From: Rhytidiadelphus loreus
Lineage: Eukaryota; Streptophyta; Bryopsida; Hypnales; Hylocomiaceae
Direction of reading: 5' to 3'
NCBI GenBank assembly: GCA_947034895.1
Contig: OX344762.1
Coordinates: forward strand, 48,463,087 to 48,527,086
Length of the DNA: 64,000 nucleotides
Positions 1-64,000 of this stretch are shown one piece after another. Both the position numbers and the translations under genes were made by a program. Each line of letters begins with the position of its first letter. Positions within the stretch are counted from its first letter, which is position 1. The notes below the pieces were generated by a model, which was not told where the DNA came from, searched no databases, and saw only the letters and a list, made by a program, of their open reading frames with translations.

Positions 1-660
1 TCTTAATATTGACGGAGAGGGGAGCTTGCTTCTTTCCATGGATTACACTTTCTTGCATTGACAGAGGTGTGCTTGCTACGAACGAGGAATTAGGGGTTCC
101 ATGGCACAGTTTTGATCGAATTGGAGTGTCTCTGTTTTTGCAGCTGATGCATGTGAAGCTGATGAATATTCTTCAGTGGAAACAGAAAGAAATTTTTGAA
201 GGTAAAGTATGAAGAAAGAGAGGGAGGTTTCTTTCTTGTGCTTTGGCCATGGATTGCACTTTCTTGCAGACTTCTTGCATCGACAGAGGTGTGCTTGCGA
301 TGAACGAGAACTGAAGGATTACACTTTCTTGCATTGACAGAGGTGTGCTTGCTACGAACGAGGAATTAGGAACCTTGGCACAGTTTTGATCGGATTGGAG
401 TGCCTCTGTTTTTTGCAGCTGATGCATGTGAAGCTGATGAATATTCTTCAATGGAAACAGAAGGAAAAATTTGAAGGTAAAGTATGAAGAAAGAGAGGGA
501 GGCTTCTTTCTTGTGCTTTGGCCATGGATTGCACTTTCTTGCAGACTTCTTGCATTGACAGAGGTGTGCTTGCGATGAACAAGAACTGAAGGATTCCTTA
601 GGATAGTTTTGATCGGATTGTGCATGCGATGAACGAGAACTGAAGGATTCCTTAGAATAG
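1..660. repeat. Tandem repeat, unit about 273 bp
   Basis: A unit containing a run starting GTTTTGATCG, then GCAGCTGATGCATGTGAAGC, then GGCCATGGATTGCACTTTC, is seen at about 111-266 and again at about 391-540. The motif CTTGCATTGACAGAGGTGTG recurs at about 53, 330 and 548. A partial third unit reaches about 660. Short reading frames on both strands here are repeat translations, and I see no gene. The array may continue left of the window. Confidence 0.8.
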
Positions 661-2987
661 TTTTGATCGGATTGGAGTGTCTGCCTGTGTTGACAACAAC
701 GGATGCGTGTGGGGCTGAAATATATTTTGCATTTGTTTAGATGTTGTTTAATGAAAATAGAAGGAAAATTTGAGGTACACTATATATCTTGGTAGAGAGG
801 GATGCTTCTTTCTTTTGTTCTGGACATGGATTACACTTGGTTGCAGAATTCTTGCTCGTCGGATATCATGGTCAGTTAGAATCGAATTTACAGTAAATGT
901 GTTCTTCAGTTGAAGGTAAGTAAGATATATCGATTTCTCGATGTTGCAAAGTCGCGCATTACAAGTTTTTGTTTAAAGTTTTCAGCTCTGTCTTGTGAAC
1001 CCTAATTTTTGTGTGTGTTTTGAGATTTGTAGGTTCTTCACAGTTGCGTGTCAATCTGGATCTTATGTTTTTGAGTAGGTCATATGGGGTTTTTCTTTCC
1101 TCCAATTTTAATTATTATTTGGCCAACAAGTGCAGTGTTCTTCACTACTTCTGTTGACGTATAGTTCATCTGAATTGCATTTTGTATATTTTTCACAACA
1201 TGATGAATTGAATTGGCCATTTAACCCCTAAATGCTGGAGGTATCAAAATCTGGTGTTTGCAAACACCTAAAGAATTAAACATCAATTGAATTGGCCATT
1301 TAACCCCAAAAGGATTAAACATCGTTTTTTGGTAACATAGTGATTTCGGGCAACTCACTACAAATGGGAATTTTTATTTTTTTTCTTTGAAAATTTCACA
1401 CAATGTGTGCTTGAGGAGTAGCTTTAAGGCACAACAATTTTCCCTACTTGAGACTACATGGTTCAAAAGTTATTGCATAATATGTGATTTTTAGTGTTTG
1501 ACGGGCAGCTTGGGCAGCCCAAAAAACTTCTTTAAAAATCACTTTTTTTAAAAATAAAAATTTGAAATTGGTTTTCTAGATTCATATATATATAAAGCTT
1601 TGAATCATTCCATTTTGATTTATGAGATGAAAGTTATGAAGTGTTCTAGTTTGTAGGTAGTTATGGATTTCCTACTTGAAAATAAACTTTGGAGTCTTTT
1701 ATTTCACTCAATTTTTTATATTTTTGAAAAAAATAAATATTTGATGTAGATTGTTTATTACTACATTACCACCGTTGGAATTGGAATTTTTCAATTTTAT
1801 AATTAAATTCTTAACAATTTATTGTTTTGAATCACTTTGTTCGTCTTTCTACTTACTGCTTTTTTCTATATGTTGTGCAATTTCAAATTATCTAAACTTT
1901 TTTAGGCATGTAGCCAATTTGACTTGAGGAATGAATTCAAAGGGTAACCACTATTTTTTGGATATTTTAACACCTTGTACAATGCAATTGCCCGTGTTTT
2001 CGCATGGCCCAAAAAAGTATTTTTGTCACTTCAAATGTTAATATCTTGTAATCTATATGGTGGAAAATTTTGAATTTTTTTTTTACATCTTTTCAAACTA
2101 TTTTACTACAAGATCCTACAATTACATGTGTCCAAAAATGTTTTTCATCTAAAACTTGGTATTTGTAAATGCAAGGACAATTTTAGAGCGTTTTTGGTGA
2201 AAACATAGTCTTTGACTTTTAGGGGTTAAATAAAACCTAACCAAGTTGCTATTTTTAGTAGTTTATATTTTTGGAAAGTTCTTCTTGAAGATTCAAAAAA
2301 TCACATTCAAAATTCATCTAAAAAAATTATAGAGTAGATTTTGAAAAGCCATAAATTGATTGGGGTTATAAATGTTAGCCCCTTTAACCTCATACTTTTT
2401 TGGTCACTAACTTTTTAGATTTGACTTGTGAAAAGAAGATTGAAAGACTTCACATCACTTTCGTAGTTTTAACACCCTCGTGGTCAAACATTATAATCTT
2501 TCACTCCATAAGTGATGTTGTTGTGTTTTCTTTTACTATAAGATCTCTAACATCTCTAGTTTGAATTTGTATGGTTAATTTTTTTTTTAAAATGATACAA
2601 ATTATCAAAATGTTGGCATTTTGTTCAATTTAGAGCAAATTTCAAAAAGCTCAAAAAAGATCTTAGGCATTTAGGAGTTAATAACCATGAATCCTTCATC
2701 ATTTAGGGCTTAGGTTATGTTTGGTAGCCCCAATTCATGAAGTAGTTGTTTTGTTATGATTGCTAGTCTCTACTTCTACTTGTTCTATATGTTGGATACA
2801 ATCAATGTAACACTTAATGTTACACTTACCGAACACTTAATGTGACACTTACCCGGAACACGCGATTCGTCATTTTTGCACTTGGTCATATAAAATTGCA
2901 CTTACAAACCGTAGAAGTAAAATTGACCTTATTGCCAATAGGGAGGGGGGGTACTTGCCATTTTTTTTTGGTTTGTACAAAATTGTA
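661..2987. other. AT-rich intergenic DNA, no gene seen
   Basis: There is no long reading frame and no convincing exon. The stretch has long A and T runs and short local repeats such as AATTGGCCATTTAACCCC near 1212 and 1290. It ends where the inverted duplication begins. Confidence 0.6.
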
Positions 2988-4388
2988 GAATGGTACATCA
3001 ATTTCTCTTTGTGCAATAGCAGTATGTCTGCAAATTGTTTTTCCTATTTATTGTGCAAAATACATTGTATTTATTTTATCAACTTCACCACTTTGGTAAT
3101 GCATTTCAATACAAAATTGAAAACTAGAGACCAATAATATGATTTTACATTGCAATTGTGGATAATTTTACAATTTCATATATTGTACTACATGAAGTTG
3201 CAATCTCCTATTGCAATGGATTTTTACAAAATGTACCACCCTTCTAAGTCCTATTGAATCTAAAACTTGAATTTCATATGCACCTATATCATTCCACAAT
3301 CATTCAATGTCCAACTTCTCCAATTGCATTGCAATGTATTCCAACAAACGAGGTTTCGTTAGTATTGGGACTTTCTTCTCCATTACGTCTCTATGCACTG
3401 GTACATTGTTCTCTTGCACAAACATACTCTTTGTTCTTTTAGATATGCCATTCCAAAAGAATACAGCTACTTCCTCCTCTATCCATCCATGCCTCTCACT
3501 TGCAATGTAAAATCATATTATTGGTTTCTAGGGTAGTTGCAAGAAACACTTCATGTTTTTTGTTCAAAACTGCGTTTTTCGACCATAGGACTGGTAGTAC
3601 TATGTAATACTACTAATACTATGTTTTAGAAGCGCCTTGACAAATCTGCAATGTTGATTGAAGGCGCCTGCAAATCTACACCATTGATTTATTACTATGT
3701 TGTACTATGCAGTACTATGGACTACTACAAAGTACTGTAGAAGCTACTAGGAGCAGAAAATAGCAGAAAAGGGGTCTATAGAGATTTTCATTTTTAGTAA
3801 TTCAAAAAAAATTTAAAAAAAAATTCATTTTTCTAGAGAAGACTATGCTCGCATTGCACCAAAAAATTCATGAAAGAAATTTTTTCCCTCTTCATAGCTT
3901 TCGCGCAAAGGAAGGTCAATTTGACCCCATGTGTGCAATCAATATGATGCTATTTTCATAAAAACTCATTGTCAACCCTTTTAGTGTTAGTAGACTTGCA
4001 ACATGTCCAATTTGTGACTTCAAATTCGCATTTTTGGGTAAAAAATAGGACTAAAACCCCCCAAAATGGCCAAGGTAGACACCCAATCGGAGGCAAGTTA
4101 AAAATAGTAAACTAATTTTTAAATTTTTTTTAAAATCACTCAAGGCTTGTAGCTTTAGCATCTACATTCATTCCAAATTTCATTCCAAAAGGACAAACAA
4201 TGCAAAAGTTATGAGTAAAAAAACAATTTTTAAGGGCAAGGGGACAAGAAATAGGACAAGTGTTTCTTGCAATCACTAGATAGTAGATAAAAATGGAGTA
4301 TATCATCTAACCAAATTATCCAAAAAATGGTTCAATCGTGAAAATCAAACGAAATTAGCTAGTAATACTCAAGAAGTTTTCCAAACAT

Positions 4389-5180
4389 TTACCTAGAGAT
4401 AAAGTCGCAGGCCGACGTCACCAGCAATTTAGTTGGGACAAACCCTACGACTTTGTTAGACACCATGGGAGGTCCTTGTTTTCCTTGTAGTTCAATGTAC
4501 CTTGTTTGGAGCGCTTTGATGTCAACCTCCACTTTTGTTCGTAACTCGGCATTCAAGGTGCTCTGTCGCCCTAAGGCCTCTTGGAGCTTTTGCATTTGTA
4601 TTTTAGGCTCTCCTGAAGATCTTGCCAATGCTAAAAACTCTTGCTTCCTCCGAGCCACAACATCCCCTACAATTTGAATTAAGACCAGATGTCCGAACAA
4701 TGGCCATACTGACTCTGTGAAGTCCATGAGCAGCCTTTGTAGGGTTTGCGGGACTTCACAGTTGCCCTCATCCTTACCTTTAAACCCTTGGAGAATTTCC
4801 TTCAAAATCATGATCGACTGATGCAATGAGTTGGTCTTCAATGATTCCTGCTCGAAGCCCGATCCCCACTCCCATAGTTGCATATTCAGCGCAGTGTCTT
4901 GGAGCAATGAGTCTTCAAATCTGCACACTCGACGAATTGTCAACTCCACACCAATCACAACACCTTAATTGTCGTGAAATTTGGTAAGCTCACGCAAAAA
5001 TTGCATTTGACGCAAGCGTCTCATTGCAACAAGAAATCCGTGTTCCAAGCCTCCCTCAAGAGCTTTGACAATACCTTTACCCAAGGCGTGACTAAGCAGG
5101 TACTCCCAAACCCAAGTGTATAGAACTTGATCATTTCGTACGTCATCTCCATGAGAAAGTCCGCTATCACTTGACGTCAT
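4389..5180 (-). pseudogene. Coiled-coil-like protein gene, broken by an in-frame TAA
   Basis: I do not recognise the family. An ATG at 5180 opens 71 codons (MTSSDSGLSH...), then a TAA at about 4965-4967. The same frame continues without shift for about 190 more codons to a stop at 4389. The second part is mostly helical, with a charged C-terminal stretch suggesting a coiled coil. Total length would be about 263 codons. The same stop is in the copy at 51007-51798, so the lesion or stop predates the duplication. The stop could lie at an exon edge (AAG/GTGTTG follows TAA), but no intron is needed to keep the frame open. It lies about 370 bp from the transposon insertion, which would have separated it from its upstream DNA. 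Confidence 0.55.
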
Positions 5181-5545
5181 ATCGCTCGGTAGAACTAAGG
5201 AATTGTAAAAAAAAAAACTCGAGGTTTAGAAGCAACTCCAAAATCACACAAGATACACAAACCACAATGGCGTTTAGGATTTAGGTGGATTTTCAATTGC
5301 ACAACAGTTTGATAAAGAAAAAGCTTCCCTTAACATCAATTTGAAAAGAAAAGTGTTAATAAACTGTAGTTGTACGAGATAAAAGCTTCCCTTAACATCA
5401 GTTCGAAAAGAAAAGTATTAATAAACTGTAGTTGTACGAGATAAAAGCTTTCCTTAATATCAGTTCAAAAAGAAAGGTTTCAATGCCAAGTCAAATTTCA
5501 ACAATTGCAGTTTGAAGTTGTAGTGTTGCCCTAAACTTAGCCAGA

Positions 5546-5553
5546 GTTTATAG
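5546..5553. repeat. Left target-site duplication, GTTTATAG
   Basis: GTTTATAG directly precedes the left element end and is repeated at 44900-44907 after the right end. It occurs once at the matching place of the unoccupied arm (reverse complement of 50634-50641). Eight bases with T at position 2 and A at position 7 fit the known hAT target pattern nTnnnnAn. Confidence 0.95.
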
Positions 5554-5652
5554 CAAGGTTGTCTTGTCTGATATATTTTTGGGTTTAGGCGTCGTGTATG
5601 ACGTCTGACGTCGCGTGTCGCGTGTCACGAAGTGTCGAGTTTACTTGACATC
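5554..5652 (+). repeat. Left terminal region of the giant hAT
   Basis: The terminus CAAGGTTGT matches the right terminus CAGGGTTGT (reverse complement) at eight of nine bases. Looser similarity follows: GACGTCGCG near 5606, TCACGAAGTGTC near 5625 and TTTACTTGAC near 5640, all with counterparts in the right end. Just inside is a G-run followed by AAAAAATTTTACCCC (5660-5683). Confidence 0.85.
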
Positions 5653-5734
5653 GCGTCGCGGAGGGGTAAAAAATTTTACCCCATGGTAAATAGATTTTGC
5701 CTACGTGGCAGGGCTTCAGAACTGACGTGGACAG

Positions 5735-6105
5735 CCAGCGTGGGCGACTGCGGGTGTGGGCACATGCAGGTCTGCCTTGGGCGACCTCGGGTGGAAAAAT
5801 TGAGGCAACTACGAGTGAAGGGGCGACTGCGGGTCTGGGGCGCTAGGGCGACTTCGGGTGAAGGGGCGACCGCGGGTGGAAAAAATAGAGGCGACTGCGG
5901 GTTTAGGCTTGAAGGCGACTGCGGGTGAGTGGGCGACTGCGGGTCAGGGGCTTTAGGGCGACTTCAGGTGAAGGGGCGACCGCGGCTTCGGGTACTGAGG
6001 GCGACCGCGGGTCCAACAGGTAGGGGCGACTGCGGGTTACAGGGCGACTGCGGGTCGGAGCAGCAGACAGCGACCGCGTGTTCCAGGGCGACCGCAGGTT
6101 CAGTT
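5735..6105 (+). repeat. Left subterminal array of GGGCGACTGCGGGTC
   Basis: About fifteen copies of GGGCGACTGCGGGTC or close variants (CCGCGGGT, TTCGGGT) are spaced irregularly, all in one orientation reading inward from the left end. hAT transposases are known to bind short repeats clustered near the element ends, and this position fits that role. The GC-rich array stands out from the AT-rich surroundings, and open frames across it are artefacts. About 520 bp of gene-free DNA separates it from the 3' end of the transposase. Confidence 0.85.
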
Positions 6106-6626
6106 TAAGATTTCAGTTTGGCATATTTAGTCTTTGAAGTAACACGTCACATAGGTGTTTTATAAGCGCAGAATTAGGTGCTACGTTATATTGGGGTTTA
6201 CAATTTACAAGTGCAAATAATAGAGCCCATGAAATGTAAATTGGACAAACTTCTCTAATCCCAAAAATTCACCCAGTATAAGGCCACAATAATAATGTCA
6301 ACAACGATTATATTAATTAGTCATCGATATTGCTTTGAGGCGGACTTCAAATGTAGCCATACTTGCATTGCACTTTTATAACCTCGTTGCAGTCATCACC
6401 TAACTGCCTACCAATTAGAACTCAACATATATTTTAAAACCGGTAATCTGTCCCTCACTCTAATATGCTCATATGCTTGATGAAGCATTACAAAATCCTT
6501 ACACATCAGGATGAAGGCTCAAAGCTTGAACTACAAAGATTTGCTACCTAACATATAAGCTAAAACCTTATAACTATAATTATAACTATAACTATAACTA
6601 TAATTATTGTCTACTTCTCTAGTACT

Positions 6627-9600
6627 CTAGTCACCAGGCGTGAATGTGGAATCGCTCGGCACCTCATCAGCATTAGGGTCTGTATCTTCGTAAGACTCTT
6701 CGTTGCTCCTGTTGTCGCCCGAGCTTTCGATTTCATCATCTTCCCTTGTTACTACTTCGATTTGTACCTCACGCTCTACCTCTGAGTTCAGATTTCGAAC
6801 TTCTGTATCTACACCACTGAACCCTTCAGTTTGCACAAGTCGTTTCGTGAGCCTCAACGCATCCGTAGTTCCATCCATGTTGGATGCAGGGTGTCGCCCT
6901 CCTCTACTTGATTGTCCAACATTCTGGGTGGAACATCCCGCTCCAATGGTACACCGTTGGACAATTTGAGTGGGTCGTTTAGGATTTCGAGGTCCCCTCT
7001 CGTCAACCCTCCTAATACGCCTTTTTTGGCCTCTACTGTTGCGCCCCTGGATTCCTAATGATGATTCGCCAAGGCCAGACACGGATGAAGGTTGAGTGGG
7101 TTGTGGAGCTGAGCCGTGAACCTCTTCATCAATCGTCCGTAGAGCACCTCCACGCACCGGTGGCCTTGTTGGAAGGGTTGGGATAGACCTCCTCACTGTT
7201 GCCACATTTGTAGTCGTCTCTGGATTCAACGGCACATTCCGACTTCGATTCATAACATATGCCAAAGGCACATCATCATCATCATCTGTAGTAACAGTTG
7301 TTCCGAGGGTAGATGCGTTCAATACAACGGAATTTGGTATTCCCTCGTGTACAACTTCATTGACTTCGATGGCCTCTTCTTCATGTTCGCTTCTCATTGG
7401 AACTTGTGCACTGCTTCTTAAATTGCGGGCCATATTTGGAGGCGAACTAATTGATATTGGAGATCTAGCTTCTTCCTCTACGGGTGCCATGGGAATAGGT
7501 ACGCCTTCGTCATTGTTGTCGGGGGTGCTTTCCCTCCTCAGTGATGCATGTGTTGGCGAAATTGCATCCATATTGTACACGACGTTCTGCGGTGGACTGC
7601 GTACAGGTGAATTTCCCGGAGAAACATACCCATCGTCACTAAAATCAAATGTATTCCCGTATATTGGTCGTGGAGGACTATGTGGCGGCCTAACCATTGC
7701 ATTCCAAGGATTGTTGCGCAACCGATCCTCTTCATCCCTGCGGTTCTCGCGTTCTCTCATAAAATCAGGAACAACGTCATCTTCTTCCCCTGAAGACAAA
7801 GGCCCATCACGCTCGTCCTCAACGTCTCCATCTGCAAGCATCTGGTCGTAAAAAATGGCTGGGTTGTGTCCACGTTTTTGACGTTTAAGTTTGTTGTTCG
7901 CGTAGATATACACCAATGTCTCTGCCTTTGTCGTGGCCAAGCGGTTTCGCACTTTATTGTGCACAAAGGAATACATGCTCCAATTCCTTTCACACGAAGA
8001 TGCAGAGCACGTCAAACCGAGAATTCGCTTTGCAATTTTTGGAAGAGCATTGCCCCCCACACGATTCCACCATTGATGAGGCAATAATTGACATTCAATG
8101 ATATCGGGAGCCTCATGTAAAGGATTGAATGCACCTGTCTTCTCTTCAAATTGAGTTAGCTCCTGCATTGCTTCCACCACTGACACGTTCAATGGTACAC
8201 TCAGTTTTCGTATGACTCGATTCAAAGCTCCCTTCGCGTAGCCATTGTTATGAATAGCCTCCACGTCACTCAAGTATGGATTTAGTAGTGCCCCCGCATA
8301 GTGTAGGTCAGTAATCATCAACTTCCAACGAGCATCAAATTGTTTCTCATATCGTGTTGCCACCACTGGATCAAGGAAAAATGGAGCATTCTTGAGAGAA
8401 TAAATGTGCTCCTTCAAGGCTGTCATCATTACTAAAGCTTTCGGCATTGCCGGGACTTTTCCATCAAAATGACGAAGACAAAGCAGCACGAGCTCTACCA
8501 TATGGAGGAAATTGTTGCATTGAACCCAGAACTCTTCTGAACGGATATCTTGCCTTGCAAGTTTGGCCTTGCCCATAATGAAATGTCCATTTCTGCGGTT
8601 TTGCAAACTCAACTCGAACGTCATGTATGTCTCATCCAGTGTCACGTTGTGCACTGCTTGCTTGCAGTCTACCAAACGATCAATCATCAAGAAATTTGTA
8701 GCAAAACGTGTTTTGTTTGGAAGTCTCAACACTTTGTTTGGTGAAAATCTCCGAAACAACGCCAAAGTATGTTGGTATTTCTTGATGAACTTCACAATTG
8801 ATGAAGCCTTTTTTACCAACTCCTTTACTCTCTGATCCTTTCCCCAGTCTTCTAAGAGTAAGTCCAAAATGTGTGCCGCACAACCCTGCCTATAAATGTG
8901 AGGGTACCTTTCTTCCAACCTTGCCATCGCCCCCGTCATGACTGCAGCATTGTCCGTACACAATTGCACAACGTTGGTAGGCCCAACTTCCTCAATGTAT
9001 CGTGCCATCGTCTCAGTCGTGTAAGATATATCCTTCTTCTCCCCAGTACTATCCACTGATCCCCAAAAGACATCCCCGGCGGGACACACCAACATCATAT
9101 TTAGTAATGGCCGTGAATTAGTATCGGACCAACCATCTGAACAAATTGTCACTCCATACTGACTTATTGAAACCCTCGTCCGCTCCGAGACCATGGCTTC
9201 AACCGATGCCTTCTTAACATCTATCATTTTCGTGCGAATCGCATTATACGGTGGCAGTTGGTACACGAATCCAGCTGCTGCAGTTTGTTTAACAGCATTC
9301 ACGAAGGCCGGGTGGCGCACAACATTAAATGAAATGTTCACCTCGTAAAAGAAAAAAGCCCACAACCTATCCAACTCTTGTTTGCGGCCCGTCTGTAATG
9401 ATTCATCCATACTTCTTTGCCGAGAAACAGATGGCATGTTCCTCCTTCTCTCAAGCGTTGTTCCAGTAGAATCTATTGAATCAGGCGTAGGATTTGGTCT
9501 TGCATTTGATTCAAAGGGATTGAGAGACCCTTCTTCTTCGACATCCAACGCAGGTGCGACAATAGACTCTGCAACATTAACTGGTGCATCATGTCTAGCC

Positions 9601-9902
9601 GGTGCATCATACATCTCTTCGTAACTCATGGACCTTGGAACTTGCCCCTCGCCAGTCCGAAACTTTTCTCGTACAATTCTAGGGATCTCCTTACAACGCT
9701 CCGATATAGTCGAGCCGCCATAGCCAAAGTGAATCAATGCTCTCTTTCGTACAAATGCTTTGCTCCACCCACAAAACACGCATTTTCGAGCATGGGGGGA
9801 ATTATCAATTGGGGTACACGGTACTAGCCAAGGGTCCCAATCCTTTGTGGACCTCCGCGTATCATTCATGGTCCCCCCCCTCCCAACACCTTGTCCAGCC
9901 AT
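6627..9902 (-). CDS. hAT superfamily transposase
   Basis: This is an uninterrupted frame of 1,091 codons from the first ATG at 9902. The frame is open upstream to 10019 but only from a GTG. The N-terminus has a BED-type zinc finger (C41, C44, H58, C70). The central region has the hAT catalytic signatures: TICSDGW with D256, CTDN with D317, and the C/H motif CAAH (C341, H344). The C-terminal hAT dimerisation domain is clear, with a WW pair at 611-612 and SSCERNWS around E638, the third catalytic acid. A long acidic, low-complexity tail of about 400 residues follows and is unusually long for the family. The protein would cut and rejoin the element ends in the nucleus. No stop, frameshift or missing catalytic residue is seen, so the gene may be functional. 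A GGGCGACTGCGGGTC array lies upstream. Confidence 0.95.
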   Translation of the reverse strand: MAGQGVGRGGTMNDTRRSTKDWDPWLVPCTPIDNSPHARKCVFCGWSKAFVRKRALIHFGYGGSTISERCKEIPRIVREKFRTGEGQVPRSMSYEEMYDAPARHDAPVNVAESIVAPALDVEEEGSLNPFESNARPNPTPDSIDSTGTTLERRRNMPSVSRQRSMDESLQTGRKQELDRLWAFFFYEVNISFNVVRHPAFVNAVKQTAAAGFVYQLPPYNAIRTKMIDVKKASVEAMVSERTRVSISQYGVTICSDGWSDTNSRPLLNMMLVCPAGDVFWGSVDSTGEKKDISYTTETMARYIEEVGPTNVVQLCTDNAAVMTGAMARLEERYPHIYRQGCAAHILDLLLEDWGKDQRVKELVKKASSIVKFIKKYQHTLALFRRFSPNKVLRLPNKTRFATNFLMIDRLVDCKQAVHNVTLDETYMTFELSLQNRRNGHFIMGKAKLARQDIRSEEFWVQCNNFLHMVELVLLCLRHFDGKVPAMPKALVMMTALKEHIYSLKNAPFFLDPVVATRYEKQFDARWKLMITDLHYAGALLNPYLSDVEAIHNNGYAKGALNRVIRKLSVPLNVSVVEAMQELTQFEEKTGAFNPLHEAPDIIECQLLPHQWWNRVGGNALPKIAKRILGLTCSASSCERNWSMYSFVHNKVRNRLATTKAETLVYIYANNKLKRQKRGHNPAIFYDQMLADGDVEDERDGPLSSGEEDDVVPDFMRERENRRDEEDRLRNNPWNAMVRPPHSPPRPIYGNTFDFSDDGYVSPGNSPVRSPPQNVVYNMDAISPTHASLRRESTPDNNDEGVPIPMAPVEEEARSPISISSPPNMARNLRSSAQVPMRSEHEEEAIEVNEVVHEGIPNSVVLNASTLGTTVTTDDDDDVPLAYVMNRSRNVPLNPETTTNVATVRRSIPTLPTRPPVRGGALRTIDEEVHGSAPQPTQPSSVSGLGESSLGIQGRNSRGQKRRIRRVDERGPRNPKRPTQIVQRCTIGAGCSTQNVGQSSRGGRHPASNMDGTTDALRLTKRLVQTEGFSGVDTEVRNLNSEVEREVQIEVVTREDDEIESSGDNRSNEESYEDTDPNADEVPSDSTFTPGD

Positions 9903-10149
9903 GTAGTAGATCAACACTGGGTCTTCAAAGAAAATGACTACAATAATCACACTAATACTATGGAAGATGTAATGACAAAGCAACCCGCTTAGAGTGGTCT
10001 TGTAAACCCTTCTAAACACGGTTGTTGCCCTCCGAAGAAGTTAAACGTCCGCATGAAGCCTCTTCCGAAGGTCCAAGACAAGAGTTTTATCAATGGAGCC
10101 AAGCTGATAAAACAAGGGGTACCCCTAGAACTTTATACAAGAAAACTCC

Positions 10150-10440
10150 TTGGACCCGCGGTCGCCCCATGAGAGAATGCGGGTCCAAAAACCTGAAATC
10201 AGTCAGGTGATGGGCGACTGCGGGTCCAAGATTGGGCGACAGCGGGTCCAGAAGTGGGCGACTGCGGGTCCAGGAGTGGGCGACTGCGGGTTCAGAAGTG
10301 GGCGCCACGGGTCCAGTAATGGGCGACTGTGGGTCCAGAAACAGGCGACTGCGGGTCAGGAACGGGCGACTGCAGGTCTAGTAATGGGCGACTGCGGGTC
10401 CAGAAACAGGCAACTGCGGGTCCAGGAACGGGCGACTGCC
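10150..10440 (-). promoter_or_regulatory. GC-rich 15-mer array upstream of the transposase
   Basis: About eleven copies of GGGCGACTGCGGGTCC on the plus strand, roughly every 20-30 bp, with one inverted copy at about 10156. In the direction of the transposase the motif reads GGACCCGCAGTCGCCC. It sits about 250 bp upstream of the ATG. Its role as a promoter or transposase-binding site is inferred from position and from the same motif at both element ends. Confidence 0.65.
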
Positions 10441-10917
10441 ATTTGTTTGGATAATTCTTGTATCCCCTGGGGTAATTTGGGGCCTATAATTGAAACTATG
10501 AATTCAGAATTTCCACTAAAAAAATAAGCCTTGAAAATAAAAAATTCTAGTGTTTGCCTTGGAGTGGCAATGAGTAGGTCAATTCACCCTAGCCGTGACA
10601 ATTGTTCTGAACTTCAATAACAAGTTCTTTTCCAATCCGGCAAGTTTTTAATTTTCCTTTTTTTTTTAATTCTCTTTTAATTCCGAAAGTCCGAACTCCC
10701 AAGGTCATTTTCCTGCCAAAATTCCTAGAATATTCAAGTATTCACAACATTGCAAACATAAATAACCAAAAATTCATATCTATATTTATGTATTTTTGTC
10801 AAGGAACTACATAGAATTCAATGTGCTTGCATTAAAATGTTCAAAATGGATAATATCCTTTTATATATATATAAGATGGAATATACATAGTCCTCAAAAA
10901 TGTGCTAAAAATGAAAA

Positions 10918-12525
10918 TCATTCAACATCCATTTTGGCCTTTTCTTTGCGGTCATGAGCCTCACGTTCCATCTCATACAAGACTTTCCTACCTTCCAACT
11001 GCAAATTCCTAAGGTATCGGTCATCCTTCCCCAACTTCTTTTCCAACCAAAATTGCTTGTATGATTTTTGGAACTTCAAAAGCGCCTTCAGTGCATCCCG
11101 ATGTTCTTCCAATTTTGGATCCAATGACAAAGAAACCCCAAGCTTCTTTTTCAAGTCAACTACTTCCGTAAGAGACAATGCTTGTTTAGTAGCCACGTCT
11201 TTCCAACCACACATTTCTGCAACACGGTCAAGGGGGGCTTTGTCCTTTAATGCTTTCAAGGAATTTAATCTTGATCGTGCTTCTTCCACCCCTCGCTTCT
11301 CCAAGTCTATCTGATCTTCCTCCAGCTTGCATGCTTCCATAATTTTGGCAAGCCGTGATTTCGCAAACTCATTGCTAGAAGAACTAGATCCTCCAGCATG
11401 CCGAGAAGAGAATCTAAGGTAAAATGCTTCCAAGTCTAAAATCTTTGTTATTTGTGTTGACAAAAGAACTTGCTGACTTTCAAGTTCAGCACGTAAGCTA
11501 TTCACAATATCTCCACTCAAAGTTTGCGTTTCTTGATTGCGAAGCTTCTCACATTCTAGATGCTTTTCATCCAACTCATTTAGAAGCTTCTTGAGTTGAG
11601 CTTTGTAAACAACTTTGGTGTCCAACATTACTGTGTCAGGGACAGTTCCATCTTCAACAAATTCCTCACTTCGGTACATGTCATCAACACAATCCAATTG
11701 GAACAAAGAAGGCTTCACATCTTCTTCTGTTTCCATCTCTGTCCAAAAAACATCATCTTCTGCTTCTTGCATGCATGCAAGCACATACTGCAAAACTTCG
11801 TCTTCTTCAGTGCGAGGGACTGTAATCGGATTCACCATAGCAAGAGGCAAAATATCAAGATTTTGTGGTTGTCTAGCTGATTCACCCTCTTCTTCCATTC
11901 TCAGGGGAGGTAAATTTTGTGAAGTAGAAGCCACCATCGCCATGTTTTGGGGCTGCATTGGAGGGTCTTCACCAAGGTTGTCTTCCTCTCCCGAAGATGA
12001 ATTAGATGACGTCCAATGAAACTACTCATCGGGCACTCCCTCCTTCAAGTTTTTCTTCTGGCCTAGCCCTTCACGTGGATTGGCAGATAGAGCCGCCCTT
12101 GGGATGTCTTTTGTCGGTGGAAGGCGAGCATGCTTCACTCCCTTGATTGAACTCCAATCCACGCTTCGAAACAAAATGAGTTCCGCATACACCATTGCAC
12201 ATATGTAATACGGGACTTCGCTCCTGGGCACTGAATATGTGCCATACAAGTATCGATAAATTTCGATACAACGTTGCACAAATGCATCATTACGGCATGG
12301 ATGCAAATTGGCCGTATTGTTGCGCCGATTCGTGTAGTGCCGATGATAGGGGAATAACTTGTCGATGTGGCACCACCCCACGAAGGACTTACAAGTCTTG
12401 GCGGTCCAGTGGCCCGTAATTCGATCCCAACCTCGGTAGGCCACACACGCTGGGTCCAAAAGGATGCGTCGTTGCCTAGGGTGCATGGCTCCTTTTGCCT
12501 TGGTCTTCTTCTTGTGGTCCGCCAT
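10918..12525 (-). pseudogene. Shared-domain coiled-coil cargo gene with one in-frame TAG
   Basis: From the ATG at 12525 the frame encodes a basic N-terminus and then the domain shared with the genes at 38503 and 41663: CKSFVGWCHIDKLFPYHRH, NTANLHPC, RCIEIYRYLY, VYAEL and VDWSSIKG. A TAG at about 12022-12024 ends this part after about 167 codons. The same frame continues with no shift (FHWTSSNSSSGEEDN, resembling VQWSSTSSSDEHTH in the paralogue) for about 368 codons of acidic and then coiled-coil protein, ending at 10918. The paralogue shows both halves belong to one protein, so the TAG is most simply a single nonsense change. Readthrough is possible but untested. A promoter block (12649-12708) and GC array (12747-13065) lie upstream. 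The cellular role is unknown. Confidence 0.75.
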
Positions 12526-12648
12526 TGGAGATGCTCTTGAGATTTGGGGCAAGGAATCTAAACTTAACCCTAAACCGCAAAGTATTATCTAGCGATTAGT
12601 GAGTGATGGAGTAAAATCAAGAACATGAGCCACATGTAAGTGAAACTC

Positions 12649-12708
12649 AAAACCCAAGCTCCCGGGCACGTAATCAGCCACTGTAAAGTAGGTGAAAGGC
12701 AATACGCA
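12649..12708 (-). promoter_or_regulatory. Shared cargo promoter block
   Basis: Read toward the gene, this contains CCTTTCACCTAC, then CAGTGGCTGATTACGTGCCC and a GGGTTTTGAG stretch. It aligns with blocks at 34367-34450 and 38241-38328, and with a shorter one at 32317-32362. It lies 120-180 bp upstream of the start codon, between the gene and its GC array. Confidence 0.6.
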
Positions 12709-12746
12709 GCAAGAAGGGAAAGTGGCGAAGTCGGGTGGGGAGACAG

Positions 12747-13065
12747 CTAATTAACCCGCAATCGCCCTGGGGCGAGTGCGGGAAGGGACGCGTGCAGGTC
12801 TGAGAGCGACCGCGGGTAGGGCAACTGCGGGTCTAAGGGGCCGACTTCGAAGGCGATTGCGGGTAGGGCGATTGCGGGTCTAGGGCTACTGGGGATGGGT
12901 GACCGCGGGTCGATGGCTATAGAAGTACTAGGGTCCTGCGCGACTACGGGTAGGGCGACTGCGGGTCTAGGGCTACTGGGGATGGGCGACCGCGTGTGGG
13001 GCACCATAGAGTAATTTCTGGACCCCTACAGTGGGGCGACCGCGGGTAGGCGACTGCGGGTACAG
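12747..13065 (-). promoter_or_regulatory. GC-rich 15-mer array upstream of the gene at 10918-12525
   Basis: About nine copies of GGGCGACTGCGGGTCTAGG and variants on the plus strand, some in a larger duplicated unit that includes GGGCTACTGGGGATGGG (near 12884 and 12970). Toward the gene the motif reads GACCCGCAGTCGCCC, the same orientation rule as at the other cargo genes. Confidence 0.65.
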
Positions 13066-16000
13066 GGCGGGATTTTGAATTTCTGAACCTCTAAAACTTT
13101 CACTTTGAAGTTCTCTTACACAAAATTGTGGACATAAATTTTAGTTACCAATGCACTTCATAAAAATGTATTGCACCTTTTCATCTTTTATTTAAAAATT
13201 TGGGTTATGCATCTTTAGCCATTTTATTAATTATTGTTGCAACTTATTAGATTTGACATGCAAAAAGAGGATTCCCACCCTAACATCACTTTTGCAATTT
13301 CAATAAGAAAATAATCAAACATAAGAAATTTACCATCCATGATTCACATGGTTGCGTTTTATTTTCCAATGCAATCTTTATTATGTTTAGTTTGAATTTG
13401 TATGGTGAATCCATTGTAAAACAAGATCCAACTATGAAGAATGTGGGATTCTTGATCAATGTAGACCACTTTCGGAGAGCTCCAAAAGAAGGGGTTTGGG
13501 AATTGAGGGATAAATACCTTTTATTCATTTATGGTCAAGTGTGATTGACACATTATAAATTGCGTGAGAGAACAAAACTCAATATAATCAATTATACAAT
13601 GCATAGGATAGGTGTAGTAAGATGGTTGTTCAAATATCTCATAAGGATTGGGTGTGACAGCATGAGCTCCCATATAACTTTCATCATGTGCTTCATCAAG
13701 CACCGTGAAGGTGTAGTTGGGAACTAATTGTCACAATTAATTGTCATAGCTATTTCCCAGCTGATTTCATGGTTTTGTTCAAATTTTATTTATCTGTACA
13801 TTCATAGGTATCCAAACAATAAAACTTGTTTCATATTAATTAAAAGTGTAGCCATCATATTTACAAACAAAGGGATTAAATCAAGGGCATACATTTGTAC
13901 ATTTTCAATATTTGGGGATTTCAAACTTGTGAACCAAGAATAACAAGCCACAACATTTATGGGTATATATTTTATTGGGGGGGTCACATTTATGGGTATA
14001 TATTTTTTGGGAGGGGTCACATATGTAAACCATTAAAGTATTGGGCACTAATCAATTAAACATTCATATACCATGGACTGTTTAGCAAAATATGATCATC
14101 CATCTGAGATAAACAATCCATGCATTGTTTAGCAAAATCATAGTATAGAAATGTAAAATGAAGTTCTTTGTCAAGCACATTGCTATTTCACATGTCTAAC
14201 ATGACTTTAGTACTATTATCTTCATAATAACTTATTTCTTTTTATAACATCATATTCATTAAAATGGGAGTTTTCCACTGAAATGGGAGGTTTTAGAAGC
14301 ACTACAAACCATAAATTGAAGAGGATGTGTCATCAATAAATACAAAATAAGCAATATAATGACATCCAAAGTACATAATTTATTTGCATAATTCTGAAAT
14401 ACCATGAGGTAATTGGCAATTTACAGAAAGTAATCATCAAATATACATATATTGGATCTACATACTAGGAAACCAGAAGCACTAGACAACATAAATTGTT
14501 GCATTCCAAGAAGCCGATTACCTCATGTTCAAAGACTATGCTAAAGTCATCAACACCATTGCAAGTTGATTGCTTGAGAAGAGGAGTCCATAGTGTCCAA
14601 AGTATGAAGTCAATGGCAAGCTCTAACTACAATTCAAGTGAACACTAGAGACAATCCAAGAAAGGAACTTAGAAATTATAGAATAATATGCCATTCTCAT
14701 AGCCGAATGTGAGAGTATTTGTAAACGAGAATGATCCATAGTTTGATTCTAAAAGTTCCATGCTTGATTCCTTTCGTGAATTTTTGTCCACAAACTGTTG
14801 ACTTAGGCTCTAGGTAAAGCTTGCCATTGACTTCAATTTCTAGACACCTAGAGGCCTCCTCTTCTAAGCTCCATGTACAATGGTGGTAGTGCCTCCAACA
14901 TAGCCTCCGAACATGCGATAATTGGCTACCACAAATGCAACAATGTATGGTTGCTTCATCATTCTATCTCTAACTATGATTTTTTGCTACAAAATAGCAT
15001 AACATTGCAAATCCAAAGTTTGTAATAGTCACAAACATTGTAGTATTTTCATTCTTCTCAAGAAGGCTATTCTATCATAAATAGAACTACTACAAGTGCA
15101 ACCTGCTCTTCAACTTCTCCTTTGCCTCAAATATCTTTGGTCCTTGATTGTATCCAGTATATTTTGAGAATCTTTGGCTCACAATATCCCGTACATGCTT
15201 CCTCAAGGACCTCTATTGCCAAGCATCCTATAGATGGCGACCCAAATGAAGCCAAGGTTGTCTGTCATGTGTCTTGCATTGGCATCTCACAACTTCTAGT
15301 GAATTGCATTAAAGTAGAAGAGGTCATAAGACCTTAGATATTGTAGCCTACTCTTGATAATTGGAATTAGCAAGTGTCATTTCTTGCAAACCATTACAGG
15401 TCACAACAATAGACTTAAAAAATACATTATTGTCCTACATAAACAAATGAAATATGAAGATAAGTAAACATTCCAAAACATTAGACAACTGTTCTTGAAA
15501 AAAGATATTGGATTGCTAAATGAATGGATCAAAACCCTTAACCTAGAGGTCAACTACCACATCCATTTCTACAACTTAGAGATTTCTTTGCATAACAAAA
15601 TTCAGCCCAAATCAATTCCAAAGTGATATCAATTGAAGACGGCATTTGAATGTAGAAAAGGAGCTCACAAGGTGTAGGCGCTTTCTTTTGTTTTGAGGAC
15701 TATTGACAACCTTGCCATTGACGAGCATCATTCAGAAATCCATTGTCAATTATGTGGTGGTTGCTCAATACAAGATGTGCTCCAATCTTCTTCGGGATAT
15801 GGCAAACTATCTGTAGTCAAAGAAAGAATAAGTAGAGGTAGCACACTTGTTGTCACAGTCAAATTCAAGGACTAAAGTAGCATGCAAAGACTAGAAACAA
15901 ATACAAAATGTAAGTTCATTAAAACATTGGTTGGCGAGTTATACAATTACAAATATGCAATGTGATATATAGTCATTTTTCCTTTTATTGGACAAAACAA

Positions 16001-17183
16001 ATATGCACATAGTATCATCTACATATAATACAAATGAATTGAAATAAAACTAAAGTACTACAACCAATACCTACGAGGCTACAAGTCTTTGTCATTGTAA
16101 TTCCGAAATGTGAAAAAAAAACATACAAGAGTCCTTTACTTTGACCTCCATGTGTTGGATTCTATCCAATTCTTAAAAAAAAGAATGTACAGATCTAGGA
16201 TTTCTCTCTTTCCACTCAAAGAAAATAGTATTGGAGTACTTGACTGCTTTTGTGAGCTCCATAAACTTAGTTAAGTCCTCCTCTTAGTTTAGGAGGAAGC
16301 ATCCCATAATATTGTCTCTCCAAGATGGGTACAATTTCTAGGGTCTGATTGGGTGCAAGCATTGAATATAAGGAAGAAGATGATTGATCAGCATCTCATC
16401 TATTGATCCATAGCCCTCAAACGACCATGTATCAAAGAGAATCACATTCTTTGGTTAATTATGTGCTTTATAGGATAGTCGTTGACTATTATCGTATTTT
16501 CACTTGAGAACATGGAATCCCTCATCTAGATTAACTTCTCCAATGGTTTTAGAAAGAAGTCTTTGTTTGTTCCCTTCACCTTGTAGTTGCCTATCCTTCC
16601 ATGCTTGACTTTGTACTTCAATACATCCCATTACTCTTGTCAGAAAATATGCAACAAGGACTATATGCCTTGGAACAGATACTTGCAAATTTACATGGTT
16701 GTAGACCTCTTTATAGTGCTCTAAACCAAAATGTTCACAATTAAGATTAACTCCCTAAGAATCATCAATCAATGGGGTCAAATTGTAACTATGTTGACAA
16801 TTTGACATCAATAGTGATTGTTTCAAAATCATAATATATTTCATTGAATTTGGTGTATCATTTGTCTTTTGTATGACATTTCAAATCTTCACAAATGCAA
16901 AGTATCCCATTCAAATCCAAAACAACATTGAGCCATTTCTTTGTCACCCCCAATGTAAATCGGGGGAAGACTTAGTTCATCGCCTCATCTGATAGAATGC
17001 ATGCCTCATTGCTACCATATCAAGTACCTTGCTTAGGAATTACAATAAAATGTATACACAACTAAATTGTTATAGTGTCCATCATATTTTAAATGCTGAA
17101 AAATAATGATGTCAAAGAAGAAGATACCAGTACCAAAAATAACAATTAAATCACAAAATTCGTCACTACACAAACCAGGGAAA
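13066..17183. other. AT-rich internal region of the hAT, mostly without recognisable genes
   Basis: No intact gene is seen. Short open frames are scattered on both strands. The only protein-like stretch is the possible decayed coding segment at about 14560-15350 (minus). A local duplication (TTATGGGTATATATTTT) sits near 13955 and 13990. Confidence 0.5.
14560..15350 (-). pseudogene. Possible decayed coding sequence
   Basis: The minus strand contains protein-like runs such as MMKQPYIVAFVVANYRMFGG (about 14910-14970), EVNGKLYLEPKSTVCGQKF in another frame (about 14785-14840), and VRDIVSQRFSKYTGYNQGPK (about 15140-15200). They are broken by TAG, TAA and TGA codons and at least one frame change. 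The family is not recognised. It may be the remains of an older cargo gene. Confidence 0.3.
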
Positions 17184-17954
17184 AACCAATTATATTAGCC
17201 AATGTTCCAAAGGAGGAATGTGCAACTACAGAAGTATGTCTTCAAGAATATTGTCACTAGCCTCCTTCTAGATTGCCTCAAGAACATCATCCTTGGTTTT
17301 TTCCAAATTAGGCGATGACGGATGTATCGCATCTAAGTCTAACAAGGAATCATCATGTAGAGATAGTGACTTGGTGCAAACATGGTGAAGACTTGATGCA
17401 GGAGGAATTTTGACAATAATACAGAACATAATTGGCATCAAATTTGTAATAGTAAGTGGGCCTACAAGTTTGACAATTGAACAAAGAGAGTGTTTTGTAA
17501 GAAAAACATTTATTTGAAAGTCTCTCAACAGAGAGGTATTGTAAAAAACTGTATATAGCTAAAGTTCTAGCCAACCTATTTGTGCCTAATTGCAAATTGA
17601 AGTGAAGGAAGTGAATGGAAGGAGTTTCAACTCGAATCGAGTTGAAATAGAGGTAGAAAGTCACTTAAAACCTCCTAGAAGGATAACAGCCACTTGAGCT
17701 TGGATTGCTTGGCTACCTCTACTCCTTCCGCATTACAATCTTCATCCATCTCGTGTTCTGTGCCATGAACTTCTAGCCTTCGTGCCCGCTTTCCTAACCA
17801 TTGTAAAATCCATGTCCATATGGTCCTCTACACCTTTGCATTTGGCACGTACAAACTCATCTTGATTGGAAGAGCGGTGGGCAACGAGTAAGTCTACATT
17901 CTTATGAGATTTGCAAATCCTACCTTGAACTTTCTTTGTGTTCATGGTTCTATC

Positions 17955-18360
17955 CATTCAACTTGAATCGAGTTAAATGTCAAGATTAAAACCAATTATA
18001 TTAGAATTGACTTTTCGTGGGTGCATCCATTTAACTCGAATCGAGTTAAATGGCAAGATTCAAACTGTCTTCTACCACAATTAACTTTTCATGGATGCAT
18101 CCATTCAACTCGAATCGAGTTAAATGGCAAGATTCAAATTGTCTTCTACTACAATTGACTTTTCGTCGGTGCATCCATTCAACTCGAATCGAGTTAAATG
18201 GCAAGATTCAAATTGTCTTCTATTACAATTGACTTTTTGTGGGTGCATCCATTCAACTCGAATCGAGTTAAATAGCAAGATTCAAACTGTCTTCTACTAC
18301 AATTGAGTGTATTGACTTTTTGTGGATGCATCCATTCAACTCGAATCGAGTTAAATGGAA
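17955..18360 (+). repeat. Tandem repeat of 73-83 bp with a palindromic core
   Basis: Six units each contain AACTCGAATCGAGTT (first copy AACTTGAATCGAGTT), a 15-base palindrome with an unpaired centre. Cores begin near 17962, 18035, 18109, 18183, 18257 and 18340. The last unit is 9 bp longer. A solitary core lies near 17629. The motif GGTGCATCCATTCAACTCGA is conserved in each unit. The array is mirrored in the other arm at about 27093-27498. Confidence 0.85.
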
Positions 18361-20252
18361 AGATTCAAACTTCTATTACAATTGATTTTTCATAGTGGAG
18401 TAGCATTGCTATTTAATAATCCCGAAATTTGCGGCGATAATATCGGAAACTCTTGCATACGCACTACCGATTTAAAAAATGAAGCACCGACACAATTGAA
18501 TTGCAAAATTGAAATCAACTTCATCAATCATCAATGCACCCTAAAGTGAAATCTCATGAGCAATACAAATCAAAACTTGCATCCTATTCACAGGTCAAAA
18601 CTTGTATCTGGTGGCGATTCAAAGAATGTCATGTGTCCTAACCTTGAAACTCTATACTAGATTCCAAAAGAAACAAAAATTTAGAAATGAACCTGGACCC
18701 TTCAATGCGTTTTTTGGAAGTCAACAATCAATATCTTACCAAAAAACATTGAGGGTTTGGTACCCTCCAAAAGAACTCCTTGACTATGAGCAACAAAAGT
18801 GTAAATAACACAATCGCATAAACACGGAGGCGTAGAAACAGAGTGGCGCAAAAACACAAGGAGAAATAAAAAAGAAACTTGAGCTATAGAGGTTCAAAAA
18901 CATAGAGGTGCATACAGACACGCACATGAACACACACTAGCACAAACACAAGAAGCAATGAAAAAAGAATCTTTTCAACCGCACATCAAGACTTATAGAC
19001 AATTAGGCGGGAAGATTATGGCGCAAATTGCACTGAAGAATTTCAAATTCTCAACTTTCATCCATGAAATTATAATAGGATCCACAAAGCCCGATAGATC
19101 TTCTTTACAACTGTAGAGGTTAAAAAAGGACTAAAAATTTATAAGACAACAATTGATTCCCATACCAAATTTGGATTTGACATTATTGTACAGATGGTTT
19201 TTTTGTATTGTACAAACTTGCAAATAGTAAATATTAAAAAAATAAATTATTTTCTATTATATTCCACATTATATATAAATTAATAAAAATGTACAAACAA
19301 TGCATAGACTCTTTGTTTTCCAAAAGTGCATAGTCATTAGCATTTGAAGAAAAAAACTCCTATGTCTAGGGATGTATTGTGTGTTTAGTTTAGTGTTTGT
19401 AAATTATAATTAGACCCAATCCAACTTATGAATGACTTAAAAAATTAAAAACATGAACTTATAATTACACCTAATCCAACTTATGAGTATCATAAAATAA
19501 AATAAAATAAAATAAAAAAATAAAAAAATATATAATATGATGCATGTGCACATTCATGCCTACACAATTTCATTATATTCAACTTACATATTTAGTTTCG
19601 TCTATATTTTATGGCATAAATAAATTCTAGTTGGCTATGATATTTTAAATTTGGCATTTTGTAAATTGAAATTGGACCTAATCCAACTTATGAGTATTGT
19701 AAAAAAATAAATTTAATGTTGTGCATGTGTGCAAATAGGCCAAATATGGGCCATAAAATTAATTTTAAAATCTATATATAATAACACAAAATCATTAATA
19801 TTTTCCTAGTTTGGATTTTGGTTTTGTTTATATGTTCATGACTTTATGCCATGAATGAACTATGCAGAAAATTTGGACACCATACTCTAAATTTAGCATT
19901 TGTATATTACAATTAGACTCATTTCAATTTATATGTACTATAAAAAAATTTAAATTTTTTGCAATGCATGCACATAAATAGGCTTTGCTTTGAGTTAGTA
20001 AAATAATTTGAATATCCTATTTCAATTTTGTATTTTGTTTATAAATCAATGTGATGAATAATAGATGATTTGGATGACTTTTTAATTTCTACAAACAGCA
20101 TAGGAGAGGAGGTGTTTACATAAATCTCTACTTTTGATAATGTAGTTATGATTCAAATTTTGTATGTATCTAATTTTCACAATAATTATGCAATGTTTCT
20201 ATTACAATGCATTCTTTTTTTCCTAATAGTAAATAATTGGAATTCTTTTTAA

Positions 20253-20410
20253 AATTTTCTATACATAAGAAAATAATTTTTGTACATATATGACGTTATT
20301 AGTTCAAAAAAGTAAAAAGAAGTTTATATAACTATAATTTCATTAAGTTTATGGATGCATTTTTAGCCATTGTAATTGCAACATGCAATTTTTATTGTGC
20401 AAGTAATACT
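20253..20410 (+). repeat. Direct repeat, first copy
   Basis: About 158 bp starting AATTTTCTATA and ending TTTTTATTGTGCAAGTAAT. It is repeated with roughly ten percent divergence at 20928-21085. Both copies recur inverted in the right arm of the large repeat. Confidence 0.75.
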
Positions 20411-20927
20411 AATGTATACATCACTTTTGTATGGTTTGATTTATCATAGTACTTATTATTTATTCAAGGTTTTCTTTTGAAATTTAATAATTGAAAAGAA
20501 TTAGAAATCTTTAATCTTTTACCTTTTGTACTACATTTACAACAATATGCACTATGAGATTTTGTCACTTCCATTATTTAATTCTATTTATTTTTGGAAC
20601 TCATTCTTAAGATCTCACTTTTTCTAGAATGAAGCTTGACATATACCATTTTAGTTATTTTCAAAATATTCACAACATCTTATTTTCAAGATCCAAGTGT
20701 CTAGTGTAAATGTAAGTCAAATGCCACAAGAACCTAGAAAACCATTGCATAGATAAAAATCTTTTTTTTTATATTTTACTCATAAAGATAAGATCAACGA
20801 ATTACTGTCCCAATCAACAAAAAAGTGAACCACATTAAGGTGACCAAATCAAAAGAAAAATTGAATTTTCTAATAGTGATATAATATCATTTTTGAAGGA
20901 GCTTTTTTAGGGTCCACACGTCTTGTT

Positions 20928-21085
20928 AATTTTCTATATATAAAAAAATGATTTTTGTACATGTATGATTTTATTAGTTCAAAAAAGTAAAAGGAAGTTT
21001 ATATAATTGTAATTTCATTAAGTTTATGGATGAATTTTTAGCCATTGTAATTGCAATATGCAATTTTTATTGTGCAAATAATGCT
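20928..21085 (+). repeat. Direct repeat, second copy
   Basis: Second copy of the sequence at 20253-20410, ending TTTTTATTGTGCAAATAAT. The roughly 515 bp between the copies shows no gene. Confidence 0.75.
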
Positions 21086-21206
21086 AAAATTCTATTTCTT
21101 TTTTTTTATGAAAATGATTAAAAAGTTATTTGTTCGATTTGAATTTTGAATAAAATTTAGAAATAAATTTAGAAAAGGTTGAACTTGGGCTATTATACTG
21201 ATATGT

Positions 21207-24200
21207 ATATTTAGACAAGAATTGGATCAAATCACTCTAAAATGGACTAAAATAGAATTTTGACAATTATTTTTGGTTGTTCAATTTATTTTTTGTTACA
21301 GTTTTTATATTTAATCTACAACTATTAATTTCTTTAGTCCTTTTCTATTAGTATTGTACTTTAGGATTAAGATTAGCATTATTTTTTTTAATGAGGAAAA
21401 CCTATCTTTTCTGTACTATAGTTCTAATTGAAGTTTGGATATGAAGCTTGTTTACTTTTACAATGGTAGAATAAATACCTCTTATCTAATGAATATTATT
21501 ATGATAGATCCCAAAAAATATATGTTATTACATAATCATATGATAGAATTGAAGACTTTCATATTTTGTATGATATTCTAAAGTAAAAACATTTTAACAT
21601 CCATATTAAAATAAAGAACAACATCGTGGATCACTAAAGTTGCGTGTAGTGTATTTGATTTTTCATTAATTGATTTGGATATTAGTCATCAAAATGATTT
21701 AAAAAAAATTCTATCACAACTAATCAAATGTTGCTTACAAATTCTAATTTCTATTCTAATTTGAAAATTTGAGAATTTGAATATGCTATTTGAATTTGAA
21801 CTTTGGGCCTATAATCATGGTCTCTTGATATTTTGATAACAAAACAACATAAAAATTTAATTTGCACCATTATATTTTACAATGCAATGTAAATCTATGG
21901 TGAATTAAAAAAAAATTAAGCTTATTTGCATATGATATGAATTTTTTTACCTATTTTTTTAATAAATTGCCAATGATTTCAAATGTTTACAAAAAAATCA
22001 AGAAGTCTTATAATTGATAGAAGACATGCAATTTCATCCCAAAAAATTAAAAATAATTTTTTCTTGAAATTTAATTGCATAATAGATCATGCAAAATTAA
22101 AAGTTTGACCACGTGGTCTTAGGCCCCAATGTTTTATGGTTAAAGATTCAAGCATTAGCTAGCTAAGTGCTCACATGAACTCATATACGCTTTCATTTCT
22201 TGCTTTGCCTCTTACATAGCTTCTCACTTCTACATTGAAAAAATGGAAAGATAATCATGGAAATGATGGTGAATAAATAGTTAGGAACTATTGATGAAAT
22301 TTTTTTAACCCCTAACCTTCAACTTTGCTTTTAGTACACATTGATCTAGCATGCTATATCTAACTATTTTGGTGAGTTAATCTTGCATTGAAAAATCTTG
22401 GTGAGTTCAACTATGAAAAATGATTTGTTTTTGAAGCTAGGGGTTACATTCATCAAATTCAATTCAAGCAAACTATAATAGTTATATTTGAAATCTTGAA
22501 TTTAGAAACTTTGAGTTTTCAAAATATAAAGTCAATACAAAAAATTGAATATACTCAATGTTAAACCATCATAAACGTATTGAACAATTTTATACCAAAA
22601 TATCATACAGAATTTTTCATATTTTATTATCAAATCATGGATGAAATGAAAAATTAATTGAAGAGACAAAAAGAAAATAGAAAAACAACTTGCAAATATC
22701 CAAGAATAGGAAAGAAAATGAAAATTGGTAGAGAGGAATGAAAATGGAAGTACAAAATGCTAAATTCAAAATATCATGTCCAAATTGCTTTCTCTCATTT
22801 TATAATTGATGAAACTATAAACTAATCCAAAATCCTAAGCTAAATACAATGAATTTGTGTAATATTTATAGGTTTAAAATCCTAGTTGAATATAATGAAC
22901 TAGTGTATTATTCATAGTTCTTAGAACTTTTATAAGAATCCATGGTCAATATTTGTACATGCATGCTTTATTTTTTTAAATTCAATACTCATCAATTGGA
23001 TTGGATCTAATATTGTGATTCACAAAAAAATGAAAATACAATACAATAAAGCATTTCCTAAATATAGGAGTTTTTTCTTTCAAATATTTATGTGCAATTT
23101 TTGGAAATAAAGTGTATAATATATTCATGTGTTTAAAAACACTGGAATTTAACAATGCAGAAATTATTTTTTCTAAAAACATTTGATTTGCATTTTAGTG
23201 TAGTAGAAACTAAAATAATTTGCACAACAATGACAAAATACATAGAGTTTTTTTTGCTGCACCCATGAATATTTTTTTGGAGTACAATGCTTGCATTAGT
23301 TCTGACGGGGTGGTTTAACACAACAAACAATTAGTACTATCCCTTTTATTATGTTAGATTGAACATTCGCTTATAAGATTATGATATCATTTAATGGAAA
23401 AAATCAAGGTAAACTTTTAGGTGTGTGAAAAAATAAAATAAAAAATCGACTACTCTAAAAAGAAAATCAACAACTATAGCTCTCATTTGATAGCACTGAT
23501 CTAAGTTATAAAATGCCATGATCATTATAAGTTGGTGATTGTCAAATCCAAGCGCTTTTGTTAGATAAGACATTCAGAATTATTTGTGACAATAGCTTCA
23601 CTCGTAGCTTCAAGAGATGGATAGACCTTTTGATATGGATTAAAAAATGGATGACATTCATAAGTTTGTCATTTGCATCCAATGAAATCACGACTATAGT
23701 TACAATTCTTTGTATAAGACTAGAAGCATTATCTTGTACAACTCATTTTGATCATCATTGTCTTCTTGATGTCATTCCTAACAACTTTGCAATTGCTAGT
23801 GTAAAATCATGAACTTCAAGTTAGAAGCTCTTCTTTGAAAGAAATTTTGTGCCGTGGAATAATTGAAAACTGGCCCCCTTAAAATTAGTCGGAACTCTAG
23901 AATGACCATCTAGGCGTGACAAAAAGCTAATTCCATTGGTTAATCAATAGAGTCTAAGAAATTTTGACTTGATGTATCCTTATTATACAAAGCAATGTAT
24001 ATAAGTTAATGTTCATTATTATTCAAAACATGTGAATCAATCCTCGAAAATAGAAGTTACTTGATTCATCCCAAAGTGGGACTCTTCATCCCAAAACATT
24101 GCATGATTATTATTACATCTCACAAATTTAATGCTTCTCCTTTTTATTAATATTCAAAGTTCAAATAATTTCAAAGCAAGTCAATAAAGCTTCCTTTCTT

Positions 24201-24246
24201 TCCTTAAAAATCTACTTTTAAAATAAACTCACTGCAATCTTAATGA
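21207..24246. other. Spacer of the 4-kb inverted repeat
   Basis: This 3,040-bp AT-rich stretch is unique within the window. The longest open frame is 84 codons (23558-23812, plus), with no recognisable family and no promoter array. I see no transposase fragment and no RNA gene. Confidence 0.6.
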
Positions 24247-27200
24247 ACATATCAGTATAATAGCCCAAGTTCAACCTTTTCTAAATTTATTTCTAAATTT
24301 TATTCAAAATTCAAATCGAACAAATAACTTTTTAATCATTTTCATAAAAAAAAAGAAATAGAATTTTAGCATTATTTGCACAATAAAAATTGCATATTGC
24401 AATTACAATGGCTAAAAATTCATCCATAAACTTAATGAAATTACAATTATATAAACTTCCTTTTACTTTTTTGAACTAATAAAATCATACATGTACAAAA
24501 ATCATTTTTTTATATATAGAAAATTAACAAGACGTGTGGACCCTAAAAAAGCTCCTTCAAAAATGATATTATATCACTATTAGAAAATTCAATTTTTCTT
24601 TTGATTTGGTCACCTTAATGTGGTTCACTTTTTTGTTGATTGGGACAGTAATTCGTTGATCTTATCTTTATGAGTAAAATATAAAAAAAAAGATTTTTAT
24701 CTATGCAATGGTTTTCTAGGTTCTTGTGGCATTTGACTTACATTTACACTAGACACTTGGATCTTGAAAATAAGATGTTGTGAATATTTTGAAAATAACT
24801 AAAATGGTATATGTCAAGCTTCATTCTAGAAAAAGTGAGATCTTAAGAATGAGTTCCAAAAATAAATAGAATTAAATAATGGAAGTGACAAAATCTCATA
24901 GTGCATATTGTTGTAAATGTAGTACAAAAGGTAAAAGATTAAAGATTTCTAATTCTTTTCAATTATTAAATTTCAAAAGAAAACCTTGAATAAATAATAA
25001 GTACTATGATAAATCAAACCATACAAAAGTGATGTATACATTAGTATTACTTGCACAATAAAAATTGCATGTTGCAATTACAATGGCTAAAAATGCATCC
25101 ATAAACTTAATGAAATTATAGTTATATAAACTTCTTTTTACTTTTTTGAACTAATAACGTCATATATGTACAAAAATTATTTTCTTATGTATAGAAAATT
25201 TTAAAAAGAATTCCAATTATTTACTATTAGGAAAAAAAGAATGCATTGTAATAGAAACATTGCATAATTATTGTGAAAATTAGATACATACAAAATTTGA
25301 ATCATAACTACATTATCAAAAGTAGAGATTTATGTAAACACCTCCTCTCCTATGCTGTTTGTAGAAATTAAAAAGTCATCCAAATCATCTATTATTCATC
25401 ACATTGATTTATAAACAAAATACAAAATTGAAATAGGATATTCAAATTATTTTACTAACTCAAAGCAAAGCCTATTTATGTGCATGCATTGCAAAAAATT
25501 TAAATTTTTTTATAGTACATATAAATTGAAATGAGTCTAATTGTAATATACAAATGCTAAATTTAGAGTATGGTGTCCAAATTTTCTGCATAGTTCATTC
25601 ATGGCATAAAGTCATGAACATATAAACAAAACCAAAATCCAAACTAGGAAAATATTAATGATTTTGTGTTATTATATATAGATTTTAAAATTAATTTTAT
25701 GGCCCATATTTGGCCTATTTGCACACATGCACAACATTAAATTTATTTTTTTACAATACTCATAAGTTGGATTAGGTCCAATTTCAATTTACAAAATGCC
25801 AAATTTAAAATATCATAGCCAACTAGAATTTATTTATGCCATAAAATATAGACGAAACTAAATATGTAAGTTGAATATAATGAAATTGTGTAGGCATGAA
25901 TGTGCACATGCATCATATTATATATTTTTTTATTTTTTTATTTTATTTTATTTTATTTTATGATACTCATAAGTTGGATTAGGTGTAATTATAAGTTCAT
26001 GTTTTTAATTTTTTAAGTCATTCATAAGTTGGATTGGGTCTAATTATAATTTACAAACACTAAACTAAACACACAATACATCCCTAGACATAGGAGTTTT
26101 TTTCTTCAAATGCTAATGACTATGCACTTTTGGAAAACAAAGAGTCTATGCATTGTTTGTACATTTTTATTAATTTATATATAATGTGGAATATAATAGA
26201 AAATAATTTATTTTTTTAATATTTACTATTTGCAAGTTTGTACAATACAAAAAAACCATCTGTACAATAATGTCAAATCCAAATTTGGTATGGGAATCAA
26301 TTGTTGTCTTATAAATTTTTAGTCCTTTTTTAACCTCTACAGTTGTAAAGAAGATCTATCGGGCTTTGTGGATCCTATTATAATTTCATGGATGAAAGTT
26401 GAGAATTTGAAATTCTTCAGTGCAATTTGCGCCATAATCTTCCCGCCTAATTGTCTATAAGTCTTGATGTGCGGTTGAAAAGATTCTTTTTTCATTGCTT
26501 CTTGTGTTTGTGCTAGTGTGTGTTCATGTGCGTGTCTGTATGCACCTCTATGTTTTTGAACCTCTATAGCTCAAGTTTCTTTTTTATTTCTCCTTGTGTT
26601 TTTGCGCCACTCTGTTTCTACGCCTCCGTGTTTATGCGATTGTGTTATTTACACTTTTGTTGCTCATAGTCAAGGAGTTCTTTTGGAGGGTACCAAACCC
26701 TCAATGTTTTTTGGTAAGATATTGATTGTTGACTTCCAAAAAACGCATTGAAGGGTCCAGGTTCATTTCTAAATTTTTGTTTCTTTTGGAATCTAGTATA
26801 GAGTTTCAAGGTTAGGACACATGACATTCTTTGAATCGCCACCAGATACAAGTTTTGACCTGTGAATAGGATGCAAGTTTTGATTTGTATTGCTCATGAG
26901 ATTTCACTTTAGGGTGCATTGATGATTGATGAAGTTGATTTCAATTTTGCAATTCAATTGTGTCGGTGCTTCATTTTTTAAATCGGTAGTGCGTATGCAA
27001 GAGTTTCCGATATTATCGCCGCAAATTTCGGGATTATTAAATAGCAATGCTACTCCACTATGAAAAATCAATTGTAATAGAAGTTTGAATCTTTCCATTT
27101 AACTCGATTCGAGTTGAATGGATGCATCCACAAAAAGTCAATACACTCAATTGTAGTAGAAGACAGTTTGAATCTTGCTATTTAACTCGATTCGAGTTGA

Positions 27201-28269
27201 ATGGATGCACCCACAAAAAGTCAATTGTAATAGAAGACAATTTGAATCTTGCCATTTAACTCGATTCGAGTTGAATGGATGCACCGACGAAAAGTCAATT
27301 GTAGTAGAAGACAATTTGAATCTTGCCATTTAACTCGATTCGAGTTGAATGGATGCATCCATGAAAAGTTAATTGTGGTAGAAGACAGTTTGAATCTTGC
27401 CATTTAACTCGATTCGAGTTAAATGGATGCACCCACGAAAAGTCAATTCTAATATAATTGGTTTTAATCTTGACATTTAACTCGATTCAAGTTGAATGGA
27501 TAGAACCATGAACACAAAGAAAGTTCAAGGTAGGATTTGCAAATCTCATAAGAATGTAGACTTACTCGTTGCCCACCGCTCTTCCAATCAAGATGAGTTT
27601 GTACGTGCCAAATGCAAAGGTGTAGAGGACCATATGGACATGGATTTTACAATGGTTAGGAAAGCGGGCACGAAGGCTAGAAGTTCATGGCACAGAACAC
27701 GAGATGGATGAAGATTGTAATGCGGAAGGAGTAGAGGTAGCCAAGCAATCCAAGCTCAAGTGGCTGTTATCCTTCTAGGAGGTTTTAAGTGACTTTCTAC
27801 CTCTATTTCAACTCGATTCGAGTTGAAACTCCTTCCATTCACTTCCTTCACTTCAATTTGCAATTAGGCACAAATAGGTTGGCTAGAACTTTAGCTATAT
27901 ACAGTTTTTTACAATACCTCTCTGTTGAGAGACTTTCAAATAAATGTTTTTCTTACAAAACACTCTCTTTGTTCAATTGTCAAACTTGTAGGCCCACTTA
28001 CTATTACAAATTTGATGCCAATTATGTTCTGTATTATTGTCAAAATTCCTCCTGCATCAAGTCTTCACCATGTTTGCACCAAGTCACTATCTCTACATGA
28101 TGATTCCTTGTTAGACTTAGATGCGATACATCCGTCATCGCCTAATTTGGAAAAAACCAAGGATGATGTTCTTGAGGCAATCTAGAAGGAGGCTAGTGAC
28201 AATATTCTTGAAGACATACTTCCGTAGTTGCACATTCCTCCTTTGGAACATTGGCTAATATAATTGGTT
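24247..28269. repeat. Right arm of the 4,023-bp internal inverted repeat
   Basis: Reverse complement of 17184-21206. It carries the mirrored tandem array at about 27093-27498 and the mirrored direct repeats at about 24368-24525 and 25043-25200. A transcript crossing both arms would fold into a very long duplex, a known source of small RNAs in plants. Confidence 0.95.
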
Positions 28270-28942
28270 CTTACTTGTAATGGATATGATTGCCTACAAG
28301 CACGGTGATTTGCATTTGTGTAATTTGGTCTTGATATTCTCCTTCACTGCTCAAACCAAACGGTGTAATCACTAATGAGTCTTTCTATGACCTTGAATCA
28401 CTATGCTACATTTAACTACTTCTAGACTTTTGAAAGTCCAAAATTAACATTGGGAAATAATCTTCTGGAAATAATCATTTGGAGATCTCCATATGCATCA
28501 AGAGATCTATACAAAACATTCGAAGATCTATACAAACATCAAGAGATATATACAAACATGGAGAGATAATCATCTGGAGACCTTGAGGTGCATTGTCCAG
28601 AATTCACTTGAAAGTCCAGAAGTAGTTAAATGTGGAATCACCCTTGAAGTATTCCTTCTGGGAATTATTTTGTAGATTAGGCTTACTCTTCTATTTCGTG
28701 GAATATTGTAAGGAACGGACATTTGCAAATTATCGCTTTAGCTAGTGCCCAAAGTTGCAATATCGGGGACTTCCTTTCATCTAGTTTTGAACATTCAAAA
28801 GGACAATACCACATGGGACAATAAGAATAGATTTGTATATGTCTTCTGATCCTTTTTTATTGCTAAGAAGATCTTTAGTAAGGTTATGTGAGTTTCATGT
28901 TGGTCAGTCACGTGCATGACCACATCGACGCTTTGTTGTTAG

Positions 28943-29895
28943 ATGGAGTATGCAATTGAAAAAAAGAACGTCCATAATATTCCTTTTTTCATGGATGTAG
29001 ACTCTGTGCCTACAATTCCTTACTCTATTGAGGAGGTACAAAATTTCAAAGCCTTCCTAGAAGGCTAGATTTTGGAAGGAAAGGATGTGCTTGTTGGCTA
29101 TACAAAAATGCAACAATCCAATTTTTATCTAAATTCAATAGGTGTCTCAATCATGAAGTACAAGTAGTACCATATGGATAGTGATTGGCTCCTAGAGGAA
29201 GGTAAAGGAATCAAATTGTTGTAAGAGGATTCCAAAGGAAGGAGTCTATGGCCTCATGGGTAGTGGATGTCAATTGTCCATCTTCCAATGTAGAACTTGG
29301 ACGACATTTACAAGAGGTTATCTAGGTCCATCAAATATTTGGAGGTATTATGCGATGAAGATGGAAGTGGGGAGTACAAGAGATAGTTTCAGCATTTGGT
29401 GTTCTATTGGCAAGTAGTAAATGAAACCTTAAAGGAACCAATTCAATTGTCTATAGCGTAGAGGGATGACTTTTGGCCTTCTTCATCAATCAAAACAATA
29501 GAGGAGGAAAAACTTGATAAAGATGGTTAGGAGTTTGTTGAGGATGATGCCTTTGTTGGGCAATTCTGCAATCGTCCATTGCCATCTTTTTGGTTGGCAC
29601 ATGATCTTTTTGAAGGATATTTCGTTTTCATTCAATCGATTGATGGTGAAACAAAGTTTGTATAGATTGTCAAAGTTTTGTTTGATCCTTTCACTAACTC
29701 GGCTCATCTTAATTGTATACTGATTTAATACTTTTAGTCCATGTCACAAGATTGAAATCTTTAAGAGTTCTATATTGGGTGGAGCTCCACCAAAGGATTA
29801 AGTTGGAAAGACCCAAAATTTGGTTTGGAAGTAAACGAATTCTCTCATCCAAGTATGGAAGTCAAGGATCAAGATTGAAGGACATAGTAAAGTAA
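28943..29895 (+). pseudogene. Decayed gene: one frame, about 15 stops, no frameshift
   Basis: From ATG at 28943 one frame reads protein-like sequence for about 950 bp (MEYAIEKKNVHNIPFFMDVD, then later FVGQFCNRPLPSFWLAHDLF near 29549-29608). It is interrupted by about 15 stop codons, mostly TAG with a few TAA and TGA. No insertion or deletion shifts the frame, and the protein-like character persists to about 29890. All these stops can arise from Gln, Arg or Trp codons by C-to-T or G-to-A change, as expected for a long-methylated sequence. The family is not recognised. About 670 bp between it and the inverted repeat and about 770 bp after it show no gene. Confidence 0.6.
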
Positions 29896-30888
29896 AGTGT
29901 GCTTAAAATTCTATTGTCTAGTATTGGTGTTATTGATGGAAGTCAACTTTGTATAATTTTGATTGAGCATGTATGAGATATTATAGAGATACTTTGTAGT
30001 ATTTAAAGCTAAGTTGAAAGTTGCTATTTGCTATTTTATTCTTTGTTTTTTCCTTTGCATAACTAGAGATGATCTAATATAATTTTAGATTGCGTGTTAT
30101 GAAGTACTTAGTACATATTGGAGTACTATGATTTGATTTTATAGATTTGTATTGGAACTACTTTTTTACATTGTATTAAGTACCTTACACAACAAGTGCA
30201 CTTAATTGTAGTATTTAATATATTTACTATTACATTATATTTACATTGACTTGTATCTATGTCGATGTCATTTTCTTTATTTGTTCACTTTATAAATAAA
30301 AAATTGAAAATAGAATACAAGTAGAAAAAATTGGTAGAGGTTAAGACCACTTTCTATTTTCTTAACTCATTAAGCACTTGTCACAATTTTGAGAATGGGG
30401 CTAGTTGGTTGTTACAATTTTCTTGCCTATAAAGGTCATTGAGCAACAACAAATTATGTATATCTCATAGCCGGTCATACAAATTCAATGGAAATCAAAC
30501 CCAAACCATTTGAATGAAATAAATAACCTTTGACAACTAATCATTCACCTCATGACTTGGTGTTCAACAAAGGACACAATATGCACTTATATACAAAATC
30601 ACTATTATTACTGTCAACTATAATTTGTGGGAGACACTTTGACTATTTGAAACTCTCATTTTAATGGAAATTGCAGCTTACAACTAAAAAATTGAGTTCT
30701 ACTCAACTTAAATTTATTTCAACTTTACTTCAGTTTTGGAGTCTACAAATGGACAATATTATTTTGGGAGGTTCCCAATCTCCCATTTTAATGAATATGA
30801 TGTTTTATGATCCCAACTCAAAAATCAAAATAGGGTCTTATGCCATGGTACAAGGCTGCCGTTTGATGCACCACAACAATGTCTCTAG

Positions 30889-32315
30889 TCACGAACGATT
30901 TGCCCATGGCATAAGGTTGTCCAAGTTTGCGCGAGCTTGGTTTAACCTATTATTGGTCTGCTCAAAGATATCCGTGGTGTTGATTTGAACGCTCAGAGAT
31001 TGTGTAAATGCGCGTTCCGTCCCGTGCTCATCATCCTAAGGTGGAATTGTCATTAGTACATATGATATTCACAGAATGGGGTACAAACAATACTAACCTA
31101 GCAAGTATATTAACTCGTGTTGTGGTATTGCACTAACCTTAATGAGTTGTAACAACAAGCATCCATTCTCAGACTCGGAAAGTTTCTCGACATCCTCAAA
31201 TTCTTCTAATAAAGCCCTGCATCTCCCGGCCCCCCATATCAATGAATATTAAAACATAACAACTACATATGGGTATTTTTAGCATATAATCTTATAATAC
31301 AAGTTCTATACTAGAACAACCGAACCTGAGGTTTGTGCAATCTTTTCCTTGCCGAACCCACACATATTCTTCCATCATGGCCCACCCCTCCCTAATGGCC
31401 TCATCAAATTTGGCTCCCCAAACAATATCGCGTGTGTTTTGTATCAAACACATCACTCGTCCTGCAGCAAATAAGCACTAATAGTGAGATGAAATGTCTA
31501 CCACTAACTATCCAACTAGAAATGTTCATTAATACATGTTCATTTCATTATTCAAGGATTCAAATCACCTATACAAAATGAAGGGCAATATTTTACTCAC
31601 CCATTTTGCTGGCTTGGAAATGGCCTTTGGACTCATTGCATTGACCATAATGAGCAAAGCAATACAATTTGTAGCCTTTCCAAAAGTCCTTAATCCTATT
31701 TCAAAGATCACAAATCAATTCCAATAGAATAGTCATTGTCATGGTGATTCTCCCACCTATTAAAAAGACATTGTCTACAATACAAGTGGATGACAATAAG
31801 GAAGTCAAAGGCAAACTAAACAAATTTTTACCAGAAATATTCATGGTCGAGAATAATTATGACTTCCTCTGAGCACTTGCTAAATTGAACACCTGCCATT
31901 AAGCCTGTAAGGAGCCAAATAACTAATCATTAGCAATGCAAGAAGATTAAATTTGAATAGGCTACATAACAATTGAGGCCCCCCTACGTTACTATAACAC
32001 CCAAAAATGAAAGAAAATCAATGAAGAACCAAATGAATCATTTTCATTTGAATTGCTAATTGTTTTAAATGTGAATTTAGTGTACCCATTTTCGGTGACT
32101 TCACACCCATTTGTGTGTGCATCCTTATTATTCAACAACTTTGCCACAATGAATGCAATTGCCGTTTCAAGGCCCTCTACATCAAATGGCTTTGATATTC
32201 TCACTATCCTAAACTAATGGAAAAGATTTTGGGTTCATTGAAGTATACAAGAAGTGTCTACTGTATTGTTGGCTGTTTGTGGGAAACCAAAAAAACCACG
32301 AGACCTCCACAACAT
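30889..32315 (-). CDS. Spliced cargo gene of unknown family
   Basis: Five exons fit GT-AG splice sites with matching phases: 31832-31904, 31601-31695, 31326-31461, 31138-31216 and 30889-31035 (stop TGA). They join into a continuous protein containing CSEEVIIILDHEYFWIKDFW, IQNTRDIVWGAKFDEAIREG and NTTDIFEQTNNRLNQARANL. An upstream exon beginning at 32208 encodes IVRISKPFDVEGLETAIAFI, but its donor (near 32083 or further in) is unclear. A tiny first exon 32305-32315 with ATG would fit the phase and is tentative. The protein would be about 200 residues, soluble, with no domain I can name. It is the only cargo gene here with several introns. A promoter block and GC array lie just upstream, oriented toward it. 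Confidence 0.65.
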
Positions 32316-32316
32316 T

Positions 32317-32362
32317 GGGCCCACATTCAGCCACTACAAGGTAGGTGAACTACAAGGCGCAG
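32317..32362 (-). promoter_or_regulatory. Shared cargo promoter block (short form)
   Basis: Read toward the gene it gives TTCACCTACCTTGTAGTGGC followed by TGAATGTGGGCCC. It aligns with TTTCACCTACCTTCAGGTGG and TGGATGCGTGCCC of the kinase promoter at 34377-34410. Confidence 0.55.
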
Positions 32363-32404
32363 TTATGAAAATTATGGACCACAGGCTGGAACAGCCCATG
32401 AAAT

Positions 32405-32996
32405 ACCCGCGGTCGCCAGGGGCGCATGTGCTAACCCTAACACGGATACTAGGGCGACTGCGCATGGGGCGACCGCGGGTCCGGTCCAAGGATCCCTCGC
32501 GTCTTTCAAGGGCGACCTCGGATCAGGGCGACTGCGGGTCAGGGCGACCTCGGGTCCTCGAGGGGGAAACACATTTCAAAATCCCCCTTCCATCAGGGCG
32601 ACTGCGCATAGGGGGCGACTGCAGGTCAAGGAGAAAATGCAAACTCCTTGACCCGCAATCGCCCCCTACGCGCAATCGCCCATATGGAAGGGGAGGGAGA
32701 CACCAAATACTTTTCCGCCCTCTATCAGGGCGACTGCGCGTAGGGGGCGACTGCGGGTCAAGGTGGGAGCAACCTAACTATTTCAAAATGCAATCTCCCC
32801 CCTTCAATCAGGGCGACTGCGCATAGGGGGCGACTGCGGGTCAAGGTGGGAGACACCAAAAATTTCGAAAATGCAATCTCCCCCCTTCTATCAGGGCGAC
32901 TGCGCGTAGGGGGCGACTGCGGGTCCCCAGATCACTTCCAAAATCAGACTTGAGGTTCTAGGGCGACTGCGCTTTGGGCGACTGCGGGTATGGGCA
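32405..32996 (-). promoter_or_regulatory. GC-rich 15-mer array, partly in larger tandem units
   Basis: GGGCGACTGCGCATAGGGGG or GGGCGACTGCGCGTAGGGGG followed by CGACTGCGGGTCAAGG recurs at about 32595, 32727, 32811 and 32896 as paired units, with single motifs at both edges and one inverted pair near 32650-32680. Most copies read GACCCGCAGTCGCCC toward the spliced gene at 30889-32315. Confidence 0.65.
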
Positions 32997-33545
32997 TGTT
33001 TCACAAGATTAATTTTTTTTTGGGACCCCTCTCCCTTATTGTTTCTAATTCCCTTTAATCATATGTTACTTCCTCCATTTTGTTTACAAATTCAACAAGA
33101 CAAACAAATCCTAGGTTTTGCATTAGCTCTCCAACACTCCTTTGGCAAGAAGTTCCAAATGAAAGTTTTATGTACATTCTAATAGTGGGGAGGTGTAATT
33201 AGATTTATTTGGGCATGATTCACGAGATGGTGTTTTTTTTGGGACCTCTCCCTTATTGTTTCTAATTCCCTTTAATCATATGTTACTTCCTCCATTTTGT
33301 TTACAAATTCAACAAGACAAACAAATCCTAGGTTTTGCATTAGCTCTCTAACACTCCTTTGGCAAGAAGTTCCAAATGAAAGTTTTATGTACATTCTAAT
33401 AGTGGGGAGGTGTAATTAGATTTATTTGGGCATGTTTCACGAGATGGTTTTTTTTTTTTGGACCTCTCCCTTATTGTTTCTAATTCCCTTTAATCATATG
33501 TTACTTCCTCCATTTTGTTTACAAATTCAACAAGACAAAAAAGAC
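32992..33545 (+). repeat. Tandem repeat, 217-219 bp, about 2.5 copies
   Basis: Units begin GGGCATGTTTCAC or GGGCATGATTCAC at 32992, 33211 and 33428, and include CCTCTCCCTTATTGTTTCTA and TTACTTCCTCCATTTTGTTT. The third copy breaks off after ACAAGACAAA near 33538. Copies are nearly identical, so the expansion is recent. The following 300 bp to 33844 show no gene. Confidence 0.9.
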
Positions 33546-33844
33546 ATGATTCTGTTTTAGGTCTAAAACACTACATCTCGTGTAGGATGTGTAAGTATTT
33601 TATGTAGGTTTAAGGATTTGATTCTAGATAAAAGTTGTATTATTGTTTTCCAAGGTCTAGGGTCTAGGGTTTAGGGTTTGGGAAACCCTTCACATTGTGA
33701 GAATAATTCTTCCATTGCCTTGCTATGTCTTTGATATGAACTGACGCCTAACATTTATTACCAATTTTGGATGTGAGATAAGGAAAAATCAATTAGAATA
33801 TGCTGCAGATGCTAATTAGTGTTGGGTCAAATTGGTTGTTGGTT

Positions 33845-34300
33845 TAGGGCGACCTCGGGTCAGGGGCGACCGCGGGTCATCGACGAAGCAAAAAACACAT
33901 TTGAATTAGGGCGACTGCGCGTAGGGGGCGACTGCGGGTCAAGGAGGGAGATTAATTTTCTGGAAAATGCAAACTCAATCTCCAGTGGGGCAACTGCGCG
34001 TAGGGGGCGACTGCGGGTCAAGGAGGGAGATTAATTTTCTGGAAAATGCAAATTCAATCTCCAGTGGGGCAACTGCGCGTAGGGGGCGACTGCGGGTCGA
34101 AGAGACTTCTTTGTGGGCGACCGCGTGTGCAAGTTTCGAGATGGTTTAGTTGGTACCCGCGGTCGCCCACGATCCGCAGTCGCCCATTTCAGCGCTCCAA
34201 AAACGCGCAGTCGCCCATTCCCGTTGTCTTCAGACCCGCAGTCACCCCTCCTCAGACCCGCAGTCGCCCCCTCCCGATTCGCAGTCACCCAAACGCACGC
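33845..34300 (+). promoter_or_regulatory. Bipartite GC-rich array upstream of the kinase-like gene
   Basis: From 33845 to about 34125 the motif reads GGGCGACTGCGGGTC, including two near-identical 79-bp units (about 33950-34107). From about 34154 to 34290 it switches to GACCCGCAGTCGCCC, pointing toward the kinase gene at 34500. Outward and inward halves thus meet near 34140, as in the right-end array (44335-44760). Confidence 0.65.
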
Positions 34301-34366
34301 GCCTTGAGGCGAAATCTGGTACTTAAGCGTTAGCCCCACTTTCGATTCTCACCTTACTTTAGCCTT

Positions 34367-34450
34367 GCGCACTGTCTTTCACCTACCTTCAGGTGGCTGG
34401 ATGCGTGCCCGTGGGCTGGGGTTTCAATTGGGGGGGGAATTTTTACCCTT
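34367..34450 (+). promoter_or_regulatory. Shared cargo promoter block of the kinase-like gene
   Basis: Contains GCGCACTGTCTTTCACCTAC, GGTGGCTGGATGCGTGCCC, a GGGGTTT stretch, then a run of G and AATTTTTACCC. The closest match is 38241-38328 (GCGCACTGTCTTTCACCTGC, TTGAATGCGTGC, GGGGTTTGAG, G-run, ATTTTTGTCCC). It lies 50-130 bp upstream of the ATG, so it probably covers the core promoter and transcription start. Confidence 0.65.
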
Positions 34451-34499
34451 TCAATCTACGAATTTTGAACTACGGTTTTGAATTGTTTTTAAGTACAAC

Positions 34500-36092
34500 A
34501 TGGCTTTTCCACATGAAGGCAACACTACAAGGAGAAAGTCTTTATGGGATCTGGACCTCGATGATCCAATTTTTTTCGAGGTTCCGATAGCTGTAAATGA
34601 AAACGAAGAAGGAGGGAGTCAAGAGCGACGGAAGGGCAAGAAACAGAAGTCAGCACATGACAAGGACTCCAACTATCCTCCCCCGAGTTATACCCGATAT
34701 GCATACGAAGCGTGTCTCCAGTGGTATGCAGGGAAAAGTGTACAATTCTTGGAGGCAAGCTATTTGAGGTGTCCTACAATTGGTAGTGTGGCCTTGCCAA
34801 ACGATTTACAAGCCCGGATTTTAACCAAGCTAAAGGGATCCGATGATTTTGCAGACATTGACTTGACATATTCTTCGAGACTATTTGAATGGCTTGATAA
34901 CACATTCAAAGCGGTGATGTTCAATACCAAGAAATTGATGGAGGAACATCGACCGTTTCTTCCGATAGTAGAGGAATCAGAAGACATCAAGGCATTCCGA
35001 CAAAAAATGGAGTGGTGGTCCAACGCAGTGAAGAAATTGGCAAGAGGCTCGGCAAGGGGTTTTAAGTGGAAAAATGCAACGGTGCAGGCAGCATTTGCAC
35101 GAGATGGTGGATTGTGTATCACGTGGATCCCCGATACGGCGAAAGTGGTGCCCCTTAGTGCTTTTGAACGTGAAGGGGGGTATGCAAAAGTGCGTAAGGT
35201 ACGCATTGAAGGAATGGATACAATTCCAAGCTACATCGCTTTTGCTGGGAAAGTATCCAAGGCAATAAACCCGCGCGAGGGGAAAGCGCAACGATCCATG
35301 GAGGCCCTTGCATGCCCCTTGAACCACCCTGGCATCATTAAGTTTTTTGCCATTCATTCTCGCACGAATGAAGCGTACAGTTTGTGGTGGAATGGGGGCC
35401 ATTTGAATGAGTTGAGGCATTTAGATCGTTCTGTATCACCAACCATTGACTGGCATGAAATGCAAAAAGCCACAAGACTTCCTGAAGAGAAACAAAAAGA
35501 ACTTGGTCTCTGCCGAAGGCACAAGGCAAAGTTGGCATGGGCTTTAGTATATGTGACAAATCTCATGCACAAGTGCCGCGTGCTACACAATGACTTGTCT
35601 CCCATGAACATCATGTTGCATTTTCCGGATTATTCAAACGACATAATCAACATTGGAATTTGTGATTTTGGAATATCAAGTCGTTTTGACGAAAACGCGC
35701 CTTCACATTTTGGAAAGCCATCTGAGGCCGAGAAGGATCAATACCGAGAAGGTCGTTGGTGGGTTGCCCCGGAGTTGTTTTATGCATATGGACCTCCAAA
35801 TTCCGATACAAGCATACCGATCATGCAACAACGGTATAAATATACGCAACAGTCAGACTCGTATTCTATTGGGAAGTTGACCGAATGGATGAGAATTGGT
35901 GATATGGACGATTGGGACAAGGATTTGTTCAAGAACCGCGAGGGATCAATGTACTTTGGAATGAAGTTGCGTGAACTCGTGAACACTGACCCAAAGAAGA
36001 GACCAACGTGTATAGAGATCACAAATTCCCTTATGTCTCCACCATGGTCCATGATGCCCCCCGAATTGGTGTTTCGAGACTCACCTTTGTAA
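34500..36092 (+). CDS. Protein-kinase-like cargo protein
   Basis: A 530-residue frame with no introns needed. The C-terminal half has a protein-kinase fold signature: catalytic loop VLHNDLSPMNIML (H363, N364, D365, N370), CDFGIS (D389-G391), WVAPEL (A423-E425), an Asp in the QSDSYSIG stretch (D453) and KKRPT (R501). K251 in FAGKVSKA is a candidate ATP-binding Lys and E268 its partner. The usual HRD Arg is Asn, and the loop Lys is Ser (LSPMN in place of LKPEN). The Asp, Asn and DFG residues are kept, so activity is possible but not certain. Residues 1-200 have a basic stretch (RRKGKKQK, a candidate nuclear signal) and no domain I recognise. It has a GC array and promoter block upstream like the other cargo genes. 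A host kinase gene captured by the transposon is the likely origin. Confidence 0.85.
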   Translation: MAFPHEGNTTRRKSLWDLDLDDPIFFEVPIAVNENEEGGSQERRKGKKQKSAHDKDSNYPPPSYTRYAYEACLQWYAGKSVQFLEASYLRCPTIGSVALPNDLQARILTKLKGSDDFADIDLTYSSRLFEWLDNTFKAVMFNTKKLMEEHRPFLPIVEESEDIKAFRQKMEWWSNAVKKLARGSARGFKWKNATVQAAFARDGGLCITWIPDTAKVVPLSAFEREGGYAKVRKVRIEGMDTIPSYIAFAGKVSKAINPREGKAQRSMEALACPLNHPGIIKFFAIHSRTNEAYSLWWNGGHLNELRHLDRSVSPTIDWHEMQKATRLPEEKQKELGLCRRHKAKLAWALVYVTNLMHKCRVLHNDLSPMNIMLHFPDYSNDIINIGICDFGISSRFDENAPSHFGKPSEAEKDQYREGRWWVAPELFYAYGPPNSDTSIPIMQQRYKYTQQSDSYSIGKLTEWMRIGDMDDWDKDLFKNREGSMYFGMKLRELVNTDPKKRPTCIEITNSLMSPPWSMMPPELVFRDSPL

Positions 36093-37850
36093 TAGGATAG
36101 TCTAGAGCAAGAGTTTAGTGGTGCAAGCAATGAGCTTGGTGGCCAATTATGTGTTGCTTACTTTGTAATATTTTCCTATAATATATGAAGGAATTTTATG
36201 CTACGCGCCTTGTCTTTAGAAAAACAATTACTCAATGGGCTATTTGTCAAATTGTATATATTGAATATGGCCTTTTACACATTGTTATGCAAAGTATAAC
36301 AACTTTTGAATTCAAATGTTCTTGGTCCTTTTTGATTCTGAGTATATAATGGACGCAAGAAAAATAAGAAAATGAAAATAAATTAGTTGGTAATTGATGT
36401 TGAAGACTTGTATTATTTCTTGAATAAAATGTGCTAGTATGCACTTGAAAGGAGTTTTACTTTCATGGTCATTGAATTCAAATAGTTGTTTTTTCAATCC
36501 CTAAAAAAATGTAAGCCATACATCATTTACATTCTCTTATTATTTTTTCTATTTCCAAAAATAAAAGCAAGTTTTTTTTTTTTTCCTATTTATTCTAATT
36601 CAAATATAGGAAACATACATTTTAGACTTTTTTAGACTTTTCCTTTTTATTCGTACTTTACCTATTTCAAAATAGATGAGAGATGTTTTTATTTATTTAT
36701 TTAACCTTTTTCGCTCTCTTCCTATTTATTTTATTTGGAAAAAGGAAGTTCATTGACTTTTTGCGACCCCTTTTTATTTTTGAGACAATGAAACAAGAGT
36801 GGATATTGCAAAAAAGATATGTAGCCATAATCTTTGTCATTTATTAAACACGCAATTCGAGAAAACTTGGATGAATTCAATAATAAATGTAAATCTGGTT
36901 TTACCATATATATTATTCCTAGTAGCATAATGTTTTCCTACCATATTCTTTATTTTGGTATATGTCATCCAAATTGATAAAAACACACATTCTTTCATAG
37001 ATGGTTGGAGTATGATATAAGTCCAACAATGACTTTCATTTATAGATTTGTGTCCGTACAAGAAATTTAGTTATTAGGCATGTAATTTACCAAAATTAGT
37101 GTGTGTAACATAGTATGTAATTTGAGTCTACATCCAAAAATACATAATGAACATCTCATGTCAAAACAATTACAAAGACATTATTGTTACAATTGCAATG
37201 GTTAATACTTAATAATCATAACATTGGTTATTAACAATTGAATTAGTTATTAACAATAAAATTAGTCATTAACAATGAAATAAGTCATTTACAATAAAAT
37301 TAAGAATTAACAATGAAATTAATTAATAAGAAAAAAATTAGTTAACAAGAACTTCTTCTAAAACAATTGCAAAGATTTAACTTTTGTTCAGATAATCAAT
37401 AAGGAATCCATTTGTACCACAACCGACCTCAACCCTAATGGCTCCCCAAATATAGTATAAAGTATAAACTAGTATTCCATAAATTTTGCAACACAAATGG
37501 GATTGAGCTCACAATCCTTTTTTTTTCCCTTGAGATTTGGTGCTCAAAAGCAACAAAAAATTTAGGCTAGCTATAAGCTATAGGAATTTTTTAGGAAAAT
37601 TTTGGATGAAATTGCTAGAAAAACTTCAACTTCTAGAAAAGTCTTCGATGAAATCGCCACAATGTAAATGAAAATAGAATTTTAGATACTTAGTATCACA
37701 TTTTCTATCCAGTACGTGGATGAATGTTGAAGCTTGGAGCCCCTCCGTAACATTTAGTATCGCCACTTTCCCAGTGCAAGGAAAAATGGAAAAAAATATC
37801 ACAATCTATAAACATGTACTAAGAAAGAAAAGAAAAGTCCATGCATTAAT
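36093..37850. other. AT-rich DNA after the kinase-like gene, no gene seen
   Basis: Only short frames are present. A degenerate repeat of about 20 bp (ATTAGTTATTAACAATAAA, ATTAGTCATTAACAATGAA and similar) runs from about 37225 to 37345. Confidence 0.6.
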
Positions 37851-37854
37851 AGAT

Positions 37855-38215
37855 GGACCCGTTGTCGCCCAGGACCCGCGGTCGCCTTCGCAAAGTGGAC
37901 CCGTGGTCGTTCTGGACCCGCGGTTGCCTAGGACCCGTAGTCGCCCTAGACCCGAAGTCGCCTTGGACCCGCGGTCGCCCACTCGCCCGGGCTCCTTCGA
38001 CCCGCGGTCGCGTTGGAGCACCTGTCCAGACCTGCAGTCGCCCCACTCTAGCACCCGCGGTCGCCCTGGAGCACTTGCGCTGACCCGCAGTCGCCCCACT
38101 TCCGGACCCGCGGTCGCCCTGGAGCACTGGGCTGACCCGCACTCGCCCCACTTTAGGACCCGCATACGCCCCAGGGCGACCTCGGGTACATCAGCGTTCT
38201 CCTCCACCCGCAGTC
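37855..38215 (+). promoter_or_regulatory. GC-rich 15-mer array upstream of the gene at 38503
   Basis: About fifteen copies of GACCCGCGGTCGCC or GACCCGCAGTCGCCC on the plus strand, pointing toward the gene, with one inverted copy near 38174. It matches the orientation rule of the other cargo arrays. Long open frames on both strands here are artefacts of the repeat. Confidence 0.65.
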
Positions 38216-38240
38216 GCCATTAAATTTTCCCTAGCATTCT

Positions 38241-38328
38241 GCGCACTGTCTTTCACCTGCTGACGTGGTTGAATGCGTGCACAGAAGCTAGGGGTTTGAG
38301 TTGTGGGGGGGGATTTTTGTCCCTTTGC
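38241..38328 (+). promoter_or_regulatory. Shared cargo promoter block
   Basis: Strongest partner of the kinase promoter block at 34367-34450: same order of GCGCACTGTCTTTCACCT, an ATGCGTGC element, GGGGTTT, G-run and ATTTTT...CCCTTT. It ends about 175 bp before the ATG at 38503. Confidence 0.65.
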
Positions 38329-38502
38329 ACGGCTCATTTTATTCACGCTTGGATGACATAGGGTGTTTCACGATAACATTGTATTTTTGTAAATGTTAAA
38401 TGTGATAGGATTACGTTTAGCATTTTTTACACCTACGGTTTAGTCTTGCAACCCTAAACCGCATAGTACTTAGTTGGCTACTTTTGAGACGAAGTGATCG
38501 TT

Positions 38503-39993
38503 ATGGAGGGCGAGGACTCTCAACCGCCACACGGTATGTCAAGATACCGACTTCGGCTCAACAAAAAGGCGGTTCGTGACAAGGATCGTAAAAGGAGCGG
38601 CAAACCTCGCAAGAAGCGTGTACCCATCTTGTTGCATCCAAAGATGAAGGCCTTTTTGGGATGGGAAGTAGAACCAGAGCCTTGGACATATGAAACTGTA
38701 AACAAATATGTGGATTGGTGCCACATCAACAAGTTGTTCCCGTTTTGGCGACACCCTTTGCACGTGAAGTCTAATAAGGCAAATTTGGCTTACTGCAAGA
38801 GTGTTGTCTTCCAGCGAAGGTGTTTGGAGATATGGCAGCAACTCTATTTGGAGTCCCAGCCTTATCGAAATGACAACTTCTCTTTCTATCTTGTGCAAAT
38901 GGTGTACGTTGAAGTTCAATTGAAGAAAAAGGTAGATTGGACAACCTTGAAGGAGCTTCCTATCGGTGACCGCCCGGATAGACCGATAGTGCTGGATGAA
39001 GAAGGACTTCTTCAAGCAAATCAGAAGCTTTTAGAGGCAAAGCCTGGCAAGTTGGCTGTTGGTGATGACCAAGTTCAATGGTCTTCAACTTCTAGCTCAG
39101 ATGAGCACACTCACGAATACGATGGATATTCTTTTGAGAGTGACGACGAAGACATTGGCAAAGAAAAACAAGAGGCGGCTGAAGACGTTCAAGTTGACAA
39201 GAAGGGCAAGAGGAAGCTTGAGGAGCCGCAATCATTGTCCAAGATTCAAAAACAAAGCGAAGATGTTCATGTACCGATCAATGTGGACCGTTCTGGTGCA
39301 GACATTGGGTCTAGCGGAAGTAGTGACAATGATTCGGAAGACAATTTGGAGATGTTGGGCACTAAGATCGAAAGTGCACGAGCAGCTTTGACTTCAACAG
39401 TAGCGGATCTTATGAATTTGAAAGAGAAGGTACAACATCTTCCAGTGAATCCAACTGTTGTGGATGGGTTGAAGAAGGAGTTAGAGGCGACTGAAAACGC
39501 CGTTGCTGAAAATGAGAAGATTTACTCTAAGTTAAACAAAAGTAGAGTAAATTATTTCAAGAAGATCGAAGACGGGCGAGCACACATTTCCGATGATTTA
39601 GCGGTGCTTCAAAATAAACTTGATCTTTTGCAACGTGATAAATGGTCCCATCAAAGCGAAAGGAGAAGCTTGAATCTTCAAATACGTGAGCTAGAGATGG
39701 AATATTATGATGATGCCTTAAAAGAAGCCAAAAAAGAGGGCATCTTGGCTTTAGCTCCGGATTATGGTAGCAATACAGAAGAAAGAGCAACGCTTTTTTA
39801 TTTGGTGAAGCTACTGGAGAAAAAACAAGAGTTGTTGCACGAGGGCATATTGGACTTGGAGCGCCACATCCTTTATTTTAAGGAATGGCGCAAGTGGGCC
39901 TATGAAGGCATAGGTGCCGCCCGTGCGGAACTTCAAAGAATGAGACCAGAGACCAAAGAAAGTGACTTTGTGAATAGTGAAAAAAATGCTTAG
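38503..39993 (+). CDS. Shared-domain coiled-coil cargo protein
   Basis: The first ATG at 38503 gives 496 residues; the frame is open to a GTG nine bases earlier. The N-terminus is basic (KDRKRSGKPRKKR, a likely nuclear signal). Residues about 40-150 form the shared domain: NKYVDWCHINKLFPFWRH, SNKANLAYC, RRCLEIWQQLY, VYVEV and VDWTTLKEL. A serine- and acid-rich linker follows, then a long coiled-coil region to the end (about residues 280-490). This is the intact version of the gene at 10918-12525. The domain is not one I can name. The combination suggests a nuclear DNA- or protein-binding factor that dimerises, which is inference only. Confidence 0.85.
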   Translation: MEGEDSQPPHGMSRYRLRLNKKAVRDKDRKRSGKPRKKRVPILLHPKMKAFLGWEVEPEPWTYETVNKYVDWCHINKLFPFWRHPLHVKSNKANLAYCKSVVFQRRCLEIWQQLYLESQPYRNDNFSFYLVQMVYVEVQLKKKVDWTTLKELPIGDRPDRPIVLDEEGLLQANQKLLEAKPGKLAVGDDQVQWSSTSSSDEHTHEYDGYSFESDDEDIGKEKQEAAEDVQVDKKGKRKLEEPQSLSKIQKQSEDVHVPINVDRSGADIGSSGSSDNDSEDNLEMLGTKIESARAALTSTVADLMNLKEKVQHLPVNPTVVDGLKKELEATENAVAENEKIYSKLNKSRVNYFKKIEDGRAHISDDLAVLQNKLDLLQRDKWSHQSERRSLNLQIRELEMEYYDDALKEAKKEGILALAPDYGSNTEERATLFYLVKLLEKKQELLHEGILDLERHILYFKEWRKWAYEGIGAARAELQRMRPETKESDFVNSEKNA

Positions 39994-41662
39994 TGGTTGG
40001 ATCTAGTGTGGTAGAAAAAAACAATTTGGCCTTCCAATTTTTGATTTTCCAAAGTTTTTGTGGAATAAAGAAATTTACACCTTTGTTTTAAAATGTACAT
40101 ATGTTTTTATTATATTTTGAATACGAGGGCTATGAATTTGGTGTCTTTGCAAGAATGGATGTCAGAGATGGTACCTACGGGCTGAAATTTGGGACTGAAT
40201 TTTGAAACTTTATTTGAAGATAGAAAAAAAGATTACCTTTGTGGTAATATAACTTTTTTTCCAATCGGTGCCCGGGAACAAAAGTTATGCCCATATAGTC
40301 CAAACTCCAAAGCAGGGGAGAATGGGCAGCAAAAAAATGTGACAAGCATTTGAATTTATTTTTCTAAGTTTTTTTCCCTCATAGATTATAATTTTGTCTA
40401 TCCGAAAAGCTTTTTTTCATTTCATTTGGATATTTTATGAGAAAGTTATGGACAATCTTGTTTATTGGGCAATTAGAGCTTCTGGTGGGAAAAATACCTT
40501 GTAAGATTAATTTAGGAACGCAATTTTGGCAATTGTTCAAGAAAAGAAGTTTGACATGGTTTAGTTTGCTTGCAACAACAATTTGACCGTGGGGATTAGT
40601 GCATTTTAATTCTATCTTAGAAAGAAAATAGATTTTCATTCAATCTCATATGTACTTCTATTCTACAAGTTTTTTAAGAATGAAAATTAAGTTTTTTTGA
40701 AAACCTTTTTTTTATTTAGACTCTCAACTCAATTCTCCACTATATTTGTTTAAAGCTCAAAACTCTGTAGTGCAAGAAATTAAAGTGAAAAATGTTAAAA
40801 GTCAAATAATGTAGTCCAGCAATGTGCTGAAAAAATTGTTTTTTTCACTCTAAATGCGGATATCTTGCAATCTGTAAGATGAAAAATTCTGAAATTTTTT
40901 CCACACATTCTCATACTAGTAAGGTGTAAGATCCTATGGTTATGTGTGGGAAAAAAACAATTTTCAAAAACAATTTTGGATACTTTAAGAAATTGTTGAG
41001 TAGAAGTAGGTAAGATGTAGTTGTAGAATTTAAATAATGAATATCTCTAAAATGAAATGAAAATGGTGAGAGTGTGCTATCAAGTGAAGTTAACTATGTG
41101 ACCGGACCTAATTTTTTTTAGATTGTAGAAATTGCCTAGAGAAACAAATCCTACAAGCAACTTTTAAAAGAAGAAGCTGTAGACTCAAGTTGCCCGCCAA
41201 ACAAAATGGTCCATAACTTTCTCATAAAAAATCTTTATGGAATGAATCAAATTTTTCCATGTAAACAAAAACATGTTGTATGAGAAAAAAATCCAAAAGA
41301 AAAAAATTCATTAAAAGATTTGAAGATAGCAATTTTGTGGGGACCGTGTATGGAATCATTGTGCGAGGCATTACAACAAATGTATTTGCATTTCACCAAT
41401 TACATTTTAGGCTACAAATGTATAAGTATGCCCAAACCTTCAAAACCAAAGCAATAGAAGGTTGTTGTCCATAAGCATAGTAGTACAATACACAGCCAAG
41501 GCGGTATAGTTTTAGAAGCCAACATCTTAACCCTAACTTTTGCTAGAGTACTACATTGTGCGAGTATGGATATACTATGGCCCTTATACTATGGGCCTTA
41601 CATCTTGTATACTACTACGATTAACTAGAACCACCGTTGAAGTAAGTATCTCATAGAAATAT
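39994..41662. other. AT-rich DNA between two convergent cargo genes
   Basis: No gene is seen. The stretch separates the 3' ends of the genes at 38503-39993 (plus) and 41663-44170 (minus), so it should hold both terminators. It has no GC array, in line with arrays marking only 5' ends and element termini. Confidence 0.6.
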
Positions 41663-44170
41663 TTAGTTCAAGTCCATTGGATTGTTTTGAGAACCACTCG
41701 TTGCACCTTGTTCGTAATCATTGGACTCTCCAACAACGAGTTTCTTCTTAGCACGAGTCCTTGAAGCAGGTCCATCTGTTTCTAAAATAGATTCCAAGAC
41801 ATTGGAGTTCTTGAGAGCTTCAAGTGTCCTTTTAGTTTGCGGAGAGTGTAACTCCAATAGATAATCGAGTGCTTGGCTTTGATAATAAGGCCCGTATGTT
41901 GAGTCGAGGTAAGCCATACTATTCAAGTCTTCTGGAGTGGCATTTTCATCACGATTAGCCCCTTGTTCACCTTCAAAATTCCAACGGTGTCCTTCCGGAT
42001 GAGCACCCCACTTGAAGGTTTGGGATGTCTTATCAAAATATCCACCAAGGCATTGAAAAAAAAACGCCCTCTTCCCTGCATTGTGAGCTCCTTTTCCCAT
42101 AAGGTTGAATGCCACTCTTAGAATTTCACGCGGGTCCGTTTCCCAATTCAATTGTGAGGCAGCAGCTCCCATTTCTTGATCATGTAGGCCTTCTCGCCAA
42201 CTCCAAAGCAAGTCTCGTCCCCAAAATCGTGTCTCTGCCGTCGTGTCTCTATTGTGTTCCCAAGAAGGTGGCATGTAAGTCATCAAGTTGAACATGGTAT
42301 ACAAGCGATCATGGAATGGTGCTGCACAAATCACACATCGTCGTCTAATCAGACATTGAGTGATGAGACACTGAGGATGGTACACATGTGTACATGATCC
42401 AAGTGCCCATCTTCCTTCTGGCCCAAATTGTTCTAGACATATGGGGCATTTGGTATGATCCAAGACGAAATGAGTTGGCTTTGGCCACAATAGACTTTGG
42501 TCTTTTTCGTTGAAGTGACTAGACATCTGATTTCCATGGTCCCAACCATTTTGTGCCCAGTCTATGACATTTTTTTCCGCCACGTCAAGCATGGACATGT
42601 TATCCGGAAATATGTCCTCCATCAATGCCCATGATGTCAATCCATTCTCTCGTTTAGGGGCATTTGCTACAAAGTTCTTCGAAACTTTGTCTAGCTCTTT
42701 CGCAACTTGTTGAGATCGATCCACGGAGAGAATGCACGCGACCTTCCAATGATAGTATGTCGCTGCCAACACTGCCAACTTCTCTCGAAGCATTCTATTT
42801 TCCTCAGCCAAATCAAGTTCCTTTGATGATTGTAGATGTGGAATGGCAGGAAACGAAAGTGAATCCTGAGTCCCTTGCAAACCATCAACGTGCGGATTGC
42901 TAGAATCTCTTGAGACGAACGGAAGTGGTGCCATTGGAAGAATTGAAGAACGCTTCGTACGCTTGGTAGGGGGAGAAAGGTGAATGACATCGCTGGTGAG
43001 GTCCCCAACAAGCTTGTCCAAGTGATGTGGATCCTGCTCAACAAAGGTTTCGTCCATGTCCGACAATGTGAAAGTGTGACGCTCTTTTTCTCGAAGGCCT
43101 TGTAATTCTTTGGATTGTTGAGAAATGAGAGCATTTTTTTGTTCACATGTAGACCGCCATTTCTTCACATGACCTTCTAAGGTTGCAATTTGTGCATCCT
43201 TGGTCTTCAAGAGGTCGAGAGCCTTCGCCAACGTCATCGCATTGTGAACAACATCAGATTCAGACTGTGGAATGGGAATGTGACTTGTGGCACATACGGG
43301 TGAGTCGTCACTTAAAGCAAAGTCGAAGACGTTGCTGGCGTCTTGTGGTGGCAAGATTGGAGTCGCAATTGTGGTTGAGGCTGATGCCAATCTAATTTTC
43401 GTGGTGGACCGTCGCACCTTGGCAGGATGTTTCATCTTCTTTCCCCGCGATGATGAAGCGGCTTGAACATTTGGATCTGGAACTGGAACTGGAACTGGAA
43501 CTTGGACGGGGGTGATAATCTGCTCCTTCACTCGTACAAGCTTAGGAATCCGTGTGCCATCTGAATCATTATCCTCTTCTGATTCTTCCGTGTCCACCTC
43601 TTGAGTTTCTTTATTTTGTGGATCACTTCGAAAAGGCCCAAGTCCACCCTCCGGAAATTTGAGAACCCCTCTTGGAATTATTCCTACTTCTGGACGCTCC
43701 ACGTAGGTACTTTCTTTGATCGTGGTCCAGTCAACTTGTTTGTTCAAGGCGATCTCAGCATAGGCACCTCTAGCAATGAACAAAGGGGCCTCATTCCTAT
43801 CTACAAAAGGGGTTTTGTAGAGGACCTGCCACAATTCTAAACACCTTCGTATGAAAGCTGGATTTTCACAATACTTCAAATTTGCCTTGTTATTGTGTCG
43901 GTTGTGATGATGGCGCCATGCCAAAAAGAACTTCCCTATGTGACACCATTCAATGTAGTCTTCACACACCTGCATACTCCAAGGCTCTGGCTCCTCGTTC
44001 CACTCTTTGAAAGCTAGGTGGTTATCATTGTTCAACACATGCCATCGCTTCTTGTAAATGTTACCCCTCATTTTTCTAGTCTTGTCTTTGGCAGCCTTCC
44101 TAATTGCACCAGGAGTGCGTACAGTGGAAAAAACCGGAAGGGACCCACCACTGCTACCTCCAGTTGCCAT
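41663..44170 (-). CDS. Shared-domain RING-H2 cargo protein
   Basis: An intact 835-residue frame from ATG at 44170. Residues about 42-155 carry the shared domain: EDYIEWCHIGKFFLAWRH, NNKANLKYC, RRCLELWQVLY, AYAEI and VDWTTIKES. An acidic linker, a run of Val-Pro repeats (about 221-232), a basic stretch (GKKMKHPAKVRR) and coiled-coil segments (about 315-365 and 450-500) follow. Residues 575-615 form a RING-H2 finger with ligands C575, C578, C593, H595, H598, C601, C612 and C615. The spacing fits the family, which acts as E3 ubiquitin ligase with an E2 partner. The C-terminal 220 residues are not recognised. The target may be set by the shared domain. A GC array lies upstream, adjoining the right end of the element. 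Confidence 0.88.
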   Translation of the reverse strand: MATGGSSGGSLPVFSTVRTPGAIRKAAKDKTRKMRGNIYKKRWHVLNNDNHLAFKEWNEEPEPWSMQVCEDYIEWCHIGKFFLAWRHHHNRHNNKANLKYCENPAFIRRCLELWQVLYKTPFVDRNEAPLFIARGAYAEIALNKQVDWTTIKESTYVERPEVGIIPRGVLKFPEGGLGPFRSDPQNKETQEVDTEESEEDNDSDGTRIPKLVRVKEQIITPVQVPVPVPVPDPNVQAASSSRGKKMKHPAKVRRSTTKIRLASASTTIATPILPPQDASNVFDFALSDDSPVCATSHIPIPQSESDVVHNAMTLAKALDLLKTKDAQIATLEGHVKKWRSTCEQKNALISQQSKELQGLREKERHTFTLSDMDETFVEQDPHHLDKLVGDLTSDVIHLSPPTKRTKRSSILPMAPLPFVSRDSSNPHVDGLQGTQDSLSFPAIPHLQSSKELDLAEENRMLREKLAVLAATYYHWKVACILSVDRSQQVAKELDKVSKNFVANAPKRENGLTSWALMEDIFPDNMSMLDVAEKNVIDWAQNGWDHGNQMSSHFNEKDQSLLWPKPTHFVLDHTKCPICLEQFGPEGRWALGSCTHVYHPQCLITQCLIRRRCVICAAPFHDRLYTMFNLMTYMPPSWEHNRDTTAETRFWGRDLLWSWREGLHDQEMGAAASQLNWETDPREILRVAFNLMGKGAHNAGKRAFFFQCLGGYFDKTSQTFKWGAHPEGHRWNFEGEQGANRDENATPEDLNSMAYLDSTYGPYYQSQALDYLLELHSPQTKRTLEALKNSNVLESILETDGPASRTRAKKKLVVGESNDYEQGATSGSQNNPMDLN

Positions 44171-44240
44171 GAGATTTGCGGACGTCGCAAAATTCTAAGA
44201 ACCAAATGATAGCAAAAAATAGTATATATATTATCCAAAA

Positions 44241-44261
44241 GGGTCACGCATGCAGCCAACA
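44241..44261 (-). promoter_or_regulatory. Remnant of the shared promoter block
   Basis: Read toward the RING gene it gives TTGGCTGCATGCGTGACCC, close to GGTGGCTGGATGCGTGCCC of the kinase promoter. The rest of the block is not conserved here. Confidence 0.4.
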
Positions 44262-44334
44262 AAGGTTGCAAGACAGAAAGCCTCAATGGAAAATGAAGGT
44301 GATAGCATGATGATGGGCTATTGGCTATATAGGG

Positions 44335-44760
44335 CGAGTGACTTCGGTCTAGTTGGGCGAGTACGGATAGGGCAACTGCGTATCCAGCGACTGCGGATCT
44401 GGGTAGGGCGACTGCGGGTCTGGGTAGGGCGACAGCGGGTCTCGAGAGGGCGACAGCGGGTCCAAATTGGGCGACTTCGGGTCCACCACCGGGTCTACGT
44501 ACCTTTTGCGCACCCACGGTTGCCCACCCAAGAACACTTCCTGAACCCGCGGTCTCCCTACCAAACCCGCAGTCGCCCACCCGCGGTCTCCCTCAGAAAT
44601 CCGCAGTCGCCCACCCGCAGTCGCCCTCGCCCACCCGTAGTCGCCCACCCGCAGTCGCCCTTGTCCACCCGCAATCGCCCACCCGCAGTCGCCCTCGTCC
44701 ACCTGCAGTCGCCCACCCGCAGTCGCCCCTACCTGCACTCTCCTACCCGTACGCGCCCTC
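44335..44760. promoter_or_regulatory. Right subterminal and RING-promoter GC array (bipartite)
   Basis: From 44335 to about 44485 the motif reads GGGCGACTGCGGG on the plus strand, which is CCCGCAGTCGCCC toward the RING gene. From about 44510 to 44755 it is reversed, so it reads GGGCGACTGCGGG inward from the right end, mirroring the left subterminal array. In the outer half copies alternate at 13-22 bp spacing (CACCCGCAGTCGCCC). The two halves seem to serve the gene and the element end. Confidence 0.75.
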
Positions 44761-44811
44761 CAGTTTGCCAAGTAAATGCCATGTGGCATCCACCTGGAGG
44801 GGGGTAATTTT

Positions 44812-44899
44812 CTGTAAAGTCAAAGGTAAATTTGACTTTTCGTGACGTCGCGCGACGTCTGTCTGTCGCGGTGTCGCGCTGTCGCAGCGAACAACCCTG
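44812..44899 (-). repeat. Right terminal region of the giant hAT
   Basis: Reverse complement starts CAGGGTTGTTCGCTG, then CG-rich sequence with GACGTCGCGCGACGTC (a palindrome), TCACGAAAAGTC and TTTACCTTTGAC. These parallel elements of the left end in the same order. The G-run and TAATTTTC at about 44796-44813 parallel the left-end G-run and AATTTTACCCC. Confidence 0.85.
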
Positions 44900-44907
44900 G
44901 TTTATAG
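44900..44907. repeat. Right target-site duplication, GTTTATAG
   Basis: Identical to 5546-5553. It is followed directly by the host sequence GATTGAAAAAGGTG, which in the unoccupied arm follows the same octamer. Confidence 0.95.
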
Positions 44908-45991
44908 GATTGAAAAAGGTGTTCAAATAAAAATAGAAGTGCTCATCGTATGTATAGTTATTGAGAATGCAAGTCGATAGGCACAAAAAAGAAGGAAATT
45001 CAAGGACGTTGGCTTTCTCACTCCCCATGAAAGAAGAATGATTTTGCTCTATTGCAAGGAAGCAGTCGCTCTCCCTTGAAGGTGTCCATTTGCTGCTCTC
45101 CTACCGGAGTCCCTCAATTCGGATTTTTCTCATATAATTGGTTTTTGTGTCTTTTTTCTATCTCAAAGCTTGAGCCTTTGTCATTCTTTTATTCAAAATA
45201 TGACACCATGTCTCTCAAATGTGTTGCTATTGTTGCCATAGGTGGTTGATGTCGTGCTCTTGAGACGGTGATAGTGCAGGTTGGATTGACTGGAGCGGAA
45301 GTCTAACGATCATAGTGCTTTGGCAGATTGATTGCTCTGACTCTAGCAATGGTAAGAATTAGCGAGAAACCTTGATTAAGTTGATTTGGATTGCCAACGT
45401 GACAGAAGTTGTACATTCGTTCACCTCGGTTTGGATTGAGTTGAGAGGGATTAGGGTTCATTGTTGCCCGCTTAGAGTATGCACCTACGTTTCATTGTTC
45501 ATTCTCGTCGAGAGAAAGCTTAAGCATTGTCTTCTTCATTAGCTACCTCACATTTCAAGCTAAGGTTGTTAATACCGGGTTAAAGAAGTAAGATTTTGTG
45601 TGTAGATTAGTTTTCGACAGGGCGATCTAGGTAATAAGTGTACTTTGAGTCAAATGTGAGAATCCACCAATTATTGGAGACAAATATGGTTTGAATTACA
45701 CTTAGCCATAAAATATAATTTTATTGATAGAACATGCTCAAGCGAATGAGTTGCCAGTTCCTAACTATTATTCTTGTCTGTTTTTCCATACACATTTTCT
45801 AAGACCTGTTTTTACGTTTATGGTCAGGGACATATATTTGGATTGACGGATTTTTGTAATTGATCAAGTTTACTAAGTACAACGCCCTAGATTACGTCTC
45901 CAAGGTGAGACATTGTTCATTCTTGAATTCGACTTTCTTCTCACTCCTTCGATCTAGTGAGTACCATGAGCAGCGAAGCCACTTGTGCAAT
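44900..45991. repeat. Left arm, segment B, of the host inverted duplication
   Basis: This 1,092-bp segment is the reverse complement of 49550-50641, with paired positions summing to 95541 and a few substitutions (near 45253 and 45324). It continues segment A (2988-5553) once the hAT is removed. A further match CTGCTACGAGG at 45992-46002 corresponds to the sequence beyond the solo LTR in the other arm. No gene is recognised. A 65-codon frame at 45052-45249 is mirrored in the other arm. Confidence 0.93.
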
Positions 45992-48375
45992 CTGCTACGA
46001 GGATGCGCTGTCCTGTTGTACATTTGTTCATAATATAAAAATATATTATAATATGTATTATTGAGTAGCTTCATGGTGATGCTATTTTGTTGAATAACTT
46101 CAAGATGACGTTTTGTGAAGGTACATGACATCTATTTAAAATGACAATTTTGCTTTAGAGTTTCATTGAAATTCATTAGTGATATTTTTTTTTTCTACTT
46201 TATAGTGAGAATGTCGATCTAGAGGTTTTTTTCAGAATCCAAGAGGAAGAAGCAGAATCGGAGCCTGGATTTGAATTTTCATTGTCACAACTACAGAATC
46301 AACCTCTTTTGCCGCTAAGTCTTGCGCCGCTGTATGAGCGTTTATAAGAAGAAGCTGGGCCTTTTCGACCGCCAAAGTAACCTCATGTGGAGCAACGATG
46401 GCATGAGAATCTTCAACGTGACCCTCGAGCATTGGTGATTTTGTTACAGGTTGGATGTATTGAGCCCTGCAGTCGAGATGTGACATTTGAAGGATGTTTC
46501 GAAGGTCTCAATATCGATCAGTATTACTGCATGATGAAGCTTATTGAAGGAAGTCGTGGTTACCATCGTTGGTCAGAGGGCCAGTGAATCCTTTAACGAA
46601 GGTGAGTTGTGTTGATTACATCACTACGACTATCAAGCGCATTCTTAAGTTCTTGCAAATGGAGTAAAATTAACCTTGAAATTCTAGTTTTTTACCTCTA
46701 ACAGGCATTGGTTTGATGTTAGTACTTCAATCCGTATTTGAAGTATTTTGTTGAAATTATTTTGTTTGGTTATAGTTGTAGAAGGAAAAAATGGAAATAG
46801 TTTGGACTTTGAAGTGATTTTCCTTCTAAGTTAAAGACAAAGATATAGATGTGGGGCCAAATATGAAGGTCATTAGCTGTAAGTTGGCTTTAGAAGGGAG
46901 TTAAGGGCCAATGTACACTTGTTTAGGTGGAAAAAAAGGTGTTGGAATAGGGGAGGAAAAGATGGACACTATTCATCTTCTCTCCCAATGTTATTTTGGA
47001 GGAACCGAGTGTTTGGAAGATCATGGTGTATTGGGTTTTTGGAATTTGGAATTTGGTAATGAAAATTGGAGGATTTGTTAATTATACTGTTAGCTTTTTA
47101 AATTGTTTTCTTTTGTTTTATTTGAAGTTGTGAGTTGAGATTTGTGTTTGTTTGAGTGGAGGGAGGTCTATTGCCTCCTATGAAGAGGGGCTAAGACTTT
47201 GACCGACCATAGAAAACGGACAGGTTTTTGATTTAAAATGAAACTTTGATGTAAATGTAGTATGTAGTATAAATGTAGTATAAATGTAGTATAAATGTAG
47301 TATAAATGTATAAATGTAGTATAAATGTAGTATAAATGTAGTATAAATGTAGTATAAATGTAGTATAAATGTAGTATAAATGTAGTATAAATGTAGTATA
47401 AATGTAGTATAAATGTAGTATAAATGTAGTATAAATGTAGTATAAATGTATAAATGTAGTATAAATGTAGTATAAATGTAGTATAAATGTAGTATAAATG
47501 TAGTATAAATGTAGTATAGAATGTAGTATAGAATGTAGTATAGAATGTAGTAAATGTTATTAGTTTTCTATAAAGCTATCATTCATTCAATTTGGAGCAT
47601 TTTTGAGTGAGTTGTGAGTGTGGGAAGGTGAGAGAGTCTTTTGCTTTTACCATCTATGAACCGAAACTTTGAGAGGTCATAGAGGTTGGACAGAGTTTTG
47701 GAATGACTTGAAAGTTGCAAGAGTGATAGGAAATTTTGTTAGCTCTTAGAAAGGTCTGTTGCCTTCTTTTATTGAATGGAGTTTAAGTAGTTTGAGGGTG
47801 AAGTTGGAGTTCCTTTAGAGTTTTGAAGATATTTTTGAAGATGTGAGGCTTAAAGACTTGAAGATGAAGATTTGAAGAGTTTTGAGGGTCTTCAGTGTGT
47901 TGTGGCTTGTGGTTCGTTTTCATTTCTGTTATTCCCAACTGGTTTTGGAGGCTAGTTGCAATTCAATTTCTGCATTGTAAATTTGTTGCGAGCCGTGGTT
48001 ATCCAATAAGCGCTCCATTTCATATTTGTGGCGACGAAGTGAGATTCATGGCCTACATGGTCGATCTTATTTGTTGTTCCCACCGGTGAAAGGCGCTTCT
48101 TGGTTACCGTGGGTTTGAAATTTAGGAGCCAATCTTTCGGACGGTCAACTCGTGGTTTGGCCGTCCCATTTTACTCGGTTGAGGCCTTGTTTCTTATCAC
48201 ACATTCTTACCCTTAGCCCTATAGAACCACCATAGGATAGGTCAACAAAAGATTGAAGAGAAAATTAAGTGAAGATTCGAGTTTTGTTACTTGCCTTTCA
48301 TCTACACTCACAACCTGCAGCTAGACACCCCGTGTGTTCCCTAAGCGCACTCCTCTCTACCTGACAGTGCAATTT
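45992..48375. other. Core of the host palindrome, no intact gene
   Basis: Most of this stretch has no gene. On the plus strand about 46209-46410 reads as protein (VFFRIQEEEAESEPGFEFSL, SQLQNQPLLPLSLAPLYERL) with two in-frame stops, and may be a decayed exon of an unknown gene. An 11-bp minisatellite lies at 47249-47550. Confidence 0.45.
47249..47550 (+). repeat. Minisatellite, unit ATAAATGTAGT
   Basis: More than twenty near-perfect 11-bp units. Two 6-bp interruptions are seen (TATAAATGTATAAATGTAG near 47300 and 47443). The last units vary to ATAGAATGTAGT. No coding frame crosses it. Confidence 0.95.
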
Positions 48376-48877
48376 GCGTGCGTCAATCTACAGTCTATCT
48401 GCGGTTGCGGTTGCGGTCACGTCTTCCATAAGCCTTGGTGCGTTTTCGCAAATTTCTCTTTGTTTTTGATTTAATGCGGACTGCTAGATGTCTAGGTAGA
48501 TGTCTAGGCTAATTAGGCAAGAATGAAGTGATGGGGTGCGGACCACAATAAATGATAGTTGATGGCTTCATATCCATTCCATGATCAATGGCCAGAAAAA
48601 TTTAGCAAAGCCCTGTTTTCATGTAACATATTGCGTAGGTGGCTTCCCTAAATTTTTCTGGCCATTGATCATGGAATGGATATGAAGCCATCAACTATCA
48701 TTTATTGCGGTCCGCACCCCATCACTTCACTCTTGCCTAATTAGCCTAGACATCTACCTAGACATCTATTAGTCCACATTAAATCAAAAACAAAGAGAAA
48801 TTTGCGAAAACGCACCAAGGCTTATGGAAGACGTGACTACAACTGCAGATAGACTGTAGATCAACGCACACAAGTTG
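48376..48877. repeat. Hairpin: 230-bp inverted arms, 42-bp loop
   Basis: 48376-48605 pairs with 48648-48877, with paired positions summing to 97253 near the loop. Arms agree apart from a few changes and a 6-bp insertion of GGTTGC in the left arm near 48405. The loop holds TTGCGTAGGTGGCTTCCCT, close to TTGCGCAGGTGGCTTCGCT at 49551. No terminal signature or target duplication was recognised, so it may be a miniature element or a rearrangement scar. Confidence 0.85.
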
Positions 48878-48898
48878 TGCAACCTCGTAGCAGATTGT

Positions 48899-49549
48899 TG
48901 TTATGTACCTCCTATTATCCGTAACTTCAAATAACAATGGAAGCACAATAAAGACACAAATATACTTATTAACATAACGTTTCACAAGAGCTCAAACCAC
49001 TCGACCATAGAGAGAGATCAATCCTCATCAAAGAGAGAGAGCCTCCTCACCCCGAGTTCTATCTTATATATCGAATAAAGACTAAGTCTTTATTTCTATC
49101 TTTAGCTTTCTATTTTTGATTCTATCTAGAACCATCCACTAAAGTAATAGTCTTAGTTATACTTAGAAGTATTCTAAGTATTCATTCCTATCTCATCTAA
49201 CCTTGATCTTCTACTTCAAGTTGTTTAACTCCAAGTTCCACTTCACAAATCCATCGTCTGGAGATGTCTATCCATTGCACTTGTCATCCAACTTGAGTTG
49301 CCAAACTCCAGTGCAAAAATCCATCACCAACACATGTCTATCTCCAATCAACTTTTGCTTATTGACTAATTCACATTACATCATGAATTAGTTATCCATC
49401 ATCGCAATCATCCATCTCTGGTCAACATGACCACTTATCAATCATCTATCTCTCAATGCATTCATCCATCTTTGGTCAATATAAACAATTATCAATCATC
49501 TATCTCTCAATGCATTCATCCATCAGAGATTGTAACAAGGGTCATAACA
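48899..49549 (-). mobile_element. Solo LTR of a retrotransposon
   Basis: This 651-bp insertion begins TGTTATG and ends CATAACA in either orientation. It is flanked by ATTGT (48894-48898) and ATTGC (49550-49554), a 5-bp target duplication with one mismatch. The left arm of the host palindrome has the uninterrupted site at about 45987-46002 (GCAATCTGCTACGAGG). A TATA-like GATATATAAGATAG on the minus strand near 49064 suggests minus orientation. It contains repeats of GGATGAATGCATTGAGAGAT. No primer-binding site or coding region adjoins, so it is solo. Confidence 0.7.
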
Positions 49550-50641
49550 ATTGCGCAGGTGGCTTCGCTGCTCATGGTACTCACTAGATCGAAGGAGTGA
49601 GAAGGAAGTTGAATTCAAGAATGAACAATGTCTCACCTTGGAGACGTAATCTAGGGCGTTGTACTTAGTAAACTTGATCAATTACAAAAATCCGTCAATC
49701 CAAATATATGTCCCTGACCATAAACGTAAAAACAGGTCTTAGAAAATGTGTATGGAAAAACAGACAAGAATAATAGTTAGGAACTGGCAACTCATTCGCT
49801 TGAGCATGTTCTATCAATAAAATTATATTTTATGGCTAAGTGTAATTCAAACCATATTTGTCTCCAATAATTGGTGGATTCTCACATTTGACTCAAAGTA
49901 CACTTATTACCTAGATCGCCCTGTCGAAAACTAATCTACACACAAAATCTTACTTCTTTAACCCGGTATTAACAACCTTAGCTTGAAATGTGAGGTAGCT
50001 AATGAAGAAGACAATGCTTAAGCTTTCTCTCGACGAGAATGAACAATGAAACGTAGGTGCATACTCTAAGCGGGCAACAATGAACCCTAATCCCTCTCAA
50101 CTCAATCCAAACCGAGGTGAACGAATGTACAACTTCTGTCACGTTGGCAATCCAAATCAACTTAATCAAGGTTTCTCGCTAATTCTTACCATTGCTAGAG
50201 TCAGAGCAATCAATCCGCCAAAGCACTATGATCGTTAGACTTCCGCTCCAGTCAATCCAACCTGCACTATCACCGTCTCAAGAGCATGACATCAACCACC
50301 TATGGCAACAATAGCAACACATTTGAGAGACATGGTGTCATATTTTGAATAAAAGAATGACAAAGGCTCAAGCTTTGAGATAGAAAAAAGACACAAAAAC
50401 CAATTATATGAGAAAAATCCGAATTGAGGGACTCCGGTAGGAGAGCAGCAAATGGACACCTTCAAGGGAGAGCGACTGCTTCCTTGCAATAGAGCAAAAT
50501 CATTCTTCTTTCATGGGGAGTGAGAAAGCCAACGTCCTTGAATTTCCTTCTTTTTTGTGCCTATCGACTTGCATTCTCAATAACTATACATACGATGAGC
50601 ACTTCTATTTTTATTTGAACACCTTTTTCAATCCTATAAAC
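49550..50641. repeat. Right arm, segment B, of the host inverted duplication
   Basis: Reverse complement of 44900-45991. It runs directly into segment A at 50634-50641, giving the unoccupied hAT target site. Confidence 0.93.
50634..50641. other. Empty target site of the giant hAT
   Basis: The reverse complement reads CCAGAGTTTATAGGATTG across this point, with a single GTTTATAG. The left half (CCAGA) matches the sequence before the element at 5541 and the right half (GGATTG) matches the sequence after it at 44907. No excision footprint is visible, so this arm was probably never occupied. Confidence 0.93.
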
Positions 50642-51006
50642 TCTGGCTAAGTTTAGGGCAACACTACAACTTCAAACTGCAATTGTTGAAATTTGACTTG
50701 GCATTGAAACCTTTCTTTTTGAACTGATATTAAGGAAAGCTTTTATCTCGTACAACTATAGTTTATTAATACTTTTCTTTTCGAACTGATGTTAAGGGAA
50801 GCTTTTATCTCGTACAACTACAGTTTATTAACACTTTTCTTTTCAAATTGATGTTAAGGGAAGCTTTTTCTTTATCAAACTGTTGTGCAATTGAAAATCC
50901 ACCTAAATCCTAAACGCCATTGTGGTTTGTGTATCTTGTGTGATTTTGGAGTTGCTTCTAAACCTCGAGTTTTTTTTTTTACAATTCCTTAGTTCTACCG
51001 AGCGAT

Positions 51007-51798
51007 ATGACGTCAAGTGATAGCGGACTTTCTCATGGAGATGACGTACGAAATGATCAAGTTCTATACACTTGGGTTTGGGAGTACCTGCTTAGTCACG
51101 CCTTGGGTAAAGGTATTGTCAAAGCTCTTGAGGGAGGCTTGGAACACGGATTTCTTGTTGCAATGAGACGCTTGCGTCAAATGCAATTTTTGCGTGAGCT
51201 TACCAAATTTCACGACAATTAAGGTGTTGTGATTGGTGTGGAGTTGACAATTCGTCGAGTGTGCAGATTTGAAGACTCATTGCTCCAAGACACTGCGCTG
51301 AATATGCAACTATGGGAGTGGGGATCGGGCTTCGAGCAGGAATCATTGAAGACCAACTCATTGCATCAGTCGATCATGATTTTGAAGGAAATTCTCCAAG
51401 GGTTTAAAGGTAAGGATGAGGGCAACTGTGAAGTCCCGCAAACCCTACAAAGGCTGCTCATGGACTTCACAGAGTCAGTATGGCCATTGTTCGGACATCT
51501 GGTCTTAATTCAAATTGTAGGGGATGTTGTGGCTCGGAGGAAGCAAGAGTTTTTAGCATTGGCAAGATCTTCAGGAGAGCCTAAAATACAAATGCAAAAG
51601 CTCCAAGAGGCCTTAGGGCGACAGAGCACCTTGAATGCCGAGTTACGAACAAAAGTGGAGGTTGACATCAAAGCGCTCCAAACAAGGTACATTGAACTAC
51701 AAGGAAAACAAGGACCTCCCATGGTGTCTAACAAAGTCGTAGGGTTTGTCCCAACTAAATTGCTGGTGACGTCGGCCTGCGACTTTATCTCTAGGTAA
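51007..51798 (+). pseudogene. Second copy of the coiled-coil-like gene with in-frame TAA
   Basis: Identical in coding content to 4389-5180, including the TAA at 51220-51222, after which the frame stays open to 51798. Here the upstream DNA is uninterrupted, so if the gene is expressed at all this copy keeps its own promoter. The family is not recognised. Confidence 0.55.
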
Positions 51799-53199
51799 AT
51801 GTTTGGAAAACTTCTTGAGTATTACTAGCTAATTTCGTTTGATTTTCACGATTGAACCATTTTTTGGATAATTTGGTTAGATGATATACTCCATTTTTAT
51901 CTACTATCTAGTGATTGCAAGAAACACTTGTCCTATTTCTTGTCCCCTTGCCCTTAAAAATTGTTTTTTTACTCATAACTTTTGCATTGTTTGTCCTTTT
52001 GGAATGAAATTTGGAATGAATGTAGATGCTAAAGCTACAAGCCTTGAGTGATTTTAAAAAAAATTTAAAAATTAGTTTACTATTTTTAACTTGCCTCCGA
52101 TTGGGTGTCTACCTTGGCCATTTTGGGGGGTTTTAGTCCTATTTTTTACCCAAAAATGCGAATTTGAAGTCACAAATTGGACATGTTGCAAGTCTACTAA
52201 CACTAAAAGGGTTGACAATGAGTTTTTATGAAAATAGCATCATATTGATTGCACACATGGGGTCAAATTGACCTTCCTTTGCGCGAAAGCTATGAAGAGG
52301 GAAAAAATTTCTTTCATGAATTTTTTGGTGCAATGCGAGCATAGTCTTCTCTAGAAAAATGAATTTTTTTTTTAATTTTTTTTGAATTACTAAAAATGAA
52401 AATCTCTATAGACCCCTTTTCTGCTATTTTCTGCTCCTAGTGGCTTCTACAGTACTTTGTAGTAGTCCATAGTACTGCATAGTACAACATAGTAATAAAT
52501 CAATGGTGTAGATTTGCAGGCGCCTTCAATCAACATTGCAGATTTGTCAAGGCGCTTCTAAAACATAGTATTAGTAGTATTACATAGTACTACCAGTCCT
52601 ATGGTCGAAAAACGCAGTTTTGAACAAAAAACATGAAGTGTTTCTTGCAACTACCCTAGAAACCAATAATATGATTTTACATTGCAAGTGAGAGGCATGG
52701 ATGGATAGAGGAGGAAGTAGTTGTATTCTTTTGGAATGGCATATCTAAAAGAACAAAGAGTATGTTTGTGCAAGAGAACAATGTACCAGTGCATAGAGAC
52801 GTAATGGAGAAGAAAGTCCCAATACTAACGAAACCTCGTTTGTTGGAATACATTGCAATGCAATTGGAGAAGTTGGACATTGAATGATTGTGGAATGATA
52901 TAGGTGCATATGAAATTCAAGTTTTAGATTCAATAGGACTTAGAAGGGTGGTACATTTTGTAAAAATCCATTGCAATAGGAGATTGCAACTTCATGTAGT
53001 ACAATATATGAAATTGTAAAATTATCCACAATTGCAATGTAAAATCATATTATTGGTCTCTAGTTTTCAATTTTGTATTGAAATGCATTACCAAAGTGGT
53101 GAAGTTGATAAAATAAATACAATGTATTTTGCACAATAAATAGGAAAAACAATTTGCAGACATACTGCTATTGCACAAAGAGAAATTGATGTACCATTC

Positions 53200-56100
53200 C
53201 CTAGATTGTCACTCCCTAGATTGTCACTTTTTGCTATTGTACATAGTTGGTATTATTAGATTGGCCTAAATTTCATATTTTTTCCAAAGACCATGACATA
53301 TGGATATTGTGTGCAAAAGTTATGAAGGGTCTAATTCTTTTTGTGGATGTTCCAAAATTGTTTTTTGCACAGAAGTGTTTGATGGATGACTTTGAACCTT
53401 TATGCAAGTAACAAAGATTCACATTTTCATCCAATTGAAAAATGGAGGATACTTAGAACGTTTGGGATTGTTGAACAAGCATTTTTCAAGTCATTGACAT
53501 CTAGGGTCAACTTTTTTTATGCATGCAAATATTCGAAACAAGTGGTAGAGGGCATTTGGAACATGGCATCATGGTTATTATATCCAAACCATAATTGTCT
53601 TTGTAGGCATTATCATTCCCATGCACTATGTTTGTCACTAGTGCAGTACTTTTCTTGACTTTTGCTAGAGGAAAGCCATAACAACATTGAAATGGCTTGA
53701 TGAAACTCACACATACTATGAAAGTAAGGTTCTTTCTTACTGTATTTGGCTTGCTCTTCCGTTGATTCTATTTCCATTTTCATTTTCAATTGCAATTAGC
53801 AAAAATAAAGTGCTCATTGTGTAAAATTTTGCATTCCCCTAGTTTGTTTGCCTAAATATTGAGACCATGTCTAACATTTTTGTGTCAATGTTGTAGTTGC
53901 ATTCCTAATCTTGGACCATACTTAGTTGTAAGATATCCTTGAAACAAGGCATCGTACAACTATCATTGACCAAGTTTGTTGTCATGAAATTGTACATGAT
54001 TGTAACTATATGGTGATAAGCCTACACTAGTGTTCAAGCCCTCAATGACCAACATGTCCTTCTAGGGTTAAAACATTGGGTGGAAGTTTTTTTTTAGCAA
54101 CAATTTGTTTATGGAGGAAAGTGGAATATGGCAAGTAATCAACAATGGGATAATATTAGTATTCTTATGAGGTATTCTATCAAAAAACACGGCTTTCACA
54201 GCCATGTCCTTTGTTTGACATTATTAGATTCGTACAAGGTTTGTGTTGACTTCATATTGTCTCCACAATCTAAGTAATAGAGTGTATTGTAATTTTATTT
54301 TATTTAACTCCTAAAGGATTCTACAACGACATTTATAGAAAATTCAAAATATAAATCTTGCTAACAATCTATGAACAACAAAGAGATTCTAAATGATTTT
54401 TTCCATTGGGGCTATCAATGCAATCCAATGAAGAAATGATTGAATGTCCAATGTTTGGTGAATTTTTTGAAAATAGATAAGGCGCTTTGGCTATCACTTC
54501 ATATCCTCATATCTTTTTTTCCACACCTCAAAATGATTTGAAAAAAACTACACATCAATAATTCAATATTATGATGAAATGTATCTATGACCAAAAAATC
54601 AGAGTTTTGGGAACACTTTTGAGCATTCCAATTTCAACAATATGTACAAAGTACTACCTAAACCATATTTATTCTTTTCTTGGCATCAATGTATTGTATA
54701 GAATATAAAGCATCAAAAGATTAGGCATTGACAAAATCACAACTGCTGGAATTTACTATAGTCATTCCAATGTGATGTATAAAACCACAAGTCTAAGACC
54801 ATCTAATGAAACTCAATTGGCAACCCAATTTCAAAATCACCAATATCAATCAATAGGAGTGCTTATCTAGATCATTAAATTGGGTCATAAGCCATGCTCA
54901 TTTTAGGCTTTACATTGAAAACCGGACCAATTTTTTTATTTTATCCAATGCCCATTTATGTGGCACTTGTGTAGTGGTGTTTGGGCATCCCCAAAATTGA
55001 GTCTAAGTGCTAATAATTGGATGGCCATATATCTTTGATTCAATTTTTCCACTTGGCCTTGACTTAAGTTGGCCTTATGGATTGTAAATTGAATCAACTT
55101 CAAATTATGCCCAAGCCTTAATATAAAGTGACCCTAAGATAGGTAGACTAAACCAAAGACTATAAGACCAAAGGGCTAACCTACTTAGAGATGCACAATA
55201 AGCTTAACCTCCAAAGGGCCATAAGGTCAATATGTGGCTTCTACAACTACATTTGTAGAAAATTCAAAATGTGAACTTCTATAATAGTTCATGAACAACA
55301 AAGAGCCCCTAGATGGATTTTTTTTTGTTGCATCTATCAATGCAATCTAATTAAAAAATGATTAAGTCTGCAATTTTCAATGAATTTTTATAGGATGAAG
55401 AAGGAAATTTTGGGTAGTCACTTCATATCTTCATATTTTTTTTCCAAACTTCAAAATGATTTGAAAAAAACTACACTTCAATATCATGATGATATACAAC
55501 CGTGACAAAGAAAAACAGAGTTTTGGGAGAGCTTTTGAGTATTCTAATTTCAACATTCCAATTTCAAAATATGTACAAAGTATTGTCTAATCAAACATTG
55601 TCTTTCATCAATCTTGTCAATGGTGACATTTTCTCAAGAATCATGCAATTTTTTTCATCTTTTTTTCTTAGGAAATCTATATAAGTCTTCTTTCATTTCA
55701 ATGGTAGCAATCATCAAAATTATTCTACACAAATGAAGAATTATGCTTGTTACAAGAGCTCGTCAAGAAAACAAGAACAATGTTCAAAACCTCCGGTCCT
55801 TGAGGGGTTAATTGTCAACCATGAAAGAGGCTTAATGGACCTATTCTCTCCTTAGTGGCCCACTCTTGACAATCCGTTCCATTCATTAAGTATCAACGAT
55901 ATCATTGCTTGATTCATGAAATATTCAAAGTAAGCAAGAAGTCAAACATGGTAATGTAACCCCAAACCTCTACTAGAGTCTTGACCACAATTCTCAAATT
56001 CTAACTCCACCCAATTAAGAGCATTATGATTAAGATAGAACAACCCATTAAAGTTAAAAGATCCATTATAGACACCTAGTAAATAATCCCATTATGGGTG

Positions 56101-57640
56101 TCTTTTCAATAAATGAATGTGTCTTAGGTGACAATAATAGAATAATTAGTAACTTCAATAAGAAATTAATCTTTTTAGTATAAATTCATTATAGAGAGTG
56201 ACTTTCATAGGTGAGTAAGATGAGCATACAATTCAAATATTCTCTTCAAAAAATTGCTCAAAGAGATAAATTCTTGACTTCTGGAATGTTGCAATTATAT
56301 GTGCTTATCTTACCCTCCCAAAGAAGGTGGGAATCCAAAAAATTGCTCAAAGGGATAAATTATAGACTTTTGAAATATTCTCTTCAAAAAATTGCTCAAA
56401 AAGATAAATTCTTGACTTTTGGAATGTTGCAATTATATGTGCTTATTTTACCCTTCCTAAGAAGGTAGGAATCCAATGGATGGATGATGAATGTTTTAAG
56501 GAACAAATTGCAAGAACTATATGAAATGGATGATGTACATTCAAATAGGTTGATAAAGATTTTATTTGCCCATTATTTTGCAATGTGACTACATTAACCA
56601 CTTGGTGCTTTACAATTCTGCCACATGTAATATTCAAATGTCATACAATGTCATACAATATTATACAAATGGATGATGTACATTCAAATAGGTTGATAAA
56701 GATTTTATTTGCCCATTATTTTGCAATGTGACTACATTAACCACTTGGTGCTTTACAATTCTACCACATGTACTATTCAAATGTCATACAATGTCATACA
56801 ACTACCACATGTACCTTCATTTCAAATTTCATGTAAAACTAACATTGGATGCAAAAATTATGAGCAAAATACCACTTGTACAGGGCCAAGGGGACAAAAT
56901 ATAGGACAAGTATTTCTTGCATTCACCCCTTACTTAAGTCTGCGTCCAAAGCTCTGAATCTAAGATAGGGACACCCAAATGTGCTAAGTGCCTAAAAGCA
57001 TCACTTGATCGGTTGCTCTAATTATGTACATATCCTAAATCAACATGTTTCTATTTATCAAAAAACGGTTCTAGAACATCTACTAAAGAAATTTGATCCA
57101 TCATAACTTTTGTATTCAGTATTCAAATGATACATACTTTATTGCACTAAAAATCTCTTTTCATTTTCGATTCCTCTCTAACAATAGGTACATCCAAAAT
57201 GGCACCTTGCCTAAAACCACCATTATCACTTTGCGTACATCTCCAAAATCAATATGTAGGTACATTGAAGAAACAATTTTAAAACATTTACCAAAGAAAA
57301 CTTTGATCCTTGTTGACTTTTGCATACGGGATCCAAATGTTGTATTCTTTGGTGCTTTGAAACCTCCTTTCGCTTGCCAACAAGAAAATATGAAAATTAC
57401 ACCAGTCTAATAATAGTCAGTGGCAAAAAGAGGCGATTTTTTGTGGGTACCAGGCTCTCAGAGGGCTAATATTTTTTTGGCTCAAAGGGAGATGCTGAAG
57501 AAGCGGTAAATTCGAACGATACCTAGATTTCTAACAGCACTAAACAGAATCTACAGAAATCCAACGCATATCCTAGACTTACGCTCTCCAGTCTCCACTG
57601 CTCCTCCCCTCGCACCTCGCAGCCCGAATTGCACCCCCGC
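53200..57640. other. AT-rich intergenic DNA with dispersed duplications
   Basis: No gene is seen. A diverged direct repeat of about 330 bp occurs at about 54310-54640 and 55240-55570 (shared AGAAAATTCAAAAT, ATGAACAACAAAGAG, TTTGAAAAAAACTACAC). A shorter one (TTCTCTTCAAAAAATTGCTC) occurs at about 56237 and 56380. A roughly 115-bp duplication (GGATGATGTACATTCAAATA) occurs at about 56527 and 56670. Confidence 0.6.
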
Positions 57641-57709
57641 AAGTGTTTCACGCCTCCGAGCGACAAATTTGTTGCTCGCATGTAAGAAATCGCAGATTAG
57701 GTTTGCGCC

Positions 57710-60700
57710 ATGGCTGCCTTGGTGCGGCGTCTGCCCCGCAATAGCACCAATACCACCCGCTTCCTGCGAGCCAGGTCAGTGTCTCCTCTTCCCCCCATCT
57801 CTTCCCATTCTGCCATCGTCCTTCGTTTTTCACGTCTCTTACTTCTCTCCCTACTGGCGCCCATCTTCAGAGCCATGACTCTCCGCCTGCCTGCAGCGGT
57901 GCTTCCTGTTTGCCTCCTCAGGACAGGGACAGGGACACGGAAAGGGACGCGCATTACCGTGACGCCGCTTCTGTTTCCAGTCGATCGTTCGGAATTCGGG
58001 ACTGTGCGCCTGTGAATTGGGGCAGCAGTTATGCGATCGGACGAGGGTTTGGATCGGGAGATTTAGGGTTCACGCGCCCCTGGGGTAGTGTGCGGTATGC
58101 GAGTACTGAAGCTGCTGTTACGGGGTTGCATTTTGTGGAAGGCGAGACAGGGGATATTGTACAAGCAGGGGTTGTGGATGGGCAGGTTGTTGCCGATCAG
58201 GTGGTGAGTGCGGGAGCGTCGTCGTCGTCTTCTTTGGGGGAAGTGGCTGCAGCTGTTGTGGATTGTTCGGCTCCGACTGCGGCGTTGCAGCATCTCATCG
58301 ATTTTGTTCACACGCAGGGAGGCTTGCCTTGGTAGGTTTCAAGGTTCTCCTTGTCAACCTCTTCCTTTTGTTGTAGTCCATGTTTTTAACTACTGCCATT
58401 AGGTCAATGATTCTTGGCATTTGGAGAATTGTCAGGGTTTTAGGGTTTAGGGTTTAGGGCTGTAGCTTGAACGGTGCCAATGTGGGATTCGTTTTCCTCG
58501 TAATTTGAGTGATGGAATTGGAGCGTTCATGTAATCAAATTGCGATTATCATGCATTATCGAGGGAGTTGTCACTTTTTGAGCTATGGTTTCATATAGGG
58601 TTACGCCCTGCGTTATGCACATTCTTTCACCCTCGTTACGATGTCTGGGATTGTAATCTCTAATTACAGTGCCTGGCTCTGTTACCAGTGCCATCCCACG
58701 AAATAACTTGACCAATTTTCTATAGAAGGTTGGAAAGAAATGTGGTTTTCAACCTCACTGGAGCCCATTATTATCTCTTCATATGTGACTGTTGTGAGGA
58801 TAACATAGGGACACTCAAAATTGCCACTTTTTGTACTGAGCAGAATCCCTATTATTAGAATGGCCGAATTTGGTATATGTTCTTGTTACCAAATGAAAAA
58901 GGATACTGATGCTCCAAAGAATGCCTTATTTGGATACACAGTATGCAAATGTTTTGAAGTTTCAATGTGTGATTGGTAGATGGCCTAAAACCAACACTTG
59001 ATTAGATGTTTAGTTGGACTGCATCCTCTAATCAATGTGTACCCATTGTCCAAGATGCTCGGTGACAATTTTGGGAGTCTCTGCCTTTTGGAGTAATTTG
59101 CAGTCCTCTAGTGATTGAGATGTCCGGAGGAACTGTACTGTTTCGCTTCAGTTTCGAAGAGTGGTCACAGCACTTTTATGAAAGGAAAGTGTATTGGGTG
59201 GAGTGTGGGCTGGACTTTAGTTCTGTAATTTTGAGTTTGCAGGTGGTTGTCGATTGCGGCTACTACAGTCGCAATCAGGATCATGGTGCTGCCTGTTCTC
59301 GTGTTTCAAATGAAAGCCACAGCGCGACTGACGGTGAGAGCTTGTCCTTGTTTTCATATTCATTTTTACTTATAGTTCAATATTGCAGATATACTGTAGC
59401 GATTGTGGACGTTTGTTTGGTGCGTGTATATGTATGTTTCATGTTTCCTAATGTGTCTTTTTTCCTTCTTGCGCAGCTGATGAGACCAGAGCTAGAACTT
59501 ATCACCAAAAGTATCAAAGAAAGTGTATGTTTGCTTTGTCCTTATCACTCCTGTATCGTGTAGTTGTATTTGTTTGTTTTCAAAATATGCCTGAAAGAAT
59601 TTCATAAACAACGTGACGGCTTGAGAATGGCTAGGTTGCTGAAGCGAAGCAAGGGTGTTGTTCTGCTCTATTAACCTACAAGTTTAATCGAGTATTTATT
59701 GGGGAGACCTACTTTTTGCCCTACTTGCAGGGTTACGATCCCAAGGTGACTGAAGTAAATCAGAAACGAATGAAGGATCTTTTTTCAAAGTAATTTCTCA
59801 TTCCTTTTCCCTAGGTCAAACTCTTGTACTTGATGTTAGTCGAGAGATCATAAATGAAGGCGATTTTTGTTCTTACTTGGCTTATCTTCAAAATAAGAGA
59901 GATTATGATCAATTTATGTGCCAGTCTTTTCAAAGGCGATACAATGTAGACTCGTAAACTATTTCGAGTCATTGTGCAGGCACAAAACAAACCCGTTTAT
60001 GCCGTTGATGGGAGCATTTGTACAAGCTCCACTTTTCATCAGTTTTTTCTTTGCGGTGAGCAATATTTGTTGTTATTTGAATATCGTCTGTGGATTGGCA
60101 TTAACGAACTTTAGACGCTGTTTTGGAAGGTTTTTTTATGGATCAGATCATGTTTGAAATGTTTTGGCCTAGTGATAGCATGTTGGGGTTTACTTATTTG
60201 AATTTTATATGGCTGGTTGCAGATACGAAACATGGCAGAAAAAGTTCCCTCATTTAAAGAGGGAGGTGCCTTATGGTTTACTGATCTGACTACCTCTGAT
60301 CCCTATTTCATCCTGCCGGTCATGAGTGGCCTTTGCACTCTTGCAACAATAGAGGTGATCCTTCCTACCTTTCGATGTTGTACCTTGTGCCATAGCTTGG
60401 ACCCTTGTTATGTGTGACCTCGTATGTATGCTGATGATCCTATTTCTATCTCCAGCTGGGAGCCATGGATGGCATGCAAGGCCAGCCGATGATAGGCAAG
60501 ATGAAGATGTTCTTTAGAGGATTTGCAGTCCTCATTGTTCCTTTGACAGCCTCGTTTCCGAAGGTATGGTACCGCCATTGTCTGCTCCGTGATATTTTGA
60601 AGTATGTGGGTACGATTACGAACAGTCAAGGTGGTTATCATGGAGTCGAGTTGTCCAGTTTTATCATTTGTTGACTTTTGGGATAGACTCTTGTGATGAA

Positions 60701-61197
60701 GTGACTTCACTGGATTTATTTCTCCACTTTTACAGGCCTCAACATACTCACGCCCTTTGATAGTAGTTTTGTACACGTGTTTCCAGTTGTCTTTTCAGTT
60801 TTGATAAGGTTTCCGTTAATGGTGGTTCGCAGGCTCTCTTCTGTTACTGGCTCACTACAAACATGTGCTCATTAATCCAGACCACAGGCAAGAACTTGAA
60901 ACCCTGGATCACACCTGTACCTGCATGTTTTTCTACAAATTTTGATACGAGTTCTAGTGGAATGTATCGAAATAGCAGTATTTATGGAGAAGCTACTCAT
61001 CTCAAACTAATTTGGCCAGTCCAAGTTTTTAACACACTGTATCTATATTGACAGTTCTACGCCAACCGGCCGTTAAGCGGGCTGTTGGCATCCCGGAGAC
61101 GGCACACTTGGTAGCTCCGGCGACACCTGCGTCTTTGGCTACAGCTGTGACCCTGCCCAGCCCTCCCAGAAGAGGAAAGAAGTCGAAGAGATCATAG
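57710..61197 (+). CDS. OXA1: OXA1-type mitochondrial inner-membrane insertase
   Basis: Ten coding exons fit in phase: 57710-57774, 57927-58331, 59243-59333, 59477-59524, 59731-59789, 59980-60055, 60223-60354, 60456-60563, 60833-60887 and 61055-61197. They total 1,182 bases, or 393 residues. Exon 9 ends in a GC-AG intron (ACAG/GCAAGA). The N-terminus (MAALVRRLPRNSTNTTRFLR) is Arg- and Ser-rich with no acids, typical of a mitochondrial presequence. The YidC/Oxa1/Alb3 domain follows: LPWWLSIAATTVAIRIMVLP, QMKATARLTLMRPEL, HKTNPFMPLMGAFVQAPLFI, FILPVMSGLCTLATIELGAM and ALFCYWLTTNMCSLIQ. A basic tail ends in PPRRGKKSKRS, as expected for ribosome binding. The family inserts mitochondrially and nuclear-encoded proteins into the inner membrane, including respiratory-chain subunits. 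A 5' splice choice at 57922/57926 is decided by reading phase. This appears to be an ordinary host gene unrelated to the transposon. Confidence 0.93.
58437..58461 (+). other. Interstitial telomere-like repeat in an OXA1 intron
   Basis: Three TTTAGGG-type units in tandem, the plant telomere repeat. It lies in the second OXA1 intron. Short runs like this are common in plant genes. Confidence 0.7.
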
Positions 61198-63232
61198 TTG
61201 TTTTTATTATTTGAGTGTGGCATCTGCGAGGAGCAGGAACGTTACTTCAAGGCTATGTCTCGATATTTTTTGAAGAATTCCACATTGGTGATCCGACACT
61301 TCAGAAAAGTGCTGGTCTTTGCACAGTTACCAAAGTGAGTCCATTGATTCACAAGTTGAGTTTAGTCAAACTTATGGAGCCAGTCTATTACTGCAGACCC
61401 CTATATAGAGCCGCTGTGCATTCATTTTGACTGAGTTATATCCTTCGTTTTGAAGGATACCGATATATTCATATTTTATACATTACGATTTGGCACCATG
61501 TTATAGAACTTCATACAAACCAAACGAGACAAGGGGTGGATAGAAGATAATTAGCTGTGGGGTGATTCAGTGTCCTAATTCTCATTATAAAGTGATGTTA
61601 TTGAAAACTCGTTGGATTTTAGTTTAGATTTGGTAACATTGTTCCCAACATTGTAAAGTAGTTTGTATTCCATTATACTTCTGATTTCATGTTAATTTGT
61701 TCCTTATGACTATTTGTCAAGCATGAGTTTTTTTGGAAAAGCCACATCACACAAACCTGTGCCTTCTTATGGAGGTGCATGGTCTCATGGCCAATGTTCT
61801 CCAAGATCCAAAAGTTCTTAAAGAGTTCCCCCAAGTGTAGTTTGATTTCCCCAAAAGAGCTCTCATGTAACCACCTTACTTTTCTTTTATAAACTTAAAC
61901 TTCTCATCCTCTCTTTAGGGCCTTTAGTAGGGAACTCTAGTAGATTTTCAATGTAACAGGAATACAATTTAAATACAACTTAGTTTGAGTAATGAGTGTA
62001 ATAAAACTTTCAATATAACACCAATGGGGTCATTTTTTGTCAATGAAGACTCCCACATCAATCCCAGATTCTTCACATTCATCAACATTAAGTGACAAGT
62101 TTTAATGTCTCTTCTTTCACATTGTCATCAACATTGTGTGCACCCGTTACTTGGGCTCAACAAGTGATCACATGTGGCACTCTGGAAATTTCAGACACTG
62201 ATCGAATGCGATCATATATTGCTGATTGTACCCGCTGGCTGATAGCAAATGTGAGTTACACAGCGACTCACATTTACGCCCATTTCCTTAGCACAGCAAA
62301 ACTAGATCCATTGCATTCAGTCTCGAGTCTCGACACACACACACCCTACAGGATGGAGATTTCAGGATCTTACAATGGCCAGCCAATTTTGATTGATCAC
62401 ATTCTGAAAAACATAATCCCAAGAGGACTGACGCTAACTTTACATCCCTATAATCAATGAAGACCATTGCATGTATTGGCCAGGAAAAAAACACAATTGA
62501 ACAGAAGAAAAGTCCTCACGTGACCACCTAAAAAGTGCAAAAAAAAATGAAGCCCAATTTGGGCCTCTTGGTCTATTAGGGATTAACTCAGAAGAACTTA
62601 TGATTGCTGGTGCATAATTTGCAATGTCCAATAAACCGGGATACATGAGCTATTGTTTCATATACAAGACTTTCAAAGCTATCCACACTCCTCGAATAAG
62701 TCTAACCTTCTAATACCCACACTAACCTCTCCGCAAAAGAAAATTCCCGTGGACTAACTTTGCAAAGAAACAGCACGCTTGACCTAATTTATGGTGCTCC
62801 CATCACTCGAGTTCACTCCAATCCCAAATTGGCAATCCAAACCGGCATAGTATGTTCTCATACTTGATTCTCAACCCTCTAAAAGAAAACAGGGGTGTGA
62901 AGCAAAAGGGCGAACGGTATCAGGACAATAATCCCGAGTCCAAGGGTTTAGGGTTTTCGCCAATTCCCAAACTCCACTCCCGCGATGGCTAACCAAGCAA
63001 GAGACTGACTTGCATAACTTCAAAACACTCGCCAATGATGCCGTGGCGGACTCACCTTCAAGACTCCCTTCTTCTTTCAGTCGCCTGTAGAAAGTGAAAC
63101 TCTGCCATACCACGCCTCGTCTACACCAATTGCTCATTTGGAAAATGTGAAGCACACTATCATGTTATGCTCGCCGCTAATGTTATGCTTCGAAATGCAG
63201 ATGAAGAGGAAGCTGTGAGGCGATCGATTGAT
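61198..63232. other. Region between OXA1 and the small membrane-protein gene
   Basis: The first part should be the OXA1 3' UTR. A 122-codon frame at 62092-62460 (plus) has no recognisable family and no supporting splice or promoter signal. The part near 62870-63230 may be the 3' UTR of the minus-strand small gene. Confidence 0.5.
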
Positions 63233-63394
63233 TCATTTGTGGTCGAGCTGTTTCAAGCGTTCTTCCACCGTGAGGGCCCCATTGGCGGCCTTGCTGGCCT
63301 TGCGATCTGCAGAGGCCATTAGAATGCCGACCAGAGTGCCCACGGCGCACACCATAAGCAAGCGCATAGAGCGCTTGTCAGAGGAAGCGGACAT
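63233..63394 (-). CDS. Small predicted membrane protein, 53 residues
   Basis: From ATG at 63394 to TGA at 63233. The protein starts MSASSDKRSMRLLMVCAVGT, has one hydrophobic segment at about residues 11-28 followed by ADRKASKAANG, and ends in a charged helix VEERLKQLDHK. Codon use is GC-rich, like OXA1 exon 1 and unlike the surrounding DNA. Telo-box sequence lies about 80-110 bp upstream, as in many plant housekeeping promoters. I do not recognise the family. A small organelle or ER membrane subunit would fit, but that is a guess. Confidence 0.5.
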   Translation of the reverse strand: MSASSDKRSMRLLMVCAVGTLVGILMASADRKASKAANGALTVEERLKQLDHK

Positions 63395-63473
63395 CGTGAA
63401 CGACGGAGAGGGTTCAGGGTTCCGAGAAAGGACGAGTGGAACACAAGCTAGGGACTGAAGGGAAGGGAAACCC

Positions 63474-63500
63474 CACGATTTAGGGTTAGGGTTTTAGCTT
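63474..63500 (-). promoter_or_regulatory. Telo-box motifs upstream of the small gene
   Basis: The minus strand reads AAAACCCTAACCCTAAATCG. AAACCCTAA (telo-box) elements are known in promoters of plant growth-related and ribosomal or mitochondrial protein genes. The remaining bases to 64000 are AT-rich with no gene. Confidence 0.5.
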
Positions 63501-64000
63501 TGCGCTCAAATCGGCATGCCTTACCATCAATCTCTTTTATTAAGTGCAAAGTGTCACGATTTCATCCATCACACAAAGTATCACATTTCATTCACATTTA
63601 TTTGATCATCCATTTGCTCTTTTGAACCAAAATGATTACCTAGTAGTTTTTCAATGAAATCTTGCAAGTTGATGAAATCTTTTTGGAGCCATTGAATCCC
63701 AACAGGATATGTTAGAGTTCTTCATTAACCATCAAAAGATGATAGGGCCAAAAAAAGTGATCAATAGATGATTTTCAAGATTATTGTAGAAATGCACATT
63801 TTTGCTTTTATTTTTGTACAAATGTATTATTTACCTCAATTTCATCAATTTGGACTTACTAGAAGAACATTTTTTTCAAATTTTTGCTTTTATTTTAGCA
63901 CTTGACTTCTGGTGTGATAAGCTATTATTTGCATTAAATATTGTCAAAAAGTTATTAGGCCTTGAAGGGGTTAAAGGTAGGAGACATGTTATGGGCAACT

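Follow-up and report, generated by a model that had tools for sequence, protein, structure and literature searches.

A probable giant, gene-carrying hAT transposon family of about 22.7 kb in the genome of the moss Rhytidiadelphus loreus

Can a hAT transposon carry a set of genes over tens of kilobases as one mobile unit, and if so, how much of the DNA between its ends is its own? The question is raised by a locus on contig OX344762.1 of the Rhytidiadelphus loreus assembly GCA_947034895.1, which we analysed in a window of 64,000 nucleotides and for which the initial annotation had proposed a single 39.3-kb hAT with cargo, documented by an empty site. The terminal sequences, the 8-bp duplication and the intact hAT transposase on which that proposal drew are all real; the outer ends lie at 5554 (CAAGGTTGTC...) and 44899 (...GAACAACCCTG), with GTTTATAG outside each (Table 1). 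The empty site in the same window is equally real. A homologous arm in inverted orientation pairs with the flanks of the element: to the left of the insertion, 2988-5553 matches 50634-53199 at all but 4 of 2566 positions, and to the right of it, 44900-45991 matches 49550-50641 at all but 6 of 1092. Its reverse complement runs continuously across the insertion point with GTTTATAG present once only. An assembly artefact can be rejected as the source of this arm, since the two arms differ at 10 bases in 3658 and the evidence from the wider family holds without it.

Table 1 Features of the window, with positions counted from its first nucleotide
Feature	Position	Strand	Remarks
Left target duplication, 8 bp	5546..5553	.	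GTTTATAG
hAT left terminus	5554..5740	+	starts CAAGGTTGTC...
Subterminal array of 14-bp repeat GGGCGACTGCGGGT	5742..6099	+	14 matches, <=2 mismatches
hAT transposase, 1091 aa	6627..9902	-	uninterrupted frame; DUF659, C-terminal dimerisation domain
14-bp array	10154..10421	+	10 matches; nearest 252 bp upstream of transposase ATG
Cargo gene 1 (CC1)	10918..12525	-	shared N-terminal domain and C-part
14-bp array	12754..13061	+	12 matches; nearest 229 bp upstream of CC1 ATG
Nested TIR element, outside hAT proper	14246..30802	.	AACATCATATTCATTAAAATGGGAG on either end
14-bp array	32405..32989	+	17 matches; distal upstream region of kinase gene
14-bp array	33847..34269	+	14 matches; nearest 244 bp upstream of kinase ATG
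Cargo gene 2, protein-kinase-like, 530 aa	34500..36092	+	Pfam Pkinase E 5.3e-12; HND, DFG motifs
14-bp array	37857..38219	-	13 matches; nearest 297 bp upstream of gene 3 ATG
Cargo gene 3, 496 aa	38503..39993	+	shared N-terminal domain
Cargo gene 4, 835 aa	41663..44170	-	shared N-terminal domain; RING-H2 pattern, residues 575-615
14-bp array	44406..44728	-	15 matches; right subterminal and 236 bp upstream of gene 4 ATG
hAT right terminus	44740..44899	+	finishes ...GAACAACCCTG
Right target duplication, 8 bp	44900..44907	.	GTTTATAG
Empty arm of inverted duplication	49550..53199	-	single GTTTATAG at 50634-50641

The assignment to the hAT superfamily was correct. The transposase matches the Pfam families DUF659 (E 3.6e-36, 124.6 bits against a cut-off of 34.7) and Dimer_Tnp_hAT (22.7 bits, cut-off 21.4), a CxxC...H...C finger begins at its residue 41, and its closest relative in a pairwise homologue listing shares 64% identity. 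It also contains the motifs SDGW, CTDNA and SCERNW, which may hold the catalytic D, D and E of the RNase H fold. The duplications across the family show the nTnnnnAn bias. Of 55 distinct octamers, taken from 30 left junctions and from all but three of 30 right ones (the three omitted being loci whose match ended short), 32 have T as their second base and 31 have A as their seventh; in a second set of 28 octamers the corresponding counts are 13 and 18. Most of the left ends read (26/30) start CAGGGTTG and fit the TIR pattern [T/C]AGNGNNG given in a survey of hAT elements (PMC6027215); the left end in the window is one of the four that start CAAGGTTG, one base off this pattern, and the right end in the window reads CAGGGTTG. 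Transposase domains, 8-bp duplications, their nTnnnnAn bias and short TIRs thus all place the element among the hATs. Starships are recognised by a DUF3435 tyrosine-recombinase captain, and Polintons or Mavericks by a protein-primed polymerase B, an integrase and a 6-bp duplication; none of these domains was found in the seven frames scanned with Pfam, and the duplications are 8 bp instead.

The ends of the element are abundant in the host genome, which its plastid matK likewise identifies as that of a moss. Allowing up to three mismatches, a 34-base left-end pattern occurs at 575 places and a 29-base right-end pattern at 462, with 0 in each control. The genome searches scored or listed the best 40-81 or the first 100 places only; among 127 listed left ends, 48 have a right end facing them at a distance of no more than 60 kb, as opposed to 4 in the wrong orientation and 1 upstream, and the 79 left ends without a listed partner are uninformative, since both lists are partial. 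Eighteen of the spans between paired ends fall within 21.6-23.1 kb, with a median of 22.6 kb. We read 30 of the 48 pairs, namely all 18 of 21-24 kb and 12 picked for their spread of sizes, excluding the window copy and copy C: 23 have a perfect 8-bp duplication, five have one with a single mismatch and two have none (two of the 18 pairs of the full-length class lack a matching duplication). Mispaired combinations of these ends gave 0 duplications in 870, which together with the pairing controls rejects chance pairing. Copies B and C likewise have both ends and matching duplications, GTCGGGGA and ATGCCGTG, respectively. The two ends are therefore found together elsewhere, a test that the initial annotation had set for its own refutation, and the matching duplications in B, C and 28 of the 30 read pairs bear out its claim that they travel as a single unit. 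The shorter copies, where read, are internal deletions.

The proposed length of 39.3 kb, by contrast, is wrong. While 39,346 bp separate the hAT ends in the window, this span includes a separate TIR element of 16.56 kb, with a duplication of about 5 bp (TTTAT) and an inverted repeat of 4.0 kb inside it, so that the hAT core amounts to 22,789 bp. A single hAT with all inner DNA as its cargo would explain why one duplication is common to the outermost ends and why none of the 39.3 kb is present in the empty arm, and spans of 39,010 and 44,693 bp with perfect duplications, known from their ends alone, exist elsewhere. Yet position 14245 joins 30803 directly in the full copy B and in five deleted copies at other loci; the insert has its own TIR, which occurs 168 times in the genome, and among 21 facing pairs that we chose from the first 100 of these places, 15 have a spacing of 16-25 kb; the 14-bp repeat of the hAT core is absent from the insert; and the commonest span of the family is about 22.6 kb. 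With the nested insert demonstrated, we reject the single 39.3-kb unit as a description of the family and regard it as the least probable of all the readings, while the window copy might nevertheless move at that length. Scarcely more probable is a macrotransposon, in which the outer ends of two adjacent hATs on one occasion acted as a pair, in the manner of maize Ac/Ds, and the product was then amplified. The reported excision of a 28-kb Ac macrotransposon (PMC9910405) lends it precedent; however, size and gene order recur in many copies with independent duplications, an inner end is absent from the whole-copy comparisons (matches of at least 150-200 bases listed), and the same repeat lies upstream of all five genes. 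As the present state it is provisionally rejected on the recurring size, and it may describe a distant origin instead. Our preferred reading, to which we assign a probability of roughly 0.85 for its structural part, the regulatory part being graded apart below, is that of a young and very numerous giant hAT family of about 22.7 kb whose transposase and four recurring cargo genes move as one.

Three of the four cargo proteins, all except the kinase, share an N-terminal domain for which no Pfam family scored above cut-off and no PDB fold was matched; the three are mutually paralogous and therefore diversified together. Residues 15-200 of gene 3, used as a query, retrieved eight proteins at 59-66% identity, comparable to the 64% of the best transposase relative, and none of the eight has a named function. 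In the predicted structure of the gene 3 product a low-confidence linker is followed by long coiled-coil-like helices. CC1 is split in the window by one in-frame stop into 12022-12525 and 10918-11958, and is open across this position in two other copies inspected. The cargo is indeed carried and recurrent, with the same genes in the same places in the copies read or probed: wherever read, the set consists of a kinase, a RING-H2 protein and two coiled-coil proteins; the kinase lies 10.17-10.44 kb from the right end in all 12 copies with a listed right end; and in a further six copies belonging to the 22.6-kb class, 18 of 18 probes found CC1, gene 3 and the RING gene where predicted (97-99.7%). 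Among 26 kinase copies (C1 and part of C2, with left ends from the exact-match list), the left end lies 12.0-12.7 kb away in 11, 10.7-11.0 kb in two and 17-79 kb in five, and the remaining eight have none listed within 300 kb. The earlier description of the cargo as regulatory in type suits the kinase, RING-H2 and coiled-coil proteins, judged by sequence, and extends no further.

Substitution ratios point to purifying selection on the kinase and RING genes, with a dN/dS of 0.26-0.35 for the kinase (three pairs from three copies) and a pN/pS of 0.48 (SE 0.04) for the N-part and 0.36 (SE 0.05) for the shared domain of the RING protein across 26 copies (26 of 30 right-end loci kept, those with fewer than 150 readable codons being dropped); one RING pair gave 0.96. 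The C-terminus of the transposase yields 0.81 (SE 0.25), not distinguishable from 1, in the 24 of 30 left-end loci with at least 100 readable codons. The CC1 ratio is 0.72 from one pair only, and its short first part has two nonsynonymous and no synonymous changes. Among the best-scoring copies, stops interrupt 24 of 42 transposases and 23 of 81 kinases.

All five genes are preceded, 180-300 bp before their starts, by a 14-bp repeat that also occupies both hAT ends. The hAT core harbours 95 matches, and there are 0 in the nested insert, the window flanks and the gene bodies, and 2 in 24 kb of arbitrary loci. A match within 300 bp upstream of 5/5 genes was equalled in 21 of 7596 rotations, and the upstream repeat recurs in copies B (5/5 genes) and C (4/4 genes).

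These arrays could be mere GC-rich minisatellites devoid of a regulatory role. Minisatellites commonly expand in non-coding DNA, the number of repeats varies between copies, and the emptiness of the gene bodies may be simple avoidance of coding sequence, as it was found likewise in 157 of 7596 rotations. Against this stand the array within about 300 bp of every gene in the window and in copy B and of four genes in C, the rotation control for upstream matches, and the 14 matches of the reversed motif compared with 95 forward; we consider the minisatellite explanation unlikely, if still a serious one. Decidedly improbable, in our estimation, is that the cargo genes are captured host genes drifting as passengers with no role for the element. 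hAT elements do capture genes, as with histone H3 in P. fijiensis (PMC6710886), and cargo genes of some copies contain stops, but this is countered by the kinase and RING ratios below 1, by 58 stop-free kinases among the 81 best-scoring copies, by the paralogy among three of the cargo proteins, and by the few relatives of gene 3, whose identity is comparable to that of the transposase relative.

Returning to the multigene hAT, ordinary cut-and-paste transposition would move the whole unit of about 22.7 kb and leave the 8-bp duplications behind. A protein of the element would bind the 14-bp repeat; the likeliest candidate is the transposase, by way of its CxxC-H-C finger, with the shared-domain proteins as the alternative. 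Terminal repeats would load the transposition complex, repeats upstream would put the five genes under a single switch, and the kinase and RING proteins may act in trans by supporting transposition or blunting silencing. We tentatively propose, from sequence features, a self-governing element in which one of its own proteins might read a 14-bp code at the ends and in front of the five genes, so that transposition and the expression of transposase, kinase, putative RING ligase and coiled-coil partners would be under common control, and in which the shared domain might bring cargo proteins to element DNA or the transpososome. This is a possibility that we hold with less than even confidence.

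The family indicates that hAT transposition is able to spread a five-gene unit of 22.7 kb, several times the usual length of a hAT, with hundreds of ends in one genome. Its length is three times the maximum among the plant consensus hATs surveyed (PMC6027215). It offers a direct way to test if cargo is of use to the transposon that carries it, and how one cis-repeat could couple excision with expression. If the single-switch reading is true, selection on the cargo serves the element, which would make it a plant counterpart of giant cargo transposons. There is also a risk for annotation, as many kinase and RING genes could be counted as host genes.

Among known systems, En/Spm employs an element protein, TnpA, that binds short subterminal repeats and also acts at the element promoter. 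The moss hAT has short subterminal repeats as well, but En/Spm belongs to the CACTA superfamily and has one transcription unit, whereas the moss repeat precedes five separate genes. Outside the hATs, Starships use a tyrosine recombinase captain and Teratorn a piggyBac-like transposase, and their cargo is different or far larger. Both are giant cargo transposons (PMC11623301; PMC10175614). Within the superfamily, ToxhAT of fungal wheat pathogens is reported to measure 14.3 kb (PMC6737239). Like the moss element, it encloses a number of additional genes along with a hAT-like transposase between its TIRs, and it too has been invaded by other elements, its ends in P. nodorum lying as much as 25.6 kb from each other. 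The same paper could identify target duplications in no instance, and the annotations are mostly fragments; the moss element measures 22.7 kb, has duplications in 28/30 read pairs and is represented by hundreds of ends. The histone-H3 hAT of Pseudocercospora fijiensis, described as about 9.5 kb long with 99 full-length elements (PMC6710886), shares DUF659, 8-bp duplications and amplified cargo, yet its captured genes are of a single kind, present once or twice in each element, and are RIP-inactivated, whereas the moss hAT has four cargo genes, of which at least two seem to be under purifying selection. In maize Ac/Ds macrotransposons, too, hAT machinery moves pieces of up to 28 kb whole, with an 8-bp footprint, but according to their report (PMC9910405) they are composites of Ac termini around rearranged DNA, in contrast to the recurring genes and size of the moss family. 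Gulliver of Chlamydomonas, whose 7144 bp are named as the greatest consensus length among the 276 plant hAT sequences surveyed (PMC6027215), is one third as long as the moss hAT; that survey found no hAT of any kind in the moss Physcomitrella. To call a cargo-carrying hAT as such a new class, as had been suggested for this locus, is too strong in view of ToxhAT and the histone-H3 element, and maize Ac machinery is reported to excise 28 kb; what appears to be new within the hAT superfamily is a stable, multigene giant.

The hAT copy in the window has the octamer GTTTATAG adjoining both of its ends and occupies one arm of an inverted duplication whose other arm is empty; aligned with each other, the two arms show 4 mismatches in 2566 bases and 6 in 1092. 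Every observation that the initial annotation had made on this copy, namely its ends, the duplicated octamer, the hAT transposase and the empty arm, holds on re-reading. The transposase, the closest relative of which is 64% identical, includes a CxxC-H-C finger (positions read from the sequence), which we take to resemble BED fingers.

Features of the window around the hAT copy (window coordinates)
Feature	Position	Description
hAT left end	5554	CAAGGTTGTC
hAT right end	44899	GAACAACCCTG
Transposase frame	6627-9902 (-)	open, 1091 aa; DUF659 and hAT dimerisation domain both over curated cut-offs
Nested transposon	14246-30802	16.56 kb; 25-bp inverted ends AACATCATATTCATTAAAATGGGAG; about 5 bp of target duplicated
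Inverted repeat inside nested transposon	17176-21215 and 24238-28277	4.0 kb, 99.9% identical, 3.0 kb between
Host-DNA inverted duplication around the insertion	2988-53199	one arm with the hAT, the other empty
Empty arm	49550-53199	left flank, single GTTTATAG, right flank
Tandem array in the spacer of the inverted duplication	47229-47551	11-bp period, strong G skew

The same two ends recur throughout the host genome, where the left-end pattern is found at 575 places and the right-end pattern at 462 (controls 0). A plastid matK on contig 489 has as its best match, at 95%, a protein cluster bearing the name of Campylium stellatum, and the named matches ranking after it come from mosses as well; Campylium being pleurocarpous, the host is most likely a moss of that kind. 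The listed places gave 127 left and 126 right ends; for 48 of these left ends a right end follows in the correct orientation within 60 kb, compared with four in the wrong orientation and one on the upstream side. The 48 spans comprise 18 of 21.6-23.1 kb (median 22.6), 8 of 5.4-6.8 kb, 8 of 8.5-19.8 kb and 14 of 25.8-50.6 kb, the last including the window copy. The ends move as one piece and duplicate their target: in 30 further pairs with both junctions read, the octamers are identical in 23, differ by one base in 5 and are unmatched in 2 (14, 2 and 2 for the 18 pairs of 21-24 kb), while none of 870 mispaired combinations agrees within one mismatch. The octamers are enriched for T as their second base and A as their seventh, in keeping with the nTnnnnAn hAT signature invoked at the outset. 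In the short class of 8 pairs (5.4-6.8 kb), both of the two copies whose junctions were read have perfect duplications. At another locus, L036, the left end abuts sequence resembling window 9507-11030, apparently one hAT copy inserted into another. Multiplying 575 left ends by a full copy gives 13 Mb or 3% of the genome, which is only an upper bound given the presence of deleted copies: at 5 of the 30 left-end loci (L010, L012, L026, L030 and L035), window 6422 is joined to 13537, so that the transposase and the coiled-coil-like gene 1, CC1, are absent.

The initial annotation had described a single 39.3-kb hAT; its ends do behave as one unit, but its size does not stand. Two other copies, B (contig C4) and C (contig C3), were read end to end and are flanked by target duplications of their own (GTCGGGGA and ATGCCGTG, respectively). 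Copy B is collinear with window 5554-14245 and then 30803-44899, the intervening segment being missing, and the five deletion copies likewise join 14245 directly to 30803. The 25-mer at the ends of this segment has 168 exact matches in the genome (control 0), and of 21 facing pairs, chosen among the first 100 listed of these places, 15 are spaced 16-25 kb, including the window's own, with three at 18.3 kb. Absent from copy B and the deletion copies, with its own inverted ends and such ends facing each other at other places too, the segment is therefore a second large transposon nested in the hAT, belonging to a family of large TIR elements; the hAT itself, the core, measures 22,789 bp. In one copy of the nested family (locus L137), the first half holds a frame of 977 aa that matches Pfam DUF7869 (E 3.1e-43) and may be the family's transposase. 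Copy B in turn has a foreign 15.9-kb insert within CC1 (from L039 5600 to L041 1478 in the loci read). This insert is bounded by inverted ends (GCTATTCTGTGAGC) and holds a frame of 727 aa for which a Pfam search returned no match; it is the third large DNA element in the set. Copy C spans 18,335 bp and lacks window 10317-31097.

The cargo recurs in the same order. Among 1360 first-look candidates for a kinase-like frame (gene 2), the best 81 were scored; all are full length at 97-100% identity and 58 are free of stops. The distance from kinase to right end is 10.17-10.44 kb in all 12 copies with the right end in hand. For the 26 kinase copies on contig C1 and on as much of C2 as was listed, set against a list of exact left-end matches, the left end lies 12.0-12.7 kb away in 11, 10.7-11.0 kb in 2 and 17-79 kb in 5, with no listed left end within 300 kb in 8. 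Probes at the predicted positions of CC1, the 496-aa gene 3 and the RING gene in six more copies of 22.6-kb size all match (18 of 18, at 97-99.7%). An in-frame stop interrupts CC1 in the window copy; in copy B and one probed copy the gene is a single frame. The transposase is free of stops in 18 of 42 scored copies (best copies only).

Judged by substitution ratios among copies, at least the kinase and the RING protein appear to have been kept by selection through rounds of transposition. In comparisons of the window copy, B and C, the kinase has dN/dS values of 0.26-0.35; those of the transposase are 0.42-0.75, those of gene 3 0.58-0.66 and those of RING 0.58-0.96. For CC1 (window against B only) the value is 0.72 in the longer part, the shorter having 2 nonsynonymous and 0 synonymous changes. 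Across 26 of 30 right-end loci, pN/pS is 0.48 (jackknife SE 0.04) for the first 300 RING residues, in which 8 of the 26 copies have a stop, and 0.36 (SE 0.05) for the shared domain of that protein; the transposase C-terminus (24 of 30 left-end loci) gives 0.81 (SE 0.25), indistinguishable from neutral.

The shared domain, of about 145-155 residues, occurs in CC1, in the gene 3 product (496 aa) and in the RING protein (pairwise identity 35-43%) with invariant WCHI, RH and RC. No Pfam family scored above cut-off, and a moderate-confidence helical model matched none of the known folds. A protein search with gene 3 residues 15-200 gave 8 matches (59-66% identical), none with a named function. The kinase (Pkinase E 5.3e-12) possesses HND and DFG motifs, and the 835-aa gene 4 product a complete RING-H2 pattern, with Pfam RING scores below curated cut-offs.

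All five genes are preceded by a common cis-repeat, the 14-bp GGGCGACTGCGGGT, which (≤2 mismatches) has 95 matches in the core and none in the nested insert or the window flanks, against a background of 2 per 24 kb in eight arbitrary 3-kb loci; read backwards, it has 14. The matches cluster in seven arrays. Two are terminal, and of these the right-hand one also lies upstream of the RING gene; the others precede the remaining four genes, two of them belonging to the kinase. The nearest match lies 229-297 bp upstream of each start codon in the window and 180-284 bp in copies B (5/5 genes) and C (4/4), and gene bodies, 46% of the core, yet contain none. When the repeats were rotated against the genes, 21 of 7596 placements served all five starts and 157 left gene bodies free. 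Upstream of CC1, the kinase and gene 3, segments of 60-89 bp lying between array and start resemble each other at 76-80%, as though a single promoter had been duplicated; they are missing from the stretches upstream of transposase and RING. A tentative proposal, to which we assign a probability of about 35%, is that an element protein binds the repeat both at the ends, thereby building the transpososome, and before each gene, thereby setting expression. For the kinase and RING proteins, the putative targets would be the transposase or host silencing.

Among known relatives, the longest plant consensus in a survey of hATs from plants is Gulliver at 7144 bp; that survey detected no hAT in Physcomitrella (PMC6027215). 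ToxhAT measures 14.3 kb and is without identifiable target duplications (PMC6737239), amplification of a histone H3 gene is described for a 9.5-kb fungal hAT (PMC6710886), and an Ac macrotransposon of 28 kb is reported to have excised (PMC9910405). Movement of long DNA by hATs and hAT cargo are therefore both already known; what appears to be new is the combination of the two in a stable family of high copy number whose five genes have a cis-repeat in common.
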